DNA of 64,000 nucleotides, from positions 1-64,000 of the IMG/VR virus record IMGVR_UViG_3300012203_000001; one strand, written 5' to 3'. How positions within the stretch are numbered: position 1 is the stretch's first letter; the number at the start of each line of letters is the position of its first letter. The notes beneath the pieces are model-generated. The model was not told where the DNA came from, ran no database searches, and worked only from the letters and a program-made list of their open reading frames with translations. Source of the stretch: a virus. The translations under genes were made by a program, and so were the position numbers. Below, piece after piece: positions 1-64,000 of the stretch.

Positions 1-96
1 GAGAGCGAGCTCGCGCGCATGGCGTCGCTTACCAGGGAGATCGAGTCAGAAGTGATTACTGGGAACGGCCAAGGAAATTCACTAGCGCGTTACTAA
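1..96 (+). CDS. possible C-terminal end of a gene entering from the left
   Basis: Frame 1 is open from the window edge to a TAA at 94-96 and encodes 31 residues ending NSLARY. It would converge on the better supported minus-strand gene ending at 56. Frame 3 is also open past this point, so the reading is uncertain. No function can be inferred. Confidence 0.25.
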   Translation, partial: ESELARMASLTREIESEVITGNGQGNSLARY

Positions 97-256
97 CCAC
101 CGACGATCGCTTGCCGCGAGGGATCATTTGGAAGTAGCGATCGGCTTCCGGGGTTAAACACACCATGCGCCTAGCCCGCGTCTGGCCGGTTGGTTTCCGG
201 CCAGCACCTTTACGTGCACCGCCGCGAGTGTCGCTAACGGCTTTGGGCGGTTTCAT
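56..256 (-). CDS. small basic DNA-binding-type phage protein
   Basis: The 66-residue product has an AT-hook-like stretch RGGARKGAGRKPTGQ (about residues 11-25) followed by a short segment VCLTPEADRYFQMIPRGKRS. This layout is familiar from small phage and plasmid DNA-binding proteins. The start was chosen at 256 because its ATG overlaps the TGA of the upstream ORF as ATGA. It begins with the MKPPKA motif shared with the three genes upstream. Its target is unknown; a regulatory or nucleoid role is inferred from base composition of the protein only. Confidence 0.6.
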   Translation of the reverse strand: MKPPKAVSDTRGGARKGAGRKPTGQTRARRMVCLTPEADRYFQMIPRGKRSSVVSNALVNFLGRSQ

Positions 257-366
257 TTTGTCTTTCTTATTGGTCCCGCCGTATGTCGGCACCAGTTGCA
301 GAAGCATGTTTGTGACCCGCGTTTCCATGTCAGGGAGCGCGATTTAGCGGCTTTGGGAGGCTTCAT
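253..366 (-). CDS. micro-ORF in the MKPPK repeat series (37 aa)
   Basis: A 37-codon frame opens with MKPPKAAKSRS and contains a cysteine pair CFCNWC. Its ATG overlaps the upstream stop as ATGA, and its own TGA overlaps the ATG of the next gene in the same way. Precise coupling on both sides suggests translation. It may simply be a degenerate cassette. No family recognised. Confidence 0.4.
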   Translation of the reverse strand: MKPPKAAKSRSLTWKRGSQTCFCNWCRHTAGPIRKTK

Positions 367-596
367 TGGATCTTATCTCCGGTCAGACGCCCTAGTAATT
401 CCTGCAGCGTGTAGCAACGGGCTCTAAACGCTTTATCCTGGTCATCTTTAAATATCCTTCCAGAATTAAGGGCTTCGACTATAGCCCGTTCCTCTCGTTC
501 CATGGATAAAACAATAGTTTCAAGATCATCTTGGAGAAGCACACTTCGGTAATTGTATTTGTCCATCTTTTCCTTTTCAGTTCTGGGCGGCTTCAT
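363..596 (-). CDS. small hypothetical protein in the MKPPK repeat series
   Basis: The 77-residue, charged, mainly helical protein has no recognised family. The ATG at 596 overlaps the preceding TGA (ATGA). A second in-frame ATG at 566 is preceded by a strong ribosome-binding sequence, GAAAAGGAAAA, that is itself part of the repeated leader, so the functional start may be the downstream one (67 aa). The leader is almost identical to that of the gene ending at 593. Confidence 0.55.
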   Translation of the reverse strand: MKPPRTEKEKMDKYNYRSVLLQDDLETIVLSMEREERAIVEALNSGRIFKDDQDKAFRARCYTLQELLGRLTGDKIQ

Positions 597-832
597 TTAA
601 CCCCCGCGTGGCCCTTCCATGTCGACCTAAAGGTTTTTGCCATTTTTCCTGCAAAAAGCCTTGCTGCATGATAGGTGGCGAAGACTTTTGGGAACATCGT
701 TCCATCTACATGTACGTAATATCTTTTTGGATTATCCCCTAATACATTTTCCCCGCGGATCATTACTAATTTTTTGTTCAAGTGAAGAATTATTTCTTTC
801 ATATTTTCCTTTTCAGCTTTGGGCGGTTTCAT
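593..832 (-). CDS. small hypothetical protein in the MKPPK repeat series
   Basis: The product is 79 residues from the MKPPKA start, or 69 from the internal ATG at 802, which sits behind GAAAAGGAAAA. The later part reads as a small beta-rich domain with conserved-looking aromatic residues (YYVHVDGTMFPKVFATYHAARLF in part). No family recognised. It is coupled to both neighbours through the repeated leader. Confidence 0.55.
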   Translation of the reverse strand: MKPPKAEKENMKEIILHLNKKLVMIRGENVLGDNPKRYYVHVDGTMFPKVFATYHAARLFAGKMAKTFRSTWKGHAGVK

Positions 833-1034
833 TTCTTTTTAGCCACGCTTCCAATTGCTCCGGATGCTCGTCAAACGGGTTCCATGAAATGGGGGATGTT
901 TGTTCGGGTTCGGGCCCTAGTTCTTCATCCTGCGGATCGGTTGTCTTCCAAGTATCGTAAGTCATTTGTGTTTTTTGTTTAGCTTTGCGCTCGCGCATGT
1001 CATCTAACCAGTTACATCGTTTATTGTAAGTCAT
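813..1034 (-). CDS. small acidic hypothetical protein
   Basis: The 73-residue protein is charged and rich in Glu, Asp and Trp. Its last codons run through the next copy of the MKPPK leader in another frame and stop at its TGA, giving a 20-base overlap with the next gene. A weak GAAGAGAG ribosome-binding sequence precedes the ATG at 1034. No function recognised. Confidence 0.45.
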   Translation of the reverse strand: MTYNKRCNWLDDMRERKAKQKTQMTYDTWKTTDPQDEELGPEPEQTSPISWNPFDEHPEQLEAWLKRNETAQS

Positions 1035-1092
1035 AAGTTTGCTCTCTTCAGTGTGCGCGTTAACGCACAGACGCCCGTAGGCGTTTCGAGCT

Positions 1093-1269
1093 TTAGCGAA
1101 GGCTGCGAGCGTAGGTCCGCGCGGCTTTCAATGTTTGGAACGACTTGCCGCCCAACTGAACAGTGTAGGCAATAAATTTGCCGTTCTGTTCGTTAAATAC
1201 GCGGAGAATCGCGGAACCGGAAACGAATTCAACAACCGAGTAAGGAGCGGGAGAAAAGAAGTTTGTCAT
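1093..1269 (-). CDS. small hypothetical protein (58 aa), first gene of the left minus-strand operon
   Basis: A 58-codon frame begins MTNFFSPAPYSVVEFVSGSA and ends KAARTYARSLR. It has a plausible small beta-beta-alpha pattern and is the first gene after the palindromic control region at 1291-1334. A phage-type accessory protein is likely, but no family is recognised. Confidence 0.45.
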   Translation of the reverse strand: MTNFFSPAPYSVVEFVSGSAILRVFNEQNGKFIAYTVQLGGKSFQTLKAARTYARSLR

Positions 1270-1290
1270 GTCTCTAAGCTACGTTACAAT

Positions 1291-1334
1291 TTGATTTAAA
1301 TCAACAACTATTTCAAATTATGTTCAAATAATTT
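1291..1334 (-). promoter_or_regulatory. palindromic control region of the left minus-strand operon
   Basis: A perfect 14-base palindrome TTGATTTAAATCAA lies at 1291-1304. A second inverted repeat, AAATTAT and ATAATTT with a 6-base spacer, lies at 1315-1334. The stretch is AT-rich and directly upstream of the gene starting at 1269, as expected for a promoter with repressor sites. The HTH protein encoded at 1559-1792 is the nearest candidate regulator (inference). Confidence 0.45.
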
Positions 1335-1442
1335 CTTGGAACGCAGCGTTTCGGTACTCTGGATGGCGTGGATGCCCAGATCCCGAGACTTCACCTTGAG
1401 GGTGAACAGGTGAATAGCCAATATTTAGCCTACCGTAACCTT

Positions 1443-1562
1443 CTAACCCTTCCTTGCAGGAAGGGCGCGCTTCTTAGCGCGGGATGGAGTATTCCGCTTC
1501 TTTTTCGGTGTTGGCGGCCAACCACTTTTGCCGATAACATCGCCATAAAGCTTTTGCATCAT
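1443..1562 (-). CDS. possible basic micro-protein (39 aa) with a terminal hairpin
   Basis: The frame opens with an ATG overlapping the stop of the HTH gene (ATGA) and encodes a very basic peptide with KKKRNTPSRAKKRALPARKG. Its 3' end contains the hairpin CCCTTCC-TTGCA-GGAAGGG (1447-1465), which could be a transcription stop. Coding status is uncertain. Confidence 0.35.
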   Translation of the reverse strand: MMQKLYGDVIGKSGWPPTPKKKRNTPSRAKKRALPARKG

Positions 1563-1792
1563 TTGATTCGGTGTTTTCGCGCGAACTTCTGCAGCGATAG
1601 CCAGTGGTAGAGCTCGGGCGTCTTGCGCCGATGTATCCAGTTTGAGACGACTTGTTCAGCGACACCAATCTCTTGCGCGATTTCTCGCGCCCTCCCCCGT
1701 TCTTCCTTGCACCAACGCAACAGTTTTTGCATAAACTGATCAACCTCGTCTTGTGGGGGCATCGGGGCGAGCGTAGAAAACTTTAGAGTCAC
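1559..1792 (-). CDS. small helix-turn-helix regulator
   Basis: The 77-residue protein contains IAQEIGVAEQVVSNWIHRRK (about residues 38-57), a good Cro/C1-type helix-turn-helix with the usual A-x-x-x-G-V spacing. The start is GTG at 1792; an ATG at 1762 is an alternative. It is divergent from the gene starting at 1893, so it may control transfer-operon and left-arm promoters. This regulatory role is inferred from position. Confidence 0.65.
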   Translation of the reverse strand: MTLKFSTLAPMPPQDEVDQFMQKLLRWCKEERGRAREIAQEIGVAEQVVSNWIHRRKTPELYHWLSLQKFARKHRIK

Positions 1793-1831
1793 GTTGCAAG
1801 TTTTCCCACAGAATAAAATAAATTCAATCTT

Positions 1832-1861
1832 TTGTGCTTGCGTAAACGTTTCTTATGGAAT
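1832..1861 (+). promoter_or_regulatory. candidate promoter for the transfer operon
   Basis: TTGTGC (1832-1837) and TGGAAT (1856-1861) are separated by 18 bases and flank the 8-base palindrome AAACGTTT (1844-1851). The stretch GTAAACGTTTC...GGAATA recurs with small changes upstream of the gene at 9623, which supports a shared promoter or operator. Confidence 0.45.
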
Positions 1862-1892
1862 AATTCTCATGTCGAATCGAATCAGGAAAACA

Positions 1893-2225
1893 ATGAAAGA
1901 ACCAGATCCAAAGAAAGCTGTTGTAAAGAAACCGTTTAAATCGCGTAACACCGCGCCAGCGTTTACATCGATCGAGAACGCCAGCGATGACGAGGTTAAC
2001 GTTGCTGTGAGCCAGGCAACCTATCGCAACGCGTTCGTGCAGGCGTTAGCCGCGCTGGAAACTGGAAAAGGGTTGAAAGTCGAGGGCGATTTCAATCGGC
2101 TGCGTGCGGCCGCATCTGGATTTTCCAAAAAGTCTGGAAAACAGTTTTTAGTGCGCAAAAGTAAAGAGAACGGGCTTGTGATTGTTGTGCGAACCGAGGA
2201 CGTGATTGTTCCGGCCGCACCGTAA
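1893..2225 (+). CDS. hypothetical protein at the head of the transfer region
   Basis: The start was set at ATG 1893 because AGGAAAA sits six bases upstream; longer in-frame starts lack a ribosome-binding site. The 110-residue protein has a basic, disordered N-terminus and a compact C-terminal part that ends in a Pro/Ala tail. No family recognised. It is the first gene after the candidate promoter and precedes VirB2 by one small gene, so a role in regulation or in transfer is plausible but unsupported. Confidence 0.55.
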   Translation: MKEPDPKKAVVKKPFKSRNTAPAFTSIENASDDEVNVAVSQATYRNAFVQALAALETGKGLKVEGDFNRLRAAASGFSKKSGKQFLVRKSKENGLVIVVRTEDVIVPAAP

Positions 2226-2236
2226 GAGGAAACGTT

Positions 2237-2422
2237 ATGGAGCCAACTATTTATCAGGTCACGAAACTTGCCCGGACACCGGAGGAACGCGACCTAATCA
2301 TCGCGATGACCTCCAAAACATCGATGCAAAAGCTGATCGCTAAATTGTCGGAGCAATACCTCGGCGATCGGTATCGCGTGCCGGCGTTTCAACACAAAAT
2401 TTTACCGGGATTTGAGAGATGA
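2237..2422 (+). CDS. small hypothetical protein preceding VirB2
   Basis: This 61-residue helical protein has a good ribosome-binding site (AGAGGAAACGTT-ATG). Its TGA overlaps the VirB2 start as ATGA, so the two are translationally coupled. No motif recognised. Confidence 0.55.
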   Translation: MEPTIYQVTKLARTPEERDLIIAMTSKTSMQKLIAKLSEQYLGDRYRVPAFQHKILPGFER

Positions 2423-2685
2423 ACTACGAATTTACCTTATTCATGGCGGCTGGGCTCGGCCAAGCGTTAGGTGCTGCGGGCGGGATTATTCAAGGCATTG
2501 GTCTGATCGCCGTGTTTGGAGGCCTTATCAGTGCTGCGGTGAGTGCGTTAAGCGAACGCCATTTGGCCGGTGTAAAGACTTCGCTTGTGATCGCTGCGAT
2601 TGGCGGGATGGCGTGGTTGATTGCTACTGCGTTCTTTACTGCTGGAGGGGCGAACGTCAACATCACGTTGGGCGGCGTCAACTAA
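2419..2685 (+). CDS. virB2: VirB2/TrbC-like conjugative pilin subunit
   Basis: The 88-residue protein has two hydrophobic helices: about residues 20-42, and 54-74 including SLVIAAIGGMAWLIATAFF. A Gly/Ala-rich turn opens it, and there is a polar loop containing SERHLAGVKT. This is the VirB2/TrbC pilin architecture. It is followed directly by a VirB3-like and, after two small genes, a VirB4-like gene, the standard T4SS order. The N-terminus is unusually short for a cleavable leader, so processing is uncertain. Confidence 0.8.
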   Translation: MNYEFTLFMAAGLGQALGAAGGIIQGIGLIAVFGGLISAAVSALSERHLAGVKTSLVIAAIGGMAWLIATAFFTAGGANVNITLGGVN

Positions 2686-3047
2686 TGTCGCTGGAGATGC
2701 ACGCCAACGACAATTCGCGCGAAGGTCGTCCAGGTATTTGGATTTTCCAAGGGCGCGCCATTGTGTTTCTTGTCATCGGCGTTGGCGTGTTCGTCGCGCT
2801 CTTTCGAATTCTCGCATCGATTGATGTCGATTGGCCGGTGAATATCGGCGTTAGCCTTTTGCCGTTGGCCGGAATTACTTTGATCATCCACTTGTTCGTG
2901 AACGGCAAGCCGCCGAGTTACGCCGGCGATCAACTTCTGTTTTTGTTATGGCGTTTCCGTACTCGGATGTATCTGGCCGGCGCTCTAGAACGGCCACCGG
3001 AGCTGTGGGTTAGAGATCGCAAACCAACGCACCCGAAAGAATTATGA
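2685..3047 (+). CDS. virB3: VirB3-like T4SS inner-membrane protein
   Basis: The start overlaps the VirB2 stop as TAATG. The 120-residue product has two adjacent membrane helices (about residues 25-47 and 52-68) and a basic cytoplasmic tail ending KPTHPKEL. Size, topology and position between pilin and ATPase fit VirB3, which works with VirB4 in pilus assembly at the inner membrane. The call rests on context more than on a sequence motif. Confidence 0.7.
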   Translation: MSLEMHANDNSREGRPGIWIFQGRAIVFLVIGVGVFVALFRILASIDVDWPVNIGVSLLPLAGITLIIHLFVNGKPPSYAGDQLLFLLWRFRTRMYLAGALERPPELWVRDRKPTHPKEL

Positions 3048-3232
3048 AATCAAAACCAATTACACAATCTAGATCGCAAATAATGGCGGCGGAGTTGCGC
3101 CACGAGGCCGCGAATCTTGAGCAGGAAATCAAGGCGTTGCTCAAAGCTGCCGAAATTTTAGATAAGGCCGGCCAGAAGGATGCGACTGAACAAGTTGAAC
3201 AAAAGACGTCAGTTTTGAAAAATGTAGCCTGA
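3044..3232 (+). CDS. small coiled-coil protein within the T4SS operon
   Basis: The 62-residue, almost fully helical protein has heptad-like spacing (AANLEQEIKALLKAAEIL). It is coupled to VirB3 by ATGA. There is no signal peptide or membrane helix, so it is presumably cytoplasmic. Function unknown; it might act as an adaptor of the inner-membrane ATPase. Confidence 0.5.
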   Translation: MKSKPITQSRSQIMAAELRHEAANLEQEIKALLKAAEILDKAGQKDATEQVEQKTSVLKNVA

Positions 3233-3233
3233 T

Positions 3234-3731
3234 GTGCCGAAGATGATAACACAGGAACGTTTAAAGGAATTGTTTAATTTAGATCCTGAAACAGGGGTTA
3301 TGTATTGGAATGTACGGCCCGGAAGCCGCGGCGGACCAAAAATAGGTGATGTTGCAGGCTGTTTAAGTAGGGGTTATTGGAGAATTAAAATAGGAACAAA
3401 ACTGTATCAGCGCAGCCACCTAGTCTTTCTGTTTTATACAGGAATAGCAGCGAAACAACTGGATCACAGAAACAGAATCAAGATAGACGATAGGCCAGAT
3501 AATCTTCGTACGGCGACAACTACGGAGAACGCCAGGAATGCCATATGGTCTAAAGCTTCGTGTCTTCCTAAAGGGGTGACTTGGCGTGATAGACTTAATC
3601 CTTTTCGGGCGGATATCCAAGTTAATGGGTGTCCGATTTATCTAGGTTCGTTCCCTGCGGCCGAATTAGCTCATGCTGCCTACTGCGCTGCTGCTGAAAG
3701 GCACTTTGGAGAATTCGCTCGTTTTGCTTAA
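3234..3731 (+). CDS. homing-type HNH endonuclease with AP2-like DNA-binding domain
   Basis: The 165-residue protein shows an HNH_3-type core (RSHLVFLFYTG, then LDHRNRIKIDDRPDNLR near residues 80-100) and a C-terminal AP2-like region (KGVTWRDRLNPFRADIQVNG...YLGSFPAAELAHAAY). This domain pair is typical of phage-borne homing endonucleases. GTG 3234 is the likely start; ATG 3243 is an alternative. It splits the VirB3-VirB4 pair, which normally adjoin, so it is most likely a free-standing mobile gene inserted into the transfer operon. Its local AT content is higher than that of its neighbours. Confidence 0.8.
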   Translation: MPKMITQERLKELFNLDPETGVMYWNVRPGSRGGPKIGDVAGCLSRGYWRIKIGTKLYQRSHLVFLFYTGIAAKQLDHRNRIKIDDRPDNLRTATTTENARNAIWSKASCLPKGVTWRDRLNPFRADIQVNGCPIYLGSFPAAELAHAAYCAAAERHFGEFARFA

Positions 3732-3740
3732 TTTACTGTC

Positions 3741-6311
3741 ATGAGTTTAATTATTCCAGACGGTTATTTTTTCCAAGACCACCTTATATGGGGCGATTTA
3801 GGAAAAGGTGGAATTTTATCAAGGGGATATGAAGTCCAGTTTCCAGATTTAAGCGCTAGCGACGATGATGTTTATACTTCTCTTGAAACTGATATCCGAC
3901 TGATGCTCGGGAGCCTTAGGGCTGATGAACAACTTCAGTTAATATACTTTACATCGAGTGATTTTAGCGAGCCACTAAACCGCTACGAATCGGAGACAGT
4001 TAAGTCACTGATTGCGATTTGCAGCGACGTTCGTGCCGAGTTAGTCCAGCGGTTCAGGCAACGGATGGCTACCGAGACGTTGATTCAAGGCGAAACGCGA
4101 CTTTGGGTTTCCAGTAAGCTTCCAGGTTTTGCGAAGGAGGATGGGAGAACGGTCCGCGGATTTGACCAGGTTTCTAAGGTTGTATCACGATCATTTGAAC
4201 AGCGCTCATTGTTCTGGAATCTTCTTCTAAGTAGTTACGGTGGCAGCGTTAAAGCGCTGGACAATATCGGGCACTACGATGAGCTTTTAAAGTTCTGGTC
4301 TCCGGGGCAATCACGTTACCCACGGTGCGGCGATTTGGATTGGTTACGTCCAGTGTCAGATCTTTGTCGCTTTAGTGACATTGCACCGCGGATGGCGCCT
4401 GAGTGCGGCTTTTATTTGGATGGCCAAGTTGTCGGCGTAATGGTCTTTAAGACGATGCCTCGATCGACGTGGATGAAGACGATGGAGGTGTTCTCATCAC
4501 TGACTATTCCAGGGCTGCGTGTGATCGTGAACATGCAACCTCTACCAATCGATAATGAGATAAGGTATGAGGAGGAACGTTTCTCGAAACTCGTCAGTAA
4601 TATAGATCCAAAGTCTCCAAATCTTCAGTCGGAAGTAGGATTAGATAAGCATAGAGATCGTATGCGCCGCCTGCTGAGCAATCAAACCGTTCCTTTTATG
4701 GCGCAAATTATTGTAATTGCGCATGATCGGACGAGGGATGGTCTCGATGGAAAAATGGAAGCGATTCGCGCGGCGATCGGGAAAAGTGGATGCGAAACGT
4801 ATCAACCTTTGGTTCCGACTTCGGTTATTGCGTTTTTTAACTGTGCAGCCATGGGCTTCGGTCCGTGGGTTAGATATCGTGATTTTTATCACAAGATAGA
4901 TGACCTCAACCTTGCAAACATGTGGTTAGCGGCTGGGTCGACGCCTCGAGCAGATCTCGAAGATGCAACTTGGATCACTGACGGACACCTCAACAACCTT
5001 ATAGGTGGCCGTTGTTTCATCGGGGCGCAGCCGCTCCACATGCTTGTCGCGGCGACAACCGGGGCTGGTAAGAGTGTGCTCTTGCAAACGTTGGTGCTAC
5101 AGACGGCGCCACAATTCAAGTTTATCGTCGTGATCGATGATGGGCTTAGCTGGATGACGACTTGTCAAAAGCTCGACCCAACGCGCCAGCCTATCATCGT
5201 GCGCTCGAACGGCGACCAAACATTCAACGTGTTCGATACTAGGCGTCAACCCCTATCGAATGAGCACTTGGCGAGCGCAACGGCGCTCGTGCATTTGCTC
5301 GTGGGCCAACACGCAGATGGCGACAAGGACAAGCTTAGGCACGCGGTGATCGCGGAGACGATTTCTGATGTTTATCGGTCGGCATTCAGGCGGTGGCGCA
5401 AGAATAATCCGCAAGCGCACTATGATCTGTGCGTTAAGTATGGTGAAGAACAGGAAGGCGAAGATCTAGTGATGGACAATTCGTTTGCGCAATGGACGCC
5501 GGATATGTTCCCTACCCTGTTTGATCTGCAGGATGAGTTGCACGCGGAGGCAACCCAAAAAGGGCCACACCAAGATTTGTGCGCGACGCTTGCCAGTCTG
5601 TTGCGGCCGTGGCTTAGGGACGGGATTTATGGTCCGATCGTTGATGGCGCGAGCAACGTTGATCTCGGTAGTACGGATATCTCGGAATCCGATCCGCTCA
5701 AAGTCGTTCACTTCGAGCTTGGTGAGATGGGTGAGAGCGAATCCGAGCTCCGCGCTGTGGTCGGCTTTTTGATCACTAATGAGGTGCGTAACCATATCCA
5801 GGGAATGCCGCGCGGATTGCGCAAACAAGTGGTGATCGAGGAAATGGTGTCCTTCCTTAAAATTCCAAACGCCGAGGAGATCATTGTCGATTACTGGCAG
5901 AAGATGCGCAAATATAATGCGCAGATGGTTGCCGTATTCCAGAACTATTTAACGCTTTTGGAAGCGAGCCCGAAAGTAGCCAAGGCGATCGTTTCGAATT
6001 CATCGGCCATGTTGCTGTTGCGTAATCATAACAGACAAGACTTGGAGGCATTAAGCGAATTTTTGGCACGTCCTTTGCCGGAAGTGATCAAAGATCACAT
6101 CACGCGGTTCCCGAAACCGAATGAGTTCACAAATCGGGACGAAGCGTATGCCGGCTTTGTGTATGTGCAGCTCGGTAACGAGGAGCCTCGATATACGGTC
6201 GGGCGCAATTACATAAGCCAACTAGTCGAGGATATTACCAGTTCTTCCGGCGATGATTTTGAGCGGAAAAAACAGGAGTTAAATAAAATAGTCAGGATGG
6301 ACGCGGCATGA
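3741..6311 (+). CDS. virB4: VirB4-like T4SS ATPase
   Basis: The 856-residue protein is the size of VirB4/TrbE ATPases, which power pilus biogenesis and transfer at the cytoplasmic side of the inner membrane. The Walker A motif ATTGAGKS places the catalytic lysine at about residue 444, and a Walker B-like segment QVVIEEMVSF follows near residue 700. The N-terminal half has no nucleotide motif, as usual for the family. A downstream block (YWQKMRKYNAQMVAVFQNY) matches the region following Walker B in VirB4 proteins. ATG 3741 follows the HNH gene by nine bases. Confidence 0.88.
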   Translation: MSLIIPDGYFFQDHLIWGDLGKGGILSRGYEVQFPDLSASDDDVYTSLETDIRLMLGSLRADEQLQLIYFTSSDFSEPLNRYESETVKSLIAICSDVRAELVQRFRQRMATETLIQGETRLWVSSKLPGFAKEDGRTVRGFDQVSKVVSRSFEQRSLFWNLLLSSYGGSVKALDNIGHYDELLKFWSPGQSRYPRCGDLDWLRPVSDLCRFSDIAPRMAPECGFYLDGQVVGVMVFKTMPRSTWMKTMEVFSSLTIPGLRVIVNMQPLPIDNEIRYEEERFSKLVSNIDPKSPNLQSEVGLDKHRDRMRRLLSNQTVPFMAQIIVIAHDRTRDGLDGKMEAIRAAIGKSGCETYQPLVPTSVIAFFNCAAMGFGPWVRYRDFYHKIDDLNLANMWLAAGSTPRADLEDATWITDGHLNNLIGGRCFIGAQPLHMLVAATTGAGKSVLLQTLVLQTAPQFKFIVVIDDGLSWMTTCQKLDPTRQPIIVRSNGDQTFNVFDTRRQPLSNEHLASATALVHLLVGQHADGDKDKLRHAVIAETISDVYRSAFRRWRKNNPQAHYDLCVKYGEEQEGEDLVMDNSFAQWTPDMFPTLFDLQDELHAEATQKGPHQDLCATLASLLRPWLRDGIYGPIVDGASNVDLGSTDISESDPLKVVHFELGEMGESESELRAVVGFLITNEVRNHIQGMPRGLRKQVVIEEMVSFLKIPNAEEIIVDYWQKMRKYNAQMVAVFQNYLTLLEASPKVAKAIVSNSSAMLLLRNHNRQDLEALSEFLARPLPEVIKDHITRFPKPNEFTNRDEAYAGFVYVQLGNEEPRYTVGRNYISQLVEDITSSSGDDFERKKQELNKIVRMDAA

Positions 6312-6323
6312 AGGACTAATTAG

Positions 6324-6680
6324 ATGAACGTTAACGATGTCAAAGTGGTAGGCAACCTTGTAACAAAGCCCGAGGTGCAGTTTACGCCTAAGGGCGTGCC
6401 GGTGACGACTGTTGCCGTAGGCGTAAATGAGACGATGCCAGGTCAAGAAAAGAAGCAAGTAACGACATTTTTGGATGTTCGTGTCTGGGGCCAGAGTGCC
6501 GAGAACCTGGCTAGGCTTGCAGCTAAAGGTCAAGAGATTTTTGTCGAGGGAGCGTTGCGCCAGGAGCAATGGCAAGACAAAGAGACTGGTAAACCGCGCT
6601 CAAAGCTTTTTTTGAATGCCAGTAGTTGGCAGTTTACGCAACGCAAACCGGCGACGCCGAATCAAGGGATGGAACGATGA
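6324..6680 (+). CDS. ssb: single-stranded DNA-binding protein (OB fold, no acidic tail)
   Basis: The 118-residue protein follows the SSB pattern: VKVVGNLVTKPEV, a variable strand, TTFLDVRVWGQSAENLARLAAKGQEIFVEGALRQEQW and LFLNASSWQF. It stops soon after the OB fold and lacks the acidic DDDIPF-type tail that recruits partners. Conjugative elements often carry an SSB that coats incoming strands. Here it lies between VirB4 and VirB5 rather than in a leading region. A second protein with an SSB-like tail is encoded at 58130-58636. Confidence 0.88.
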   Translation: MNVNDVKVVGNLVTKPEVQFTPKGVPVTTVAVGVNETMPGQEKKQVTTFLDVRVWGQSAENLARLAAKGQEIFVEGALRQEQWQDKETGKPRSKLFLNASSWQFTQRKPATPNQGMER

Positions 6681-7057
6681 AAGCGACATTGCTCATCGTT
6701 GTGGTTGCGGTTGCCGGGTGCGCAAATCATCCGTTGCCGAACAGCCAAACCGCAAGTGAACGCTTTTCAACGCTGGGCGGTGGTGAACGCCGAATTGCTC
6801 GCGAGTTCTACGATTTTGGATCTGGCGATGCCATTAAGCGGCTTTTTTGGGCACAGCGCAGGATGCAAGAACAGGTCCACGGCGACACCTCGGACGCGCA
6901 ACCGACACGATTGCAGCGGAAGTACGTGGTGTTACCGGTGCCGGAACACATTGAGCCTGATGGCACGATTAAGGAAGCAAACAACCAAGTGGTTGAGGTT
7001 GTGCAACTCTGGTCGGTTACGCGGAGTCATGGTCGAAACCTTTTTATTGTAAAATGA
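6677..7057 (+). CDS. T4SS-associated lipoprotein, possible VirB7 equivalent
   Basis: The ATG overlaps the ssb stop (ATGA). The signal sequence ends in a lipobox VAGC, so the mature protein should be lipidated at Cys 14. The remaining part of this 126-residue protein is hydrophilic. VirB7 proteins are lipoproteins that anchor the VirB9-VirB10 outer-membrane core, but they are usually shorter. The assignment rests on position and lipidation. Confidence 0.6.
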   Translation: MKATLLIVVVAVAGCANHPLPNSQTASERFSTLGGGERRIAREFYDFGSGDAIKRLFWAQRRMQEQVHGDTSDAQPTRLQRKYVVLPVPEHIEPDGTIKEANNQVVEVVQLWSVTRSHGRNLFIVK

Positions 7058-7875
7058 AAACACAAATCATAGCGGTGAGCATTTTGGCTGGGCTGGTGTT
7101 TAGCGCTCGTGCCACGATCATAACTCATGACCCGTATAGCATGGCGCAGAACGCCGTCCATGAAGTGATCAACATCGTGAAGTATGCAGGGACGCAAATC
7201 AAAACAACCGAGACGGCGCTCAACACTCTCAGGACATACGAGCAGCAAGTTGTACAACTTGCGCGGCTCGGCAACCCGGCTGCGCTACGTGCGCTTCCAG
7301 GTGTTAGCACGGTGGCTGAACTTTACGGTACTGGCCAACAACTCATGTACAATTACCAGAGTTGGCAGCAGTACCTAAACCCGCAACGATACCAGGGCGA
7401 CATGAACTACATTTTAAGTTCATACCGGCAACCGAACTGGCAAGGATATAGCACATATTCCGGCTACAATGTTGCACCAAGCCAAGGTCTTTACCAGTTT
7501 GACACAGCGCGGTACAACATCGCGCAGGCCGGGAGCGATGAGCTGAAACAACTAGAACAGCAACGGCAACGACTTGAACAACAACGGGACGTAGCGATGC
7601 AATCATTGCAATCGGCATCAACTGATGCGCAGGTCAAAAAGTATCATGGCGTTTTGGACGGGTTAAATGGCGCTCTTGCCGAGATTGGTGCCCGGGCAAA
7701 CGAGGTGGCGCACCGCGTGGCGATCAAAGCGCAGCAGATTAATGCCGGACAACAAGTTTATAGCGCTTCGCAGGCTGAGCAACGCGCGGCTGCGGCTTAT
7801 AAAGGTATTGACACCGATCTTCAAGCGTTGCCGGCCGACAATTTCAGAGAAATGCATTTATGGAGCGGTAGATAA
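7054..7875 (+). CDS. virB5: VirB5/TrbJ-like periplasmic T4SS protein
   Basis: The 273-residue protein has a signal peptide ending near ARA (about residue 20), followed by a helical domain (HEVINIVKYAGTQIKTTETALNTLRTYEQQ) resembling TrbJ/VirB5, a minor pilus component. A long Gln-rich coiled coil spans about residues 155-250. The C-terminus carries LQALPADNFRE, a motif repeated at the end of the next protein. It is coupled on both sides by short overlaps and lies directly upstream of the VirB6-like gene, as in other T4SS operons. Confidence 0.72.
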   Translation: MKTQIIAVSILAGLVFSARATIITHDPYSMAQNAVHEVINIVKYAGTQIKTTETALNTLRTYEQQVVQLARLGNPAALRALPGVSTVAELYGTGQQLMYNYQSWQQYLNPQRYQGDMNYILSSYRQPNWQGYSTYSGYNVAPSQGLYQFDTARYNIAQAGSDELKQLEQQRQRLEQQRDVAMQSLQSASTDAQVKKYHGVLDGLNGALAEIGARANEVAHRVAIKAQQINAGQQVYSASQAEQRAAAAYKGIDTDLQALPADNFREMHLWSGR

Positions 7876-8174
7876 TGAAAATACACATGTTTACGTTGTA
7901 TGGTTTGCTTTTTGTGGCGTTAGTCGCCGAGATCGAACTGCGCAGCGAACTCAAATCAGTTAAAGCGCAACTTATTGCGTACAAGTCTGATGCCGATTCG
8001 TCTGCTGCGGCTGCCGTTAAACAATTCGAAAAGGATGTATTCGCGCGGATTAACGGTGAAGAGGCCGCGTTAAAGCAACGCGCAGCACAAGAGGCATCAG
8101 CCGCAAGTAATGACTTGCGAGCGTTGCCGACAGATAATTTCCGATCCGGACCGAAGCCGTGGAAGGATAACTAA
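7875..8174 (+). CDS. small exported protein sharing the VirB5-like C-terminal motif
   Basis: The start overlaps the upstream stop as TAATG. The 99-residue product has one N-terminal hydrophobic segment (LYGLLFVALVAEI) and a helical region, then ends with DLRALPTDNFRSG, closely resembling DLQALPADNFREM of the preceding protein. It may be a truncated duplicate or a partner that shares a docking motif. In some T4SS operons a small gene at this place encodes an entry-exclusion protein, which is an alternative. Confidence 0.5.
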   Translation: MKIHMFTLYGLLFVALVAEIELRSELKSVKAQLIAYKSDADSSAAAAVKQFEKDVFARINGEEAALKQRAAQEASAASNDLRALPTDNFRSGPKPWKDN

Positions 8175-9575
8175 ATGCTAGCGGTCGATTTCTTGCAATT
8201 GATGCCAGGGTTCGAGACTGGGGCGAGTACACTCCATAATATTCTGATCGGGGTAACGCTCGTGCTGTCGTTCTGCGGACTGCTTTTGCTGGTCAGTCAG
8301 GGATTACGCGAGAAATCTACGCATAACATTTTACCGACTCTGGTGCGTTTGGCTGTGATCGTCATCATGGTTGGCAGTCTTGGCGCTTGGGGGAATCTGT
8401 TAGTAGATGGCGTCAACGATGTTGTGGCGCAGATGGGGTTAAATGGCATTGGTGGCGGAATCTTCGCGGCCTATCGAAACGCGGTAGCTCGCAAGTTTGG
8501 CAGTGACGGCGCAGCGCAGCAAGGCGGCCAACAGCAACAAGCGCCACAACGAAGCTTGTATTCAAATGGCGGATTAACGCCGTCAGCGAGCGGAATTCAA
8601 TTGAACCATTACGGGTATGAGCAACCGGGCTCACCAAATTACGACAAGGCTTCAGCTGATGGCCGTGGCGCGTTTACGTTTGATACCGAGCAAGGAAGCT
8701 TGGTGCCGCTACAATCAGCGGCGCTTTCGAGCGATGTCGTTCAGGCGTACAACTTGCAACCAGGCCAAGCGTTTACGGTTAGCGCCGGCGGCCAGACCTA
8801 TAATTTGATTTATGCGGACAAGACGGCCGATTATATTCAAGGCTCGGTTGATATTTATGATCCGCACCAGCAATTAGGCAGCAATCAGCTTGTAGGCCTA
8901 ACATCAATGCAAGACGGCCCTGTGGAGCAAGGCGGCGACGGGGGTCCGCTCGGCGGCTGGATTTCCAAGCTTGGCGACTCGCTCACGGTCGGGTTGTTGT
9001 ACCCGCTTGTGCATCTCCTAAGTTTGATCGCGCTCGGAATCATGTACTTGATGCAAGCAGTTCAGCAAATTTTGTATACAGTCGAAATTGCCGTTTCCCC
9101 GATTTTTATCGGGATGATGATGATCCCGCGATTGGTCGGGATCGCTACTCGGTTCTTTTGCAGTCTTGTGTCGATCTGTTTATGGGCGCTCGGGTGGGCG
9201 ATATGCGATTTACTGACGCGTGCATTGATCGGGTTCGCCATTAACCCGACAAACAATCTCGCATTGAGCGCGTTCTCTGGGGCTTCAATGATGCTTGGGT
9301 ACTGGGTGTTGCTCGCGGTCTGGGTGATTGGGAGCTCGTTCGTTGCGCCTCTTATTATTTCTGGTCTTATCGTTGGTGGTGGTGCCGGGGTATTGGCACC
9401 TGTATTCGGTGCGACGGTTGGTGCAATGGCCGGGATGGCGGCAGGAGGTGGTCGGCAAGCTGCGAGTGCAGCGGTCGGGGTTGCTGCGGCTCCAATATCG
9501 GTAGCGTCATCGAGCGCAATGAATGCGTTTCAAAGTTTTGCCAGGAGGCCGAAAAGTAATACGATCGGAAAATAG
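8175..9575 (+). CDS. virB6: VirB6/TrbL-like polytopic T4SS channel protein
   Basis: The 466-residue protein has two N-terminal membrane helices (about residues 22-44 and 55-75), a large polar periplasmic insert (about 110-255) rich in Gln, Gly and Ser, and a cluster of four or five membrane helices (about 275-430). VirB6/TrbL proteins form the inner-membrane path for the DNA substrate, and this layout fits. The C-terminus is Gly/Ala-rich, as in TrbL. The next gene follows a 47-base gap containing a candidate promoter. Confidence 0.8.
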   Translation: MLAVDFLQLMPGFETGASTLHNILIGVTLVLSFCGLLLLVSQGLREKSTHNILPTLVRLAVIVIMVGSLGAWGNLLVDGVNDVVAQMGLNGIGGGIFAAYRNAVARKFGSDGAAQQGGQQQQAPQRSLYSNGGLTPSASGIQLNHYGYEQPGSPNYDKASADGRGAFTFDTEQGSLVPLQSAALSSDVVQAYNLQPGQAFTVSAGGQTYNLIYADKTADYIQGSVDIYDPHQQLGSNQLVGLTSMQDGPVEQGGDGGPLGGWISKLGDSLTVGLLYPLVHLLSLIALGIMYLMQAVQQILYTVEIAVSPIFIGMMMIPRLVGIATRFFCSLVSICLWALGWAICDLLTRALIGFAINPTNNLALSAFSGASMMLGYWVLLAVWVIGSSFVAPLIISGLIVGGGAGVLAPVFGATVGAMAGMAAGGGRQAASAAVGVAAAPISVASSSAMNAFQSFARRPKSNTIGK

Positions 9576-9592
9576 CGCCTTTTTTTGTTGTA

Positions 9593-9610
9593 AAACGTTT
9601 CCTCTAGAAT
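9593..9610 (+). promoter_or_regulatory. candidate promoter with AAACGTTT operator-like palindrome
   Basis: AAACGTTT (9593-9600) is followed by CCTC and TAGAAT (9605-9610), the latter a good -10-like hexamer 12 bases before ATG 9623. The arrangement repeats that upstream of 1893. This is the only non-overlapping junction between VirB2 and VirB10 apart from the HNH insertion, so a secondary promoter is reasonable. Confidence 0.45.
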
Positions 9611-9622
9611 ACTCTCACGCTT

Positions 9623-9916
9623 ATGGACCACGCGCATCAATTTCACCGAGCTGGCGACGAGCACATATGGCTTAACCCGGATGGCTTGTTTTTCGCGGCC
9701 TTATTTGTGTGGTCAATGCTTGGGCTGTGGCTCTATTTGGATCTTCGCCATAAGGAGCAAGTTTGCGGTGTGGTTCTATTATTCATCGCAGGGCCGGCTG
9801 CGTGGCTAACGGCTATTTGGAATGCAGTTCACCGACATGTCGTTGAGCAACGGTTAGCGCGTAAACGGGCCATCATACGGCGCCGTGAACATCGGGAGCA
9901 CTGGGGAAGGAATTGA
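9623..9916 (+). CDS. small inner-membrane protein of the T4SS operon
   Basis: The 97-residue protein has two membrane helices (about residues 22-42 and 47-66) and a strongly basic C-terminus (RLARKRAIIRRREHREHWGRN), so the tail should be cytoplasmic. Its stop overlaps the TTG start of the VirB8-like gene. No family recognised. Confidence 0.6.
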   Translation: MDHAHQFHRAGDEHIWLNPDGLFFAALFVWSMLGLWLYLDLRHKEQVCGVVLLFIAGPAAWLTAIWNAVHRHVVEQRLARKRAIIRRREHREHWGRN

Positions 9917-10506
9917 GCGCGCTTGTTTCCATGTTGAAAAGACGACTGGCAATCACTTGGCTAGGTTGGGTGGTTGCTGGTCTGGCGTTGATTGCGATCC
10001 CGGTGAGCAATCACCTCACGTTGATGGCCGCTATGTCGCAGATGCGCTTTGTCGCGATGGATTCAAGGGATACTTTTTATCTTGGAAACATGGGCAGTTT
10101 CGAGACGGCGCAGCACATCCACGCGGAGCTTGCCAGGATGGCGGCGGAAACAATTTTCAGCCGGAACCCGGACGGATACGATGATCCGGAACGGCTTGAG
10201 CGGCTTTTCAACCCGGCAACGGCGGCGGCTTTAAATAAGGACGCGGCTCGTGATGCCGACGTTTTTAGGGCGCAACAGGTACACCAGAAGGTCGAGACCG
10301 GCCAGATTCGAGAGCTGAGTGTCGATAGCAACACGGCGCTCGTGTCAATTGAGGGTCAGGTTTTAAAGACCGGCATTTTTAATGGTCGCATAGTGAATGA
10401 CGCGAAGAAGGTGACAGTGTTCCTACGGCTGACGATCAATGGAGATATGGCACACAACGGCCGGTATCCGTTGGTAGTGACAAATTACGAGGAACGGTTC
10501 GAATGA
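9913..10506 (+). CDS. virB8: VirB8/TrbF-like T4SS assembly protein
   Basis: The 197-residue protein has one N-terminal membrane helix (ITWLGWVVAGLALIAIPVS) and a periplasmic domain of about 150 residues, the bitopic layout of VirB8, which nucleates the inner-membrane complex. The preferred start is TTG 9913, because it overlaps the upstream TGA and follows GGAAGGAA; ATG 9931 is an alternative. The gene is followed by VirB9- and VirB10-like genes, supporting the call despite low motif content. Confidence 0.68.
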   Translation: MSALVSMLKRRLAITWLGWVVAGLALIAIPVSNHLTLMAAMSQMRFVAMDSRDTFYLGNMGSFETAQHIHAELARMAAETIFSRNPDGYDDPERLERLFNPATAAALNKDAARDADVFRAQQVHQKVETGQIRELSVDSNTALVSIEGQVLKTGIFNGRIVNDAKKVTVFLRLTINGDMAHNGRYPLVVTNYEERFE

Positions 10507-10604
10507 TGCGTGGTGTTATTATCCTGTTTCTTTGTGCGGCTGCGGCCATTGCGAGTGCGCTCTGGTTTTGGATTCCTCTATTCAAGATGCTTTACCACTT
10601 TTAA
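10503..10604 (+). CDS. 33-residue single-pass membrane micro-protein
   Basis: An ATG overlapping the virB8 stop opens a frame encoding MMRGVIILFLCAAAAIASAL and then a short aromatic tail. It is nearly all hydrophobic, so a single membrane helix is expected. Tight coupling and position between VirB8 and VirB9 favour a real micro-protein. Confidence 0.5.
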   Translation: MMRGVIILFLCAAAAIASALWFWIPLFKMLYHF

Positions 10605-10607
10605 AAA

Positions 10608-11564
10608 ATGAGAGCTATAGCGATTCTATTTTTAACCGTGTCGCTTACTAGTGGCCAGACGATCGCCACGAAGGTGCTCTCGCCAAGCGTGCCGATCAGA
10701 ATTGCGCTCTCGCCTGCTTTAACAACTACACTCTTGTTTCCGGGCCCGTTATCAGGAACGTTTGGCCTCGGGTTGGTAGCCGGAACCAACCCGCAGGCCG
10801 CTGGGGGAACCGTACAGGTTGACCATCCGGACGGATCGAATGTTCTCGTGCTTCACGCTTTGACCGAAACTGCCCACGTTCTGGCGACTGTACTTTTAGA
10901 CGGTAAGCTCTATGTTTTGGATTGTTTAGCGACCGGTGGGCAGCCTGACGTTGCTGTTACGTTTATTGGCAGCGATCAGGCTGTTCCGCGTGCAGTTGCG
11001 GTCACGCCAGAAGAAATCGCAGCCGCGCGACCGAAGTACGAACCAGAACTACTCGTCGGTTTTCTTCGCCGTGCGCACGATGCGCCTTTATTGAGCAAGC
11101 TTTACCCGGATCTTTATAATGCCTACACGTCACGCACGGCGCAATACACGAGTGACTCAGGCGCCGTAAAAACGATCGTGACCCAGATTCACCGGTTCTC
11201 AAAGGACGACGTGATTGTCTTGCAAGGCACCGTCCAGAACGAAACCGCGCAGCCATTCCAGTTCGACGGGCGATCGGCTACGGTGGAAGTCGCGAACGAG
11301 ATCCACCCCATAAAACTTCTCGACTGCTTGAGGCCAATCCCACCGGGCGCGACTGTCCCGATCGATGTCGTGATCCAGGGCGACGTGGACGGTGGCCGGG
11401 CAAACCTTAGCGCGGACAATGAGTTTAGAATCATTCTTCCTGGCGGGATTTGGGGTCTAAAGAACGGCAACGGTTCATCGAAAGGCGGGTTTAAGGTGCC
11501 TGCGCCAGTGTCGCCGGGCTCGATTCCGTTGACTCAGACTAAAGCAAAGAGAGATGTACAATGA
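10608..11564 (+). CDS. virB9: VirB9/TrbG-like outer-membrane-core protein
   Basis: The 318-residue protein starts with a short signal peptide (AIAILFLTVSLTSGQ) and is otherwise a two-domain beta-rich protein: an N-terminal domain up to about residue 130, and a C-terminal domain from about 185 with VLQGTVQNETAQPFQFDG, resembling the VirB9 C-terminal fold. VirB9 forms the T4SS core with VirB7 and VirB10. The stop overlaps the virB10 start (ATGA). Sequence similarity is weak by eye; order and topology carry the assignment. Confidence 0.65.
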   Translation: MRAIAILFLTVSLTSGQTIATKVLSPSVPIRIALSPALTTTLLFPGPLSGTFGLGLVAGTNPQAAGGTVQVDHPDGSNVLVLHALTETAHVLATVLLDGKLYVLDCLATGGQPDVAVTFIGSDQAVPRAVAVTPEEIAAARPKYEPELLVGFLRRAHDAPLLSKLYPDLYNAYTSRTAQYTSDSGAVKTIVTQIHRFSKDDVIVLQGTVQNETAQPFQFDGRSATVEVANEIHPIKLLDCLRPIPPGATVPIDVVIQGDVDGGRANLSADNEFRIILPGGIWGLKNGNGSSKGGFKVPAPVSPGSIPLTQTKAKRDVQ

Positions 11565-12700
11565 CTAGGCTGATCAGATTCTTTATTCGTGGCCCTGGCG
11601 CGATTCTCGTTGTCATTATAATCGCGCTCGGCGTTGTCGGCATCATTAAACACGGCCAGGACAAAGAGCGCGCGGAGGCCGATAAACGACAAACTCAACG
11701 GGAATTAGGGAAGGTTAATCCGCAAACCGATGTTGATAAATCGAAAGCCTCCAAGGAAGTCATTCTTTCGGATCGCAGATTGAATCCAGGCAATAAGACA
11801 GCGCAACCTGAACCAGCACCGGCCTATAGCACTCAATTGTCAACGGCTCAGCAACGCACTGCGCTTCCGACACTCGTCTCGTTTTACACGCAAATCGCGC
11901 CTACGCCATCCCCTACCCCGGTACCGGAGGCCAAGCCGAAAGAGGCGCAAATTTGGCTACCACGCGGGATCTTTATTCCATGTGCGTTAGTCAATACGGT
12001 CGAGTCCTCACACATCAATACGCCGGTGGTCGGCGAAGTTATCCGCGACGTGTATCAGAATGGTCACCTGATCATTCCAGCCGGCGCGATTTGCACCTGC
12101 TTCGCACAAGCTGGTGCAGTTAGGGACCGGATCGAGGTTGCCGGTAAATGGTCGCTTGTGTACCCGGACGGCAAAGAGTTTGAGTTGGAAGGGATCGCTT
12201 GCGATCGCGAGGCGGACACGAGTAACCAGCAGTTCGGGATTGAGGACGGTTCTGCCGGCCTCCAAGGCGAATTAATCGAGTCTGATCACTGGGCGAACGC
12301 CAAGGCGTTCATTGCGTTATTGATGACCTCGGCAGTTCAGGCCGGTACAGCTGCGGCAGGGTCAGCGCTGCAGGCACAGCACGGCAGCAGCTTTACGAGT
12401 TTGCCTGATACGACGCCAATCCTTTCGAAGTACCTGGATCAATTGCTCAACGGCGAGACCGGCGACGGCCGGTTTGTTCGGGTGCGGGCTTCTCGTGAGT
12501 TTTATATTTTTCCGACGGAAGTGACTTTTCCAACTCGTAGAAGTGTAGGTGGAAAGCGTCAAGAGTCAGAAGAAGCTAAAGAACAATCAGTTTCAAAAGC
12601 GCCATCAGATCCGGTGCAAGCGGCTATTCAAGCGGAACGCGAGATCCTTCGTACAAGCCAACCAGATTCATCGCCAACTCCTGAAAGGATGCATTACTAG
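11561..12700 (+). CDS. virB10: VirB10/TrbI-like T4SS core protein
   Basis: The 379-residue protein has the VirB10 plan: a short cytoplasmic tail, one membrane helix (AILVVIIIALGVVGII, about residues 13-30), a Pro-rich periplasmic linker (TPSPTPVPEAKPK, about 111-125), then the TrbI domain from about 128 (PRGIFIPCALVNTVESSHINTPVVGEVIRDVY...IPAGAICTC) with a downstream Ala/Gly-rich hydrophobic segment. VirB10 spans both membranes and relays ATP energy to the core complex. The last 50 residues are polar and poorly conserved. Confidence 0.85.
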   Translation: MTRLIRFFIRGPGAILVVIIIALGVVGIIKHGQDKERAEADKRQTQRELGKVNPQTDVDKSKASKEVILSDRRLNPGNKTAQPEPAPAYSTQLSTAQQRTALPTLVSFYTQIAPTPSPTPVPEAKPKEAQIWLPRGIFIPCALVNTVESSHINTPVVGEVIRDVYQNGHLIIPAGAICTCFAQAGAVRDRIEVAGKWSLVYPDGKEFELEGIACDREADTSNQQFGIEDGSAGLQGELIESDHWANAKAFIALLMTSAVQAGTAAAGSALQAQHGSSFTSLPDTTPILSKYLDQLLNGETGDGRFVRVRASREFYIFPTEVTFPTRRSVGGKRQESEEAKEQSVSKAPSDPVQAAIQAEREILRTSQPDSSPTPERMHY

Positions 12701-12701
12701 C

Positions 12702-13389
12702 ATGGATGGCAAGCGTTGCACGAAGTGCGGAATAATTATGACCATAGACTGTTTTACAAAAAATAAAACAGCGTCAGATGGATTGAACTGGCAATGCAAA
12801 ATCTGTTACCGCGAGTATTACGAAGCGAACAAGGAAACGTACTTTATTCGTTCTGATGAATTTTATAAGCGAAACAGGCTTACTAAATTAGCTAGACAGA
12901 GGGAGCGACGCGAGGCCGATGGTCGCCGCATTCGCATTAGAGCATAAAGCCTACATGGCGATATGGAATAAAGAAAATCGACAATTAAGATTAAACTGGA
13001 ACAAGGACAACCGTAAGTACTTGCGGGATTATTATCAGGAGCGTTTAAAGAATAATCCAGCTTACAAAGTGAGAGTGAGATTGGCCATAAGGCTAAATAA
13101 GTGTCTCACTAGACGAGGTACGGTAAAGGCTGCTACCACAATGAAATTAGTTGGGTGCGCTATCGATGAGTTAATGCTTCACCTTCAAAACCAGTTCCGA
13201 GAAGGCATGTCTTGGAACAATTATGGGCCGATTTGGCATATTGACCATATTCGTCCATGTGCGTCATTCGATCTCACTGATCCAGAACAACAAAAAGTGT
13301 GTTTTCATTTCAGTAATCTTCAGCCGCTTTTCGGGGAAGAGAATCTTAAAAAAGGAAAGAAATATGTTGAAAATAATATCGGTGGTTAG
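12702..13389 (+). pseudogene. phage-type HNH endonuclease split by a frameshift
   Basis: The first frame (12702-12947, 81 aa) encodes the N-terminal zinc ribbon CTKCG...CKICYREYYEANKE of a common phage HNH family. The remainder continues in the +1 frame (open from about 12919 to 13389) with the HNH core WHIDHIRPCASFDL...HFSNLQPLFGEENLKKGKKY. Together they make one colinear protein of about 225 residues, so a single indel near 12919-12947 probably broke it. A programmed shift or sequencing error is the alternative. It sits between virB10 and a lipoprotein gene. Confidence 0.72.
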
Positions 13390-14017
13390 CTTGACAGCAG
13401 TCGCCTTCTCAGGCTGTGCGACAAAGGAGACCACATACTGGGAACACGGGAAGAAAGGCACTGTCATCGTGCATCACGTGCGGAAAACCCAAAATGGAAC
13501 AAGCGATCGAACGGAGAAGTTGACAACGAAAGTAATCGAGCCAGGCCAGATCCACGTCTATGATTTAGGACGACTTCCGGACGGAAATGGCGGCATGGCG
13601 GAAGCTCACCGCTACTACCGCGTAGAGCAATCCGAGACGCTCGATTTGCGTCTTACGCCAGCCAACAAGCTAAAGCCAACGGGTCCACGCACCGTGTTTA
13701 CTCCACCAACCTATTCGCCGTTGCCGAAAGATCAGCGGATCAACGATGCGGTGGCCGATGCGAACCAGGCCAAGGAGAAACTCGACGAGGCGCGCGGGAA
13801 GATCGAGCAGCAGTTGGCAAGCGATAATAACCTCCGCGGTGAGCTTCAGACGGCGATTGATGATAACCAAAAACTTCACGATCAACTCTCGGCCGCCATG
13901 TCCACTCCTCAACGTTCACCATCGAATGGTCCCGCGCAATCGGATGCGTCCAAGGCTGGGCAAGCTGCCGGTTCAGATCCTCTTGCACAGTGGGGCGATA
14001 AGGTTCAGCCAAAATGA
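13364..14017 (+). CDS. lipoprotein with C-terminal coiled coil, T4SS-associated
   Basis: ATG 13364 follows AAAGGAAAG and overlaps the 3' end of the HNH remnant. The signal peptide ends in lipobox FSGC (Cys 18). The mature 217-residue precursor has a beta-rich first half, a Pro-rich linker (FTPPTYSPLPKDQR) and a coiled coil (about residues 130-180). It may help tie the transfer apparatus to the envelope; no family recognised. Confidence 0.6.
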   Translation: MLKIISVVSLTAVAFSGCATKETTYWEHGKKGTVIVHHVRKTQNGTSDRTEKLTTKVIEPGQIHVYDLGRLPDGNGGMAEAHRYYRVEQSETLDLRLTPANKLKPTGPRTVFTPPTYSPLPKDQRINDAVADANQAKEKLDEARGKIEQQLASDNNLRGELQTAIDDNQKLHDQLSAAMSTPQRSPSNGPAQSDASKAGQAAGSDPLAQWGDKVQPK

Positions 14018-14250
14018 AAGACTACGAGAAATACGAGCAGGAACTTCGTGCGGAGTTTGTTTCCAAACATCCGAATGCTACGCCTGAACAGTTAATAGAG
14101 AACTATCGCGAAAATACCGGATTGGTAATGGCTTTCATCGCACAGAAGAACGTGGACGCGATTGATCGCGATAGGATTGAGCGGATCAATGATTGGTTGG
14201 GTAGCGCTTGGCGCGGTAGCCGTGGCGTGGTGGAGGAAATTGAGCGATGA
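14014..14250 (+). CDS. small hypothetical helical protein
   Basis: The 78-residue hydrophilic protein is coupled by ATGA to both neighbours. It contains many charged helices and has no recognised motif. The HPNATPEQLIENYR stretch resembles short modules in phage and plasmid hypothetical proteins. Confidence 0.5.
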   Translation: MKDYEKYEQELRAEFVSKHPNATPEQLIENYRENTGLVMAFIAQKNVDAIDRDRIERINDWLGSAWRGSRGVVEEIER

Positions 14251-14531
14251 CTGGAGCAGAATTTCACGGATATACACGCGCCATAGGAGCACCAGAGAAC
14301 TGGAAAGAAAATAGGGATGCAGATTGCGTTCCTTTGTTCGTTCGAGATGGAGAGATGGCGGGGCATCATTCGATGGAATCAGTATGGGTTTTGTCAGATG
14401 CAGAGCGTGAAGAAATAGTACGCGGCGCAAATATTTCTCTAATGATTCTGGGTACCGTTCATCCACCGGTCACGTTGACCGTTACTAGGGTTAAAATATT
14501 GGATAATGACCCGCATTTAATGCAGCGATGA
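14247..14531 (+). CDS. phage-type hypothetical protein
   Basis: The 94-residue protein carries DADCVPLFVRDGE...SVWVLSDAEREEI and HPPVTLTV. This pattern is familiar from small phage proteins of unknown function. It lies inside the transfer operon, coupled to genes on both sides, which is one sign that phage and transfer genes have been together for some time. Confidence 0.55.
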   Translation: MTGAEFHGYTRAIGAPENWKENRDADCVPLFVRDGEMAGHHSMESVWVLSDAEREEIVRGANISLMILGTVHPPVTLTVTRVKILDNDPHLMQR

Positions 14532-15451
14532 TGCCTCTTCTTTCTCCCGAGTTGCTGTTGCGGCTCAACACGATTGGAGATTTCCTTGGAGAAAATATTC
14601 TAGGCCAGCACGAGGTATTGGCTGATATCGTCGCGTTGTTGCAACGTTCCTTTCTAGGCATCCGCTTCCGGAATCGTCCAGTTGCCTCGATGCTTTTTCT
14701 GGGGCCAACCGGCGTGGGCAAGACCGAGACGGTGAATTTGTTCACGCGTCATTTGTTTGGCGATGATGGTGGTAAACTCGTTAGGCTCGACATGAGCGAG
14801 TACATGACGGTGGACTCGATCGGAATCTTGCGCGGCCAAGATACACAGGATTGCGGGTTGCTAGGACTTTATACGAGACGGACCGGAGATCATGGTACGT
14901 TGCTTTTCGATGAGATCGAAAAGGCACACCCGCTCATTATGGACGTATTCTTGCAGATCTTATCCGCCGGCAGGTTTACGCTGGCGACTGGTGAGACTCT
15001 CGACTTGAGCAACTACGTCGTTGTGGCGACGTCTAACATAGGCTCGCGGGTTTTAATGGAAAGCAGGTCAACCGATCGGGAAACGATTGTGCGGCGAACG
15101 ACGCAGGCCGGCACGACCGAGATGCGGCCCGAAACTTTTCGCCGGTTCGATCTTCATTGCGTTTTTAACAAGCTTGATTTCCTGACGCTGAAGGCGATTG
15201 GCCAACTGCACGTAAACAAGTGTTTGGAGATCATCAACGCGCAAGGTCATTGCGTTAATGTGGAACCGAGCGTGGTCGAGTATATCCAGCGCGAAGGTTA
15301 CTCGGAAAAGTTCGGGGCCGCCTGGATGCAGACTGCGGCGATGCGGATTCTCGGGGATGTTGTCGCTGCGGAGATGCTCAAGAACGGGGGAGAGCCGGTA
15401 ACGGGGACGATTGTGTATGATAGGCGGACGAACCGGTACTTTCTTCAATGA
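14528..15451 (+). CDS. ClpB/ClpA D2-like AAA+ ATPase in the T4SS operon
   Basis: The 307-residue protein is a single AAA+ module: Walker A GPTGVGKT (Lys 65), a conserved VRLDMSEYM stretch, Walker B TLLFDEIEKAHP, sensor VVVATSNIGS and a C-terminal small domain (GYSEKFGAAWMQTAAMRIL). These are the hallmarks of Clp/Hsp100 D2 domains, here without D1 or substrate-binding domains. It lies between virB10 and virD4, where VirB11 often sits, and no VirB11 is visible. It may remodel or unfold substrates or relaxosome parts (inference). Confidence 0.8.
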   Translation: MMPLLSPELLLRLNTIGDFLGENILGQHEVLADIVALLQRSFLGIRFRNRPVASMLFLGPTGVGKTETVNLFTRHLFGDDGGKLVRLDMSEYMTVDSIGILRGQDTQDCGLLGLYTRRTGDHGTLLFDEIEKAHPLIMDVFLQILSAGRFTLATGETLDLSNYVVVATSNIGSRVLMESRSTDRETIVRRTTQAGTTEMRPETFRRFDLHCVFNKLDFLTLKAIGQLHVNKCLEIINAQGHCVNVEPSVVEYIQREGYSEKFGAAWMQTAAMRILGDVVAAEMLKNGGEPVTGTIVYDRRTNRYFLQ

Positions 15452-15660
15452 AGGATAATTTCAAACCGTGTCCGTTCTGTGGTTCAAGTTATCTAGGCAT
15501 ACAGCCGACTGAAGATTTAGGGGTGTCATCGTCTGGTACGCATAGTTGGCAGCTTGCACGAGTTTATTGCCAGAACTGTTCGGCTGGTGGAGCGCAGGTT
15601 GATACAGAAGAAGAGGCTATCGCAGCTTGGAACACTCGAGCAGATACGAAAATTCAATGA
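15448..15660 (+). CDS. Lar-type zinc-ribbon protein (restriction alleviation family)
   Basis: The 70-residue protein matches the Lar pattern: FKPCPFCGSSYLGI, then VYCQNCSAGGAQVDTEEEAIAAWNTR. Family members occur in prophages, and E. coli Lar modulates type I restriction. Here it is coupled to the coupling-protein gene, so protection of incoming DNA is a sensible guess. Many relatives have no tested function. Confidence 0.75.
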   Translation: MKDNFKPCPFCGSSYLGIQPTEDLGVSSSGTHSWQLARVYCQNCSAGGAQVDTEEEAIAAWNTRADTKIQ

Positions 15661-17108
15661 GCTTTTTATCATGGCCGCGTCGTCGGGAAGTGTCCGCACC
15701 GGTACCAACTGGGAAGTGGCCGCTCGAATTCCCCCTGGTCCGTTTCGGTGAACACTATGCGGATATCTGGACGCTGGCCGACGCCGCGCAAGGTGTCGTG
15801 ATCCTCGGCGAGAATGGCAGTGGCAAAACGTCCGGGTCTGGTGCGCTCCTAGCCCGCAAATATCTAAAAGCTGGGTTTGGTGGCCTTGTCCTATGCTTTA
15901 AAACAGACGAGGCGGATCTATGGCGCTCATACTTGAAAGCAACGGGCCGCGAATCCGATGGCCGGTTCTTTAGCGTCGACAACGGGTTCACGTTCAACTT
16001 CCTTGATTACGAGGCGCAAACCAGCGGAATCGATTTCGCGGAGAACATCGTGACCCTACTCGTCGACGTCGCCAGCATTCATATGCGGGCCGAGGTCGGC
16101 GGTGCTGAAGCACACTTCTGGTTGCCGCAAAAAAAGAAACTCTTACGGAACGCAATCACACTTCTTCTTCTGGCGTCTGAACCTATCCAGTTGCGCTCGC
16201 TTTACGAAATGATCGTGTCGGCACCGAAGGATGCGCAGCAAGCCGCGTCAGACGATTGGCAAAATTCCAGCTTTCTATTCAAGCTTCTTGAACGAGGTAA
16301 CCAAGCGGCTAGTAATCATCCGGAATGGAAACTGATCACGAACTACTGGATGCTAGAGCGGCCGTCGCTCGCGCCCAAGACTCGGGAAACGATTGACGCG
16401 GATTTTACCGGGATGTTCGATCCGCTCACCCGCGGCAAGATCGGGCAGTTATTCGGGACCGGGACCAACCTGACGCCGCAGGACATTCTTGATGGCAAGG
16501 TTGCGGTGATCGATATCCCGGTTGCTAAGTATCGGGAGGTCGGCCAGTACGCGGCGCTAATCTGGGCGCAACTCTTCCAACGCGCGGTTGATCGCCGGGA
16601 TTACACGGCACCGGATAGTCGGCCAGTTTTTTTGTGGGAAGACGAGGCGCACTACTTTACCATCGATCAAGATGCGCTATTCCAAACTACTGCACGGTCG
16701 AAAGGGATCTCAGTGGTTCGGCTCACCCAGAACTTGCCGAACTTTCTGGACGCTTACGGACGCGATGGCCGGCACAAGGTTGATACGCTTCTTGGCAATC
16801 ACGCCACAAAGATCTTTCACCGGAACGGTGACCCGACCACGAACGAATGGGCGGCAAAGGTGATCGCGAAAGAGACCGGGTACAAACATTCGTTGTCAGC
16901 AAGTGGGTCGATTCAATCGGCCAGTGGGTTTAATGCATCGACGAGTGTGTCCGAAGTGGAAGAGGATTCGTGTCCTCCGAAAGAATTTATCGGGCTCAAG
17001 AACGGCGGTAAAAAGAATCAGAATGTCGTGGAAGGTATCCTGTTTCAATCCGGCCGGCTATGGAATCGGGATCAGCGTTGGGCGGTAAGGCGATTTAAAC
17101 AGGCATGA
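15657..17108 (+). CDS. virD4: VirD4/TraG-like coupling protein without a membrane anchor
   Basis: The 483-residue protein has Walker A GENGSGKT (Lys 57), a Walker B-like block RPVFLWEDEAHYF and the family's ARSKGISVVRLTQNLPNF segment. Coupling proteins bring the relaxosome to the T4SS channel. Typical VirD4 proteins begin with two membrane helices; this one starts directly with a polar stretch and the ATPase domain. It resembles the shorter soluble class. The start ATG overlaps the lar stop, so an N-terminal extension is not available without crossing that gene. Confidence 0.82.
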   Translation: MSFLSWPRRREVSAPVPTGKWPLEFPLVRFGEHYADIWTLADAAQGVVILGENGSGKTSGSGALLARKYLKAGFGGLVLCFKTDEADLWRSYLKATGRESDGRFFSVDNGFTFNFLDYEAQTSGIDFAENIVTLLVDVASIHMRAEVGGAEAHFWLPQKKKLLRNAITLLLLASEPIQLRSLYEMIVSAPKDAQQAASDDWQNSSFLFKLLERGNQAASNHPEWKLITNYWMLERPSLAPKTRETIDADFTGMFDPLTRGKIGQLFGTGTNLTPQDILDGKVAVIDIPVAKYREVGQYAALIWAQLFQRAVDRRDYTAPDSRPVFLWEDEAHYFTIDQDALFQTTARSKGISVVRLTQNLPNFLDAYGRDGRHKVDTLLGNHATKIFHRNGDPTTNEWAAKVIAKETGYKHSLSASGSIQSASGFNASTSVSEVEEDSCPPKEFIGLKNGGKKNQNVVEGILFQSGRLWNRDQRWAVRRFKQA

Positions 17109-17350
17109 GTGACAATGCTCGCATTAAGGTTGGTTCTTCTATGTGGATGGATTTCCGATGGTGGCGATGGCCTGATGTGCCACAAACGACACCAACACTC
17201 ATCGATGAGCAATTAGTGTTTTCCGTGACCAAGGATAGAATGAAACCGGGCTGGTCTGAGCTTCGAGCTGATGGGTTCGGAGGAAAACCCTACGGAAATG
17301 GTTCGATTTTTATAGAAGATAAATATCTTGAACCATTAGTGGAGTTATGA
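17105..17350 (+). CDS. small hypothetical protein
   Basis: The 81-residue protein is rich in Trp (MWMDFRWWRWPDVP) and coupled by ATGA to virD4 and to the next gene. No family recognised. Confidence 0.5.
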   Translation: MSDNARIKVGSSMWMDFRWWRWPDVPQTTPTLIDEQLVFSVTKDRMKPGWSELRADGFGGKPYGNGSIFIEDKYLEPLVEL

Positions 17351-17661
17351 TCGAACGCGAAAAACCTAGAATCAAAAAGCGCCGCCCTGGCATGTGCTCA
17401 TGGTGCGGCGAGGCTATCACGGTCGGAAGTGAGTTTGATTGGTGGCCATCCGTGAATGACGACGGTGTACCAAACGGAAGTTGCTCAATGCACCCGGAGT
17501 GCGATGACGCCTATCGACTGTCGTACCGCGAAACGTTTCCTAAGTTCGAGTTTGTTCGTGGCGGCAAAGAGAAAAAACCGGAGATCATCGATGCAGAAGA
17601 AAAAGCCGATCAGATAGAGGCGCTCAAATGGGCGTGGGATAACGGGAAGATTGCCAAGTGA
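17347..17661 (+). CDS. small zinc-finger-like hypothetical protein
   Basis: The 104-residue protein has CSWCGEAI near the N-terminus and CSMHPECDDAY about 30 residues later, a plausible treble-clef or ribbon zinc site, followed by an acidic helix. It is coupled by ATGA to the upstream gene. Function unknown; possibly nucleic-acid binding. Confidence 0.55.
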   Translation: MIEREKPRIKKRRPGMCSWCGEAITVGSEFDWWPSVNDDGVPNGSCSMHPECDDAYRLSYRETFPKFEFVRGGKEKKPEIIDAEEKADQIEALKWAWDNGKIAK

Positions 17662-18044
17662 TGAACAATCCCAATCAAACTCCGATCCAAGAAGCGGTCA
17701 GCCTAATCACGATCGCCGCGCTCTTGATCGCGGTCGCCTGCTACCTGGCCGCGATGAACAACGTGCCTTTCCTCGCGCCGTGTCTTTTCTGGGTCGCCAC
17801 GCAAGCGTACCATTTCTTTCCGGCCTTGAACTATCTGCGGTCGCCGCAGGTCCCGATGGTGGTCAGCGCGGCTGCGGTGGGTTGCAGTGTTTGGCTGGTG
17901 GGTATTCCCTTCGCTAGCATCTTGGCCGCCTGGTTCAATCAATCGCAAATGGCCGGCCTTGAGCGTCAAACCGTGCGGCTCAAGCGCAACAGAGCGCGAA
18001 TAGTGAAACGTCGCCGGGATAAAGATGGATTCGACGTGGTGTGA
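17661..18044 (+). CDS. small membrane protein of the transfer operon
   Basis: The 127-residue protein has three or four hydrophobic segments between residues 12 and 95 (including AALLIAVACYLAAM) and a strongly basic C-terminal tail (RLKRNRARIVKRRRDKD). GTG 17658 is a possible earlier start. Because the coupling protein lacks its own anchor, a membrane partner that docks it is an attractive but untested role. Confidence 0.55.
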   Translation: MNNPNQTPIQEAVSLITIAALLIAVACYLAAMNNVPFLAPCLFWVATQAYHFFPALNYLRSPQVPMVVSAAAVGCSVWLVGIPFASILAAWFNQSQMAGLERQTVRLKRNRARIVKRRRDKDGFDVV

Positions 18045-18047
18045 ATA

Positions 18048-18401
18048 TTACCAAAGTCCTGAGTTAAACTCTTGAGATTTCAATGTGTCGAGCTCGATCT
18101 CGTTAGTATTGATATCCATCTGGTTCATCTGGTTTTGGAACTCCAGATTATTAAGCTTCTCCTGATACGTGAGCCGATGATGGCTCGGCAAGGCAATAAA
18201 ATTCCGCCTGTATCCTGCTGCGTACTCTGCTTTTGTCGGCACCCGGCAAATGTACGTGTACGGTCCCACCTTGTAGTCAACGCCGTATGTTGCTGCTTCG
18301 GTGAAGCTCCTGGGTGTGATCTTTGGTCGTGGGGAATTACTCGTCATCGGGCCTACGCAGCCAGCTAAGATGATCGGAACAAAGAGAATTGCGTATTTCA
18401 T
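18048..18401 (-). CDS. lipoprotein, antisense to the transfer operon
   Basis: The 117-residue protein has a signal sequence ending in LAGC (Cys 15) and a hydrophilic mature part with a C-terminal coiled-coil-like stretch rich in Asn and Gln. It is the only minus-strand gene in the transfer region and is transcribed divergently from the relaxase. A surface-located lipoprotein next to relaxase could serve entry exclusion, but nothing in the sequence proves that. Confidence 0.6.
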   Translation of the reverse strand: MKYAILFVPIILAGCVGPMTSNSPRPKITPRSFTEAATYGVDYKVGPYTYICRVPTKAEYAAGYRRNFIALPSHHRLTYQEKLNNLEFQNQMNQMDINTNEIELDTLKSQEFNSGLW

Positions 18402-18534
18402 GCTTGCACGAATACTATTCTATAGGAATAATGCAAGTGGCATTTCTTGAACCTTACGCGAAGCGCGAGGGGAGATTTGAGTCATGACTTTTAGTCCGAA
18501 AAGGTGGAAGAAGTTTTAGGGATAATCGAAGGAA
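18402..18534. promoter_or_regulatory. divergent control region, candidate oriT
   Basis: The 133-base gap between the lipoprotein and relaxase genes holds CTTGCA...TGCAAG as inverted ends (18403-18437) around a -10-like element for the minus strand (TTCCTATAGAATA, complement of 18416-18428), and a small inverted repeat ACGCGAAGCGCG further right. oriT is often adjacent to the MOBF relaxase gene, so this is the first place to look. No nick-site consensus is recognised. Confidence 0.4.
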
Positions 18535-21336
18535 ATGGTCCGACACAAACAGTTTAATAACGGTTCTGGAAAGTCTAGTGCTTCTAAGTATTATACTGAA
18601 CACATGGGGGTGTCGTGTTACTACTGGCAAGGGGTTGGATTGCTCCAGGGGCGGACGTTCAATCATATGGGGTTATCAAAGCGGGAGATGAACTTGGGTG
18701 TGTTCACGTCGCTTGAGAACAATGTAAATCCTGAGACTGGCGAACGGATCACGTTACAGACAAATACGACTCGGCAAGAGTGGGTGGTGAATTCCAAAAC
18801 GGGAAAGCGTGAGTTGGAGACTGTAGGGGATCGACGCACAGGCATGGATCTGCCATGCATCGTTCCAAAAACAGTTTCGGAAGTAATGGCGGAAAATCCT
18901 GGCGAGTTCGCGGATGCTATCGAGCGAGTTTGCGTTGCGGCGAACACTAAGGCGATGCAGTTGGCCGAGTCGCTTGCTAAGACGCGGATACGAATCGGCG
19001 GGGCGCAGGATGATCGTGTTACCGGTAACCTTTTGTACTTGAGCGTGATTCACCGGGACGCTCGGCCAGTGGGCTCGCACGTCCCCGATCCGATGTGGCA
19101 TGCGCATAACTACGTTTTTAATACCACGTTCGACGGCGAGGAAAAGCGGCTTAAAGCGGTGCAGCTCCATGACGTAATTAAACATTTGGATACGGTAGAC
19201 GCGGTGTTTCTTTCTGAGATTGATCGGGGCCTGATCAATCTCGGCGTTGGTACTGAGCGCACACCGGACGGCCGAAGTTTTGAGATCACGAGCGTGAAAG
19301 GCAAAGAGATCTTTTGCAAACGGCGCAACGAAATCTTGAAAGAGGAACTCGGGAACCGAGACAGGATTGAGACATTGACGATGTACCGGATGCGGGCTGC
19401 GGCCAAGGTTGGGAAGTTTCTGGACTACGACAAGGTGAAGACTGAGGTGCGCAACGAGCTAGGCAAACAGATGGCTAAACGCAAGGTGGTCGTCAGCATG
19501 GAAGAGAAACTTGCGAAACTTCGTGAGCAGATGACACCGGAGATCCGCGCATCCCTTCAACGAGACGCGGTGACAACGGCACCCCGAACGAATTGGCGTA
19601 CACCGGATGAAGCCAAGTCCGAGGTGCTTCATTCAGCGTTTAAACAGCAGTCAGTCGTTCACGAGTTGGATATTGCCGGCCAACTTTTGCGGGCAACGGG
19701 CGGGTCAATGACGTTTGATGAAGCGCTCAAGTTCGCCAAAGGCGTAGCATTTATTCACTTGGACAAGGAGGGACACTTAACGACAGAGGAAGTGAAAAGG
19801 GAAGAGGCGTTGATGCTGAAGACGGTGAGAACTGGATGGGATAGCGAGTCTGCGATGGTGGCGGATCCAAATTATCCGATCGTGGATCCAAAGATAATCC
19901 TGGCCGCCGATCAACTTAAGGCTACCCGATTCGTTTGGAATTCGCGGGATCTGGTCACCGATGTGAGCGGGATTGCCGGTGCCGGCAAGACAACGCTGCT
20001 CAAGGAAGTCGTGGCCGGGCTGCGGGAAAATAGCAGGTTGGTCATCCTTCTCGCACCGACCTCGGCGAGCGAGAAAAACCTCCACAAAGATTTTAGGGAC
20101 GCGATCACCCTTCAGAAGTTCGAAAAAGATTTGGAATTGCAGCACGCTTTGTCGCCCGGGTCCGTGCTGATTCTGGACGAGGTGTCGATGGTGTCGGTGC
20201 CGCAGATGTGTCGGTTGGTTGCGTTAGTGAAAGAAAAAAGGTGTCGGCTGGTGACGTGCGGCGACTCGGATCAGCATGTTAGTCCGGAGCGCGGCGACGC
20301 TATCCGGATCTTGCAAGACTCGGGCTCGGTCCGGTCCGTTGAGTTGACCGCTACCTACAGGGCTCAAGTCGCGTATTTGAAAGAGACGGTGTTGGATCTG
20401 AAAGCGGGCGGCGATCGGCGTGCGATTGGGTACGCGCGGCTCGATAAGCACGGCGATATCCGCGAGGTAGTATCGCAATCGGATCTTCGCCAGCAAGCGG
20501 TTGACGCACACCTAGAGGCGGTGCGGTCCGGTCACCTCGCGATTCTTGCGAGCCCGGTTCATGCGGAAGCGCGGGAAGCGACGGCGATTGTTCGCGAGAC
20601 TTTGAAGGCGGAAGGAAAGATCGAACGGCAAGATCACACGGTTACCATGTTGGCGCGTGTCAATGTCAACGGCCCTGAACTGAAAGATCCGCTTCATTAT
20701 CAGGTTGGCCGCGTGGTGTCGTTTCACACGAAGGTTTCCGGTGGGTTCAAAGCGGGCGAGAAATGGCAGGTGATCGGGAAGCCGTTGGGCGATGGACGAT
20801 TCAGTTTGTACCGGGATGGCGTATCGAAATTGTTTAGCCCGAAATCTAAAGGGAAGTGGAACGTTTATGAGTCGGACGACATGGCGATCAGTGTTGGCGA
20901 CCAGGTACGAATCACCGAGGGATTTAAAGAGCGTGGGGTAGCTTTCAAGAATAACGATATCGCCAAGGTGGCGGCAATCGAGCCCGACCGCGTGACCCTT
21001 GACGACGGCCGCTCGATGCGCCGTGACTTTATGCATCTGGACCAGGGCGTCTGTATCACATCCTACGCCACGCAATGCCGCACTGTGCGGCAGGTTGTTG
21101 CGATCGCTCCCCTTTCCTCGTTTGCGGAATTGGATGCGAAAACTTTCTATGTCCTCGCGTCGCGGGCCACGCACCGGGCGATTTTCTTCACGGATTGCCG
21201 CGATGCGTTCAAAGAAGCCGTACTTCGTCCCGGTGATCGGAAATCAGTTTGGGAATATCTAGCCGGGAAACTTGATCGGTTACCTGAACGTATTCAGCGA
21301 AAATCGAGAGAACAGGAGATGGGTTATGAGCGATAA
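18535..21336 (+). CDS. TrwC/TraI-like relaxase-helicase (MOBF type)
   Basis: The 933-residue protein has an N-terminal TrwC-type relaxase: paired tyrosines (Y19/Y20 and Y29/Y30) and the metal-binding triad H182...H189-x-H191 in HVPDPMWHAHNY. A superfamily 1 helicase follows, with Walker A GIAGAGKTT (Lys 485) and Walker B VLILDEVSM. This class nicks at oriT, stays covalently bound to the strand and unwinds it for export. The length agrees with TrwC (about 970). ATG 18535 has GAAGG close upstream. Confidence 0.92.
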   Translation: MVRHKQFNNGSGKSSASKYYTEHMGVSCYYWQGVGLLQGRTFNHMGLSKREMNLGVFTSLENNVNPETGERITLQTNTTRQEWVVNSKTGKRELETVGDRRTGMDLPCIVPKTVSEVMAENPGEFADAIERVCVAANTKAMQLAESLAKTRIRIGGAQDDRVTGNLLYLSVIHRDARPVGSHVPDPMWHAHNYVFNTTFDGEEKRLKAVQLHDVIKHLDTVDAVFLSEIDRGLINLGVGTERTPDGRSFEITSVKGKEIFCKRRNEILKEELGNRDRIETLTMYRMRAAAKVGKFLDYDKVKTEVRNELGKQMAKRKVVVSMEEKLAKLREQMTPEIRASLQRDAVTTAPRTNWRTPDEAKSEVLHSAFKQQSVVHELDIAGQLLRATGGSMTFDEALKFAKGVAFIHLDKEGHLTTEEVKREEALMLKTVRTGWDSESAMVADPNYPIVDPKIILAADQLKATRFVWNSRDLVTDVSGIAGAGKTTLLKEVVAGLRENSRLVILLAPTSASEKNLHKDFRDAITLQKFEKDLELQHALSPGSVLILDEVSMVSVPQMCRLVALVKEKRCRLVTCGDSDQHVSPERGDAIRILQDSGSVRSVELTATYRAQVAYLKETVLDLKAGGDRRAIGYARLDKHGDIREVVSQSDLRQQAVDAHLEAVRSGHLAILASPVHAEAREATAIVRETLKAEGKIERQDHTVTMLARVNVNGPELKDPLHYQVGRVVSFHTKVSGGFKAGEKWQVIGKPLGDGRFSLYRDGVSKLFSPKSKGKWNVYESDDMAISVGDQVRITEGFKERGVAFKNNDIAKVAAIEPDRVTLDDGRSMRRDFMHLDQGVCITSYATQCRTVRQVVAIAPLSSFAELDAKTFYVLASRATHRAIFFTDCRDAFKEAVLRPGDRKSVWEYLAGKLDRLPERIQRKSREQEMGYER

Positions 21337-21658
21337 CGGTGTCCGATCACTTCGTGAGCAGTACGCTGCTCCGCGCCGGTCATTGGCATGGGAGATAGGT
21401 AACGCTGACATCGTTCGGTTCTGGGCCGAGGACGGCAACTGTTATGGATTCCTGTTTCATCACGTCATGTCGACGGTATACCTAGCGCAACCAAACCGGC
21501 TATTCATTCAATGCCCGCTCGGTGCGTTGGTCATATCCGGCCCGAAAGTGTTAGAGTTCCTGGATGACTTTTCCAATCGGAAAGTTGCGGTTCTGAAAGC
21601 GGATGGGACCGATATTACGTCGGTCGAAATGTTGCCGCGAACAGAAAAAGAAGAGTAG
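21326..21658 (+). CDS. hypothetical protein downstream of the relaxase
   Basis: ATG 21326 lies within the 3' end of the relaxase gene behind a good AGGAG. The 110-residue product looks like a small beta-rich cytoplasmic domain. No family recognised. It is the last gene of the transfer operon before the virion promoter region. Confidence 0.55.
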   Translation: MSDNGVRSLREQYAAPRRSLAWEIGNADIVRFWAEDGNCYGFLFHHVMSTVYLAQPNRLFIQCPLGALVISGPKVLEFLDDFSNRKVAVLKADGTDITSVEMLPRTEKEE

Positions 21659-21672
21659 TTGGCAGAATGTTA

Positions 21673-21701
21673 TTGTGTAATTCTGTACTTTAAAGTATAG
21701 C
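21673..21701 (+). promoter_or_regulatory. sigma70-like promoter of the virion genes with a palindromic operator
   Basis: TTGTGT (21673-21678) and TATAGC (21696-21701) are 17 bases apart. The spacer and first bases of the -10 box contain the perfect 12-base palindrome TACTTTAAAGTA (21686-21697). A repressor bound here would block RNA polymerase directly. The promoter lies exactly at the boundary between transfer and virion genes. Confidence 0.6.
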
Positions 21702-21769
21702 GCCGTTATGGTTTAGCGCCCTAGCGGCATGGATTATCGAGGTCGGGCGCGGCCATCTTTTGCAAAAAG

Positions 21770-21991
21770 ATGAGTAATCTGCGCGACCTACAAGTCGGCG
21801 AAAAACGCCACGCGACGTTTTTTCTCAATCACGGTAAGCAGCCGCAGACCGTCAATTGCCTAGGGTTAAGTGAGGTACGTGTGTTCGTTTACGAAGTTCC
21901 TGAACGGATCACGTTTAAGAATTTTCGTGAAGTTTTTCACCTGTCTTTGTGGTTTAAAGACGTTTCGGATCTGGCGATCGAATGCAAATAG
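21770..21991 (+). CDS. small hypothetical protein preceding the terminase
   Basis: The 73-residue protein is mainly beta-strand by composition. Its position directly before the large terminase, with a 10-base overlap, is where a small terminase often lies, but no helix-turn-helix is apparent. I leave the function open. Confidence 0.5.
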   Translation: MSNLRDLQVGEKRHATFFLNHGKQPQTVNCLGLSEVRVFVYEVPERITFKNFREVFHLSLWFKDVSDLAIECK

Positions 21992-23376
21992 AAGCGTCAC
22001 CACCCGTTTCTATCGTTGTTCAACGTCCGAAACCGCGTGTGCCCTTCTGCCTATTCGCCCGCGCCTATCTCGGGTTGCACCTTTATGACTGGCAGATGCG
22101 AATTTTAATTGCACTCGAACGCAAGCATGTGTCAGGGGTAATTTGTAATGGAGGCGGCAAATCGAGTGTGGTTATTGCATCAGCTGTATTGGCATTTCTC
22201 TATAACTGGCCAACTGGACGGTGTGCGCTCACAAGTGGTTCATACCTTCAGCTCGAATCAATCCTCTGGCCGGCGATCGAGCAATACCGGCCACTACCGT
22301 ACTTCCGAGGGTGGACATGGAACCAAGTCGAGATAAAAACGCCGCAAGGCGGGTTTGCTCAAGGGTTTTCCACAGATCGGCCGGAAGCACTTGAGGGTTG
22401 GCACCAGTCGGTTGAATCGCCGCTTCTCTATATCGTCGATGAAGCGAAAGCGATCAGTGACGAGAAATTCCAGGGGATCGGGCGGTGTACCCCCACCTTT
22501 TACGGCCAGTTTTCCTCCGCGGGCGCCGCTCAAGGCGATTTCTATCATTCGTTCAACAAACTGAAAGCGTTCTTTTGGACTTGTAAGGTAACGAGTCGCG
22601 ATTGTCCGCACATCAGCGATGAGCAGCGGGCGTTCGATAAAGCTAAGCTCGACCGGGCCGTGTACGCGTCCAAGCATGACTCGGAATTTGACAGTGATCT
22701 GTCCGGGTCGGCGATCAAGCTTGGTGTAATTAACACGGCGCTCGAACGCCAGGTGTGTCTCAGTCATAATCCGGGGCAACGCGCGGCTTTCTGCGATTTT
22801 GCGGCGGGCGGCGCTGAGAATGTGATTGCGCTACGCGACGGTAACAAGGTCACGCTCATTGCTGCGTGGCGCAATCCCGACCCTACCCAGGCGTGCCGGG
22901 AATTCATCGAACACTTTAAGCGGTTGCGTCTGCATGCTTCTGAGATCTTTGCTGACGTAGGTGGCCTAGGGGTGGTGATGTGCTCGAATTTAAAAGCCGC
23001 CGGATGGCCGGTGGTCGAGGTCAATAACGGGTTGCCGGCCGAGGACGCGGAGCATTACGCGAACCGCGGGTCGGAGATCTGGTTCAAGGCGGCGCAAATA
23101 ATCGAGTTCGGGCTCGGGAACGGTAAGCACATGATCATTCCGGAAGACAAGTTGTTCATCGAACAGGCGACTAGCCGGAAACGCGAGTACGACCAGAAAC
23201 AACGACTCAAGATCGAAAGCAAAAAAGATTTAGTAGGGCGCGGCATTCCCTCCCCTGACCGCGCGGATGCTGTGCTTGGAGCGATGATTTGTCGACCGTC
23301 ACAATGGAACGCGCAATTAGTTGCGCAGGTGCATCTGCCTGAAAACATGTTCGCACCGTCGTTTATGAGGTTCTGA
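21982..23376 (+). CDS. terL: phage terminase large subunit
   Basis: The 464-residue protein has the ATPase and nuclease layout of TerL. A deviant Walker A, VICNGGGKSS, lies near residues 52-61. Walker B LLYIVDEAKAI follows near 150. In the RNase H-like nuclease domain, candidate metal-binding aspartates occur in FCDFAAGG, IFADVGGLG and PDRADAVLGA. TerL packages DNA into the procapsid through the portal. It is followed by small genes and then the portal, typical for Mu-like heads. Confidence 0.88.
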   Translation: MQIEASPPVSIVVQRPKPRVPFCLFARAYLGLHLYDWQMRILIALERKHVSGVICNGGGKSSVVIASAVLAFLYNWPTGRCALTSGSYLQLESILWPAIEQYRPLPYFRGWTWNQVEIKTPQGGFAQGFSTDRPEALEGWHQSVESPLLYIVDEAKAISDEKFQGIGRCTPTFYGQFSSAGAAQGDFYHSFNKLKAFFWTCKVTSRDCPHISDEQRAFDKAKLDRAVYASKHDSEFDSDLSGSAIKLGVINTALERQVCLSHNPGQRAAFCDFAAGGAENVIALRDGNKVTLIAAWRNPDPTQACREFIEHFKRLRLHASEIFADVGGLGVVMCSNLKAAGWPVVEVNNGLPAEDAEHYANRGSEIWFKAAQIIEFGLGNGKHMIIPEDKLFIEQATSRKREYDQKQRLKIESKKDLVGRGIPSPDRADAVLGAMICRPSQWNAQLVAQVHLPENMFAPSFMRF

Positions 23377-23380
23377 CCCT

Positions 23381-23518
23381 ATGGAAGAAATCATTCCTAC
23401 CTCTAACCCGACCGTATTCGTCAAAGACGGCAAACTATTCGTCTTAGAGCAGACCGGCCCAATCAATTTCGTTCTCAAACCGTTCAAGTACTCAGATCAA
23501 AAGCTATGGAAGAAATAA
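23381..23518 (+). CDS. small hypothetical protein, first of a duplicated pair (45 aa)
   Basis: The frame begins MEEIIPTSNPTVFVKDGKLF. Its last codons overlap the start of the next small gene, which begins with nearly the same sequence (MEEIIHTS). Function unknown. Confidence 0.45.
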   Translation: MEEIIPTSNPTVFVKDGKLFVLEQTGPINFVLKPFKYSDQKLWKK

Positions 23519-23640
23519 TTCATACCTCGGGGTTACCTGCTCCAGCGCCAAATCCATTAGGACATTTCACCGACGTTAGGGTTGTCGATGTCCCGGTTGA
23601 ACCAGAGCCAGCAAAAGAGGAAACGCATGGGAATCCTTGA
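23506..23640 (+). CDS. small hypothetical protein, second of a duplicated pair (44 aa)
   Basis: The frame begins MEEIIHTSGLPAPAPNP and ends in a Pro/Glu-rich stretch. The first 24 bases nearly repeat those at 23381, pointing to a local duplication. It overlaps the following gene by 14 bases. Confidence 0.4.
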   Translation: MEEIIHTSGLPAPAPNPLGHFTDVRVVDVPVEPEPAKEETHGNP

Positions 23641-23893
23641 GACGATTCAGAAAAATCCTCAAGCGTCGGTTGCGGCGTTGATATCAGCAGCAACGGGTGT
23701 TGTGACATGTTACTTCACTATTGTCGGGCATCCGGAGCGGGGCGACTCCATCGCTAAACAGTTGAGCGATATGGCGGTACCTATCGGGACTGCAGTGACG
23801 ATTGTAATGGCGCTTAAAAGCGGGATTCACTTTAGTCGCGGGCCAGCGCCGTTGCCAGCCGAACAACCGCAACCGTTGACACCGAAGGCGTAG
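23627..23893 (+). CDS. small membrane protein, holin candidate
   Basis: The 88-residue protein follows AGAGGAAACGC-ATG. It has two hydrophobic helices (about residues 14-32 and 45-62), a cytoplasmic-looking basic segment and a Pro-rich tail. It sits directly before the endolysin-like gene, so a holin role is reasonable, though no holin family is recognised. Confidence 0.5.
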   Translation: MGILETIQKNPQASVAALISAATGVVTCYFTIVGHPERGDSIAKQLSDMAVPIGTAVTIVMALKSGIHFSRGPAPLPAEQPQPLTPKA

Positions 23894-23900
23894 CCAAGCG

Positions 23901-24602
23901 ATGAATGCCGATTTTGTCCCATTCGATCTTTCAAGAGTGGCATTGATCCGGCGCGTTTTATCGGTAGCAGAGACTGATGAACCTCAATGGAATCCGGCAA
24001 GCGTATACATCTACCGTGACGGAAACGAGGGTCGTAAGCAATGTACGCTTTCGATCGGGTTTACGGCTGATGGCGGTAACCTTCTCAAGGTGTTGGAAAG
24101 ATACATTGATCAGCATGGTGCATTCGCAATCCAAATGGCGCCCTATATCATGGCGCTCCGTAATGGCGATCCAGGTATTGAGCCTAATTTCGTAGGGCTC
24201 TTAAAAACAGCCGGCCGGCAAGATCCTCTTTTTGGTCAGGTGCAGCTAGAAGCGTTTGACGACATTTATTTAGGGCCGGCGTTCCAGTGGGCCAAAGAAC
24301 ATGGCTTTACGCTCCCCTTATCGTTCCTCGTGATCGCCGATTCGTTCCTTCATTCCGGATCTGTGCTTGTATCGATCCGCAATTTGTTCACTGAAAAGGT
24401 TCCAAAGGATGGCGGGAACGAAAAGGCGTGGGTAAGCAAATACACGGCCAAACGGCGGAATTGGTTAGCGACGAGCGCGCGCACGATTCTGCACAGCACA
24501 GTTTATCGGTGCGACTGCTTTACTCGGGAGATATTGAGCAATAATTGGGAACTGTTAAATGAGCCAATAGCGATGAATGGGGTTCACGTTTATGCGGCGT
24601 GA
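23901..24602 (+). CDS. GH46 (chitosanase-like) endolysin
   Basis: The 233-residue protein follows the chitosanase GH46 pattern: SVAETDEPQWNPASVYIYRDG (Glu 24 in the place of the catalytic acid), IGFTADGGNLLKVLERYI, a central SFLVIADSFLHSG helix, and WVSKYTAKRRNWLA...TVYRCDCFTREILSNNWEL near the end. The fold is lysozyme-like and phage members are thought to act on the cell wall. Its place beside small membrane proteins fits a lysis role. No signal peptide is seen. Confidence 0.7.
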   Translation: MNADFVPFDLSRVALIRRVLSVAETDEPQWNPASVYIYRDGNEGRKQCTLSIGFTADGGNLLKVLERYIDQHGAFAIQMAPYIMALRNGDPGIEPNFVGLLKTAGRQDPLFGQVQLEAFDDIYLGPAFQWAKEHGFTLPLSFLVIADSFLHSGSVLVSIRNLFTEKVPKDGGNEKAWVSKYTAKRRNWLATSARTILHSTVYRCDCFTREILSNNWELLNEPIAMNGVHVYAA

Positions 24603-24626
24603 ATTAACCAAATAGAAAGGAAACAA

Positions 24627-24806
24627 ATGCCAGACGATACCGATCAACCAAAGCAATCGATAGAAGAAGCGCCACCGGCAACACCGTCTCAAGAGGCATC
24701 AAGCGATCCTCTTCATACGCCTGGAGTTGGCCCTGTTATCCTTCATGGGGCGCGCTCGCTCACGATCGAGTTTACGGACGGTCACACAATTCAGGTCAGT
24801 TTTTAA
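24627..24806 (+). CDS. small hypothetical protein (59 aa)
   Basis: It follows a strong AAAGGAAACAA-ATG start. The first 30 residues are acidic, Pro- and Ser-rich and likely disordered; the last part (ARSLTIEFTDGHTIQVSF) looks like a beta hairpin. Function unknown. Confidence 0.45.
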   Translation: MPDDTDQPKQSIEEAPPATPSQEASSDPLHTPGVGPVILHGARSLTIEFTDGHTIQVSF

Positions 24807-24809
24807 GTT

Positions 24810-24998
24810 ATGCTTGGATCACTAATTTATTGGCTGATTTTGGTGATTGTCGTTTGCCTGTTGTACTGGGTTTTGTCGCAATTTGCACCCGCACCGATTA
24901 TGAAGGTGGTGCTGGTGGTTTGTGTGGTGATTGTCGTTTTATCACTGATTTTTATGTTCCTTCCACTCGCTGGAATTCACTTTGGCGCGATGCACTAA
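24810..24998 (+). CDS. very hydrophobic membrane micro-protein, holin candidate
   Basis: The 62-residue protein is nearly all hydrophobic, with two membrane helices (about residues 4-24 and 30-52) separated by SQFAPAPIMK. It lies close to the endolysin gene and just before the portal. It could be a holin or antiholin partner of the gene at 23627. Confidence 0.5.
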   Translation: MLGSLIYWLILVIVVCLLYWVLSQFAPAPIMKVVLVVCVVIVVLSLIFMFLPLAGIHFGAMH

Positions 24999-24999
24999 A

Positions 25000-26757
25000 A
25001 TGCTGCGTAAAACTAAAACTAGTTTGATCGAGTCGCGGGCTCCGATGGAGGTCCCGACACCTAACGGCAATACGACGCCGAGTGGAAAACTCGTGGCGTC
25101 TGCCGATACGCGCGGCATGGTCGATATCACGAATCGCGACCGAATGCTGTACCAGCTCTGGGGAGAGCTGAAACCTGACCAACTGGCGAGTATTCTCAAA
25201 CAGGCGGTTATAGGGAACTTGGTTTGGCAAGAGCGTTTGTTCCAAAAAATGGTGGACGAATGGCCACGGCTCCAAAAGAACATCCTAAGCCTGAAACGCG
25301 ATGTAGCGAACCTTGACTGGAGCATCGAGCCGTTTTCAGGGCGCGGGTCTGATGCTTCAGGTTTAGCACAAGAAAAAGCGGATTTGGTCGAGCGCGCGCT
25401 ATTCAACATGGAGGGCGATCCTAAGAAGGACGAATCGGATTTCTCGGGGATGATCAAAGATCTCGTGGACGCTATTCCGTGTTGTTTCTCGATTTCAGAG
25501 GTTTATTGGACACAGTGCGACGGTGACGTGGTGCCGCAGTGTACCCGCAAGCTTCCAGCAAGGTTTTACGGGTACGGGCTCGCTCCTGACAAGCCTGATG
25601 AACTGATGTTGAATCCGCGCGGGAACCTGGCGTTTACCTGGGAATCGTTGCAGCCGTTTCCGGATAACAAATTTCTCGTAGGGATCTTCAAGGGATACAA
25701 TAACCACCCGACTTTGGCGGCCATGTTACGCTCGCTGACTCCACATTGGTTTGCGCAAAAGTACGGGCTCAAATGGTTCATGACGTTTTGTCAGATGTTC
25801 GGGTCGCCGACACGGATGGCCGAGTACACGCCTGGCGATATGACGACGTTTAACTCGTTGTGTTCGATGCTTGAACAGATGGGCTACGCCAATTGGGGCG
25901 TGTTCCCGGCTGGTGCGAAAGTGTCGCTCTTAGAGGCGAAAGGAACAGGCGGAACGATGTTGCCGCAGCGTGTGCTTGCTGCTGATGCCGATGAACAATG
26001 CGACATAATGGTTCTTGGTCAGACACTGACAAGCGCGGTTCGATCGAGTGGCGGCAACCGCGCACTTGGCCAGGTCCATGCTGACACAGAGCGCAAGGTG
26101 CTCAACGGAGTCGCGGATTTTGTCAAGACCGTGATTAATAATCAGTTGATCCCGGCCATTCTGTTTCTGAACTATGGCGAGACCACTGAACGGCCGCAGC
26201 TTCAGGGAACGCTCGAGGAACCAACCGATGAGTTGGCGCTTGCGCAACGGGACCAGGTATTGTTTCAGCAAATGCAGGTACCGGTGGCGAAAGACTTTCT
26301 TTATCCGCGTCACTCCATTCCCGAGCCAGGTGACGAAGACGATTTATACACGCCGCCCGGGATAGGATCAGACCAGAAGTTTAAAGATGCATCATTAGGC
26401 GGTGGAGGTGGCGGGATGCCTGGAGGAGACGGACAACCGGAATCGACTGAAGGCGGTACGGCGAGCGCAGGAGAGGTGACCGTGCGACCTCCAAAGCATG
26501 TTGTGGCCAGCATGAAGCGTGGGATGAAACTAAGGGAAAAGTACGGTCACGGCGGCTCGATTATGGCGGTTATGCGAGCTCGCGATATATCCGAGTCCAA
26601 GGCGCTGAGCGTTAACTCCGTGCGTCTGATGCGGATGTATTTCGATGCGCACCCAGAAGACGCTCAAGCGTCGCCCGAGAGTGCGGGAGGTATCGCGTAT
26701 TTACTGCACGGCGGGACATCCGGCCAAAGTTGGTGTGAATCAATTACGAAAGGATAA
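25000..26757 (+). CDS. Mu gp29-like portal protein (DUF935) with extra C-terminal module
   Basis: The 585-residue protein shows the DUF935 portal pattern (NRDRMLYQLWGELKPDQLASILKQ near residue 45, LKRDVANLDWSIEPF near 100, WFMTFCQMFGSPTR near 260). The portal forms the dodecameric DNA gate at one capsid vertex. After a Gly-rich linker (about 465-480) comes a separate module (HVVASMKRGMKLREKYGHGG...RARDIS...GGIAYLLHGGTSG) that is found attached to various phage virion proteins. ATG 25000 follows the upstream stop by one base. Confidence 0.85.
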   Translation: MLRKTKTSLIESRAPMEVPTPNGNTTPSGKLVASADTRGMVDITNRDRMLYQLWGELKPDQLASILKQAVIGNLVWQERLFQKMVDEWPRLQKNILSLKRDVANLDWSIEPFSGRGSDASGLAQEKADLVERALFNMEGDPKKDESDFSGMIKDLVDAIPCCFSISEVYWTQCDGDVVPQCTRKLPARFYGYGLAPDKPDELMLNPRGNLAFTWESLQPFPDNKFLVGIFKGYNNHPTLAAMLRSLTPHWFAQKYGLKWFMTFCQMFGSPTRMAEYTPGDMTTFNSLCSMLEQMGYANWGVFPAGAKVSLLEAKGTGGTMLPQRVLAADADEQCDIMVLGQTLTSAVRSSGGNRALGQVHADTERKVLNGVADFVKTVINNQLIPAILFLNYGETTERPQLQGTLEEPTDELALAQRDQVLFQQMQVPVAKDFLYPRHSIPEPGDEDDLYTPPGIGSDQKFKDASLGGGGGGMPGGDGQPESTEGGTASAGEVTVRPPKHVVASMKRGMKLREKYGHGGSIMAVMRARDISESKALSVNSVRLMRMYFDAHPEDAQASPESAGGIAYLLHGGTSGQSWCESITKG

Positions 26758-26759
26758 AA

Positions 26760-27002
26760 GTGGAAGTAAGCAATACTAAAATGATTGATGATTTGGCTAA
26801 GTCCGGCCTCGGCCTTGAACAGGCTTGTGACCAATTAATTATCGAGGCCAGCCGACTGAAAAAGAAGGTTAAATCGATGGTGGAGACGCGACGTGCTGAT
26901 TATATCGATTGGTTAAAGGATGAGATTGAGCACATGACTTATGAGCTGCGCCAGGACAACACTTTAGTGAAGTCGGCACCTATGGCAGGAGGTAACCCCT
27001 AA
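26760..27002 (+). CDS. small helical protein downstream of the portal
   Basis: GTG 26760 follows AAAGGATAAAA. The 80-residue product is helical and charged, and its first half resembles a short coiled coil. Its last 30 bases overlap the 5' strand of the tRNA-like structure at 26972-27043. Function unknown. Confidence 0.5.
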   Translation: MEVSNTKMIDDLAKSGLGLEQACDQLIIEASRLKKKVKSMVETRRADYIDWLKDEIEHMTYELRQDNTLVKSAPMAGGNP

Positions 27003-27043
27003 CCCACGGTTGCCGCTGGTCGGTTCGATTCCGACTGCCGACG
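26972..27043 (+). ncRNA. tRNA-like structure (perfect acceptor and T arms, non-canonical middle)
   Basis: GTCGGCA (26972-26978) pairs perfectly with TGCCGAC (27036-27042). Directly inside, GTCGG-TTCGATT-CCGAC (27019-27035) makes a perfect T arm with the conserved TTCRANY loop. Total length is 71 bases plus discriminator G. No standard D arm forms, and the only central stem, GGTAAC with GTTGCC, leaves a 12-base loop, so no anticodon can be assigned. It may be a decayed tRNA or a tRNA mimic. No CCA is encoded. Confidence 0.5.
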
Positions 27044-27061
27044 CCCCGAAAAGGAAACGGG

Positions 27062-27316
27062 ATGAGCGAACATCAAGCAATGGCAGAAATGCCTAGATAC
27101 AAGTGCCACAAGGAAGTTTGGGCACTTAGAATTAAAGAAGTGTCAGGGAATACGCTATCTTTCTTCGAACCGTTATTCGCACCGATAGAAGTAGATCCTA
27201 AGTTATTCTCTCGGTACATGCCAACGACTGGAGACTTTTATGTTGTTTACGCCGATGGATACAAATCAATTTCGCCTGAAAAAGCATTCAAGGATGGGTA
27301 CTCGCCAATAGAATAA
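27062..27316 (+). CDS. small phage protein of unknown function
   Basis: The 84-residue protein has MPRYKCHKEVWALRIKEV near the N-terminus and FYVVYADGYKSISPEKAFKDGY near the end, a pattern common in small phage proteins. It is preceded by AAAAGGAAACGGG. Role unknown. Confidence 0.6.
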   Translation: MSEHQAMAEMPRYKCHKEVWALRIKEVSGNTLSFFEPLFAPIEVDPKLFSRYMPTTGDFYVVYADGYKSISPEKAFKDGYSPIE

Positions 27317-27322
27317 TTGGAA

Positions 27323-28099
27323 ATGAAGCGATACCGCAAAGCTCACAAAGATCCCCATCCAGGCCTTAAAGCTGCTCTTGCGGCATTGCTTGTAACGGCG
27401 TTATCCGAGAAAAAGCGGTTACTATTAACCTACGTGGCCGAGAATGGCAATGAAGGGTTACTGGATTACGGGAACGCAATCCTTGAGCGCGGGTTAGATA
27501 AGTACTTCGACAGTGCGTCGTTTATTCTAAACGAGAGCGTGGTTGATTCGTCAATTGAGACAATGCAAGCATCCGGGTTGGATTTAACAAGTAATTTTCT
27601 GCGTAACGTCGAACAGCACAATAGACAGATCGCCCGCGATGAATCGGCAAGATTGCTAGGTGCTCATTACGATCAGGGACACGGTGTTGCCGTAGCAACC
27701 GTTGCTGGGTTCACGATCGGGCATGTGTTGATAGCGCAACTCGAAGATCTGTTAAGCGAAGCGAAAGCCGATCAGTGGTCTATCAATAAAATCGAGAAAG
27801 GTATCTCGGAATTGAGCGGATTTAGCGCGAAGCGTGCTGATGCGATCGCGCATAATTCGCTGGCATTCGTGTCTGGTCGATCAGCGCGCAACGTCGCGGC
27901 GATGACGGGTGCAATGGAAAAGATGAGCGAGACGGTTGGCGACGATCGTGTGTGCGATGAGTGCGATCAGAACGCGGCGGACGGGTGGATTGGGATAAAT
28001 GATCGGTTCTCTGGGAGCGATACGGAAGACGTGCCGCATCATCCGGCGTGCCGTTGCGATTGTATCTATCAATGGCAGGAGGCGTTAGTACCTGCATGA
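27323..28099 (+). CDS. Mu F-like / SPP1 gp7-type minor head protein
   Basis: The 258-residue protein is helical through about residue 200 and ends in the family's metal-binding motif, VCDECDQNAADG...DVPHHPACRCDCIYQ. Members are minor head components injected with DNA or needed for head assembly, encoded next to the portal. The start is ATG 27323; TTG 27317 is less likely. Confidence 0.82.
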   Translation: MKRYRKAHKDPHPGLKAALAALLVTALSEKKRLLLTYVAENGNEGLLDYGNAILERGLDKYFDSASFILNESVVDSSIETMQASGLDLTSNFLRNVEQHNRQIARDESARLLGAHYDQGHGVAVATVAGFTIGHVLIAQLEDLLSEAKADQWSINKIEKGISELSGFSAKRADAIAHNSLAFVSGRSARNVAAMTGAMEKMSETVGDDRVCDECDQNAADGWIGINDRFSGSDTEDVPHHPACRCDCIYQWQEALVPA

Positions 28100-28338
28100 T
28101 CGGCACTTCTTACGGATCAATTGTTGGCGGGTGCAGATGGATAATTGGCGATCTGCATGTCGTTGGTCTTTGTATCATATTAACGAATGGACGCGTGATC
28201 CGGTTATTCGTTCCGGCGAGTAACTACATGTTCCGAGTCAACCAAGCTGTTAGCTGGAATGATGTCGAGCTTTATTGGCACCCTACAACGAGCAAGTGTG
28301 TCAAGTTCTCGATTATCCAAGAGGGAGTGAACGTATGA
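28096..28338 (+). CDS. small hypothetical protein
   Basis: The 80-residue beta-rich protein is linked to both neighbours through ATGA overlaps. No family recognised. Confidence 0.5.
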   Translation: MIGTSYGSIVGGCRWIIGDLHVVGLCIILTNGRVIRLFVPASNYMFRVNQAVSWNDVELYWHPTTSKCVKFSIIQEGVNV

Positions 28339-28946
28339 GCCTCACGATCGATATCTCGATTGAGCAGGATACGGCAACCAGCCGATTGGATGCGCTCGGG
28401 GCGATTTGCGAGAATCCAGGTGAGCAGTTGCGAGCTGCGGCAACAGCCGTATACGAATTCGTTAAAGAGTACCATATCCAGTTCGGTAACCGGTGGCGTG
28501 GCGATCATTACATGTCGGGGTCGAAGTCAGGTGAATGGCAACAGGCGGTTGCAGATGCGTGGCAGCCGCCCATCCTGATTTCAGATGTCGACGGGGCATC
28601 GGCGATTGTCGAGAACACGCACCCGCACCTTGCGTTCAAGATCGAAGGCGGAACGATCGTGCCGGTCAGCGCCGGGGCGCTCACGATTCCGCTGGTGCCG
28701 GAAGCCAAAGGCGTATCGGCCAGGGATTATGCAGCAAGCCAAGGTGTGGAGCTATTTGCGGTCAAAGGCGTGTTGGCTATCAAGGGTGCGGCACCCGGTG
28801 AGATTGTCCCGATCTACGCTTTGAAACAGAGCGTAACGCAAGAGCCGTGGCCGGGTGCTATGCCTCCCGATGAGGAGATTCGCGACGTGTTCGCTGCGGC
28901 CTTTCAATTGCAGTTAGAACCAGTTTTAGAAGGATTATCGGCATGA
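28335..28946 (+). CDS. Mu gpG-like virion morphogenesis protein
   Basis: The 203-residue protein opens with a helical segment and contains AIVENTHPHLAFKIEGGTIVPV near residue 95, resembling the 'within-particle' signature of tail completion or virion morphogenesis proteins (boundary residues HxxFxxGGxI). Its place after the F-like gene fits Mu gpG. Similarity is modest, so another neck or minor head protein is possible. Confidence 0.55.
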   Translation: MSLTIDISIEQDTATSRLDALGAICENPGEQLRAAATAVYEFVKEYHIQFGNRWRGDHYMSGSKSGEWQQAVADAWQPPILISDVDGASAIVENTHPHLAFKIEGGTIVPVSAGALTIPLVPEAKGVSARDYAASQGVELFAVKGVLAIKGAAPGEIVPIYALKQSVTQEPWPGAMPPDEEIRDVFAAAFQLQLEPVLEGLSA

Positions 28947-29080
28947 CGAACATGGAAGTTCTGCAACGCGAATTGATCGAACAAGATCAGGCAAATTGGA
29001 GAGTAAAAGCTCAACTTATCAAGCAAGAAGAAGATTTGGAGTTACCTCCTGAAACTTGGCGCAATGTGAGAACAGTATGA
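28943..29080 (+). CDS. small helical protein (45 aa)
   Basis: An ATGA overlap joins it to the upstream gene, and its TGA overlaps the protease gene start in the same way. The peptide is a charged helix rich in Gln and Glu. Precise coupling on both sides supports it as a real gene. Confidence 0.5.
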   Translation: MTNMEVLQRELIEQDQANWRVKAQLIKQEEDLELPPETWRNVRTV

Positions 29081-30366
29081 ATGTAAAAGCAATTTCAAAG
29101 CGGCAAGATGTTAATCCGAAACAAGGAGTATCGGATTACGGCAGTGTTAAATTCGCTGACGCTAAGAACCACAAATATCCAATTGACACCGAGGCTCACG
29201 CTCGCGCGGCTTTGTCATATTTCAGTATGCCAAAGAATCGCGCCAAGTATTCATCAGGTGATGCGGCGACGATCATGGGCCGGATTCGCGCGGCGTGCAA
29301 GCGATTCGGGATAACGATGGCGAGCCAGATCCTTGTTACGTCGGAATATGCGGTTGCGTTGGACGGTGAACTGCCAGCTGAGGTCATGTTTATGCCGGCC
29401 GGTAAAAGCACGATTAACCCGTCCGTAAACGGTGAAGCGAAACAGATCAGCGTGACGGTCGATCAACGGACGGCGGACGTATTACAGGCCGAGCTTGACC
29501 AATTGCTAGTCGCCAATGTGCGGCCGTACATCGATTTCGATCACAAGTCTGGAGCTGCCGCAGCCATCCCGAAGAAGTTCGCGTGGAAAGAAGGCGAAGG
29601 CGTAATGCTCGAGCTTGATTGGACCGGGGCCGGCAAGTCTGCTGTCGGTGGCCGGGATTACAGCTATTTTTCGCCTACCTTTTTATTGAATGATTCAGGC
29701 GACCCGGCCGGATTGCCAAAGAGCGGCGCGATTGGCGCCCTGACAAACAACCCGGCGTTTCGCGAGATCAAACGAATTGCAGCAACATACGGTGCTGGGT
29801 ACACCGACAACCTAGGAGAGAACCAAATGACAGAGGAAGAAGCGGCTGCGCTCAGGACCGAATTGGAGACTGTACGCGCAGAAAACCAGACGCTGAAAGA
29901 GGCGGCTGACAAGCAAGTGTCAGATAACGAGCTTGAGGTGCTCAAAGCGGAGAATAAAGCACTCCGTGAAGCGGCGGAAGCGCAACGCGTTGAGAGCGTT
30001 AATCGCGAGGCGGATCAATTGATTCAAGGCGCAATCAAAGACGGCAAGATTGCTCCCAAAAATGAGACGGTAAAAGCCAGTCTCAAGAAGTGGATCTTGG
30101 CGGATTACGACGGCGCGAAAGCGCACATGGAATCGTTGCCTCCGAATCCCGCATTTAAAACGGTGGTTACGGTTACAGGGGCGCATAAGGACGTTGGGAG
30201 GCCCGCTCCCGTTAAGGACACGACATTATCCAGTACGAACAGCGGCAAGCTTTGCAAGGCTGCAGTGCTCGAATATCAGGCAGCTCACAAAGGGGTAAGC
30301 TGGGAAAGCGCGTGGGAAATATGCGCAGCTCGGCAACCTGAAATCTTCGCGGCAGCAAACAATTAA
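29077..30366 (+). CDS. Mu gpI-like prohead protease with in-frame scaffold
   Basis: The 429-residue protein has three parts. An N-terminal module (YPIDTEAHARAALSYFSMPKNRAKYSS, about residues 32-58) is widely shared among phage proteins. A Mu I-like protease domain follows (about 85-245: YIDFDHKSGAAAAIPK, FSPTFLLNDSG, GALTNNPAF). A Glu-rich coiled-coil scaffold domain begins about residue 251. Proteases of this type cleave scaffold and capsid tails during maturation. The start overlaps the upstream stop (ATGA). Confidence 0.82.
   Translation: MNVKAISKRQDVNPKQGVSDYGSVKFADAKNHKYPIDTEAHARAALSYFSMPKNRAKYSSGDAATIMGRIRAACKRFGITMASQILVTSEYAVALDGELPAEVMFMPAGKSTINPSVNGEAKQISVTVDQRTADVLQAELDQLLVANVRPYIDFDHKSGAAAAIPKKFAWKEGEGVMLELDWTGAGKSAVGGRDYSYFSPTFLLNDSGDPAGLPKSGAIGALTNNPAFREIKRIAATYGAGYTDNLGENQMTEEEAAALRTELETVRAENQTLKEAADKQVSDNELEVLKAENKALREAAEAQRVESVNREADQLIQGAIKDGKIAPKNETVKASLKKWILADYDGAKAHMESLPPNPAFKTVVTVTGAHKDVGRPAPVKDTTLSSTNSGKLCKAAVLEYQAAHKGVSWESAWEICAARQPEIFAAANN
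29827..30366 (+). CDS. internal start for a separate scaffold protein (Mu gpZ-like)
   Basis: Within the protease frame, ATG 29827 has an ideal ribosome-binding sequence AGGAGAG six bases upstream (29814-29820). It would produce a 179-residue coiled-coil protein corresponding exactly to the scaffold domain. Nested in-frame scaffolds are known for Mu I/Z and lambda C/Nu3. Confidence 0.6.
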   Translation: MTEEEAAALRTELETVRAENQTLKEAADKQVSDNELEVLKAENKALREAAEAQRVESVNREADQLIQGAIKDGKIAPKNETVKASLKKWILADYDGAKAHMESLPPNPAFKTVVTVTGAHKDVGRPAPVKDTTLSSTNSGKLCKAAVLEYQAAHKGVSWESAWEICAARQPEIFAAANN

Positions 30367-30384
30367 CCAAGGAGGAAAATTATC

Positions 30385-30753
30385 ATGTTAACTTATGGCG
30401 GTGTATTTCGCGAGGTGCCTGTGGTGCCGTTCGCGGTCGCGTCCGGGTCGACGCTTGTTCGTGGGATGGTGGTTGAATGGAATGCCGGCGTTGTTCAGCC
30501 GTGGTCAGTAGGCACAAACGTGCCTTTCGGCGTGTGCATCGGTGACGCTAACTTATTAACGTTAACGGCTGATGTTTATTGCGCCAAGGGGGCGAGCGTA
30601 CTTATCAAGTGCGCATCTGGCATTATCCCAGTGCCGTCTCAATTGTTGTACTGGGCGGCAAGCGGTGTTGTGAACGTTACCGTGCTTAATACGGCTGTCG
30701 CAAAAGCGATCGGAACGGGATTTAACGGATTTGTTGAGGCGATCCTACTCTAA
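30385..30753 (+). CDS. capsid decoration protein (DUF2190-like)
   Basis: The 122-residue beta-rich protein lies between protease/scaffold and major capsid genes, where head decoration proteins are found. GSTLVRGMVVEWNAG and FGVCIGDA resemble DUF2190-type decoration proteins that stabilise mature heads. It has a strong AAGGAGGAAAA ribosome-binding site, as expected for an abundant product. Confidence 0.65.
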   Translation: MLTYGGVFREVPVVPFAVASGSTLVRGMVVEWNAGVVQPWSVGTNVPFGVCIGDANLLTLTADVYCAKGASVLIKCASGIIPVPSQLLYWAASGVVNVTVLNTAVAKAIGTGFNGFVEAILL

Positions 30754-30776
30754 AAAAGGAAAGGAGAAAACATTTT

Positions 30777-31664
30777 ATGGCTTATGATATTAGTCAACTG
30801 TTAACGTATGCTCAAGGGATCGTAGGTGATTGGGCGCAAAAGAACAATATTGCGGCATGGCTCGCACCCGAGGTTCCGGTCGTAACCGAAAGATTCTTTT
30901 ATAAGAACTACGGATCTGGAAACGCGTTTCTAGCGATTGATACCAGACGATCGCTTGGTGGCGGTGCGGCGCGTCTAGCTTATACAGTTACGGATTCGCA
31001 GGGAGTCTTAACCGAGAACTCGCTTGAAACCACTATCGACGATATTGAGCGGCGCGAGAATCCTGATACCGAATCGACCTTGGAAATGATCAAGGTTCGT
31101 GACTTGACACTCTCGATTCTGAACAACTACCTCAAATCGTTGTTCGTCTTCATGAAGGCGAACGTCTCTGTTACGGGTACTTACGGCGTATGGTCCGGAA
31201 CATCGACCATTGATCCGGTATCCGAGATTGACACGATTGTTAAGGCCACCACGGACGCAACCGGTGTGGTTCCGAACCGGATCTTTTTCGATCTGACATC
31301 CTGGTTGATGTTTAAAAATAACAAGCAGGTGCTCGACAGGATTCGTTTCACGCGGCTTGGGACGACAACGATCGATACCGCGCAACAGTTATTTGCGGTG
31401 CCATTGGAAATCAAGATCGGCGGTGGTGCGCTCTACACCGATGTTGGCGGTTCGGCAAACAACGTGTTTGTGTTCTACGGCCAGGATAGTCCAGGGATTC
31501 AAGATCCATCGTTTATGAAGGTGTTTGTGCGCGCGTCCAATCGGTTTACGGCGATGCGTCAGTATCGCGAAGAAAAGATTCGCTCTGATGTGTACTATCT
31601 GGATTGGCAACAGATGTTCGCCATTACCGGGGCAGGAATCGCAACCAGGATTCAAACTTCCTAA
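30777..31664 (+). CDS. major capsid protein (HK97 fold, Mu-like)
   Basis: The 295-residue protein follows decoration and scaffold genes and has a very strong AAAGGAGAAAA leader. The long N-terminal helix, the region around ERRENPDTESTLEMIK (spine-helix/E-loop type) and the late VVPNRIFFDLTSWLMFKNN block agree with HK97-fold capsid proteins. The last part (RFTAMRQYREEKIRSDVYYLDW) resembles Mu-like capsid C-termini. No separate cleavage site is obvious. Confidence 0.8.
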   Translation: MAYDISQLLTYAQGIVGDWAQKNNIAAWLAPEVPVVTERFFYKNYGSGNAFLAIDTRRSLGGGAARLAYTVTDSQGVLTENSLETTIDDIERRENPDTESTLEMIKVRDLTLSILNNYLKSLFVFMKANVSVTGTYGVWSGTSTIDPVSEIDTIVKATTDATGVVPNRIFFDLTSWLMFKNNKQVLDRIRFTRLGTTTIDTAQQLFAVPLEIKIGGGALYTDVGGSANNVFVFYGQDSPGIQDPSFMKVFVRASNRFTAMRQYREEKIRSDVYYLDWQQMFAITGAGIATRIQTS

Positions 31665-31691
31665 AGTCACACTGTCAAAGAACATTAGGCT

Positions 31692-32135
31692 ATGTGGACG
31701 CAATTTGATCCGGACGATATGCTGAGCGCTCTTAGTCAACCAGAACGTGATTTGTTCGGGGAAGGGAGCTTGGAAGAAAATCAGCCGGATCGGTTGCAGC
31801 GTATTCTTGATTGGGTGGTAAGTTTAGTGCGCGGCAAGGTGGCCGCGTGGTCACAGAATCGGTCGAGGATGGGTGAAGGCGACACGATCCCAGAAGAGCT
31901 CTACGGCGATGCAGTTGAGATTGCGCGATACAAGTTTTTGTCGTCGTTCCCTGGGGGAAAAGCGTTTTTGGACGATTCACGCACCGCGCTCTACAAAGAC
32001 GCGGTTAAGCATCTCGATGACGCGGCGGCCGGAAAACTCGTGATCGAGCCGCCGGCAAGTATGGTGTTTGATCAGAATGCGTCAGCATTCGGGTCAAAAG
32101 ATAATTGCCTCGGTGATCTAGGTTTCTGGCGATGA
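31692..32135 (+). CDS. head-tail connector protein (DUF1320 / Mu gp36-like)
   Basis: The 147-residue helical protein directly follows the capsid gene. DAVEIARYKFLSSFPGGKAFLDD is consistent with the DUF1320 family, whose members are head completion proteins. Its stop overlaps the next start (ATGA). Confidence 0.62.
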   Translation: MWTQFDPDDMLSALSQPERDLFGEGSLEENQPDRLQRILDWVVSLVRGKVAAWSQNRSRMGEGDTIPEELYGDAVEIARYKFLSSFPGGKAFLDDSRTALYKDAVKHLDDAAAGKLVIEPPASMVFDQNASAFGSKDNCLGDLGFWR

Positions 32136-32629
32136 GTGTCACTAATAGTTTAATCCAGTTGCAGACTGCGATTGCAGCAATATTGATTGCTGACCCAGTA
32201 TTTAGCGGGGCGCAATCCGCGAATGGTAAAGCTGTTCCTGTGATCACTCAGAAGGTCGGTGATATCATCAGTTACACTCAAGAGATGATCGCAAAGATGG
32301 GTGTAGCTGTGATCATCTTCGTTACCGGTTGGAAACCGAAAAAGCCGAAGATTTTACCACTCGTCGGCGAAGTAAATATTCAGATCCAGGTATCCGAGTT
32401 TGTAGCCATCAACCAATCATTGACCGGTACATGTCTTGATGCGTTGACGCTGTGTGCTCGGATTCTTGAACTCCTTAATTACAAGCCGCACGGTGTGCCT
32501 CCTGGGATTGATCCGAATTTGCAATTGCTTTATTGGGCAAATGCACGACTCGAGCCTGTGCCAGACGTTCGCCGACCGATCAGTTACAGCCTGGTGTTTA
32601 CGACAGAAATAATAGTTAAAACGATATGA
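32132..32629 (+). CDS. tail terminator-like protein
   Basis: The 165-residue alpha/beta protein (first helix SLIQLQTAIAAIL, then strands, then LDALTLCARILELL) lies between connector and tail tube genes. That position and size suit a tail terminator or neck protein. There is no diagnostic motif, so the call is contextual. Confidence 0.5.
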   Translation: MSVTNSLIQLQTAIAAILIADPVFSGAQSANGKAVPVITQKVGDIISYTQEMIAKMGVAVIIFVTGWKPKKPKILPLVGEVNIQIQVSEFVAINQSLTGTCLDALTLCARILELLNYKPHGVPPGIDPNLQLLYWANARLEPVPDVRRPISYSLVFTTEIIVKTI

Positions 32630-33393
32630 GTGCGAATTTTGGTGACTCAAACAACATTATTAATGTTTCGGCAATTGTAATCTTTCAGATTGCCGGCGTG
32701 ACGGATCGGTACATCGATTTTGGTAATTTAGTCGATGTAACCGGAAATCTCGGGATTACCAAGAAGGAGGCGGAATGGTCGATTAACGGGTTTTTGCAGC
32801 CCGCCAAAAGCGTGGTGACAACGGTTAAACCTGTGTTCACGTTGCAATGTAACGAGTTTCCGATTGCCAACCTCTATCAACTTTACGGATCGACAGCGAA
32901 AGCGGCGTTCCTTCAGACGGCGGCAACTGCGTCAACGTTGAGTTGCGCGAACGTGGCTCCCGGCGACGTGTTCAGGGTTCCGGGCGAGAACCCGACAATC
33001 ACGACCATTAAGCAGGGTGCGACAGTGCTTGTCCAGGGCGTGGATTACGATCTAATTGGTGGTGGCGTAAAAGCTAGCGCGGTTCGGTTCCGGTACGGCT
33101 CGACATACGTTGACGGCACTCAAACGATCGTGATCACGTACAATCTGCCAGCAATTACGGCGAGCGCATTCCCGCGGATATGGAAAGCGGACACGTTCAA
33201 TCTGTTGAATAAGAGTGGATATGTCGAGATTACATTCACAGATCAATACTCGACTTGGTTCAATCACCGGCTCACCGGTAACTGTTTTCTTTCCCCGAGC
33301 AAATTGCCTAACTACAAGCCGGACGATTTTGCGTCATGCACGTTCGACGTGTCGATGGTTGGATCTGGCAACCTGTACAAGGTCGAAACTTAA
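32626..33393 (+). CDS. major tail tube protein
   Basis: The 255-residue beta-rich protein precedes the tail chaperone and tape-measure genes. Strands and loops alternate throughout, with EITFTDQYSTWFNHRLTGNC near the end, as expected for a tail tube subunit. An Ig-like insert between about residues 105 and 180 is possible. The family was not identified directly. Confidence 0.62.
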   Translation: MSANFGDSNNIINVSAIVIFQIAGVTDRYIDFGNLVDVTGNLGITKKEAEWSINGFLQPAKSVVTTVKPVFTLQCNEFPIANLYQLYGSTAKAAFLQTAATASTLSCANVAPGDVFRVPGENPTITTIKQGATVLVQGVDYDLIGGGVKASAVRFRYGSTYVDGTQTIVITYNLPAITASAFPRIWKADTFNLLNKSGYVEITFTDQYSTWFNHRLTGNCFLSPSKLPNYKPDDFASCTFDVSMVGSGNLYKVET

Positions 33394-33416
33394 TCATAAG
33401 TGCGTGGAATCAGAAT

Positions 33417-33506
33417 ATGAAGTTGTGGGAGGATTTACTGTTCGAGAATCCTGAGGCGTTCACATTAGATAACAAAAAAGGCGAGGATGCGGCCGCCGAT
33501 AGCTAA
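33417..33506 (+). CDS. possible 29-residue peptide
   Basis: A short frame MKLWEDLLFENPEAFTLDNK ends ten bases before the tail chaperone gene. It has no good ribosome-binding site. It could be a coupling peptide or non-coding. Confidence 0.25.
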   Translation: MKLWEDLLFENPEAFTLDNKKGEDAAADS

Positions 33507-33515
33507 GCCGCTTCA

Positions 33516-33953
33516 ATGGTTGATGCGAGAACTGATTTAGAAAATATCCAAGGTTATCGCGCTCTGAGCGTGATGAATGCTCAGGGTCAACCCGAAGAGA
33601 TTCGGGTGAAAAAGCTCAACGTCTACGAACTGCAAGCCTACGCTACGGCGTACGGCGACCAGGGAAAAATGGTTGAGCTTTTTACTGGTAAAATTAAAGA
33701 GTGGGTGGCGACGTTGTCGTATGAGGTCGTTGACGAAATCCTGACGGTCGGCGAGGAAATCAATGACCCTATCTTGACCCGGTTTCTGGCGAGGGACGGG
33801 CTGGCAATCGACAAAATGGCCAAAGTCCTCGCCAGCCAAATAAGCAAGCGGCAGGAGCTAGCCTCACTTTTGGCCGGATCTGTTTCGAGGTCGCCATCAT
33901 CACCGGAACCAACCCGGCCGAAGTCGTTGAATGGCCTATTGCAAGAGTTGTGA
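33516..33953 (+). CDS. tail assembly chaperone (G-like), upstream frame
   Basis: The 145-residue helical protein lies directly before the tape measure, the place of lambda gpG/phi G-type chaperones. The -1 frame is open from within this gene through 34105, as in the classic G/GT frameshift pair. The slip would fall before about 33890; I do not see a perfect X-XXY-YYZ heptamer. Confidence 0.68.
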   Translation: MVDARTDLENIQGYRALSVMNAQGQPEEIRVKKLNVYELQAYATAYGDQGKMVELFTGKIKEWVATLSYEVVDEILTVGEEINDPILTRFLARDGLAIDKMAKVLASQISKRQELASLLAGSVSRSPSSPEPTRPKSLNGLLQEL

Positions 33954-33976
33954 GAACCCACCAGATCGCCGCACAA

Positions 33977-34105
33977 ATGAAACAGGCCGATAACCGGGAT
34001 CAGATGTATCTGACGGCGGTATCAATCGCGGCGGTGCTATGCAAGGAAGGCGGCGCGCAATACAAGGATGCCAATAACCGAATGACTAGGGCGTACTATG
34101 GCTGA
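33977..34105 (+). CDS. tail chaperone T-like extension in the -1 frame
   Basis: The -1 frame continues FEVAIITGTNPAEVVEWPIA...QMYLTAVSIAAVLCKEGG and ends eight bases into the tape-measure gene. An internal ATG at 33977 is given as the left edge, but the sequence is open upstream to inside the G-like gene, so the real product is probably a fusion by -1 frameshift. The protein sense of this frame is far better than chance. Confidence 0.55.
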   Translation: MKQADNRDQMYLTAVSIAAVLCKEGGAQYKDANNRMTRAYYG

Positions 34106-36635
34106 AAGTACAGTTCAGATACTCTTGCAAATCCAGGCGAAAAAAGCGGAGCTCGAGGCGGTACGCGCTGAGCTTAAGGGGCTTAACACTGACATTGCTA
34201 CGAGTCAGGGAACGACAGCCGCATGGAACGCTAGCCAGGTCGCCTTTCGTGCTGAACAACAAAAGTTGATCGATACGCTTACCGGAGTGCGCAGCACGGT
34301 TGGCAAGACTGCGGCGGATTTCGCGCCGGCCACATCCGCCATGCGTGCTGCATCGGTGGCCACCAAAGACACTGCCATTAACACGGCACAGCTTGAGCGC
34401 AACCTGACGCTGATGACGGCAGGTGTTACCAGGGCGATCCCGGGGACCGGGGCGCTCGGGAGCGAGATTAACCTGCTAGGGCGCGGGATAACGGGTGTGA
34501 GCGGTCAGCTAGGGATTTTCAACACGCTTTTGATCGGTACCGGGATAGGTGCAGCGCTCGCGTTCGCGGCCGCGTTAGCTAAGCTTGTTTCGACAGGTGT
34601 AGAGCTCCAAAAAACGTTGCAGGGTGTTGGGGAAGGAGTGGCCGGTACGCTTGGTACAGAGTCAACGAAGTTTGGCGGTGGCGATGCGCAGAAGGCCGGT
34701 GTTGCAGCGATGCAGAAGCTTGTGGAGGTGGCGCGCCAGGCGCAGGTGCCGATCAGCGAGTTAGCCAAGGCGTTCGATCAAGTTAATCCTGCTGCGACCA
34801 GGGCGAACGCTTCAATAGACCAGCAGATCCAGCTCGTGGCGCAGTTGACGGCGCAATCAGGTGCTTTGCATATCCCGCAACAGCGATTAATCACGGACCT
34901 TGAACAGATTTTCAACGGCAACGTTCGGAACACGAATCAGTTGGTGCAACGGTTGGGGTTGGATAAGCAACAGGTGGTCCAGGCGCGTGAGAACGGTACC
35001 ATCACGGATCTGTTGATCCAGAAGGAACAGGAGTATGCCAAGGCGCACGAGGACGGCAGCACAACGATTGAGCGTGCACAACAGAAGGTCCAGGCCGCAT
35101 GGGAGCAATTAGCGCTTGCAGCGACTAAACCGATCGTGCAGCCGGTCACGGAGGCGCTTACCGCGATGGCGGCGGCGCTCAACGACCCAGCAATTGCGGC
35201 TGGGGCCTCGTATATAATCGCGCAATTTGAGGCGATTATTAAAGAGATCGTGGCGGTAATATCGTGGTGTCAGCAAGTCGGGCACGCGATTGTTAACGCG
35301 TTACAGGCTGCTTCAAATTTTGCAGTAAAATCAGCCGGCGCTCTGCCGCTTGGTGAAGGCGAAGGCAGCCAGGGCGGACCACCTGTTGGCGTAACCGGAC
35401 CGGAGACATCAGCGGGTGGCGGTGATATCCCGCTAGCCGGGATTACGGTTACAGGCCGCGCACCTGGCCTGCGTGCGCCGCCAGGCGGATATCCGAAGGG
35501 CGGTGGTGGGCGTGGCGGCGGAAAGGGGCCGAGTCAGGATGTTCAGGATCAGCAGCAAATATCGGTGATTCAGAGCGAGATAAATGAGAAGGAGCAGGCC
35601 TACCGCACGTTGATTGAGCAGAACAACGCAGCGCATCAGCTTGGCCAAGCGACACTCGGGCAAATGAATGCGGCCAATTTAAAGGCTGGGCAAGTGTTCT
35701 TGGACTCGCTTGATCAGGAACGGGAAAAGCTCGCGCAGATGAAGGCGCAAGTGGAAGATGTAGGAAAGTCTCAAGGCGGTCTGAACGACAAGGAACAGAC
35801 GCAGGTTAACAATTTGCAAAAGGCAATTGATAAACTTGATTTGCTCAAAGCCAAGACCCAGATTCAGTTGCAAGGCGAAAGTTGGACCGGACAGTTTCAG
35901 CAAGGGTTAATTAAACTCGGTGACCAATTGCAGCTTACAGGGGCCAAGGCTTCGCAGTTTTTCGGACAATCGCTCCAGACCGGAATTAGCGCGACATCGA
36001 CCGCGTTGACCGGCCTCATATTTCAGACCAAGAACTGGCAACAAGCGTTTATATCGGCCGGTACTTCGATTGTAGATCAGTTGATCCACATTTCGTTACA
36101 AGCTGTGGTAGGCGCCGCGCTTGGAAGTACACTCCATAAAGGCGAACAACTGGCTGCCGCTAAATCGGCTGCAGCCGGCGCGTGGAGCTCGGCGGCGCAG
36201 ATACCTTATATCGGGTGGATAATCGCGCCCATCGCCGCCGCAGCGGCCTACGCGGGCGCTATAGCGTTCGAAGAGGGCGGCATAGTGCCTGGGGGCTACA
36301 GTAACACGGACAACAGGATCGCCCTGGTGCGGTCCGGTGAAGGAATTTTAACCCCGAGCGCTGTGTCTGCTATAGGCGGCCCGAGCGTCATTCATTCACT
36401 CAATCAGGCGTCGCCGCGGTTCGCCGATGGCGGCATGGTTGGCGGTGGCAGAATCCCAAACATCAATCTGCAATCAATCGCGGCTCAACAAAGCCAGCAG
36501 GCTTTGCATTTTGGTTTTTTTGACGACAGGCAATCGCTCGCCAATTGGATGCGAGGTCGGGATGGCCGGAAAATCGTAATCGATCACGCAAGAAGCGCCG
36601 CAAATGAAATCGGGATTCCCCAAACCATCGGATGA
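34098..36635 (+). CDS. tape measure protein
   Basis: The 845-residue protein has a coiled-coil N-terminus, a hydrophobic segment at about 138-165 (LLIGTGIGAALAFAAALAKL), Gln-rich helices, a Gly-rich linker (about 470-480) and a second hydrophobic region (about 690-730). It ends with GGIVPGG...LVRSGEGILTPSAV, a block typical of tape-measure C-termini. It sets tail length and acts in DNA delivery. With 845 residues a tail of roughly 120-130 nm would be expected from the usual ratio. Confidence 0.88.
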   Translation: MAESTVQILLQIQAKKAELEAVRAELKGLNTDIATSQGTTAAWNASQVAFRAEQQKLIDTLTGVRSTVGKTAADFAPATSAMRAASVATKDTAINTAQLERNLTLMTAGVTRAIPGTGALGSEINLLGRGITGVSGQLGIFNTLLIGTGIGAALAFAAALAKLVSTGVELQKTLQGVGEGVAGTLGTESTKFGGGDAQKAGVAAMQKLVEVARQAQVPISELAKAFDQVNPAATRANASIDQQIQLVAQLTAQSGALHIPQQRLITDLEQIFNGNVRNTNQLVQRLGLDKQQVVQARENGTITDLLIQKEQEYAKAHEDGSTTIERAQQKVQAAWEQLALAATKPIVQPVTEALTAMAAALNDPAIAAGASYIIAQFEAIIKEIVAVISWCQQVGHAIVNALQAASNFAVKSAGALPLGEGEGSQGGPPVGVTGPETSAGGGDIPLAGITVTGRAPGLRAPPGGYPKGGGGRGGGKGPSQDVQDQQQISVIQSEINEKEQAYRTLIEQNNAAHQLGQATLGQMNAANLKAGQVFLDSLDQEREKLAQMKAQVEDVGKSQGGLNDKEQTQVNNLQKAIDKLDLLKAKTQIQLQGESWTGQFQQGLIKLGDQLQLTGAKASQFFGQSLQTGISATSTALTGLIFQTKNWQQAFISAGTSIVDQLIHISLQAVVGAALGSTLHKGEQLAAAKSAAAGAWSSAAQIPYIGWIIAPIAAAAAYAGAIAFEEGGIVPGGYSNTDNRIALVRSGEGILTPSAVSAIGGPSVIHSLNQASPRFADGGMVGGGRIPNINLQSIAAQQSQQALHFGFFDDRQSLANWMRGRDGRKIVIDHARSAANEIGIPQTIG

Positions 36636-38770
36636 AGTTTTTTACCCTCAACTCTCTACCGTGCGCCATTTGGTTGTTCCCGCCTAACTATTCTGCCAAA
36701 GCGCCGATCCTTACGCCGTCGTTTGTTGCCACCAAAAACACGACACTGCGCAATAACCAAACCCGGATGTTGTTTACCAGCGCGTTACGCTGGAAGTTCG
36801 ATTTTACTGCGTTAGTTAGTTCACAGATTGAGGCGTCGGAATTGAGAGAGGGCCTTGGCCGTTTAAAGAACGAGCAGGTGTTTATGCCGGTCTGGGTCGA
36901 TGAAACTGGAATTACTTCAGATATTGCTGCTGCTTCAAACATAATCAATATCAAGCTGCCGCCGATTAGATATTCTCAGTATTTCGTGATCCTTGATTCG
37001 AATAGAAATTATGAAATTATTCATGTTTATTCAATTGGACCTAATACAATAACGTTGTACGCAGGTACATATACATTAAACAGTTGGTCGAAAAATGATT
37101 GTATGATTTGTCCGCTGATTGCTGGCCGGTTCGATCCGCGGCCGGTTGTATCGGACGACAGTGATATCGTATCAGAACCGCAGGTCACCTTCATTGAAGA
37201 CTGCGATGTGTTTTACTCGCTGACTCCGCTTGGGCAAAATTTGGCGGCGGTGGGTTCAACCATTTCGGCGTTTGCGAGTTATCCGATTTGGGATGTGCGT
37301 CCGACGTTCGTTGCACAAACCGATTCGACAGAGGTCGATATTTCAATTGATCCTATTGGATTTTATCGGCGCCCGCAAAAAACTGTTTATCCGCAAGCTG
37401 TCAGACGCGTACTCGATTTCACGTTTGTTTGTACGGAGCGGCAGACAATTCAAAGAATAGAAAATCTGTTCTCGTCAATTACAACGGCCGGGGTGACTAG
37501 TACGGTTGGATCTGTTGTGCCGTTTATGACTCCGACATGGCGCGGTGATCTTACGCTGATCGGTAATTTGCCTGGATCACCCGCGAACCAGATTGTTGTG
37601 CAAGTATCGACCTATTCCGATCCGGCGTTTAACGTAACGCCTGGTAAAGGGTATCTAGCGCTTTCGGATGCAACGCGGTTGCAGCCGGTGCATGCCACAT
37701 TAATCGTTGGTGGCACATTGACATGTGAAGCGAATGTGACCGGAACATGGAAAGTGGGTCAAACCCAGATTAGTAATCTTGTTTTGGTAACGCTGCATGA
37801 TGATTCGATTGCGTGGACATACGAGTCTGGTCAAGTTGCGACCGTAAAAATCAAGATGGTCGAAGTTACCGAGGAATATTCAACCCCGGCAACGTACGGA
37901 AGTCCGATTTATTTGTATCGGTTTACGCACAAGGTGCCTACAGCGCAGGTGTACAGGTTCACGAGTAACGAGGCGGCTGTTACCATGTCAGGCGATGGAA
38001 CCTATCAGCCTGGACCGTTCAACCATAAGAACATCAAACTCTCGCTCGATCCGACCAGTGATGAAGCGCAAATTGAATCGTACGATTTTACAGGCAACCC
38101 GCTCTCGTTGATAACGCAAAATGGTAATTATGGTCTCAACGGTAAATTGATCTGCGAAATAATTGAGACAAACCGGTTTAATCTTGCCGCTAGGCTTCAA
38201 ACATTTTGGGGTATGGCTGTCCAGTCCGATCCGGAAGGAAACAAATTTACCGTTACGTTCAGGCCGATTGATTCTGCGCTTGACCAAAAATCGCGCATGA
38301 TGTTTCAACGCGCGTGCGTCTGGGATCTATACGGGATGGGGTGTGGCGTGCCTCTATCTCAGTACAGAATTGGAATGACTGTTACGGCTTTCGGCGGGAA
38401 TATAGTTACTATAGTAGGAAGCGTAGCGTTTACTTTGCCTGCTCAATATTTGGTGTGGGGTTATATCGAAACACCAACAAAAACCGATCTGTACGAAGTT
38501 AGGTCAATCAATTATGCGCAGGTGTGTTATTCCGGTGTTCCATTTCAAATCAATGTAACGCGGCCATTTATGCATTTGGCTGTTGGCGATACCGTTTATG
38601 TTTATCCTGGGTGCGGCAAACGGTTTGTTGAAGATTGTATCGGTAAATTTAATAACAGCATCAATTTTGGTGGTAACCCATGGATACCAATCGACCCGCC
38701 AAACATCATAGGGGTATCGACTAAAAGTGGGTCGGGCGGTGGCGGTAAAGGTGGGGGAGGCGGCAAATGA
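36632..38770 (+). CDS. tail tip protein with lambda gpL-like Fe-S domain
   Basis: The 712-residue protein ends in a domain with two cysteine pairs, CVWDLYGMGC and CGKRFVEDC, followed by KFNNSINFGGNPWIP. This is the signature of the gpL / BR0599 group, in which four cysteines bind a [4Fe-4S] cluster. The roughly 500 preceding residues are beta-rich and make it much longer than lambda gpL (232), so it probably merges M-like and L-like functions. A Gly-rich tail (SGSGGGGKGGGGGK) ends the protein. Confidence 0.72.
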   Translation: MKFFTLNSLPCAIWLFPPNYSAKAPILTPSFVATKNTTLRNNQTRMLFTSALRWKFDFTALVSSQIEASELREGLGRLKNEQVFMPVWVDETGITSDIAAASNIINIKLPPIRYSQYFVILDSNRNYEIIHVYSIGPNTITLYAGTYTLNSWSKNDCMICPLIAGRFDPRPVVSDDSDIVSEPQVTFIEDCDVFYSLTPLGQNLAAVGSTISAFASYPIWDVRPTFVAQTDSTEVDISIDPIGFYRRPQKTVYPQAVRRVLDFTFVCTERQTIQRIENLFSSITTAGVTSTVGSVVPFMTPTWRGDLTLIGNLPGSPANQIVVQVSTYSDPAFNVTPGKGYLALSDATRLQPVHATLIVGGTLTCEANVTGTWKVGQTQISNLVLVTLHDDSIAWTYESGQVATVKIKMVEVTEEYSTPATYGSPIYLYRFTHKVPTAQVYRFTSNEAAVTMSGDGTYQPGPFNHKNIKLSLDPTSDEAQIESYDFTGNPLSLITQNGNYGLNGKLICEIIETNRFNLAARLQTFWGMAVQSDPEGNKFTVTFRPIDSALDQKSRMMFQRACVWDLYGMGCGVPLSQYRIGMTVTAFGGNIVTIVGSVAFTLPAQYLVWGYIETPTKTDLYEVRSINYAQVCYSGVPFQINVTRPFMHLAVGDTVYVYPGCGKRFVEDCIGKFNNSINFGGNPWIPIDPPNIIGVSTKSGSGGGGKGGGGGK

Positions 38771-39255
38771 CAATCGAGCAATTGCGACAGACGATTGTGG
38801 CTGAAGCCTTGTCATGGGAAGGCACGCCATTTCATGTAGCTAGCTCAGCTAAGGGCCTAGGAGGCGGCGTTGATTGCGGCGGCCTTGTTATGGCGGTGTT
38901 TGCTTCAGTCAACATGGTTATGCCTGAACCGTTGCCATATATTGATCCTCGACACGCTTCGCACAACAAAAGGTCGTTTATTCTGGAATGGTTGGAACGT
39001 CATCCGGAACTGTGTCGAGACGTTTCTAGCGAAGTAACAATCGATGATCGCATTGGTCAAAAGGGAATACTTGCTGGTGACGTTGTTTGTTATAGGTACG
39101 GTCTTTGTGTGCATCATTGCGGGATCGCGATCAGTTCAGTGTACACGGTGCAGTCCGTGTATCCATACGGGGTTACAAAGTTCGATATGACTGGGCCGAT
39201 TTTTCGAAAACAATATCAAGCCACGTTTCGCGCTCTTCCGTTATGTCATCAGTAA
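38767..39255 (+). CDS. NlpC/P60-type tail tip peptidase (lambda gpK-like)
   Basis: The 162-residue protein has GGGVDCGGLVMAVF with the catalytic Cys 37 and CVHHCGIAI with the catalytic His, as in NlpC/P60 endopeptidases. Tail-associated members open peptidoglycan during DNA injection. It lies between L-like and J-like genes exactly as lambda gpK does. Confidence 0.85.
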   Translation: MTIEQLRQTIVAEALSWEGTPFHVASSAKGLGGGVDCGGLVMAVFASVNMVMPEPLPYIDPRHASHNKRSFILEWLERHPELCRDVSSEVTIDDRIGQKGILAGDVVCYRYGLCVHHCGIAISSVYTVQSVYPYGVTKFDMTGPIFRKQYQATFRALPLCHQ

Positions 39256-42200
39256 GCACGGCTACAAATAAGACAACCAAGCAGCGTGATCCGTACGGGA
39301 TAAAGATACCGCAAACGAACACGAATCAGGAAGTTATCCAGATTCCATACGTGGCAGGTCTCGTGAAGTTACCGGTGATGTGGTGTGGTGGTCCGTATGG
39401 ATTGCGTGTTGTCGATATCACGCAAAAGCAGGGATCTGGCAAAGGTGCAACGACATCGACGGTAGGTCACAAGTACTACGCTAATTTGATTGGTATATTA
39501 TGTATCGGTCCAGTGGATCGGATTCGAGAGATAATTATAAATAATTCGCTTGTTTGGGTTGGAAGTATTTATAGGTCAGAGAGCCCTAGTTATGCGCAAA
39601 TTGGGTTACCTAGTGACGATGGACAGATCCGCATTTATTGGGGAGCGTCAACTGATCCTGCGCCTAGTTGGTTTGGAACAAGTGAACCTTACGGACATCC
39701 TGGGTATCGGTGGCGTTGTCGAATTGAGTTCTTGCAACTCCTTTACGGCGCCAGCGACACGACGCAGGTACCGAACGTAGAGGTTGTTTTAGAGAGGCAT
39801 CCATCTTGTGCACAGTTTGATCAGTACTTTGGTCCAGGTAATCACGCGCTTTACATTGAGGAACTAGGAGTCAGCCCGTTTGGTTGTATTTACGAATGGA
39901 TGTTCCATCCTGTCTACGGTGCCGGGATACCGGATAATACGGATTTTACCAATTGGAGGAATGCAATTGCCGATACTCATCTCAATTATATAATGATTAA
40001 CCCGAAGGTTGATGCGGCTGAGACCTTCAAAAGCTTGATTCAAAAAGCGCTCCAATATTTTGATGGTTGGATCAGGATGTCGCCAACTGGACAGTTGCAG
40101 ATTGGCCGGTTTGCGCATGTGAATGCTGTTCCTGTCACGACATTGAACGATCATGATTTTCTTGGTGAGCCGAAGATTACAACCAAGATGCTCGATGACA
40201 CGCTTAATCAGGCGATCGTCAAGTTCGTAAATCAGTACAACTATTTTAAAGATGACGCCGCGATTTATAATGACTTCGGCAACCAGTTAGTCACTGGCTA
40301 CATTAAGTTTGTCAATTACGATCGACCGTGGATCTGTAATCCTGATTTAGCGTTTCAAGCCGCTTCGGTGCTCGGGATGCTTTACGCTAACCCGATCATT
40401 TCCGGCACGATAACGGTTTCGAAGGAGTACGTAGCAGGAGTTAATCCTGGCGATCTTATCCAGATCGATTCGGATACGTACAATCTAGCTGGCCTATTCC
40501 GAGTCAAAACGATGACCTTATCGGAAGCTACTAAATGGACATGCGAAGTCGAGATAGAACAGGAACGCGGTACGTTTCCGACGCTTTACGCAGATACTGC
40601 CGCGCCATACCCAACAAAACCAGAGATTGAAGCGCTTGATATAACGTTGGCGCGTATAGTGGAACTTCCGCCTGGGCTCGGAAAATCTGTTTACAGTTTA
40701 ATGGTAACGATTTTAGCGGAACGCGAAGATCCATTAATGCAAGGGTTTATTCCCTGGTTTACCCAAGATCCGATCGGAAGCCAGGTGTACGATGATACGA
40801 ATATTTCGTGTCGATTCGCAGTTGGAGCGAAACTAATGGCCGAGACGGGGATCACAGGTGAAATAGATACAGCAGTTGGGTTTTGGCTTAAGGCTAATAA
40901 TTTTGACGGGGCGCTGATTCAATCGCAACCGGATCTAGCGAGAGATAATTTTGAGTGGTTGATCTTTATCGGGAACGAGATCATGTCACTTGGCCAAGTG
41001 GTCGCTTACGGCGCAAATCTTTACCACGTATTTACACGCCGTGGCTGTTTCGGAACAACGATTGTTGAGCATTACACCAACGAGCAAGTGTGGTTTGTTC
41101 AACGCGCGAATATGCCTATGGTTACGCATTCAACATGGAAAAATGGCGATACATGGTATTTCAAGCTGCAAGGGTTTAATCAAACCCACATTTACGATCT
41201 CAGTTTGTCATCGATTTTTTCCTATACGTTTCGTGGTGATGCTGGGTCAAGCGGGTTGCTAGGGCCAAGTAATTTCATTGTTGGCACATCTGGAAACGCC
41301 GTCTTATTCAACTGGAAAGATGATCCGTCGCCAGGCGTCGTCGGCTACGAGATCAGGTACGGAGCTGTGAATGGCGTTTGGTCAAACGCTCGGGTGTCAG
41401 TCACTAAGGTGACAAATAGCCGGAACGTGCAGCTTACCAATATCCCGCCCAACGTCTGGAAATTTTACTTAGCGTCAATGGATATGTTCGGATCGTACTC
41501 GATCCCGGTAACGTATATCCTGACGATCCCTGCGTTTACTTACATTCTGGCGGAAAAGAATTATGGGCCGGTTCAGCACGGTCTTGATACCGGAATTGAG
41601 CCTACCCTGGATTGGGACGTGGGAGCCGGTACGATTCTCACAAATTGCCTAGTGCATCCGACATCGTACGGGTTATTGCCGCAAGATACGCATATGGCTA
41701 GTTATGTGCCGCCGGGCGGCACCGGGTTTGAGCTCTTTGACAATTTTGTTAATGGATGGCCTGCTGTATGCACTGCTGAGTTTCCTGTGATCGATTCGTT
41801 GGGGAGCGGTTCAAGTATTCGCAACTCAGAGATCGTGAACGAATATTTGATAGGTCTGTTAAATCAAGGGATCGCCGGCGAAGATTTCTTGATCTCGTTA
41901 AACCCGACCTGGGCGCAAGCAACGATTGTTAACGGCGTCGTGCATCCGACTTGTTACTGCGTGATTCCGACAACAATTCATAATGCGAGCTATGTGCCAA
42001 CAGGCGGCACCGGGTTTGAACTCTTTGACAATTTCATTTTCGATGTTAAACCAACGACATCGATCAGCTATATACAGGATGTAAACGAACCGTATCCGTG
42101 GGATGCAACACTGAACGCTGTCTGCAAATTTGGGTACTCGAACGGGTCTGTTTCCCAAACGCTCTCAATCAGTTGGTCGAGCGATCGTATTACTTGGAAT

Positions 42201-42746
42201 CAATTGACAAGTGGCCCGGGATCGTTGGCGGCGAGTTACATCGCGCGCTACGTAAAGTTTAATCTTTCGCTCGATAACACGCATCCGGTCGGGTTCGTGG
42301 ATGCGATGAGCGGCGAAATCATTGCTGGATCATCCAAATATTGGACATCGATCCTGGCGCAGATAAAGACGAGCTCGGACAATATCACGTTTGGTAATTG
42401 GATCGAGGTATCATCTAACTTTGTTTCTGACGAGTACATTAAGCCGCGTGTTACATGGAACCCGACTAGCGGAAAATGGCCGGTCTCAGTGTCGTCCCTT
42501 TGGCTCTTGCTTGATTCAGTCCAGAATACGCAATCGGATTTCAGTGTATCGGTTCCGTCCGGTGGCGTAACGATCACTTTCCCGATTCCGTTCCGCCAAA
42601 AAGTGAGTGTGACGGTGACCACAGTATCCGGGTCATCTGGGTACGCTGTAGTTACCAGTTATACGCTGACGGGGTTTACGGTTCAGGTGTTTAATGCCGG
42701 GTCGCCTATCGCCGGAACAATTAATTGGCACGCAATAGGAATTTAA
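39243..42746 (+). CDS. J-like tail tip / host-specificity protein
   Basis: The 1167-residue protein matches the phage tail-tip (J) layout: an N-terminal hub domain, a central Phage-tail_3-like segment (VDAAETFKSLIQKALQYFDGWIRMSPTGQLQIGRF, about residues 255-290), a fibronectin III-like domain (about 675-765) and variable C-terminal domains. Two copies of a block ending GGTGFELFDNF occur about 97 residues apart (41631-41750 and 41922-42039). Such proteins bind the host receptor. The start overlaps the NlpC gene by 13 bases. Confidence 0.82.
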   Translation: MSSVSTATNKTTKQRDPYGIKIPQTNTNQEVIQIPYVAGLVKLPVMWCGGPYGLRVVDITQKQGSGKGATTSTVGHKYYANLIGILCIGPVDRIREIIINNSLVWVGSIYRSESPSYAQIGLPSDDGQIRIYWGASTDPAPSWFGTSEPYGHPGYRWRCRIEFLQLLYGASDTTQVPNVEVVLERHPSCAQFDQYFGPGNHALYIEELGVSPFGCIYEWMFHPVYGAGIPDNTDFTNWRNAIADTHLNYIMINPKVDAAETFKSLIQKALQYFDGWIRMSPTGQLQIGRFAHVNAVPVTTLNDHDFLGEPKITTKMLDDTLNQAIVKFVNQYNYFKDDAAIYNDFGNQLVTGYIKFVNYDRPWICNPDLAFQAASVLGMLYANPIISGTITVSKEYVAGVNPGDLIQIDSDTYNLAGLFRVKTMTLSEATKWTCEVEIEQERGTFPTLYADTAAPYPTKPEIEALDITLARIVELPPGLGKSVYSLMVTILAEREDPLMQGFIPWFTQDPIGSQVYDDTNISCRFAVGAKLMAETGITGEIDTAVGFWLKANNFDGALIQSQPDLARDNFEWLIFIGNEIMSLGQVVAYGANLYHVFTRRGCFGTTIVEHYTNEQVWFVQRANMPMVTHSTWKNGDTWYFKLQGFNQTHIYDLSLSSIFSYTFRGDAGSSGLLGPSNFIVGTSGNAVLFNWKDDPSPGVVGYEIRYGAVNGVWSNARVSVTKVTNSRNVQLTNIPPNVWKFYLASMDMFGSYSIPVTYILTIPAFTYILAEKNYGPVQHGLDTGIEPTLDWDVGAGTILTNCLVHPTSYGLLPQDTHMASYVPPGGTGFELFDNFVNGWPAVCTAEFPVIDSLGSGSSIRNSEIVNEYLIGLLNQGIAGEDFLISLNPTWAQATIVNGVVHPTCYCVIPTTIHNASYVPTGGTGFELFDNFIFDVKPTTSISYIQDVNEPYPWDATLNAVCKFGYSNGSVSQTLSISWSSDRITWNQLTSGPGSLAASYIARYVKFNLSLDNTHPVGFVDAMSGEIIAGSSKYWTSILAQIKTSSDNITFGNWIEVSSNFVSDEYIKPRVTWNPTSGKWPVSVSSLWLLLDSVQNTQSDFSVSVPSGGVTITFPIPFRQKVSVTVTTVSGSSGYAVVTSYTLTGFTVQVFNAGSPIAGTINWHAIGI

Positions 42747-42747
42747 T

Positions 42748-43575
42748 ATGCCAGCAGTCAATCAATCGCTTGTCCCTTATAATCCTCTTGGTCGCCCTAA
42801 TTATGGTGACGGAACGTCGTATACAAACTCAGTTGATGCATGCTTAGCGATTTCGGGTCAGCTCGCCGGTGCGCTTGCGGTGGTGCCGAACTCGCCGGCG
42901 GCGATGTCTGTGTTGGTAGATATCGGGTACACTATTCCTAGGCCAGGGCAAACCGTACCGGCGTGGTTGAATAATGGCGCTGCACCGCAAACGGTATCGT
43001 TAGCTGCGCCTGGATCAAATTCGTATTACGCGACGATCTATTGGAATCTGTTGACGGCAACGGCAGGTGCTATATACGGTGCGCCGGCAACAAGCCCGAC
43101 TCCGATAATACCTGATGGCAGTTACCAAGTTCCGTTAGCTTTTGTTTTAATAGCTAGCACGGATACTACAATAATTGCAAGTAAAATTGTAGATGCTCGG
43201 TTCGTGATACCAGATAAACCTCTGACGGCGTCTCTTGGGCTCGTTACAACAAATCAGATAGTGAATTGTCAGGGTGCAAGCATTGTCCATGTAAACATGG
43301 TATTAAACGCTTATGTGACGTTGACCTTAAATAATTTACGATACGGTGTCCCGATATTTATTACTGCAACAAATGTAAATGCCGCTTCTGTGGTTTTAAA
43401 GTTAGGAGCAACTACGCCAAGTGGTTTAACGTATGCAATTAACGGTAAAATCGCCGGGACAAACGCAACACCAACAGATATGGCTGCAACTGGCGCAACC
43501 CTAACAACTGGCGATGTAATTTTACTTATTGGAAGTATAGTGCCAGGTCAGGCGATAATGTTTGCAATTTGTTAG
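42748..43575 (+). CDS. tail fibre or baseplate-associated protein
   Basis: The 275-residue, Ala/Thr/Val-rich protein is mostly beta-strand and follows the J-like gene. Low complexity and lack of charged residues agree with a trimeric fibre or an accessory tip protein. No known domain recognised. Confidence 0.55.
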   Translation: MPAVNQSLVPYNPLGRPNYGDGTSYTNSVDACLAISGQLAGALAVVPNSPAAMSVLVDIGYTIPRPGQTVPAWLNNGAAPQTVSLAAPGSNSYYATIYWNLLTATAGAIYGAPATSPTPIIPDGSYQVPLAFVLIASTDTTIIASKIVDARFVIPDKPLTASLGLVTTNQIVNCQGASIVHVNMVLNAYVTLTLNNLRYGVPIFITATNVNAASVVLKLGATTPSGLTYAINGKIAGTNATPTDMAATGATLTTGDVILLIGSIVPGQAIMFAIC

Positions 43576-43586
43576 TGAATAACTCA

Positions 43587-43883
43587 ATGGCTGCAATAGT
43601 CCAAATCGATTCGGATCTTGCCAATGCAATCGCGGGAATTGTTTTAGCGGCTGCAAACACCGGTCTCATTGATGCGGTCACCAGTGATCAATATCGTGCG
43701 GCGTTAATGCCTGCATCGCAGACGATCGTGCGCAAGTTCACCTGGATCATTCCGGCCGTAACCCAGACCGCGCAGACGCCCGGTGTCGTGGCGCTCTGCG
43801 ATGACGGCAACATTTACGAGACGACCGATGTCACCGCGACGCCGGTCGTGTGGGTCGCGAAAGGAGGGGCGCCGCAAACATGA
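43587..43883 (+). CDS. small tail-associated protein
   Basis: The 98-residue protein begins MAAIVQIDSDLANAIAGIV. GTG 43575, overlapping the upstream stop, is an alternative start. Position among tail genes is the only guide to function. Confidence 0.5.
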   Translation: MAAIVQIDSDLANAIAGIVLAAANTGLIDAVTSDQYRAALMPASQTIVRKFTWIIPAVTQTAQTPGVVALCDDGNIYETTDVTATPVVWVAKGGAPQT

Positions 43884-44239
43884 AACTCGTTATCTACCGC
43901 GATAACAATAACACGTTGCAAGTCCAGGTGTTTCATGCGGATGGGTCACCTTGTAATCTTTTCGGGTGCCAAATCCTGATGGCGTTTAAGAGCGATCAAT
44001 CGTTACCGAATTCTGCTGCGTTGATCATTAAAGGAACAACGCCGCCTTATTCAGGAATAACGATTAGTAATGTACCAAACAACACATTTAATGCGGCAAT
44101 CCTGACGGCAGATACTCAAGGGTTACCGGACACCATCGAGGTGTTTACTGATATTTTAATAGTCGATCCGATCGGTAACGCGTTTACGGTCGCGAACCCA
44201 ACAACCGTGGAAATCAAAGCTAATATAACAAGGAGATAA
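43880..44239 (+). CDS. small beta-rich tail protein (BppU-like N-domain?)
   Basis: The 119-residue protein begins MKLVIYRDNNNTLQVQVFHADGSP and looks like a single Ig-like or baseplate-upper-protein-type domain. It is coupled by ATGA and is preceded by AAGGAGG. Family call is tentative. Confidence 0.5.
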   Translation: MKLVIYRDNNNTLQVQVFHADGSPCNLFGCQILMAFKSDQSLPNSAALIIKGTTPPYSGITISNVPNNTFNAAILTADTQGLPDTIEVFTDILIVDPIGNAFTVANPTTVEIKANITRR

Positions 44240-44245
44240 TGTTTT

Positions 44246-44674
44246 ATGCCTAGTCAAGAATCTACTTATTTTGTGAACCTGCATGAAGATGTTTGGTTCG
44301 GTAAAAATCAAACGATGCCTACGATCCCAGCTAACTGGTACGTGTGCATGTTCTCGACCACGCCAGGGTTAGGCGATTTGGGCGGTGTTGAACTTACTGG
44401 ATCTGGGTACGTTCGTCTTGTGATCCCGAATACAACATCCTATTTTTCGGCTGCTTCCGCGCGTGTAAAAGTCGGGGCCGGCGGCTCGTATCCTCTCGCT
44501 TGGTTTACGGCTAGCGGTACACTTGGGCCGGTTGTGGCTACCGGACTAAGGGACGCGAGCTCTGGTGGCAACCTGATCTTGCTCAACGATTATGCATCTG
44601 GCAATCAGCAGACGATCTATTCCGGTAACGTGATAACGTTCAATGCGGCGGATTTCTCGTTAACGATTAATTAA
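44246..44674 (+). CDS. tail protein of unknown role
   Basis: The 142-residue protein begins with VNLHEDVWFGKNQTMPTIPANWYVCMFSTTP and is beta-rich throughout. This pattern occurs in phage proteins found beside fibres and may form a head-binding or trimer module. Function not established. Confidence 0.55.
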   Translation: MPSQESTYFVNLHEDVWFGKNQTMPTIPANWYVCMFSTTPGLGDLGGVELTGSGYVRLVIPNTTSYFSAASARVKVGAGGSYPLAWFTASGTLGPVVATGLRDASSGGNLILLNDYASGNQQTIYSGNVITFNAADFSLTIN

Positions 44675-44702
44675 TAAGTATGCCAGGATGTAGTTAGACG
44701 TT

Positions 44703-47700
44703 ATGATTGCAATCCAAGCCAAGGCTCCCGGTAGCGCTAACACGGCAACGCCGAATGCAACGTTCGGCGCTGCCGTAACTACTGGCAACGCCATTATTGT
44801 TTGGGTTAGCTGGTTTACGGCCTCAGGATCGGTAACCAGCGTTACAGACAACTTAGGAAACACCTATACGTCAATGGGGGCCCGAGTTCAGAGCGGTAAT
44901 ACGGGCGAACTTTGGGCTGCATTCAATGTCACCGGGGGAACAATTACCGTTACAGGCCATCTATCGTCATCGCAGACTTCGGCTCTTTGCGTGATATTGG
45001 AGGTTACAGGTATTTCGTCATCACAAGACGGATATGCAACTGCACATGCAAGCTCAAATTTAGTTAATGCCGGCAGCATAACTACCACAAACGCAAACGA
45101 TTTCCTTGTGCAATTCATGCGAGGTGGGACTCTCGCTAATATTGACCCTGGATGGTCAAACCAACCTTCTGATGGCAACGGCATGTTCGGCCAATACAAA
45201 GTCGTTGGCGCTACCGGCACTTATTCAGGCAAAATTAATCTTGCTGCATCTACAACCTGGGTATCTGCAATAGCCGCATTCAAGGCCAATCTGCCAACGG
45301 CATCGGTGCAGGCCGCAACATCGGTAACATCCAACTCAGCGACTCTGAATGGAACAATCGTGTCCTCGGCTGCGGGCAATTGCGTTATTGCGGGATTCAA
45401 TTTCGGGCTGACAACGTCGTATGGAGCTACCGTTCAAAACACTGGAAGCTTTGGCACCGGAACGTTCTCTGTGGCTATCACTGGTTTACAGCCAAATACC
45501 ACGTATCACGTCCAGGCATTTGCTGAAAATGTCGGAGGATACGGCCTTTCTGCCGATACCACGTTCACCACGACTGCCGGCTCTGGGCCGCCATCCCCTC
45601 CTACATACAGCAAGGGAGAAGTTCTATTTAACAGTACGCAGCTAGGGACCGCGGGACAAGACGTAACCGGAACCAAGGCCAGCCTTATAGATGCCGATAA
45701 ATCCACCTATTGGCAAACAACCATAACCGATAATTTTGATTGGGTCGGCGTAGATTGTGGAACGGCCACAAATCTAACTAGGGTTAGAATTTCCCCCATG
45801 AACGAATGCCTTGGGATACAAGTTCAAGGGAGCAATGATTCTACATTTGCAACTGGCGCTGCGGTTCTGGCTACGATTACATCCCCTCCACCACCCGGAC
45901 AATTGCAGAAGGAATACGCCATCAGCATACCGTACAACTGGACGTTTCGATACTACCGAATATGGTGCAACTATGCGCGCATGTTTTTGGCCGATCTAGA
46001 CTTTATCGGCAATTACACCTCCGGTGTCACAGCGGCAGCGGTTCAACCTGACATGACCCCACCAGGAGGATACTACGATAAGCCGATCCGGGTAAGGCTA
46101 TCTTGCTTGACGACCGACGCTAATATCTATTACACAACGGACAACTCGACTCCAACCACAAGCTCAACACTATATACGGTTCCGTTTGTGGCGCCAGCTA
46201 GCGCCAACACCAACGTTAGGGCGATAGCCACCAGCGCAAGTTTAACAAATAGCAGGGTGTCTCCAAATATCGAAGGTGGACTAACGGCCGACTACAAGCC
46301 GCCTTGGACATTCTTTATACCTTCTCAATCTATCCCCGGTAAAAATATTTTTGACGTTAATCGAGGATACAGGCTCAATAGACTCGAAGGGTCAATTTTG
46401 AAAGATCCGGTAAGCGGTTATTGGTACGCTTATGGAACATGTGCAGACGGAGGGCCAGGCAGCCCATTTACAGGGGAATCAGTCTACAGATCAGCGGACC
46501 TGATAAACTGGGAATGGAGAGGCATGATTATGGGTCCCGCGTCATTAGGTTATGATAGCAGTCTGATTCATCAGGATTTTCCTAACCTAACTCTGCACAG
46601 GACGCAGGTGCTCTATAATGCCGCTAATAATAATTATGTAGCATGGACGGCAGATTATCAAAGTGGCGCAATCTTAAGATATCATCGGTCCTGGACATCT
46701 AGTAGCCCGGATGGTCCATTCACTCTTGTTACCACGTTTAATAGCGGTGTTGGTGGTCGCGCGGGAACAGGATTGGATTTTGGCAGTTTTGTTGATCCAA
46801 CTAACGGCCAGCCATACTTAATATGGGTAAATAATGGCAGTGGCAGTGGAACTAGTATGTCGTTCGCAAAGCTGAACGCTGCGTACACGGATGTCCAGAC
46901 CGGCGCGGGGAACATGTACACTATTGATTATGGCGTAAATCAACGGGAAGCGCCTACTATGTTTTACCGGAACGGTACGTATTTTCTGATGTTTACTGAC
47001 CAAACTGGCGGCGCTTACACTCATGGTTATTATACAACGGCATCTTCTCCTCTAGGGCCGTGGGATGGAACACAAACAAATCCGTTTCAAACATCCACTG
47101 TTGAAGATAAAACTTTAGGATACCATTCCCAATGTAGCCAAGTTATAAAGATTCCCGGCCGAGACGACGGAACCGGAAAAGGCGCTTTTCTTTATGACGG
47201 ATCGGGCCATTCAATTCCGACAGCTACAGGACTGAACACCCACCTTTGGCTCCCTATCGTGTTTCCAACCGATAGCACGATGACGATTTCGTGGGATACA
47301 TATCTCCCTAACTGGACATTGGACGGCATTTTCCCAACCGTGAGCGGCGCACCCTTAGCGGCAACAGGACTATCGGCATCGTGGTCAGGACTAAATGCGT
47401 CAATTGCCTGGGCAAATAATGAGACAGCTCCTAAAAAGATCTATATAGATCGAGCTGATGATTCTGCTTTTACAATAGACGTTGAATCAGAAGTATTGGC
47501 TGACGGAACCACATCATTTATCGACACAATGGTTGGGTTCCACGCCACTTTATACTATCGGATTAGAACCGTAAATTCCAGTGGGACAACGAATAGCGCA
47601 TCCGTATCCTTATCACCGCCAATGACGTTGTTATCGATTACGGATGCAACTATTGCAGCGATAGGCTTAGAAGATAATCGGCATTTGCCGGTTATTATTT

Positions 47701-48197
47701 CAGATACAAGCATGGTGGTGCTAGGTGTAGAAAACAAGCGGCGTATGGGATTGTCGATCTTGGGTACCAGTGCTGTTGTTTTGCATGCCGAGATTAATCC
47801 ACATTTCGCTGTGATGGTCGCGGATGGTAGCGTAGTGTTTCTAGGATTAGAAGACAACCGACATTTACCATTAGGTATTACGGATTCAAGCAGTGTCGTT
47901 CTTGGTATAAGAGACAATCGCCATCTACCTGTTATTATTTCGGACACTAGCTCGGTTGTGTTAGGTAGAGAAATCAATCAACATTTCGCATTTACGGTAG
48001 TTGACGGAAGCGTTGTGCTTCTAGGCTTGGAAGACAATAGGAGGTTTCCTTTAGCTATGTCTGACGCGAGCATTGTTCTACTCCATCCCGAGATCGTTGT
48101 GCGTACGCCATTAACGATTGTGGATACTACCATTGTCGGCCTTTGGCTAAACGGGCCGCGCGCCGGAATGAAGGCGGCGATAAAGCTTTTGACGTAA
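44703..48197 (+). CDS. multidomain tail spike with GH43-like beta-propeller
   Basis: The 1164-residue protein contains, in order: a beta domain (1-200), a fibronectin III domain (about 200-295, GLQPNTTYHVQAFAENVGG), a discoidin/F5-8C-like domain (about 305-440), a chitobiase-type domain (about 450-525, PIRVRLSCLTTDANIYYTTD), a five-bladed GH43-like domain (about 545-880, EGSILKDPVSGYWYAYGT), another FN3 (about 885-975) and eight or nine 20-residue repeats to the end. It probably binds and trims surface polysaccharide. Catalytic residues were not verified. Confidence 0.75.
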   Translation: MIAIQAKAPGSANTATPNATFGAAVTTGNAIIVWVSWFTASGSVTSVTDNLGNTYTSMGARVQSGNTGELWAAFNVTGGTITVTGHLSSSQTSALCVILEVTGISSSQDGYATAHASSNLVNAGSITTTNANDFLVQFMRGGTLANIDPGWSNQPSDGNGMFGQYKVVGATGTYSGKINLAASTTWVSAIAAFKANLPTASVQAATSVTSNSATLNGTIVSSAAGNCVIAGFNFGLTTSYGATVQNTGSFGTGTFSVAITGLQPNTTYHVQAFAENVGGYGLSADTTFTTTAGSGPPSPPTYSKGEVLFNSTQLGTAGQDVTGTKASLIDADKSTYWQTTITDNFDWVGVDCGTATNLTRVRISPMNECLGIQVQGSNDSTFATGAAVLATITSPPPPGQLQKEYAISIPYNWTFRYYRIWCNYARMFLADLDFIGNYTSGVTAAAVQPDMTPPGGYYDKPIRVRLSCLTTDANIYYTTDNSTPTTSSTLYTVPFVAPASANTNVRAIATSASLTNSRVSPNIEGGLTADYKPPWTFFIPSQSIPGKNIFDVNRGYRLNRLEGSILKDPVSGYWYAYGTCADGGPGSPFTGESVYRSADLINWEWRGMIMGPASLGYDSSLIHQDFPNLTLHRTQVLYNAANNNYVAWTADYQSGAILRYHRSWTSSSPDGPFTLVTTFNSGVGGRAGTGLDFGSFVDPTNGQPYLIWVNNGSGSGTSMSFAKLNAAYTDVQTGAGNMYTIDYGVNQREAPTMFYRNGTYFLMFTDQTGGAYTHGYYTTASSPLGPWDGTQTNPFQTSTVEDKTLGYHSQCSQVIKIPGRDDGTGKGAFLYDGSGHSIPTATGLNTHLWLPIVFPTDSTMTISWDTYLPNWTLDGIFPTVSGAPLAATGLSASWSGLNASIAWANNETAPKKIYIDRADDSAFTIDVESEVLADGTTSFIDTMVGFHATLYYRIRTVNSSGTTNSASVSLSPPMTLLSITDATIAAIGLEDNRHLPVIISDTSMVVLGVENKRRMGLSILGTSAVVLHAEINPHFAVMVADGSVVFLGLEDNRHLPLGITDSSSVVLGIRDNRHLPVIISDTSSVVLGREINQHFAFTVVDGSVVLLGLEDNRRFPLAMSDASIVLLHPEIVVRTPLTIVDTTIVGLWLNGPRAGMKAAIKLLT
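47628..48155 (+). repeat. tandem 60-base repeat encoding a 20-residue motif
   Basis: Eight to nine units follow the pattern ISDTSxVVLGxExNRHLPV, with two alternating subtypes (NRHLP- and NxHFA-bearing). The strict 20-residue period at the C-terminus of the spike suggests a beta-solenoid or a trimerising stalk. Units have diverged, so the array is not recent. Confidence 0.7.
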
Positions 48198-48205
48198 AAA
48201 ACTGT

Positions 48206-48667
48206 ATGAGCAATCTATTTTCTGATTCTGGGTTCATGCCGCACTCATATTGTTTGCAGGCCGATCCGGCAATCATCTGGCTCATGGTAATCTCGAACGG
48301 ATTGGTCGCCGCAGCTTATTACGCGATACCTGTGATGCTGGTGTATCTCACCAAAAAGAAAACGCACTTGCTCTTTAACTGGTTCTCGACGGCGTTCGCG
48401 ATCTTCATCTTCGCGTGCGGCACCGGGCATGTGATGGATATCATTGTCTTGTTCCGACCGATGTACTGGCTACAGGGCTTCGTCAACTGCGTGACTGCCA
48501 TCGCAAGCATCTATACCGCTATTTTCCTGGCTTATTATCTGCCGATCGTCTCGGCGGCGCTAAATGACCCTGAAGCGCTCCAAAAGCTTAAAGAGATTCA
48601 GGTGCAACTACGCGATCTACTGCAATCGGTATCCAAGAATGTGCAGCCCCATGTGGGTAATCGGTGA
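48206..48667 (+). CDS. stand-alone ethylene-receptor-type (ETR1-like) membrane sensor domain
   Basis: The 153-residue, four-helix membrane protein matches the N-terminal domain of plant ethylene receptors and related bacterial histidine kinases: FMPHSYC, WLMVISNGLVAAAYYAIPVML, LFNWFSTAFAIFIFACGTGH and YWLQGFVNCVTAIASIYTAIFL. The Cu(I) ligands of ETR1 (Cys65, His69) correspond to Cys 71 and His 75; Tyr32 corresponds to Tyr 38. ETR1 Asp25 is replaced by Asn 31. No GAF, kinase or receiver domain follows; only a short helix does. It is coupled to three membrane/coiled-coil genes. Confidence 0.78.
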   Translation: MSNLFSDSGFMPHSYCLQADPAIIWLMVISNGLVAAAYYAIPVMLVYLTKKKTHLLFNWFSTAFAIFIFACGTGHVMDIIVLFRPMYWLQGFVNCVTAIASIYTAIFLAYYLPIVSAALNDPEALQKLKEIQVQLRDLLQSVSKNVQPHVGNR

Positions 48668-49094
48668 GACGGTTACAGCGCTAGCCCAAGTACCGATCGT
48701 GGATCAAGCGATCGAGTTCGCTACCAAACACAAGGACGAATCGACGGCATTTTGGACATCACTGATCGCGTTCGGTGCGGTCGCCCTCCTGGTGTTTGTG
48801 GGCCGGTGGGGGTTTAAAAAGATCGAGCTTGTCATTTCAAATCACGAAGCGTTGCAGGCCGAATATATCGAGGCCCTGAAAACAAATCTGACTGCGACCC
48901 AGAAGATCGCATCCGGGTACGAATCGCAGAGCACGCAAACGGCAAATCTACTCAAGGAAGATATCGAGGCTACCAGGACACTGGCAGCCCGGGCATCGGA
49001 ACAAGCGCGCGCATTGGAAAAGGTCGAGTCAGCGCTTGGCGAACTTCTTAGAAGCATACGGCCGAATATCACTAGAGGACGAAGACCAGAATGA
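48639..49094 (+). CDS. single-pass membrane protein with coiled coil (1 of 3)
   Basis: The 151-residue protein has one membrane helix (FWTSLIAFGAVALLVFVGRW) near residues 35-55 and a long coiled coil to the end. It overlaps the ETR1-like gene by 29 bases. ATG 48651 is an alternative start. Possible partner of the sensor or a spanin-like protein; unknown. Confidence 0.55.
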   Translation: MCSPMWVIGETVTALAQVPIVDQAIEFATKHKDESTAFWTSLIAFGAVALLVFVGRWGFKKIELVISNHEALQAEYIEALKTNLTATQKIASGYESQSTQTANLLKEDIEATRTLAARASEQARALEKVESALGELLRSIRPNITRGRRPE

Positions 49095-49549
49095 GGAATG
49101 CAATCAGTAGCATAAAAAAGGGAGGGGAATGGTTTCTTGGAAATATCGGCCCGATCGGCCTGTGGCTTCTGATCTTTCTAGGGCTCGTGATTGTGTTCGC
49201 GCTTTTCAGTGTCAAGGATGTGGTAGACACCACGCGGGAACACGAGGAAACAATCGTGGGTGCGTACAACAAGCGGCTCGAGGAACTTAAAATTATCCTC
49301 GGCGTTGTTGAGGAAGAAGAAAAAACACGGCTCAGTGGCGACTCGGACTTCACTAAGGCTTATGTAAAATACAAATTTGACACGAAACAGTGGCAGGAGC
49401 AAACCGAGAACACTTTGCAGGTGTTGCTCTTAAAGGTTCAACACGTTCTCGATGATCAGTTTACTGGCTCTGAGTATGATCAGATGCAGAAAGACGCTAA
49501 AGCTAAAGGGATGACATTGCCTGATCGGCCGAAGAGGGCGACGCCATGA
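49091..49549 (+). CDS. single-pass membrane protein with coiled coil (2 of 3)
   Basis: The 152-residue protein has a membrane helix at about residues 20-42 (IGLWLLIFLGLVIVFALF) and a highly charged helical remainder with EEEEKTR. ATGA couples it to genes on both sides. No family recognised. Confidence 0.55.
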   Translation: MRNAISSIKKGGEWFLGNIGPIGLWLLIFLGLVIVFALFSVKDVVDTTREHEETIVGAYNKRLEELKIILGVVEEEEKTRLSGDSDFTKAYVKYKFDTKQWQEQTENTLQVLLLKVQHVLDDQFTGSEYDQMQKDAKAKGMTLPDRPKRATP

Positions 49550-50067
49550 AGACAAATCTCATATCCGATGTGATTGGCTACTTTATCGTAGTTGGGACGT
49601 TCGGCGCTGTTACGTGGATGATGCAGGTAGGGTTCAATAAGCAGAGCAAGCAGAATGAGGCAGTGCTCGCCGAGGTCCGGCTTTTCCACAACGATACGCG
49701 CGCGTTCCTTGACCGGAACGAAAAAGCGGTGGCGGACATTGGCCAGAACGTTGCGCACGTGGACCAGAACGTTTCTGCCGAGCTGGAAGCGAGCTCCAAG
49801 CTGGTGCAATCAATCAGTCAGCAGGTGACCACGACGGCCCAGAAGACTGAGCAGGCGGCTCAGGAGGCGGCTCTGAAGACCGTTGAGGTGGCTAAGGAAG
49901 CGAAAGAGAAAGCGCCTGTGGTTATTGAGAAACACACGATTGAGCATCACACAGAGGTTATCAGCGACAGCGAGCTGCGCCGGCGCGAGAAAGCCAAGGC
50001 GCAATGGGACAAATACCGGCAGGATAAAGTGGATTGGGATAAGAAATACGGTAAGAAGAAGCATTAA
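49546..50067 (+). CDS. single-pass membrane protein with coiled coil (3 of 3)
   Basis: The 173-residue protein has a membrane helix at about residues 9-26 and a long Ala/Gln/Glu-rich coiled coil, ending in a Lys-rich tail. Its architecture copies the two upstream genes. It converges on the minus-strand HTH gene with a four-base overlap. Confidence 0.55.
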   Translation: MKTNLISDVIGYFIVVGTFGAVTWMMQVGFNKQSKQNEAVLAEVRLFHNDTRAFLDRNEKAVADIGQNVAHVDQNVSAELEASSKLVQSISQQVTTTAQKTEQAAQEAALKTVEVAKEAKEKAPVVIEKHTIEHHTEVISDSELRRREKAKAQWDKYRQDKVDWDKKYGKKKH

Positions 50068-50321
50068 GGTTCGCGCTCTTTCCGCATCCATTCAATTGCG
50101 CCCAACGCCTGCTCGAGTGTTGGGAACCGTTTGCCGCCCCACCAGTTGTAGACAGCCGATGGCGGTACTCCGAGAAACTTGGCAAGGGCCGCACCGCGGC
50201 CGTCTACTGCCTGCACGAACGCTTTAAGTTCGCGCAGGAAACGTTTGGTCCGTGGCCCGAGGCCGCGTTTCACTGGAGACTTGCCTCTCCTGAAAACATG
50301 TTTTGATCGTTGAGTTGCCAC
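50064..50321 (-). CDS. small helix-turn-helix protein
   Basis: The 85-residue protein contains GAALAKFLGVPPSAVYNWWGGKRFPTLEQALG, an XRE-like HTH with the recognition helix after G-V-P, plus a basic N-terminal arm. The start is GTG 50321, inside the lipoprotein gene. Likely a regulator of accessory genes (inference). Confidence 0.62.
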   Translation of the reverse strand: MATQRSKHVFRRGKSPVKRGLGPRTKRFLRELKAFVQAVDGRGAALAKFLGVPPSAVYNWWGGKRFPTLEQALGAIEWMRKEREP

Positions 50322-50620
50322 GAGGTAACCCGCTCATCCGCGCCGAACTTGACGACAAGCGGGTGGACGCGTGCCGTCATGCCGTAGAATGGTGCGGAAA
50401 ATTTCCATTTGTCCGGCACCCAGAGCGCGGCGCTGGTGCCGTCGCTGTTGGCCCTGGTCCTGTCGGGCTTACCCCATAGGGCCTCAACGTGTTGCTTTGG
50501 TTCCCCGACGACCGGCATCGCGTGTCCGTCAAAGCTTGTCGGGTTGGCGGTGGGTTCCGGTCCAGAGGCGCACCCCGCGAACGCGAGAATGGCACCGGTT
50601 ATGATCACAAATCGTCTCAT
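50270..50620 (-). CDS. SmpA/BamE-like small lipoprotein
   Basis: The ATG overlaps the upstream stop (ATGA). The signal peptide ends in FAGC (Cys 17). The mature part, with HVEALWGKPDRTR and VVKFGADERVTSWQ, resembles the SmpA/BamE/OmlA fold of small outer-membrane lipoproteins. In a phage setting it could change the host envelope during lysogeny. Confidence 0.6.
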   Translation of the reverse strand: MRRFVIITGAILAFAGCASGPEPTANPTSFDGHAMPVVGEPKQHVEALWGKPDRTRANSDGTSAALWVPDKWKFSAPFYGMTARVHPLVVKFGADERVTSWQLNDQNMFSGEASLQ

Positions 50621-50808
50621 TGCGGTGGCGAACATACGGAAATATCTTTCTGCGGTCTACGAATTTCTGCGACTGCTTTGTCCACGAGATCCATTAGCCG
50701 CATCTCTTTATTGGCGATGAAGCGCTCGCCGTCGTGGTCCGCGTCCGCGCGATCGTCGAAATACTCGCGGATCTCTTCAAGGAGTTCTATGAGTTCTTCC
50801 GTGGTCAT
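50617..50808 (-). CDS. small acidic helical protein
   Basis: ATG 50808 follows AAAGGAAGCC, so the 63-residue form starting MTTEELIELLEEIREY is chosen over longer frames. Coupled by ATGA to genes on both sides. Function unknown. Confidence 0.5.
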   Translation of the reverse strand: MTTEELIELLEEIREYFDDRADADHDGERFIANKEMRLMDLVDKAVAEIRRPQKDISVCSPPQ

Positions 50809-50951
50809 TTGGCTTCCTTTGAAAGAATAAAGTGTTTTAACGCTCGTTTTGCTCGGCCCTTGACTGTTGATAACCAAGCTTTGCTCTTGCGCGAGAGTTT
50901 CATGATTTTAATCCATTGACCCGTTTTGTAATCGTAGCGCCACCCTTTCAT
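50805..50951 (-). CDS. small basic protein (48 aa)
   Basis: A frame beginning MKGWRYDYKTGQWIKIMKLS is linked by ATGA overlaps to genes on both sides. It is strongly basic and could bind nucleic acid. No family recognised. Confidence 0.5.
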   Translation of the reverse strand: MKGWRYDYKTGQWIKIMKLSRKSKAWLSTVKGRAKRALKHFILSKEAK

Positions 50952-51109
50952 CGGTCGAATCCTTCCGAAGTCATTGGAGATTGCTCCAGTATGGCATCAT
51001 AGGTGTCGCTGGCTAATTGTGCCTGAGTCCCTTTCGCGCGCTGCGACAGTAAGCAGAGAGAAAATAATATTACGTCGATTTGTTCGTCGTTAAGATTAAT
51101 AATGGTCAT
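50948..51109 (-). CDS. small hypothetical protein (53 aa)
   Basis: ATG 51109 is preferred; a longer start at 51145 would lie in the loop of the hairpin at 51132-51163. The product is a short helical protein (NDEQIDVILFSLCLLSQRAK). Coupled by ATGA to the next gene. Confidence 0.45.
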   Translation of the reverse strand: MTIINLNDEQIDVILFSLCLLSQRAKGTQAQLASDTYDAILEQSPMTSEGFDR

Positions 51110-51131
51110 GTGTTTGTTTTTCGGATTGAAG

Positions 51132-51163
51132 AACCGAGCCACCATTTACAGGGTGGCCCGGTT
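51132..51163 (-). terminator. strong hairpin downstream of the barrel gene
   Basis: AACCGAGCCACC (51132-51143) pairs with GGTGGCCCGGTT (51152-51163) apart from one mismatch, with an eight-base loop. It lies just after the stop of the autotransporter-like gene. No T-run follows on the minus strand, so it may attenuate or stabilise rather than fully terminate. Confidence 0.5.
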
Positions 51164-51176
51164 ATCGTTTGTTTGT

Positions 51177-52490
51177 TTAGAAGTGTGCCGCAAGCCCGAT
51201 ATCGACTTGCTGCACGTTAGATTTCTGGCCGATCGCGATTGAATAGCTAGCGAAGCAATTCCAACGTTCGCTGATCGCGTAGTCCAGGCCGGCTGATACC
51301 CACGCAGCGTTGCGGTCAATGCCGGTCCAGGTGTCTCGTAACTGGTGTTGCCACGCGACTTGCACAAACGGCGTCAGGCGCGCGTGGTACGCTACCCTGG
51401 CCCCCACCCTGCTCGTGAGCTCGCGCAACGGGCGGAACCCGTCGGCATAATCGTACTCGAGCGATGCAACTGGACCGAATTCGAACGATCCAGCGTGGAA
51501 CATGTAACCCGTCCCGGCGTAGAGGGTAAAGTCGTTGCCGGTCATGTGGCCTCGAGCGCTGTACTCCGTCACGCCAGCCAAGGCCGCTCCAGTCAGGTAA
51601 AACCCGCCGTGCCACCATGACGTGTAGAGGCCGCCCCGGAATGTGTTCGCGGTGAAATGCGATCCTCGGAACGTGCCTGTCGTGTAACCGTAATCGGCTA
51701 ACACTCCGATGATCCAGGTTGGCGTGATGCGATAATCCGCGCCGATCGTGATTTGGCCAGTGTCAGCATTGCCAGATCCGTAATGGCCGAATACGCCGGT
51801 GCCGATGGCCCAGATGTCCCAGCGCTTCGTAAGCTTGTGCTCAACGGCTGGAATTACGACGACATCCTTGCCGTCTTTCGAATAATGCGCGGGCGTTTCC
51901 TCGGTCGTCTGCGCCCGCTGCTCAGCTAAATCCCGCAGCTCGGACGCACGTTGCTCGATCGAGTTAGTGATCACCGCTGCGCCATCGATGGCGGGTTGTT
52001 GCACCGTGCCATCTAGCGGATGTACGGGTTTAGGCGTAGGTTCCGGTGTCGGGCTTGGGGCCGCTGTAGCAACTTTGAGTGACGGTGTAGCCGCAGACGC
52101 TTGGGTTGCTACCGGCGTAGGGTTCGGCTGCGATTTAGGTGTGGACGATGGAGCAGGCGTGCTGACCGGCGATGGCTGCGGCGTCGGTTGCGAAACCGGA
52201 GGTGCCGGCTTTGGCGTCGGCACTGGAATTGGTCGAGGCGTGGGTTTCGGGACCGGGCATGGTGTCGGTACAGGCTTTGGTGTAGGCGTAGGTTTTGGCT
52301 TGGGTGTTGGCTTGGGTGTTGGTCTTGGTACATCATCGCCATCATGGTCGTGATCTAAGCAGTGATCGTGATACGCTTCCTTGTCATGCCATAACCAGGG
52401 TTTATCGCACCAAGCATAGAGCGTTGGTGAAATGGCAAATAAAGATGCGGTGAGTACGGTGGTGAAGATAGTTTTGTGTATAAATTTCAT
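51177..52490 (-). CDS. autotransporter-like outer-membrane beta-barrel protein
   Basis: The 437-residue protein has a signal peptide ([17 protein letters not shown]), a His/Asp-rich stretch, a long Pro-rich linker built of P-T-P-K-type units (about residues 54-155), a helical segment (about 170-205) and a C-terminal barrel of about 220 residues ending in a terminal Phe (VDIGLAAHF), as in autotransporter-type barrels. Exposed barrels on phages and plasmids often alter receptors or exclude relatives. No passenger enzyme domain is seen. Confidence 0.68.
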
Positions 52491-52621
52491 TGTAATTCCT
52501 CGTCAAAAGTTTCGTCATAGTCAGAAGCATCTGTTAGCATCCAATAGTCCTCGTAGGACTCGCCAAAGAATGTAGCCTCGGCTTGGCGCAAGAAGAGCGC
52601 GTCATCAACGTCGTCAAACAT
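52487..52621 (-). CDS. small acidic protein (44 aa)
   Basis: The frame begins [20 protein letters not shown] and ends [13 protein letters not shown] couples it to the barrel gene, and GAGGAA near its end supplies that gene's ribosome-binding site. Possibly a leader for translational coupling. Confidence 0.45.
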
Positions 52622-52835
52622 TGGTGGTGAGTTGGATTAAGGTTTTGTAGCCGCCGAGCTTCTGGTAAGCGCTGAATAGCGCGTCCCGGTCAGTGGTGGC
52701 CAATGCCGCCCAGGCTGTCGGCAACCTGGAAATATGTGATTCCTTCAGCGCGATAGAGTTTTCTAGGAGCTCTAACGTCCTGGCAAACTCGCGCGCTGTG
52801 AAGGTTGCGGTGATTTGAATGGTTTTCATCGCCAT
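52614..52835 (-). CDS. small hypothetical protein
   Basis: The 73-residue helical protein overlaps the next gene by eight bases. ATG 52829 is an alternative start. No family recognised. Confidence 0.45.
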   Translation of the reverse strand: MAMKTIQITATFTAREFARTLELLENSIALKESHISRLPTAWAALATTDRDALFSAYQKLGGYKTLIQLTTNV

Positions 52836-52924
52836 TCAAGCGGTGCGCCGCTGGCGCAACCACAACCTGCGTTGGATCAGTTTAGTGTTTAGGATCATGC
52901 TTGCAAGGTAACGCCTGCGCAATC

Positions 52925-52942
52925 GTCGCGCAAGAGTTATTT
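52925..52942. repeat. direct repeat flanking the endonuclease VII gene (copy 1)
   Basis: GTCGCGCAAGAGTTATTT matches copy 2 at 53425-53442 in 15 of 18 positions. The copies are exactly 500 bases apart and bracket one gene. This copy includes the stop codon of the endonuclease. Confidence 0.55.
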
Positions 52943-53413
52943 TGCAAGCTGAGAAAATAATTCATTTTGCTCCATGTATTTTACGATAGAGCGAGCAACA
53001 TCAATGGACTCACATAGCCCTTCAACCTTGTTACATCGGTTGCAAATTATTCCTCGAACATGTTGTCCATTATCATGACAATGATCGACAACGGCTCGAT
53101 ATTTGGATTCTTGAGTAAACCTTACGCCGCAACAATTACATCTTCCATGTTGCAACTGTATAAAATTATTGAATTGCTCCCTGGTTATTCCGTATTTTTG
53201 TACAAGAAGCCAATCCTTAAGTTTAGCGGTTTGTTTTTTGGATATGTCTGGATTCGCCTTCCAATAAGTCCTTTTCTGTTCGCAGTGACAAGATTTGCAA
53301 TTGAGCGCTCTATTTCTCTTGTTACTTCTTAAATAAAAAGCGTCGATTGGTTTACGAACTCGGCAAACATTGCAAATGCGTTCTTCAACCACGGATATTA
53401 GTTCATCCATCAT
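52937..53413 (-). CDS. recombination endonuclease VII-type HNH protein
   Basis: The 158-residue protein has an N-terminal zinc ribbon (CNVCRVRK...CKSCHCEQ) and the endonuclease VII domain (YGITREQFNNFIQLQHGRCNCCG...VVDHCHDNGQHVRGIICNRCNKVEG). T4 gp49 resolves branched DNA before packaging, but many phage relatives are homing-type nucleases. Its AT-rich composition and bracketing direct repeats support mobility. Confidence 0.82.
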   Translation of the reverse strand: MMDELISVVEERICNVCRVRKPIDAFYLRSNKRNRALNCKSCHCEQKRTYWKANPDISKKQTAKLKDWLLVQKYGITREQFNNFIQLQHGRCNCCGVRFTQESKYRAVVDHCHDNGQHVRGIICNRCNKVEGLCESIDVARSIVKYMEQNELFSQLAK

Positions 53414-53424
53414 CGTCTGCCACG

Positions 53425-53442
53425 GTCACGCAAGCGTTATCT
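53425..53442. repeat. direct repeat flanking the endonuclease VII gene (copy 2)
   Basis: GTCACGCAAGCGTTATCT lies just upstream of the endonuclease start (minus strand). See copy 1 at 52925-52942. Confidence 0.55.
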
Positions 53443-53456
53443 GGAGAATTATTTAA

Positions 53457-53645
53457 TTATTTGTCTGCTGACAGCTCTTCGTCTGTTTTTAGATAGCTCG
53501 GGTGTTCGAGCCGTAGCGGTACGAGCTTTTTGCGCGTGATTTGCAGGATGCCGGCGTACCGCGCGTCCTCGCACATGAAAATGCCTTGCCAGCACGAGGC
53601 TTGTACACAGGCCGAACAAACGGTGATTAGGTCGTTGTCGCTCAT
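53457..53645 (-). CDS. small cysteine-containing hypothetical protein
   Basis: The 62-residue protein has CSACVQASCWQGIFMC near its N-terminus, a possible metal site. ATGA overlap joins it to the upstream gene. Function unknown. Confidence 0.5.
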   Translation of the reverse strand: MSDNDLITVCSACVQASCWQGIFMCEDARYAGILQITRKKLVPLRLEHPSYLKTDEELSADK

Positions 53646-53872
53646 ACCACGATAACCTGTTTCGATCGGCGCACTAATTCCTCGCGCAAGAGTTGCATAC
53701 CGTAGATCGGGAAACAGCCGGTGACTTGTTCAGGCTGGATCAATTGCATGGTGTGCGGGTTCGAAAATCTGATTCCGAATTTCCCTGTATCTAAATCAAT
53801 CTCGAACGCCATAAGCCCTAGCGACAAGTCAGGCTTTTGTGGTGGTGGTGTGCTGTTATTTGGTTGTTCCAT
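53642..53872 (-). CDS. small hypothetical protein
   Basis: The 76-residue protein has a Pro/Asn-rich N-terminus and a mixed alpha/beta remainder. It overlaps the upstream gene by 17 bases. No family recognised. Confidence 0.5.
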   Translation of the reverse strand: MEQPNNSTPPPQKPDLSLGLMAFEIDLDTGKFGIRFSNPHTMQLIQPEQVTGCFPIYGMQLLREELVRRSKQVIVV

Positions 53873-54368
53873 TGTTCTCTCCTTCCGATACTGCTGTTGT
53901 TTCCTGATCTTCCGATATCGGCAACCGCATTTGCATTTCCATTGAACTCATCATCGCGACATTCACAGCTTCGCCGGTATCGGTTCGGACGGTGGTTTTC
54001 TGCCCGGACTTAGGCCGATGAAACCAGACTTCGCACGGCACGTCACGGAGTTCGTAGCCGCTCGTGACAAGCTGGGACAACTTTGTGATCTCGCCACGCG
54101 CTTCCTTGATCTCGCTCCCGAAATGGCTGGAGGCGCGTTTCTTGTCCTCCTCCAACTGGTTCAACTTTGTGGCTTTGTCGGCCAATGCTCGGCTCTTTTC
54201 TCTCACTTCGTCATCAGTCAGAACAACGCGCAGGATTTGCGAGCATTTCTGATCAGGTTTCGGCGCGGTCTCGCCGTTTAGTTCTTGCGGTGGTGCCGGT
54301 TCAGCGATCGTAATAACTTCAGGTTCTTTAGATTTCTTCTTTGGCATAGACTTTAATTTGTAGTTCAT
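53856..54368 (-). CDS. hypothetical protein with central coiled coil
   Basis: The 170-residue protein has a basic, Pro-rich N-terminus, a coiled coil (about residues 55-100) and a beta-rich tail containing CEVWFHRPKSGQKTTVRTDTG. The last part resembles a short phage domain of unknown function. ATG 54347 is an alternative start. Confidence 0.55.
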   Translation of the reverse strand: MNYKLKSMPKKKSKEPEVITIAEPAPPQELNGETAPKPDQKCSQILRVVLTDDEVREKSRALADKATKLNQLEEDKKRASSHFGSEIKEARGEITKLSQLVTSGYELRDVPCEVWFHRPKSGQKTTVRTDTGEAVNVAMMSSMEMQMRLPISEDQETTAVSEGENNGTTK

Positions 54369-54378
54369 ATCGATTACT

Positions 54379-54699
54379 TTAATCGCATTGCTTTAATCGC
54401 ATTGCTTTTTCCATACCTTCGACGTGTGGCTTCATCCATGCAGAATGTTCGAACAGCCATCCTTGATGCATATCTACACGCCCTTGAATCGTTAGGTGGC
54501 AACGCTGACAAAGCACGGCAAGATTCCATTCTTCACAGTTGGATTTGTTATTGTCTAGATGATGAATCGTTAGAGCGTATCCGTTCACCGGATCATGTGG
54601 ATGGCAGCAGCGTTCACATTTATTACCGCGAGCAGCGCGGAACGCGTTTCGAAATTCTTTAGTCCAAGTAGGCGGATACGTGCCGGTAAACTTGCTCAT
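54379..54699 (-). CDS. HNH endonuclease
   Basis: The 106-residue protein has CERCCHPHDPVNGYALTIHHLDNNKSNCEEWNLAVLCQRCHLTIQ in split form (C-x2-C, HH, N, C-x2-C-H), a compact HNH domain. Phage copies close to recombination genes may help packaging or act as homing nucleases. ATG 54699 overlaps the upstream stop (ATGA). Confidence 0.75.
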   Translation of the reverse strand: MSKFTGTYPPTWTKEFRNAFRAARGNKCERCCHPHDPVNGYALTIHHLDNNKSNCEEWNLAVLCQRCHLTIQGRVDMHQGWLFEHSAWMKPHVEGMEKAMRLKQCD

Positions 54700-54875
54700 T
54701 TCGCCGCGTCCCGAAGTCGCATAATTTCGGCACTCTGCCGTTGAACCTCGCAACTTAGCCGTTCAATCTCCGATTTGAGGTTATCGATTTGTTGAAACGC
54801 CTTCTCTTTTTGGTTCTCTAGTTTCTCAATCTCGTCCATGGCCTCGCTGTAGGCGTCGTCTTGTATGTCGCTCAT
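54696..54875 (-). CDS. small coiled-coil protein (59 aa)
   Basis: The frame begins MSDIQDDAYSEAMDEIEKLE and continues as a regular coiled coil to RLRDAAK. It is coupled by ATGA to the HNH gene and lies three bases from the methyltransferase stop. Function unknown. Confidence 0.5.
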   Translation of the reverse strand: MSDIQDDAYSEAMDEIEKLENQKEKAFQQIDNLKSEIERLSCEVQRQSAEIMRLRDAAK

Positions 54876-54878
54876 AGT

Positions 54879-55811
54879 TTATTCTCTGTTTTCAGCTTGC
54901 GCGATCGCTTCGAAGAACGGGTAGGCTTGAAAGGGGCATACGCTGTTGCCAAGGGCTTTAAGGCGGTGTGATCTGTTTGGAATCCTTGGTACTCCTCCAC
55001 AAAGCGCGGGCTCAGCGTACCAGAAACCTCGGAGGCAGTGCTGCTTATCACCTGTTCGTTGAGTGGCCGGGAATTGCGCTCTACAGTGTTCGATGAAGCT
55101 TTGCCGTTCTTCCAATACCGAGCCGAAGGCGTGGCCGTTAGTTTCGCAACTGCGTGCAAACTGTCCGGGTTCCCCCTGTGATTGTCGGCGTCGAATCCCT
55201 CCGTTCGCGGAGTCGGTGACAACTCCAACTTGATCGTGTGCCGTAGATCCATTTGAGCTTTGCTCCCATCCGGCTTCTTGCCCGTTGTCGACGTGCCCTC
55301 CGGATTCACGCGGCCACCGTTCGGCACTGTTATTGTAGGCAACAGTGAACACCCGGTATCGCTGATGTCCTGCTCCCAGCGCCGAAGCTGGAACGCGGAA
55401 AGCTCGAACCGCGTATCTAAGAGCTCCCAGACGTGACAGCACTCCAGCGAATTCCCCCAGGCTGAGGATTCCATCAGGATTTTCGAAAATGCACCAAGCG
55501 GGCTGGACTGATTCAACAACATCGCAAGTTGCCGGCCAGAGCCAACGGTCATCGCTCGCGCCTCTTCGCTTCCCGGCAAGACTCGCGGGCTGACAAGGGA
55601 CACCGGCACTAAGAACGTCAACTCGTCCTCGAAGTAAGGAAAAATCGGCTCTTGTGATGTCTCCCCAATTTCTGATGTTGGTCCATTTTTCATTGAGTAA
55701 TTTGCAGCAGTAAGGATCGATTTCTGAAAATCCAATTGTCTCGAACCCGGCCCATTCCGCAGCTATCCCAAAGCCGTTGATGCCGGTGAAAAGCGCTAGG
55801 TGAGTTAGCAT
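54879..55811 (-). CDS. DNA (cytosine-5) methyltransferase
   Basis: The 310-residue protein carries C5-MTase motifs in order: I (LALFTGINGFG), IV with catalytic Cys 73 (AGVPCQPASLAG), VI-like FENPDG, VIII (GHQRYRVF) and X (RLKALGNSVCP). The region between VIII and X, which reads the target, is short. No cognate restriction enzyme is adjacent, so it likely protects the element's own DNA. The usual ENV of motif VI is ENP here. Confidence 0.85.
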   Translation of the reverse strand: MLTHLALFTGINGFGIAAEWAGFETIGFSEIDPYCCKLLNEKWTNIRNWGDITRADFSLLRGRVDVLSAGVPCQPASLAGKRRGASDDRWLWPATCDVVESVQPAWCIFENPDGILSLGEFAGVLSRLGALRYAVRAFRVPASALGAGHQRYRVFTVAYNNSAERWPRESGGHVDNGQEAGWEQSSNGSTAHDQVGVVTDSANGGIRRRQSQGEPGQFARSCETNGHAFGSVLEERQSFIEHCRAQFPATQRTGDKQHCLRGFWYAEPALCGGVPRIPNRSHRLKALGNSVCPFQAYPFFEAIAQAENRE

Positions 55812-56215
55812 TAGAACAACCCAAAATGTTTGCCGGTTAGATCCCGCGCTTCCTCGTACGAGTGCGGGATATAGACCGTGTGGCCGAGGATCGCCAATGA
55901 TTCCATCACATCGCGCTGATCTTCCGAGATTACGCCAGTCTCGGTCTTAAATTCGAGGAAGAGCACCTTGGCGATCGGTCCGAAGATTGTAAAGTCCGGC
56001 CAGCCTGGCGGCAGCGTAGATCGTTTGTTAGGGTTCGCGTAAATGTATCTCAAGCGCATCCTGTAGAGGAACCCCTTAAAAAGATTATGCATATCGATCT
56101 CGGCCCGGTGATCCTGTTTGTGTGCCGATTCGGACGGCGTTAGACCAGCTTTACCGAACTGTTTCCGGTCTTGTTCTTGCATTAGCTTGAGAACATTGGA
56201 GCGAATAATTGGCAT
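55811..56215 (-). CDS. VRR-NUC domain nuclease
   Basis: The 134-residue protein has LPPGWPDFTIFG, LFLEFKTETGVISEDQRDVMESL and GHTVYIPHSYEEA, the VRR-NUC core (D...ExK...Q). Stand-alone members are common in phages and cut branched DNA. The stop overlaps the methyltransferase start as TAATG. ATG 56215 is chosen because upstream frames lie in the preceding micro-gene. Confidence 0.8.
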   Translation of the reverse strand: MPIIRSNVLKLMQEQDRKQFGKAGLTPSESAHKQDHRAEIDMHNLFKGFLYRMRLRYIYANPNKRSTLPPGWPDFTIFGPIAKVLFLEFKTETGVISEDQRDVMESLAILGHTVYIPHSYEEARDLTGKHFGLF

Positions 56216-56219
56216 AGTG

Positions 56220-56318
56220 TCAGTAAGGATCGCAGAGAGTGATGTATAGGAAAACAGCAACCAAATATAAGATCACCAGTACAGCAACAGCAACCAGTGT
56301 CATGGCAACGTTTTTCAT
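56220..56318 (-). CDS. 32-residue membrane micro-protein
   Basis: MKNVAMTLVAVAVLVILYLV continues into one hydrophobic helix. Its start overlaps the upstream stop (ATGA). One of five consecutive micro-genes. Confidence 0.45.
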   Translation of the reverse strand: MKNVAMTLVAVAVLVILYLVAVFLYITLCDPY

Positions 56319-56413
56319 AGCGCATGCAGAAAAATCATAATTGTCGCTATGAGCGCGAGAAACGCGGCAACGTACCCGAAATGTACCCAAAGAAAGTCAA
56401 GGATGCGTTTCAT
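56315..56413 (-). CDS. 32-residue membrane micro-protein
   Basis: The peptide MKRILDFLWVHFGYVAAFLA is followed by a hydrophobic end. Coupled by ATGA on both sides. No function known. Confidence 0.45.
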   Translation of the reverse strand: MKRILDFLWVHFGYVAAFLALIATIMIFLHAL

Positions 56414-56574
56414 TTGTGTAGCAACAGTTCTTTTTGTTTCAGTAGTAATAAGCACTGGTCGCAAATGCCGTGCGTAACATCCGTGCGCGATAAATCGTGT
56501 TCATGTGTAACCCTGATTACAGGCTGATTCCCTTTGTGTATCCCAGCCCAGTCAGCACAGCGAACGATGATCAC
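56410..56574 (-). CDS. small protein with two metal-site-like Cys/His pairs (54 aa)
   Basis: From GTG 56574 the protein contains VIVRCADW and, 33 residues later, HGICDQCLLLL. Small phage proteins with such spaced Cys/His residues usually bind zinc. Its GTGA start overlaps the upstream TGA. Confidence 0.45.
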   Translation of the reverse strand: MIIVRCADWAGIHKGNQPVIRVTHEHDLSRTDVTHGICDQCLLLLKQKELLLHK

Positions 56575-56732
56575 CGGTCTCGCTTTCTACGATAGTACGG
56601 CGATCGTGAATGAAAGAGCAATCGTTGTGCTTCTCGGTCTTGTTTGTCGGCTTTCGCCATCTGAATGGCCGCGCCGGCCAGCACGGCGAAGCCTGTCATA
56701 ACGAGGATGATAAGGATGAAAAATATTTCCAT
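56571..56732 (-). CDS. small membrane protein (53 aa)
   Basis: An N-terminal membrane helix (MEIFFILIILVMTGFAVLAG) is followed by a basic cytoplasmic-type tail ending PYYRRKRDR. Coupled to the next gene. Confidence 0.45.
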   Translation of the reverse strand: MEIFFILIILVMTGFAVLAGAAIQMAKADKQDREAQRLLFHSRSPYYRRKRDR

Positions 56733-56734
56733 AG

Positions 56735-56890
56735 CTAGTTTTGCGAGTGTTCGTAGTTGTGTTGTTTAGTTTTAACCTTGTTCATGATCGGCACGGCGTT
56801 AAGCCAAAGTCGGCGTTCGACGAATCGGCCAAGGCGGTAGAAGAAATAGGCGCCGAAAAGGAACAGGAGAAATGAGATCAGGGGTTCCAT
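56735..56890 (-). CDS. small membrane protein (51 aa)
   Basis: One membrane helix (ISFLLFLFGAYFFYRLG) and a basic tail. It starts three bases after the nuclease gene. No family recognised. Confidence 0.45.
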   Translation of the reverse strand: MEPLISFLLFLFGAYFFYRLGRFVERRLWLNAVPIMNKVKTKQHNYEHSQN

Positions 56891-56893
56891 TTG

Positions 56894-58060
56894 TCATTCG
56901 AGTTGTTTTACCGTTGCCGTTCCATTTACGCGCTTGAGCGATGGCTTGTTCTGCTTGGTTTCGATAAGGCCATCCATAAGTTTATCGAACGCTTCACGCA
57001 CCTCTTTCGGGTCGCGGTTAAAGTTTTGCGCATAAATCTTTTGGTATGCTGCCGGAGTATGGGTCTTCAATTTGTCGACCTCCGAATACCTGTCGGAACC
57101 GTCCATAATAAACAATTCACGCATTCGGGATTTTGCAGCCGCAACGTCCATAAACTTTCGGTTCTCCGCGCCCGGAACCATTGCGTACCCGGTGATCTTG
57201 AGCGTTGGCGGGTTGGCTAAGAGGCCGGCCTCGCAGTACGCTTTGAATTCGTCCAGGTAATCTCTGATTACGTCGATTGAGTCCAGACTTTCAGCTAGGC
57301 GACGCGGGTCATGTGAAATCGCGCTTGCCCGCGTCTTTGTGATGGGCGCCAGCAAGTCTTTGGCCGCCTGGCATATCAATAGTGCCGGACAATAGTTGCA
57401 CGCGTCTGGGTGCGGTGTGAGCGCGGCGTTAGGCCGTTCCAATTGGACCAGCATATCAACGATCCAGTTGTAAATGTCGCGGAGCTCACCCCAGGAGAAC
57501 TCAGTCTCGAAGACCCCGAAGGGGATCGTAACGAGTTGGACGATAAAGCGTTGTGGCCGGATACCTGCTTCCGCTAGCGCCATCGCTACCAATACCGCCT
57601 CGACTCTGGACTGGCTGTTTAGCCTTACAGGGTCCGGCTCGCGCCAGCCTGTTTTAAAATTGATCGTTAAGGCGGTATTATCGTTATAAACCGTGCGATC
57701 AAATCGGCAGGAAACCGAAAGGCTTGATTTCTTGGTATTAAACCACAGGCGGCGCTCGACCAAAACATTGCGCGCGGTTCCTTCGCCAAAGATGCGATCT
57801 TCCTGTTCGTCGGCTCGCGCCTTGAGTGCTTCGGCATCTGCAAGTGTGTCTGGCTCAAGCTCCACGCTTTCACCGGCTAACCACGCATGGATCTTTGTGC
57901 CTCGATCCGCATCTTTCCCGCCAATGTGCGCCACCTGCCCGAGCCGGCGTGCCTCCTGTTCCATTTGAAACGAGCCCTTGCAAAGATCGTACCTCGGGAA
58001 TGCGCTTGCCGATGGCATATTTCTCCGCTCATCAATAGGTTGTTCAATAACATCGCTCAT
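56894..58060 (-). CDS. RecB/Cas4-like PD-(D/E)XK nuclease family protein (DUF2800-like)
   Basis: The 388-residue protein has an N-terminal ASAFPRYDLCKGS, the nuclease region SCRFDRTVYNDNTALTINFKTGWREPDP split as shown (about residues 127-150), and a C-terminal CNYCPALLICQAAK cysteine pair. DUF2800 relatives process DNA ends beside phage ssDNA-binding and annealing proteins, as here. The usual acidic residue before the catalytic Lys (D-x-K-T-G) is Asn here, so activity may be altered. ATG 58060 is chosen over TTG 58087. Confidence 0.7.
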   Translation of the reverse strand: MSDVIEQPIDERRNMPSASAFPRYDLCKGSFQMEQEARRLGQVAHIGGKDADRGTKIHAWLAGESVELEPDTLADAEALKARADEQEDRIFGEGTARNVLVERRLWFNTKKSSLSVSCRFDRTVYNDNTALTINFKTGWREPDPVRLNSQSRVEAVLVAMALAEAGIRPQRFIVQLVTIPFGVFETEFSWGELRDIYNWIVDMLVQLERPNAALTPHPDACNYCPALLICQAAKDLLAPITKTRASAISHDPRRLAESLDSIDVIRDYLDEFKAYCEAGLLANPPTLKITGYAMVPGAENRKFMDVAAAKSRMRELFIMDGSDRYSEVDKLKTHTPAAYQKIYAQNFNRDPKEVREAFDKLMDGLIETKQNKPSLKRVNGTATVKQLE

Positions 58061-58129
58061 AAAAAGTGTGCGTCGCTGGTTGATCAATCCTCTCGCCGGC
58101 GACGCTGCGGCGTGCTGGTCCCAGAAGGG

Positions 58130-58636
58130 CTAGAACGGAATGTTATCTGGTTCGAGGGAGTCCAGATCCGGGTCGTGCGGCCGGCTTGGCAATACTGACG
58201 CGCTCATCGCGTTGGGCCGGCGCGTAACTTCCTTGGTTGGCCGGATATCGGTCGCAAACACGTAATACCCGATCTTATTGACTTCCTTCCCGGCCAGCTT
58301 GCCTTGCTGTGCGATCTCAATCTTGATGCGCGCGCGGCCCTTGGCTCCGACGAGCTTATTCCATGCGGGTTCCTGGCCAATTGCCGGTGCGCGTCCGCAT
58401 GCCTTAAGGAACTGCGCGATCTTGTCGAATGGTTCACCGTGCTTGTCGGTGCCTGCGGATGGATTATCATAGATGTGGGCTTTCTCAGGGCCTACTTGCA
58501 GTTTCAATGGCAGCACATCATTACCTTTGGTTGATTCGTACGGTTCACCGGCCTCGAGGACCGTGAAATCATAGGTGCCTTCAGGTATTGGTCCAAAGAC
58601 GGGTGCTGGTGCTGGCTCGTTGTATTTATAGGACAT
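58130..58636 (-). CDS. phage ssDNA-binding-like protein (DUF669-like) with SSB-type tail
   Basis: The 168-residue protein opens PEGTYDFTVLEAGEPYESTKGNDVLPLKLQV (given in part), a beta-barrel pattern typical of DUF669, and ends DLDSLEPDNIPF, which mimics the acidic DDDIPF tail by which SSBs recruit partners. It lies between nuclease and Sak4-like genes, so it likely acts in phage replication or annealing. Confidence 0.72.
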   Translation of the reverse strand: MSYKYNEPAPAPVFGPIPEGTYDFTVLEAGEPYESTKGNDVLPLKLQVGPEKAHIYDNPSAGTDKHGEPFDKIAQFLKACGRAPAIGQEPAWNKLVGAKGRARIKIEIAQQGKLAGKEVNKIGYYVFATDIRPTKEVTRRPNAMSASVLPSRPHDPDLDSLEPDNIPF

Positions 58637-58673
58637 AGGTGTTGGTGGTTTTTAGAAGTGAATGCAGTTAGTG

Positions 58674-59522
58674 TTATTTGGCGTAAAACTCTCTTACGGC
58701 GTCCTCAAGTGCTTGCCATTCAAGTGGCATGCTGTCAGGGAGATTAAAGCGGTTTTTAGCCTCGTACCCTGTGGCTGGCGTGGTCCTGATAATGCGCTCA
58801 CCGCTCATTACGCCCTTCCCCTTACGGTCCGCAGGGCGGTTTTTCTGGAGCTCGATATCCATCGAGGCGAACAGGATGTTGTCTACCATTTCGCGCAGGA
58901 CATCGGCCGACTTATCGTGCAGCTTGATTTTCCAGACATCGTAGGGTGCGGTTAGTGTCGGATCGGTGAAGGATTTAACATGTGCGTGCGCGAGGATAAT
59001 AACGTTGAAACGTTCGCTCATGTCGGAGAGTTGGGTTAGTAACCCGCGCCATGTGCTTCGCGCCGCTGTGTACCCGTCGCCATACTTAGGTTCCTCGATT
59101 GATTGCACCTTCTTTTTGGCGCATACCCGGGCCCACACGAGCGCCTCGAGGGCGTCGGCCGTATCGATTACGATTGTCTGGTAGGGATGATCCTCAGTGT
59201 CGAGCGTAAGGAGCTGTTTCCAGAACTCTTCGAACGTGCGCGGCGTCGGGAAGGATTCGACATCCAGTTGATCAATTGAGCGTTCAACCGGGATAAAGAT
59301 TGGTCGTGGCGATTTACTGGCAAACGTTGATTTGCCGATTCCTGGCGCGCCGTAAAGCAGCGTCATAATCGGCCGGACACGTTTCCCGGTTCGAATATGG
59401 GAGAGCAGGCTTGGTTGCTCGGGTTTCCGTGTCTCCTCAGCCGCTTGCGCGGTAAACGGGTTCTCGTCGGTTTGAGTTTGGGAATTGGTTGGCGGCTCGG
59501 CGACCGCAATAGGGTTACTCAT
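58674..59522 (-). CDS. RecA-like ATPase of the Sak4 / AAA_24 type
   Basis: The 282-residue protein has Walker A LLYGAPGIGKST, Walker B QTIVIDTADAL, and a later VIILAHAHVK segment like the sensor of RecA-fold phage annealing ATPases. Together with the adjacent SSB-like and RecB-like proteins it forms a phage recombination module. ATG 59522 diverges from the gene at 59574. Confidence 0.78.
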   Translation of the reverse strand: MSNPIAVAEPPTNSQTQTDENPFTAQAAEETRKPEQPSLLSHIRTGKRVRPIMTLLYGAPGIGKSTFASKSPRPIFIPVERSIDQLDVESFPTPRTFEEFWKQLLTLDTEDHPYQTIVIDTADALEALVWARVCAKKKVQSIEEPKYGDGYTAARSTWRGLLTQLSDMSERFNVIILAHAHVKSFTDPTLTAPYDVWKIKLHDKSADVLREMVDNILFASMDIELQKNRPADRKGKGVMSGERIIRTTPATGYEAKNRFNLPDSMPLEWQALEDAVREFYAK

Positions 59523-59539
59523 TTTAATAAAGTTTATTG

Positions 59540-59568
59540 TTGTATGGTACGGCACAGTAAAGTACTTT
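59540..59568 (+). promoter_or_regulatory. divergent promoter with AAAGTACTTT palindrome
   Basis: Only 51 bases separate the divergent genes at 59522 and 59574. TTGTAT (59540-59545) and TACTTT (59563-59568) are 17 bases apart, and the 10-base palindrome AAAGTACTTT (59559-59568) overlaps the -10 box. The half-sites are the same as in the operator at 21686-21697, in reverse order. Confidence 0.45.
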
Positions 59569-59573
59569 GCGCC

Positions 59574-59831
59574 ATGGTCAACGGAAAAGAAAAAAAATCT
59601 TTGAGAGAAAAGTTTTACATGCGTTCCGGCCTCGCTAAACAGCTCGGCATTCAGAATTCAGCCGTCGATCGGCTGATGCTTCGGGACATTATCGTGCCGG
59701 ATGCGTGGGTGATCCTTACATCGTCACTGGAGCAACCGCTCTTTAATGCGGACCGGCTCGTAGAAATCAGAGCGGATGTTGAAACCCACTATGCACACCT
59801 GGAAGCGGCTCGGCTGCAGTTTGCCAAGTAA
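59574..59831 (+). CDS. small putative DNA-binding protein
   Basis: The 85-residue protein contains SGLAKQLGIQNSAVDRLMLRD, an HTH-like segment, after a basic start. It is the first gene rightward from the divergent promoter and precedes the helicase. A regulator or replication-initiation partner is plausible. Confidence 0.55.
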   Translation: MVNGKEKKSLREKFYMRSGLAKQLGIQNSAVDRLMLRDIIVPDAWVILTSSLEQPLFNADRLVEIRADVETHYAHLEAARLQFAK

Positions 59832-59848
59832 AAATATGAAAGCTTGCC

Positions 59849-61270
59849 ATGAACAATGGAAACGAGCAGCCGACGCCGATGCCGTGCAGCGAAGATGGGG
59901 AACGCGGGTTGCTTTGTTCTTTGATTTTAGCGCCGGACAAAGTCCACAAGGCTTGTGCGGCCGTGTTACGGACTGAAGCGTTTTACATTCCTGCGCACCG
60001 TTTGATTTACGAAGCGATCGCCGAGTGGACGCACCCGGAACGGGAGGTCGATTTTCTGTGGCTTATTGAGACGCTTCGAGGCCAAGGAAAACTAGAGGAG
60101 GCAGGTGGCAAAGTCTATTTAAGCGAGCTCTGGGACTTTGTAAAAACGGATGCGAACCACGAGTTTTATTTGGGCCGAGTACTGGACACTTACTACCGGC
60201 GGGAAGGCATTATAGCCGGCAAGGAATGGGTCAATAATCTGTATGACACAAAAACGGAGTGTAGCGCATCGATCCCTATTTTCGAACGGAAACTAGCAAG
60301 AGTTACTCAAGGGATAGCCAATGCGCGCAACGATTCGCTTTTGGAATGTCTCTGTGCTGGAACATGCACAAGTGATGCGCTGGTGGCGCTTGACCCGATC
60401 CCGCGTATTCCAGTGATAGACGACTGGTGTTGCGCCGCCGATCTCGGGTACATCTTCGCGGCCCGCGGATTGGGCAAGACATGGCTGGCGATGCACCTCG
60501 CACACGGCGTTGCCGTGAAGCAGAAAGTAGGTCCCTGGCCCATCCACAAGCAATTGAAGGTATTGTACCTGGATGGCGAGATGCCAGCGGCTGAGATCAA
60601 ACGGCGCGATTACGCGCTTGGAGCACCAACGGACGCTTTAGCGTACATCAATCACGAGATTCTTTTCGAACGCACCGGAAAAGTCATGAATCTCGCTGAC
60701 CCTGAGTTTCAGGAGGCAACCATTACCATGTGCCGTGTCAAAGGGTTCGAGATGCTCTGCATGGATAACCTTTCAACCTTGGCCAGCGGCATCGACGAAA
60801 ACAAGACGATCGATTGGGAGCTCATCCAACCGTGGCTATTGCGGCTTCGTCGGGAACGAATCACGGTCATTTTCATTCATCACGCCGGCCGTAATAACGA
60901 GATGCGCGGGGTTTCCAAGCGCGAGGATCCGGCCAGTTGGATCTTGCGCCTTGACGAGCCAAACGACGCCAGTGACCAGAAAGGCGCCCATTTTATCAGC
61001 CGGTTCACGAAATGGCGCAACGCGATGCGCCAGCCGCGGACTTACGAATGGATCTATTCGCCAGGCGATAACGGGGAAACCCTTGTTGAAGTCAAAGAAG
61101 CGTCCTCAATCGAGATCTTTAAACGCCTGATAGAGAACGGGCTCGATACCTGCACAATGTTGGCCGACGAGATGAACGTTTCGGCTGGGTACGTCAGTCA
61201 GTTGGCTACGCAGGGCGAGAAAGAAGGGTGGCTGGCTAAAAAGTCGCGAAAGTACGTGATCACAAACTAA
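59849..61270 (+). CDS. DnaB N-domain / RepA-like replicative helicase with C-terminal winged helix
   Basis: The 473-residue protein starts with a DnaB N-terminal domain (ERGLLCSLILAPDKV...IPAHRLIYEAI...LRGQGKLEEAGG), continues with an AAA_25/RepA-type ATPase domain (Walker A ARGLGKT, Lys 210; Walker B MLCMDNLSTL; FIHHAGR) and ends with a winged helix (IFKRLIENGLDTCTMLADEM...VSQLATQGEKEGWL). It should load as a hexamer at the replication origin. The C-terminal domain has a paralogue in the next gene. Confidence 0.82.
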   Translation: MNNGNEQPTPMPCSEDGERGLLCSLILAPDKVHKACAAVLRTEAFYIPAHRLIYEAIAEWTHPEREVDFLWLIETLRGQGKLEEAGGKVYLSELWDFVKTDANHEFYLGRVLDTYYRREGIIAGKEWVNNLYDTKTECSASIPIFERKLARVTQGIANARNDSLLECLCAGTCTSDALVALDPIPRIPVIDDWCCAADLGYIFAARGLGKTWLAMHLAHGVAVKQKVGPWPIHKQLKVLYLDGEMPAAEIKRRDYALGAPTDALAYINHEILFERTGKVMNLADPEFQEATITMCRVKGFEMLCMDNLSTLASGIDENKTIDWELIQPWLLRLRRERITVIFIHHAGRNNEMRGVSKREDPASWILRLDEPNDASDQKGAHFISRFTKWRNAMRQPRTYEWIYSPGDNGETLVEVKEASSIEIFKRLIENGLDTCTMLADEMNVSAGYVSQLATQGEKEGWLAKKSRKYVITN

Positions 61271-61308
61271 ATGGAAAACTAAATAGTTGGTAAACGACAG
61301 AGGAAAGA

Positions 61309-61731
61309 ATGAGTAAACAAAGCAAAAACGAGCTTAAAATGAATTCAGATGACCAGTTAAAGTGCGCCTATTGCGGAGCGCGAATTGTACCAAAAATACT
61401 TCCTTATCGAACAGATACGGGACTCAGGCCGATCGACATCTTTAAAGCCTTAGTAAGGGATGGAATGAATACTTGCTCAGAGATCGCGGCCGCAATGAAC
61501 GTGACAGGAGGGCGCGTAAGTCAGTTGGCGACTCGCGCTGAAAATGAAGGGTGGATTAAGAAAAAAAAGCGCAAATATTTATTTACTGATTATCAACGAC
61601 TTATAAAAGCTCGTTTGGTAGAGCAATCTCATCAAGTGGCTAAGAATCAAGGAGTTACAAAATGTGAAGACGAAGATTCGTTTGATTATGAGGGTTGGTT
61701 AAGTAAGTTTTTTACTAGCGCAAGTGTCTAA
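61309..61731 (+). CDS. paralogue of the helicase's winged-helix domain with a zinc knuckle
   Basis: The 140-residue protein has a short Cys pair (LKCAYCGARI), then IDIFKALVRDGMNTCSEIAAAMNVTGGRVSQLATRAENEGWIKKKKRKYLF split here, which aligns over about 50 residues with the C-terminus of the helicase. It follows AGAGGAAAG-ATG. It probably binds the same DNA, and so may regulate helicase recruitment or copy number (inference). Confidence 0.65.
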   Translation: MSKQSKNELKMNSDDQLKCAYCGARIVPKILPYRTDTGLRPIDIFKALVRDGMNTCSEIAAAMNVTGGRVSQLATRAENEGWIKKKKRKYLFTDYQRLIKARLVEQSHQVAKNQGVTKCEDEDSFDYEGWLSKFFTSASV

Positions 61732-61771
61732 TATAAAGGTACTTACGCAAAAAAAATGGCCTAAAAACGCA

Positions 61772-61811
61772 CTCCTTTAGTAGTATGCATGTAACAGCAT
61801 ACTAAAAGGAG
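61772..61811. repeat. large imperfect hairpin, possible origin or terminator
   Basis: CTCCTTTAGTAGTATGC (61772-61788) is the near-complement of GCATACTAAAAGGAG (61797-61811). The stem is about 15 bp with an eight-base loop. An A8 run lies just upstream (61749-61756). On the minus strand the hairpin is followed by TTTTT. Position after helicase genes suits an origin element or a terminator. Confidence 0.45.
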
Positions 61812-61850
61812 CGATCGGGCCTTGCCGTTAAGCGAGGTTTTAAGAAGCTC

Positions 61851-62015
61851 ATGAGCCGCTGGAAAAAATGCTCCGTCCAAACCTGTTTGCGCGTCGCTGA
61901 GGGTCGCTCCGGGTTATGCCAGCCGCATTATCGGCGCCTGAAACGCGGAAATGGCCTGCACCCGGAAATACCAATCAAAACTCGCGTAAAGAAAAGCGTA
62001 AAACATTATTCTTGA
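61851..62015 (+). CDS. small zinc-finger-like protein (54 aa)
   Basis: The peptide has CSVQTCLRVAEGRSGLCQPHYRR followed by KRG, a C-x4-C...C-x2-H motif found in small phage proteins and in N-termini of HNH proteins. No clear ribosome-binding site. Function unknown. Confidence 0.5.
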   Translation: MSRWKKCSVQTCLRVAEGRSGLCQPHYRRLKRGNGLHPEIPIKTRVKKSVKHYS

Positions 62016-62059
62016 TTATGAGAAAGTTTTCGCCGATATGTGGCCCATTACCATAATGT

Positions 62060-62221
62060 ATGGCACGCAGACGAACACTGGCGCAGCTCTCGGCTTATGT
62101 AGATCTGCCCACAAAAAAACAAATCGAGGCGATTGCCAACCGCGATCGCAGGAGTGTTTCGGTGACGTTACAAATGATTATCGAGAAATTCCTCAACGAC
62201 GGCGACCGATCGCTCAATTGA
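62060..62221 (+). CDS. ribbon-helix-helix regulator (53 aa)
   Basis: The peptide MARRRTLAQLSAYVDLPTKK is followed by QIEAIANRDRRSVSVTLQMIIEKFL, an Arc/CopG-like fold with strand AQLSAYVDLP. Its place between the helicase region and attP suits control of replication or integrase. No overlap with neighbours. Confidence 0.6.
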   Translation: MARRRTLAQLSAYVDLPTKKQIEAIANRDRRSVSVTLQMIIEKFLNDGDRSLN

Positions 62222-62279
62222 AAATCGTAAGCTAAGCCTCTGGTGGTGCGTTTGACATGGAGAAAATAAATGGTTTGAT

Positions 62280-62325
62280 CGGGCCGGCCGGATTTGAACC
62301 GGCGATCTCTTGAACCCCATTTAAG
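62280..62325 (-). other. attachment site: 3' part of a tRNA-Pro(GGG) gene
   Basis: On the minus strand the sequence reads as anticodon loop ATGGGGT, stem TCAAG, variable region, T arm GCCGG-TTCAAAT-CCGGC (62303-62287) and acceptor strand CGGCCCG (62286-62280) with discriminator A. The 5' half of the tRNA is absent and replaced by the integrase region. The 5' anticodon stem has one mismatch, so identity to the host gene probably begins at the loop. Integration into tRNA 3' ends beside the int gene is standard. Confidence 0.72.
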
Positions 62326-62386
62326 CGTTTTTAATGGTTTTTATGCTTGTCGCAAAAACGATAAGAACAATAGCATCTATAGCGTT

Positions 62387-63220
62387 ATGCAAGCACTGGA
62401 TCGGTACTTGGATTTTAAATGCCAACGGCTCTCGCCCAACTATTTCCGTGACCTAGCCACAGTCCTCAATGCTTGGTCCCGCGATTTTGTATCTCTAGAC
62501 GTTGTTTCAACCGAATCTCTCCAAACTTGGGCCGATCACAAACGGGAATCCGTCAAGGTGTCTACCGTCGCCGCGTATCTCTTCTCGATCCGCAAGTTCT
62601 TTGACTGGCTGATCGCCGAAAAACTTGTTACCGGCAACAACCCGGCCGTTGGCGTCTTTCTCCCCCGTCACCGCAAACCGTTTCGGAAAGTCTTCGTCTC
62701 TTGCGCCACCGTTAAAATGCTGATCGGCGAGTGCCAGGACCAGGAACTCAAGTATTGCCTCTTCTGTGGATTTCACGCCGGTCTCCGCTTTAACGAGGTC
62801 GTGATGTCACGCCCAGAATGGTTTAGCCTGCCCGAGGCACTCCTCCACGTTACCCGTTCCGAGGACTGGGACACCAAAGATCACGAGGATCGCACCATTC
62901 CAATCACCGATGATTTCCTCGCGTTCCTTCGCGTGTACGGTCTCCGTGTCCCTTGGATGATCGCGCCAGGGAAGAAGCCGGGCGGAAGGTCCCGCTACCG
63001 GTTCGATTTCGGTCGCCGTTTCGAGAATTACGTAGCCCGCAAAAACGTCCACATGTGCTTCCATGATTGCCGGCGCACATTCGCCAGTTTGCACGCCACA
63101 GCAGGCACGTCGCTACTGAAAATTGCTCATTGGCTCGGTGATGATTACGAGACCGTAGAGCGCCATTACGCCCATCTCGCGCCTGCGGATATGGAGATCA
63201 ATCGCGCGTTTTCAGCGTAA
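62387..63220 (+). CDS. int: tyrosine recombinase / integrase
   Basis: The 277-residue protein has an N-terminal SAM-like DNA-binding domain (about residues 1-95) and a catalytic domain with HAGLRFNEV (Arg 134), HDCRRTF (His 226, Arg 229), HWLGD (His 248) and the nucleophile Tyr 261 in VERHYAHL. This is the full R-H-R-H-Y set. ATG 62387 is the first good start; upstream in-frame sequence runs through the tRNA fragment. It recombines attP next to it with the host tRNA-Pro gene. Confidence 0.9.
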   Translation: MQALDRYLDFKCQRLSPNYFRDLATVLNAWSRDFVSLDVVSTESLQTWADHKRESVKVSTVAAYLFSIRKFFDWLIAEKLVTGNNPAVGVFLPRHRKPFRKVFVSCATVKMLIGECQDQELKYCLFCGFHAGLRFNEVVMSRPEWFSLPEALLHVTRSEDWDTKDHEDRTIPITDDFLAFLRVYGLRVPWMIAPGKKPGGRSRYRFDFGRRFENYVARKNVHMCFHDCRRTFASLHATAGTSLLKIAHWLGDDYETVERHYAHLAPADMEINRAFSA

Positions 63221-63241
63221 CACCTTATCAATGTGTTAAAC

Positions 63242-63257
63242 TGTTTCACGCGAAACA
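63242..63257. promoter_or_regulatory. parS-like centromere site
   Basis: TGTTTCACGCGAAACA differs from the widely conserved ParB-binding site TGTTTCACGTGAAACA at one position. It lies between int and a ParB-domain gene. A 15/16 match is very unlikely by chance in 64 kb. ParA is not seen in the window. Confidence 0.6.
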
Positions 63258-63298
63258 TTGTTGCGTTTTACGGCGCTTTGCGTTAAATCGCCTCTTTA

Positions 63299-64000
63299 GT
63301 GTCCACAGTTGTCCAAACGACCTTTCTAGAGCAAGTCCCAATCGCTCAACTGGTTCCGTGTGTTACCAATCCGCGGCTTCATCCGGAACCCAATGTTGCC
63401 AAGCTCATGCAATCGATCCAGGTGTACGGGTGGACCACGCCAATCCTGGTTACTGATGGACTCGAGGTGATCGCTGGCCACGGTCGGTTATTGGCCGCGC
63501 AAAAGCTCGGGATTGAGTTGGTGCCGTGTATCCGGCTTAAGCACCTGACGCCGGCGCTTGTGAAAGCTTATCGAATCGCCGATAACCGGCTGACGCTGGA
63601 TTCGGACTGGGACGATGAACTGCTGGCCAGCGTGATGGCCGATTTACACACTGACCAGGACTTTGATCTGGCGCTTACCGGGTTTGATCCGGAAGAGATC
63701 GGCGACTTTCTCGGGTTCAGCGACCCGCAAGCTGGTGAGGACGATACGCCGGCTATTCAGGAAATCGCGGTGTCGCGGCTGGGCGATGTCTGGGAGATGG
63801 ACGGGCACCGGCTGATTTGCGGGGATTGTACGGATGGGGTGGTTGTGTCTGCGGTATTGAATGGCGTGAAACCACTTGTTTTAGTAAGTGATCCTCCGTA
63901 TGGCGTGCGATATGATCCAAGTTGGCGCGAGGATTTACCATTTGGTGTAAAACGCGATCAATACATGAATCGTCAAGGCGATGAGATTAAAGGCGATGAA
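63299..64000 (+). CDS. ParB-domain / DNA methyltransferase fusion (cut by window edge)
   Basis: From GTG 63299 the 234 visible residues contain a ParB/sulfiredoxin-like domain (VPIAQLVPCVTNPRLHP...ILVTDGLEVIAGHGRLLAAQKLG, about residues 13-70) and the start of an N6/N4-type methyltransferase with ICGDCTDG and DPPYGV (Asp 198-Tyr 201). Such fusions are common in phages and plasmids and usually modify DNA; the ParB part may guide binding. An in-frame TAA at 63284-63286 limits the start. Confidence 0.82.
   Translation, partial: MSTVVQTTFLEQVPIAQLVPCVTNPRLHPEPNVAKLMQSIQVYGWTTPILVTDGLEVIAGHGRLLAAQKLGIELVPCIRLKHLTPALVKAYRIADNRLTLDSDWDDELLASVMADLHTDQDFDLALTGFDPEEIGDFLGFSDPQAGEDDTPAIQEIAVSRLGDVWEMDGHRLICGDCTDGVVVSAVLNGVKPLVLVSDPPYGVRYDPSWREDLPFGVKRDQYMNRQGDEIKGDE

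Follow-up and report, generated by a model that had tools for sequence, protein, structure and literature searches.

The window analysed here, 64,000 nucleotides long, lies within an IMG/VR record of 65,084 bp whose first 123 bp are identical to its last 123 bp, so that the record closes into a circle of 64,961 bp. An independent contig (G002) crosses the closure and carries terS together with the start of the transfer operon. Physical direct terminal repeats were considered for the 123 bp repeat and set aside; a distant relative also has an end repeat of 123 bp and another has one of 127 bp, as would be expected of assembler overlaps. A circular assembly is compatible alike with an episome, a replicating form, or permuted virion DNA. 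Judged from its genes, the element is an uncultured temperate tailed bacterial virus with a 65 kb circle and a nearly complete conjugation machine. The conjugation module (97..21981; about 21.9 kb) lies between terS and terL. Coordinates are those of the window, and genes are on the plus strand unless stated otherwise.

The conjugation module

The MOBF relaxase-helicase (18535..21336; 933 aa) matches Pfam TrwC (E 7e-31) and NCBIfam MobF (E 2e-23), and its helicase is TraI-type. His173, His189 and His191, Tyr19, Tyr29 and Tyr30, and the Walker A motif are kept in a second species of the element (G001), and the catalytic residues (HUH histidines and tyrosines) are intact. The type IV coupling protein (VirD4/TraG; 15627..17108) is recognized by TraG-D_C (PF12696, E 9e-10) and by the VirD4-like model NF045973 (E 7e-13), and is 79% identical to its counterpart in the second species. 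The VirB4 ATPase (3741..6311) matches P-loop_TraG (PF19044, E 1.5e-12), its best NCBIfam model being F-type TraC (E 1.6e-22). The Walker motifs of the ATPases are conserved.

Within the mating-pair-formation set, VirB10 and VirB6 are supported, and VirB3 and VirB9 weakly so. VirB10 (11561..12700) matches Pfam TrbI (E 4e-12). VirB6 (8175..9575) aligns with a syntenic gene of the Opitutaceae plasmid CP007054 (hhalign probability 93%, E 3e-7), and the probable VirB3 (2685..3047) with the gene adjoining virB4 on that plasmid (hhalign E 4.5e-4), the order of the genes being the same. For the probable VirB9 (10608..11564), the top Foldseek match was the F-plasmid T4SS outer-membrane core complex (7spb, E 1.9e-3), a suggestive fold match given by the beta domain alone of a low-confidence model (AlphaFold2 mean pLDDT 42); the VirB8 model (mean pLDDT 38) was too poor for use. 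VirB2, VirB5 and VirB8 are probable assignments made from position, size and topology rather than homology: the VirB2 pilin (2419..2685; 65% in the second species) from its size, hydrophobic topology and position, VirB5 (7054..7875; 69%) from position and size, and VirB8 (9913..10506) from position and an N-terminal membrane helix. A lipoprotein with a lipobox-like start (6699..7057), possibly VirB7, resembles a syntenic CP007054 gene (tblastn E 2.5e-4).

The module also encodes a single-strand DNA-binding protein (6324..6680; Pfam SSB E 1e-23), a Clp-like AAA+ ATPase (14528..15451; AAA_2 E 3.5e-25; 75% in the second species), and, on the minus strand and divergent from the transfer operon, a small HTH regulator (1559..1792; 67% identical). 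A conserved non-coding block (18396..18502; 78% identity to the second species), set in a spacer that shows no conservation, is a candidate for oriT or the relaxase promoter.

The preliminary description called the conjugation machine complete, which overstates it: VirB11 was searched for and not found, VirB1 was not seen among the proteins scanned, and oriT is at the level of a candidate. F-type systems likewise lack VirB11. Two genes inside the operon (14247 and 15448), earlier taken to be phage-type, are a small unknown ORF and the Clp-like ATPase. The gap of 645 bases reported between relaxase and terminase genes has a small conserved ORF (21272-21658) inside it. At both module borders, scans for promoters and terminators gave sites no more numerous than in shuffled sequence. 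Short repeats near 21.69 kb were considered as recombination scars and found no support.

The virion half and the integration region

The 3' end of terS occupies 1..96, the whole gene (record positions 64416-65057) spanning the closure of the circle. TerS has an HTH domain, and its C-terminus matches TerS of the second species and of two relatives (G003 and G004). The large terminase (21982..23376) has Walker A/B and nuclease motifs, a PDB large-terminase match (E 1e-4), and 39% identity to TerL of an Akkermansia phage. It is followed by a GH46 lysozyme-fold enzyme, probably the endolysin (23901..24602; PF01374 E 2e-18), the portal (24982..26757; Portal_Mu E 5e-65), a MuF head morphogenesis protein (27317..28099; PF04233 E 8e-7), the head maturation protease (29056..30366; phrog_328 E 3e-23), and the major head protein (30777..31664; phrog_1005 E 2e-21). 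The major tail protein (32626..33393; phrog_807 E 5e-11), the tape measure protein (34098..36635; phrog_10093, phrog_2854), and tail tip, tail and fibre genes (36632..48197; phrog_778 E 3e-38, phrog_1101 E 4e-42, Gp53-like, Gp80) come next, and a head-tail adaptor is also present. With terminase, portal, HK97-type capsid and tail, the set is that of tailed phages (Caudoviricetes), and by its genes the virion half is a temperate siphophage.

Further along lie an exonuclease, ssDNA-binding and Sak4 recombination module on the minus strand (56894..59555; phrog_69, phrog_124), the same genes being clustered in Akkermansia phage Chantilly, and a DnaB-like helicase (59849..61270; phrog_19 E 5e-22). 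A tyrosine recombinase (62294..63220; Phage_int_SAM_1 E 1e-7, Phage_integrase E 3e-4), whose true start is probably about 62384, has homologs in the second species and in G004. Beside it, on the minus strand, a putative attP (62276..62321) corresponds to the 3' half of tRNA-Pro(GGG), with loop and T-arm sequence; the copy in the second species has compensatory changes in the T-stem. A search with attP was uninformative, the best matches being only 82% and to actinobacterial replicons. An ICE-type integrase and attachment site are thus present and integration is predicted. A ParB-N/DNA methyltransferase (63299..64000; PF01555 E 2e-18) runs on to record position 64582. Among the proteins scanned, which cover part of the ORFs, no plasmid replication initiator or partition genes were seen, ParB_N occurring only within the methyltransferase. 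Integration appears to be how the element is inherited vertically, and the term phage-plasmid suits it less well than that of a temperate, integrating phage that carries an ICE-like module.

A second species and the insertion point

The same arrangement was sought in other genomes and recurs in the second species, a genome of 66.5 kb at ~70% nucleotide identity in which the order of the two halves is unchanged. Together with the closure-crossing contig, it confirms the earlier claim that a T4SS and virion genes share one contig. Amino-acid identities between the two species are 57-79% for T4SS genes and 49-80% for virion genes. Values of pS are 0.69-0.84 against pN of 0.15-0.31 in the transfer genes and 0.13-0.36 in the virion genes, which indicates purifying selection on both halves.

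In relatives (G003, G004, L082, L089, L091, and Akkermansia phages Chantilly and Chambord) terS and terL are adjacent and there is no T4SS, a homing endonuclease being the only gene between the two in G003. They are separated in the present element and the second species. By this comparison, the conjugation module entered a phage of ~39-43 kb precisely at the terS-terL junction. A MOBF or TraG P-loop gene was found in no relative other than the second species, and these two species are the only ones known with phage and conjugation module together. In the TerL tree G003 stands beside the present element (87/85), whereas in the portal tree the present element joins the second species (90/95); the history may be a single gain, or else gain and loss or recombination.

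The preliminary description also argued against a recent accidental join. We agree, on other grounds. Its own arguments are weak, the supposed phage-type genes being as described above and a shared coding strand saying little. The same order in a second species and purifying selection on both halves argue for an old, maintained association and not a misassembly, and the T4SS-free relatives show the insertion point.

The host is probably a member of Verrucomicrobiota. The top three named matches of TerL are all Akkermansia phages, and VirB4 has only two plasmid matches, both in Opitutaceae. No relative emerged when 84,980 cellular genomes were probed with the terminase, and a motif scan yielded two contigs that lacked other homologs, so that neither a prophage copy nor a host genome came to light. 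Akkermansia phages Chantilly (ON453895) and Chambord (ON453894) share the Sak4-exonuclease-RusA-methylase-DnaB genes followed by terS-terL, endolysin, portal, protease and capsid (TerL 34-39%, portal 33%). In these phages (records of 31-37 kb) terS overlaps terL, and no relaxase, coupling protein or T4SS is annotated or matched.

Two possible routes out of the cell

A search of 50,697 phage records, and of the open literature as far as it was covered, turned up no comparable genome. ICEs with MOBF and MOBF plasmids (Planctomycetes, Runella, Opitutaceae CP007054) are related in relaxase (27-28%), coupling protein (~34%) and VirB4 (23%), and a syntenic VirB3-VirB4-lipoprotein-VirB6 block is shared. 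However, no such phage is known on them, and the present element adds a full tailed-virion gene set. Phage-plasmids such as P1 likewise unite traits of viruses and of plasmids. Some plasmids derived from P1 have acquired mob or oriT only, mostly once phage genes were lost (PMC10879196, PMC12977533), whereas here the T4SS adjoins intact virion genes. Streptococcus pyogenes prophage Phi1207.3, from a Gram-positive host and unrelated to the present element, moves by a process fitting the operational definition of conjugation; the paper mentions neither a relaxase nor a type IV system in its text and describes the mechanism as unknown (PMC4260502).

We lean towards the view that the element is a phage-ICE hybrid leaving cells by virion or by conjugation, its module kept since before the two species split. 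A temperate siphophage lineage, probably of Verrucomicrobiota, would have gained a whole MOBF-type module between terS and terL and retained both systems. It would integrate at tRNA-Pro(GGG) via the tyrosine recombinase, whose sequence is at hand and whose activity is presumed. The excised circle could then enter a lytic cycle, with TerS/TerL packaging into a long-tailed virion. Alternatively, the relaxase would nick oriT and hand the DNA to the coupling protein, and a single strand would be exported via the VirB channel to a neighbouring cell, where it would recircularise and integrate again. We infer the conjugative route because the catalytic residues are intact and the genes are conserved.

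The main doubt concerns capsid room for 65 kb. The complete T4SS-free relatives are a 39.3 kb circle (related TerL) and a more distant one of 36.8 kb, so the capsid must hold ~1.6x their length; if it cannot, virions would carry part of the element only. That these relatives are 37-39 kb and that the module adds ~22 kb would also suit an ICE inside a prophage that outgrew its capsid, conjugation being the working route and the virion genes rare-acting or remnant. We consider this unlikely, since few genes in the genome are under stronger constraint than those for TerL, portal, protease and capsid (pN 0.135-0.177), and in both species the tail and fibre genes keep open reading frames. Less probable again is a T4SS serving something other than genome transfer, such as receptor display by the pilus, exclusion of other phages, or protein export to neighbouring cells in lysogeny; it would accord with VirB1 and VirB11 not having been found and with oriT being at most a candidate, but a pilus or protein exporter would have no need of a conserved 933 aa MOBF relaxase-helicase whose catalytic residues are intact, nor of a coupling protein conserved at 79%. 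That the assembly is chimeric, or that a conjugative element inserted just once into a prophage already in decay, is very improbable and already contradicted: every record is metagenome-derived and a chimeric contig (G017, with a fragment of the same phage) shows that assembly errors do occur in these data, but the second species is arranged alike at ~70% nucleotide identity, the junctions are present in separate contigs, and both halves are under purifying selection.

The classification of mobile elements follows their way out of the cell, in virions or by conjugation, and recent studies report switches from one type to the other in which one is lost. If the hybrid reading is true, a lineage in which both are kept intact under selection breaks this division, and the element could reach hosts that lack the phage receptor. 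The case for a new class of mobile element, packaged as a virus and self-transferred as ssDNA from the same integrated state with the exit route set by regulation, seems to us evenly poised. The empty terS-terL sites, two occupied species and attP together make a clean case for asking when two transfer systems pay, and the same case bears on how a capsid copes with a gain of 22 kb. One element may thus have two independent ways of spreading.

Circular genome and its counterpart in a second species

The full record of the element (G000) is 65,084 bp long, the window covering bases 1-64,000, and its terminal 123 bases are identical at both ends, giving a circle of 64,961 bp. A separate contig, taken from a different metagenome assembly (IMGVR_UViG_3300012927_000244, 13,873 bp) and 99.97-100% identical to G000, runs from window position 58,005 across the circle closure to 6,916. 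Another contig (G017) matches window 6,936-16,486 at 100%; beyond that it runs mid-frame into a TonB-receptor-like gene and is chimeric. Contig L075 (IMGVR_UViG_3300028536_000118), also chimeric, changes at 9552-10457 from phage sequence to a TonB-receptor-like gene, the switch lying within the coupling-protein gene.

The preliminary description held that one contiguous genome encodes both conjugation and virion genes. The same arrangement, sought in other viral genomes, recurs in a second species, G001 (IMGVR_UViG_3300012926_000036, 66,519 bp), whose main nucleotide blocks are about 64-76% identical to G000 and in which both halves are collinear with it except for one moved fibre gene. Between the two species synonymous differences have almost saturated (pS 0.69-0.84), and yet pN is only 0.15-0.31 for transfer genes and 0.13-0.36 for virion genes, indicating purifying selection on both halves since the split. 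The moved gene, long and fibre-like, closes the tail module in G000 (44703-48197), and its homolog lies between terL and portal in G001 (39279-41441); it is a putative receptor-binding gene, relocated or swapped.

Insertion between the terminase genes

In G000 and G001 the conjugation module (97-21981) separates terS from terL. Relatives free of the type IV secretion system (T4SS) were located with terminase probes. In G004 terS and terL overlap, with the same recombinase just upstream. G003 has a TerL at 79% identity, and there a homing endonuclease is the sole gene between terS and terL. In three further relatives (L082, L089, L091) terL is overlapped by a small HTH gene, and the Akkermansia phages Chantilly and Chambord, which have a similar early gene set, are annotated with a terS-terL overlap. 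Comparison of these loci places the insertion point of the module between terS and terL. Searches of the relatives for MOBF and the TraG P-loop matched G000 and G001 only. When coupling protein, relaxase and VirB4 were used to look for close relatives, only G001 and the two near-identical fragments matched. In trees, the two species fall inside a well-supported clade (TerL 100/100) that also holds T4SS-free phages, a placement compatible with a single gain of the module as well as with later loss.

Genes of HNH, endonuclease VII and GIY-YIG type, likely free-standing homing endonucleases, are numerous (3234-3731, 12919-13389, 52937-53413 and 54379-54753; G001 48108-48659; G003 22268-22900). 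Their sites partly differ among relatives, for example just 5' of the relaxase in G001 and in the terS-terL gap in G003.

Conjugation, virion and integration genes

Profile searches back the MOBF relaxase-helicase (18535-21336), the VirD4/TraG-type coupling protein (15627-17108), VirB4 (3741-6311), VirB10 and SSB. Both species keep relaxase residues Y19, Y29 and Y30 near the N-terminus and H173, H189 and H191, the histidines being presumably metal-binding, with residue roles assigned from TrwC. Alignments pair VirB3, VirB6 and a lipoprotein with Opitutaceae plasmid genes that lie in the same order beside virB4. VirB9 is suggested by the fold of a low-quality model, which resembles the F-plasmid core complex; putative VirB2, VirB5 and VirB8 are assigned from position, size and topology. 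VirB11 was sought and not found, the sole PF00437 match being part of VirB4; F-type systems are likewise not known to have it. The best-scoring model for VirB4 is F-type TraC, but no other F-specific gene was seen. In the spacer 5' of the relaxase only a 107 bp block is conserved between the species, a candidate oriT or relaxase promoter.

The virion set comprises terminase, Mu-type portal, MuF, protease, major head protein and adaptor, and the tail set major tail protein, tape measure, tail tip and fibre genes. Early genes encode Sak4, exonuclease, ssDNA-binding protein, resolvase, DnaB-like helicase and DNA methyltransferases. Between portal and MuF lies a tRNA-like element (26974-27047, + strand; near 34,613 in G001 and 19,334 in G004). 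Its 7 bp acceptor stem is perfectly paired, its T arm canonical and its D arm short, and the anticodon loop has 9-10 nt. Compensatory change affects 11 of its 19 pairs among the three genomes; neither ARAGORN nor Rfam recognizes it. A protein with an autotransporter beta domain (51177-52490; PF03797, E 2e-22), of which G004 has a larger homolog 3' of its terL (23895-27095), is possibly a surface conversion or exclusion protein. Two small HTH regulators (1559-1792 and 50064-50321, both - strand) each resemble regulators of relatives, the second matching one in T4SS-free G003 at 50%, a hint of a regulator family possibly common to the phage and the transfer operon.

The tyrosine recombinase (62294-63220, + strand) adjoins a 46 bp copy of the tRNA-Pro(GGG) 3' half (62276-62321, - strand), and together they mark the phage, on sequence grounds, as temperate and integrating. 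The corresponding fragment in G001 carries compensatory T-stem changes, which would be expected were each attP copy matched to the tRNA of its own host.

Host, known systems and proposed working

The host phylum is likely Verrucomicrobiota. The best three named TerL matches are all Akkermansia phages, and the only two VirB4 plasmid matches are both from Opitutaceae; relaxase matches include Planctomycetes. A terminase probe of 84,980 genomes and a motif scan found the element in no cellular genome.

A search of 50,697 phage records gave nothing for VirB4 at E 0.01, and for the relaxase a single match that was weak and partial. Phage-plasmids acquire mob or oriT as phage genes are lost (PMC10879196, PMC12977533), whereas here T4SS and virion genes are both present. 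Prophage Phi1207.3 is transferred by contact with no T4SS reported (PMC4260502), unlike G000, which has T4SS genes. No comparable phage with a T4SS was found in the open literature, subscription papers and preprints lying outside that scope. From these searches and comparisons the element is called a phage-ICE hybrid.

Gene content and order, closure, conservation and insertion point are shown by the sequences; in the proposed model the element would integrate at tRNA-Pro, be packaged into a siphovirion, and alternatively be nicked and transferred as a single strand through the T4SS. The main doubt about this model is genome size versus capsid: without the module the genome would measure about 43 kb, and the circles of complete relatives are 39.3 and 36.8 kb long. 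Either the capsid has been enlarged, then, or each virion holds only part of the genome. If both transfer routes prove functional, the element would represent a new class.
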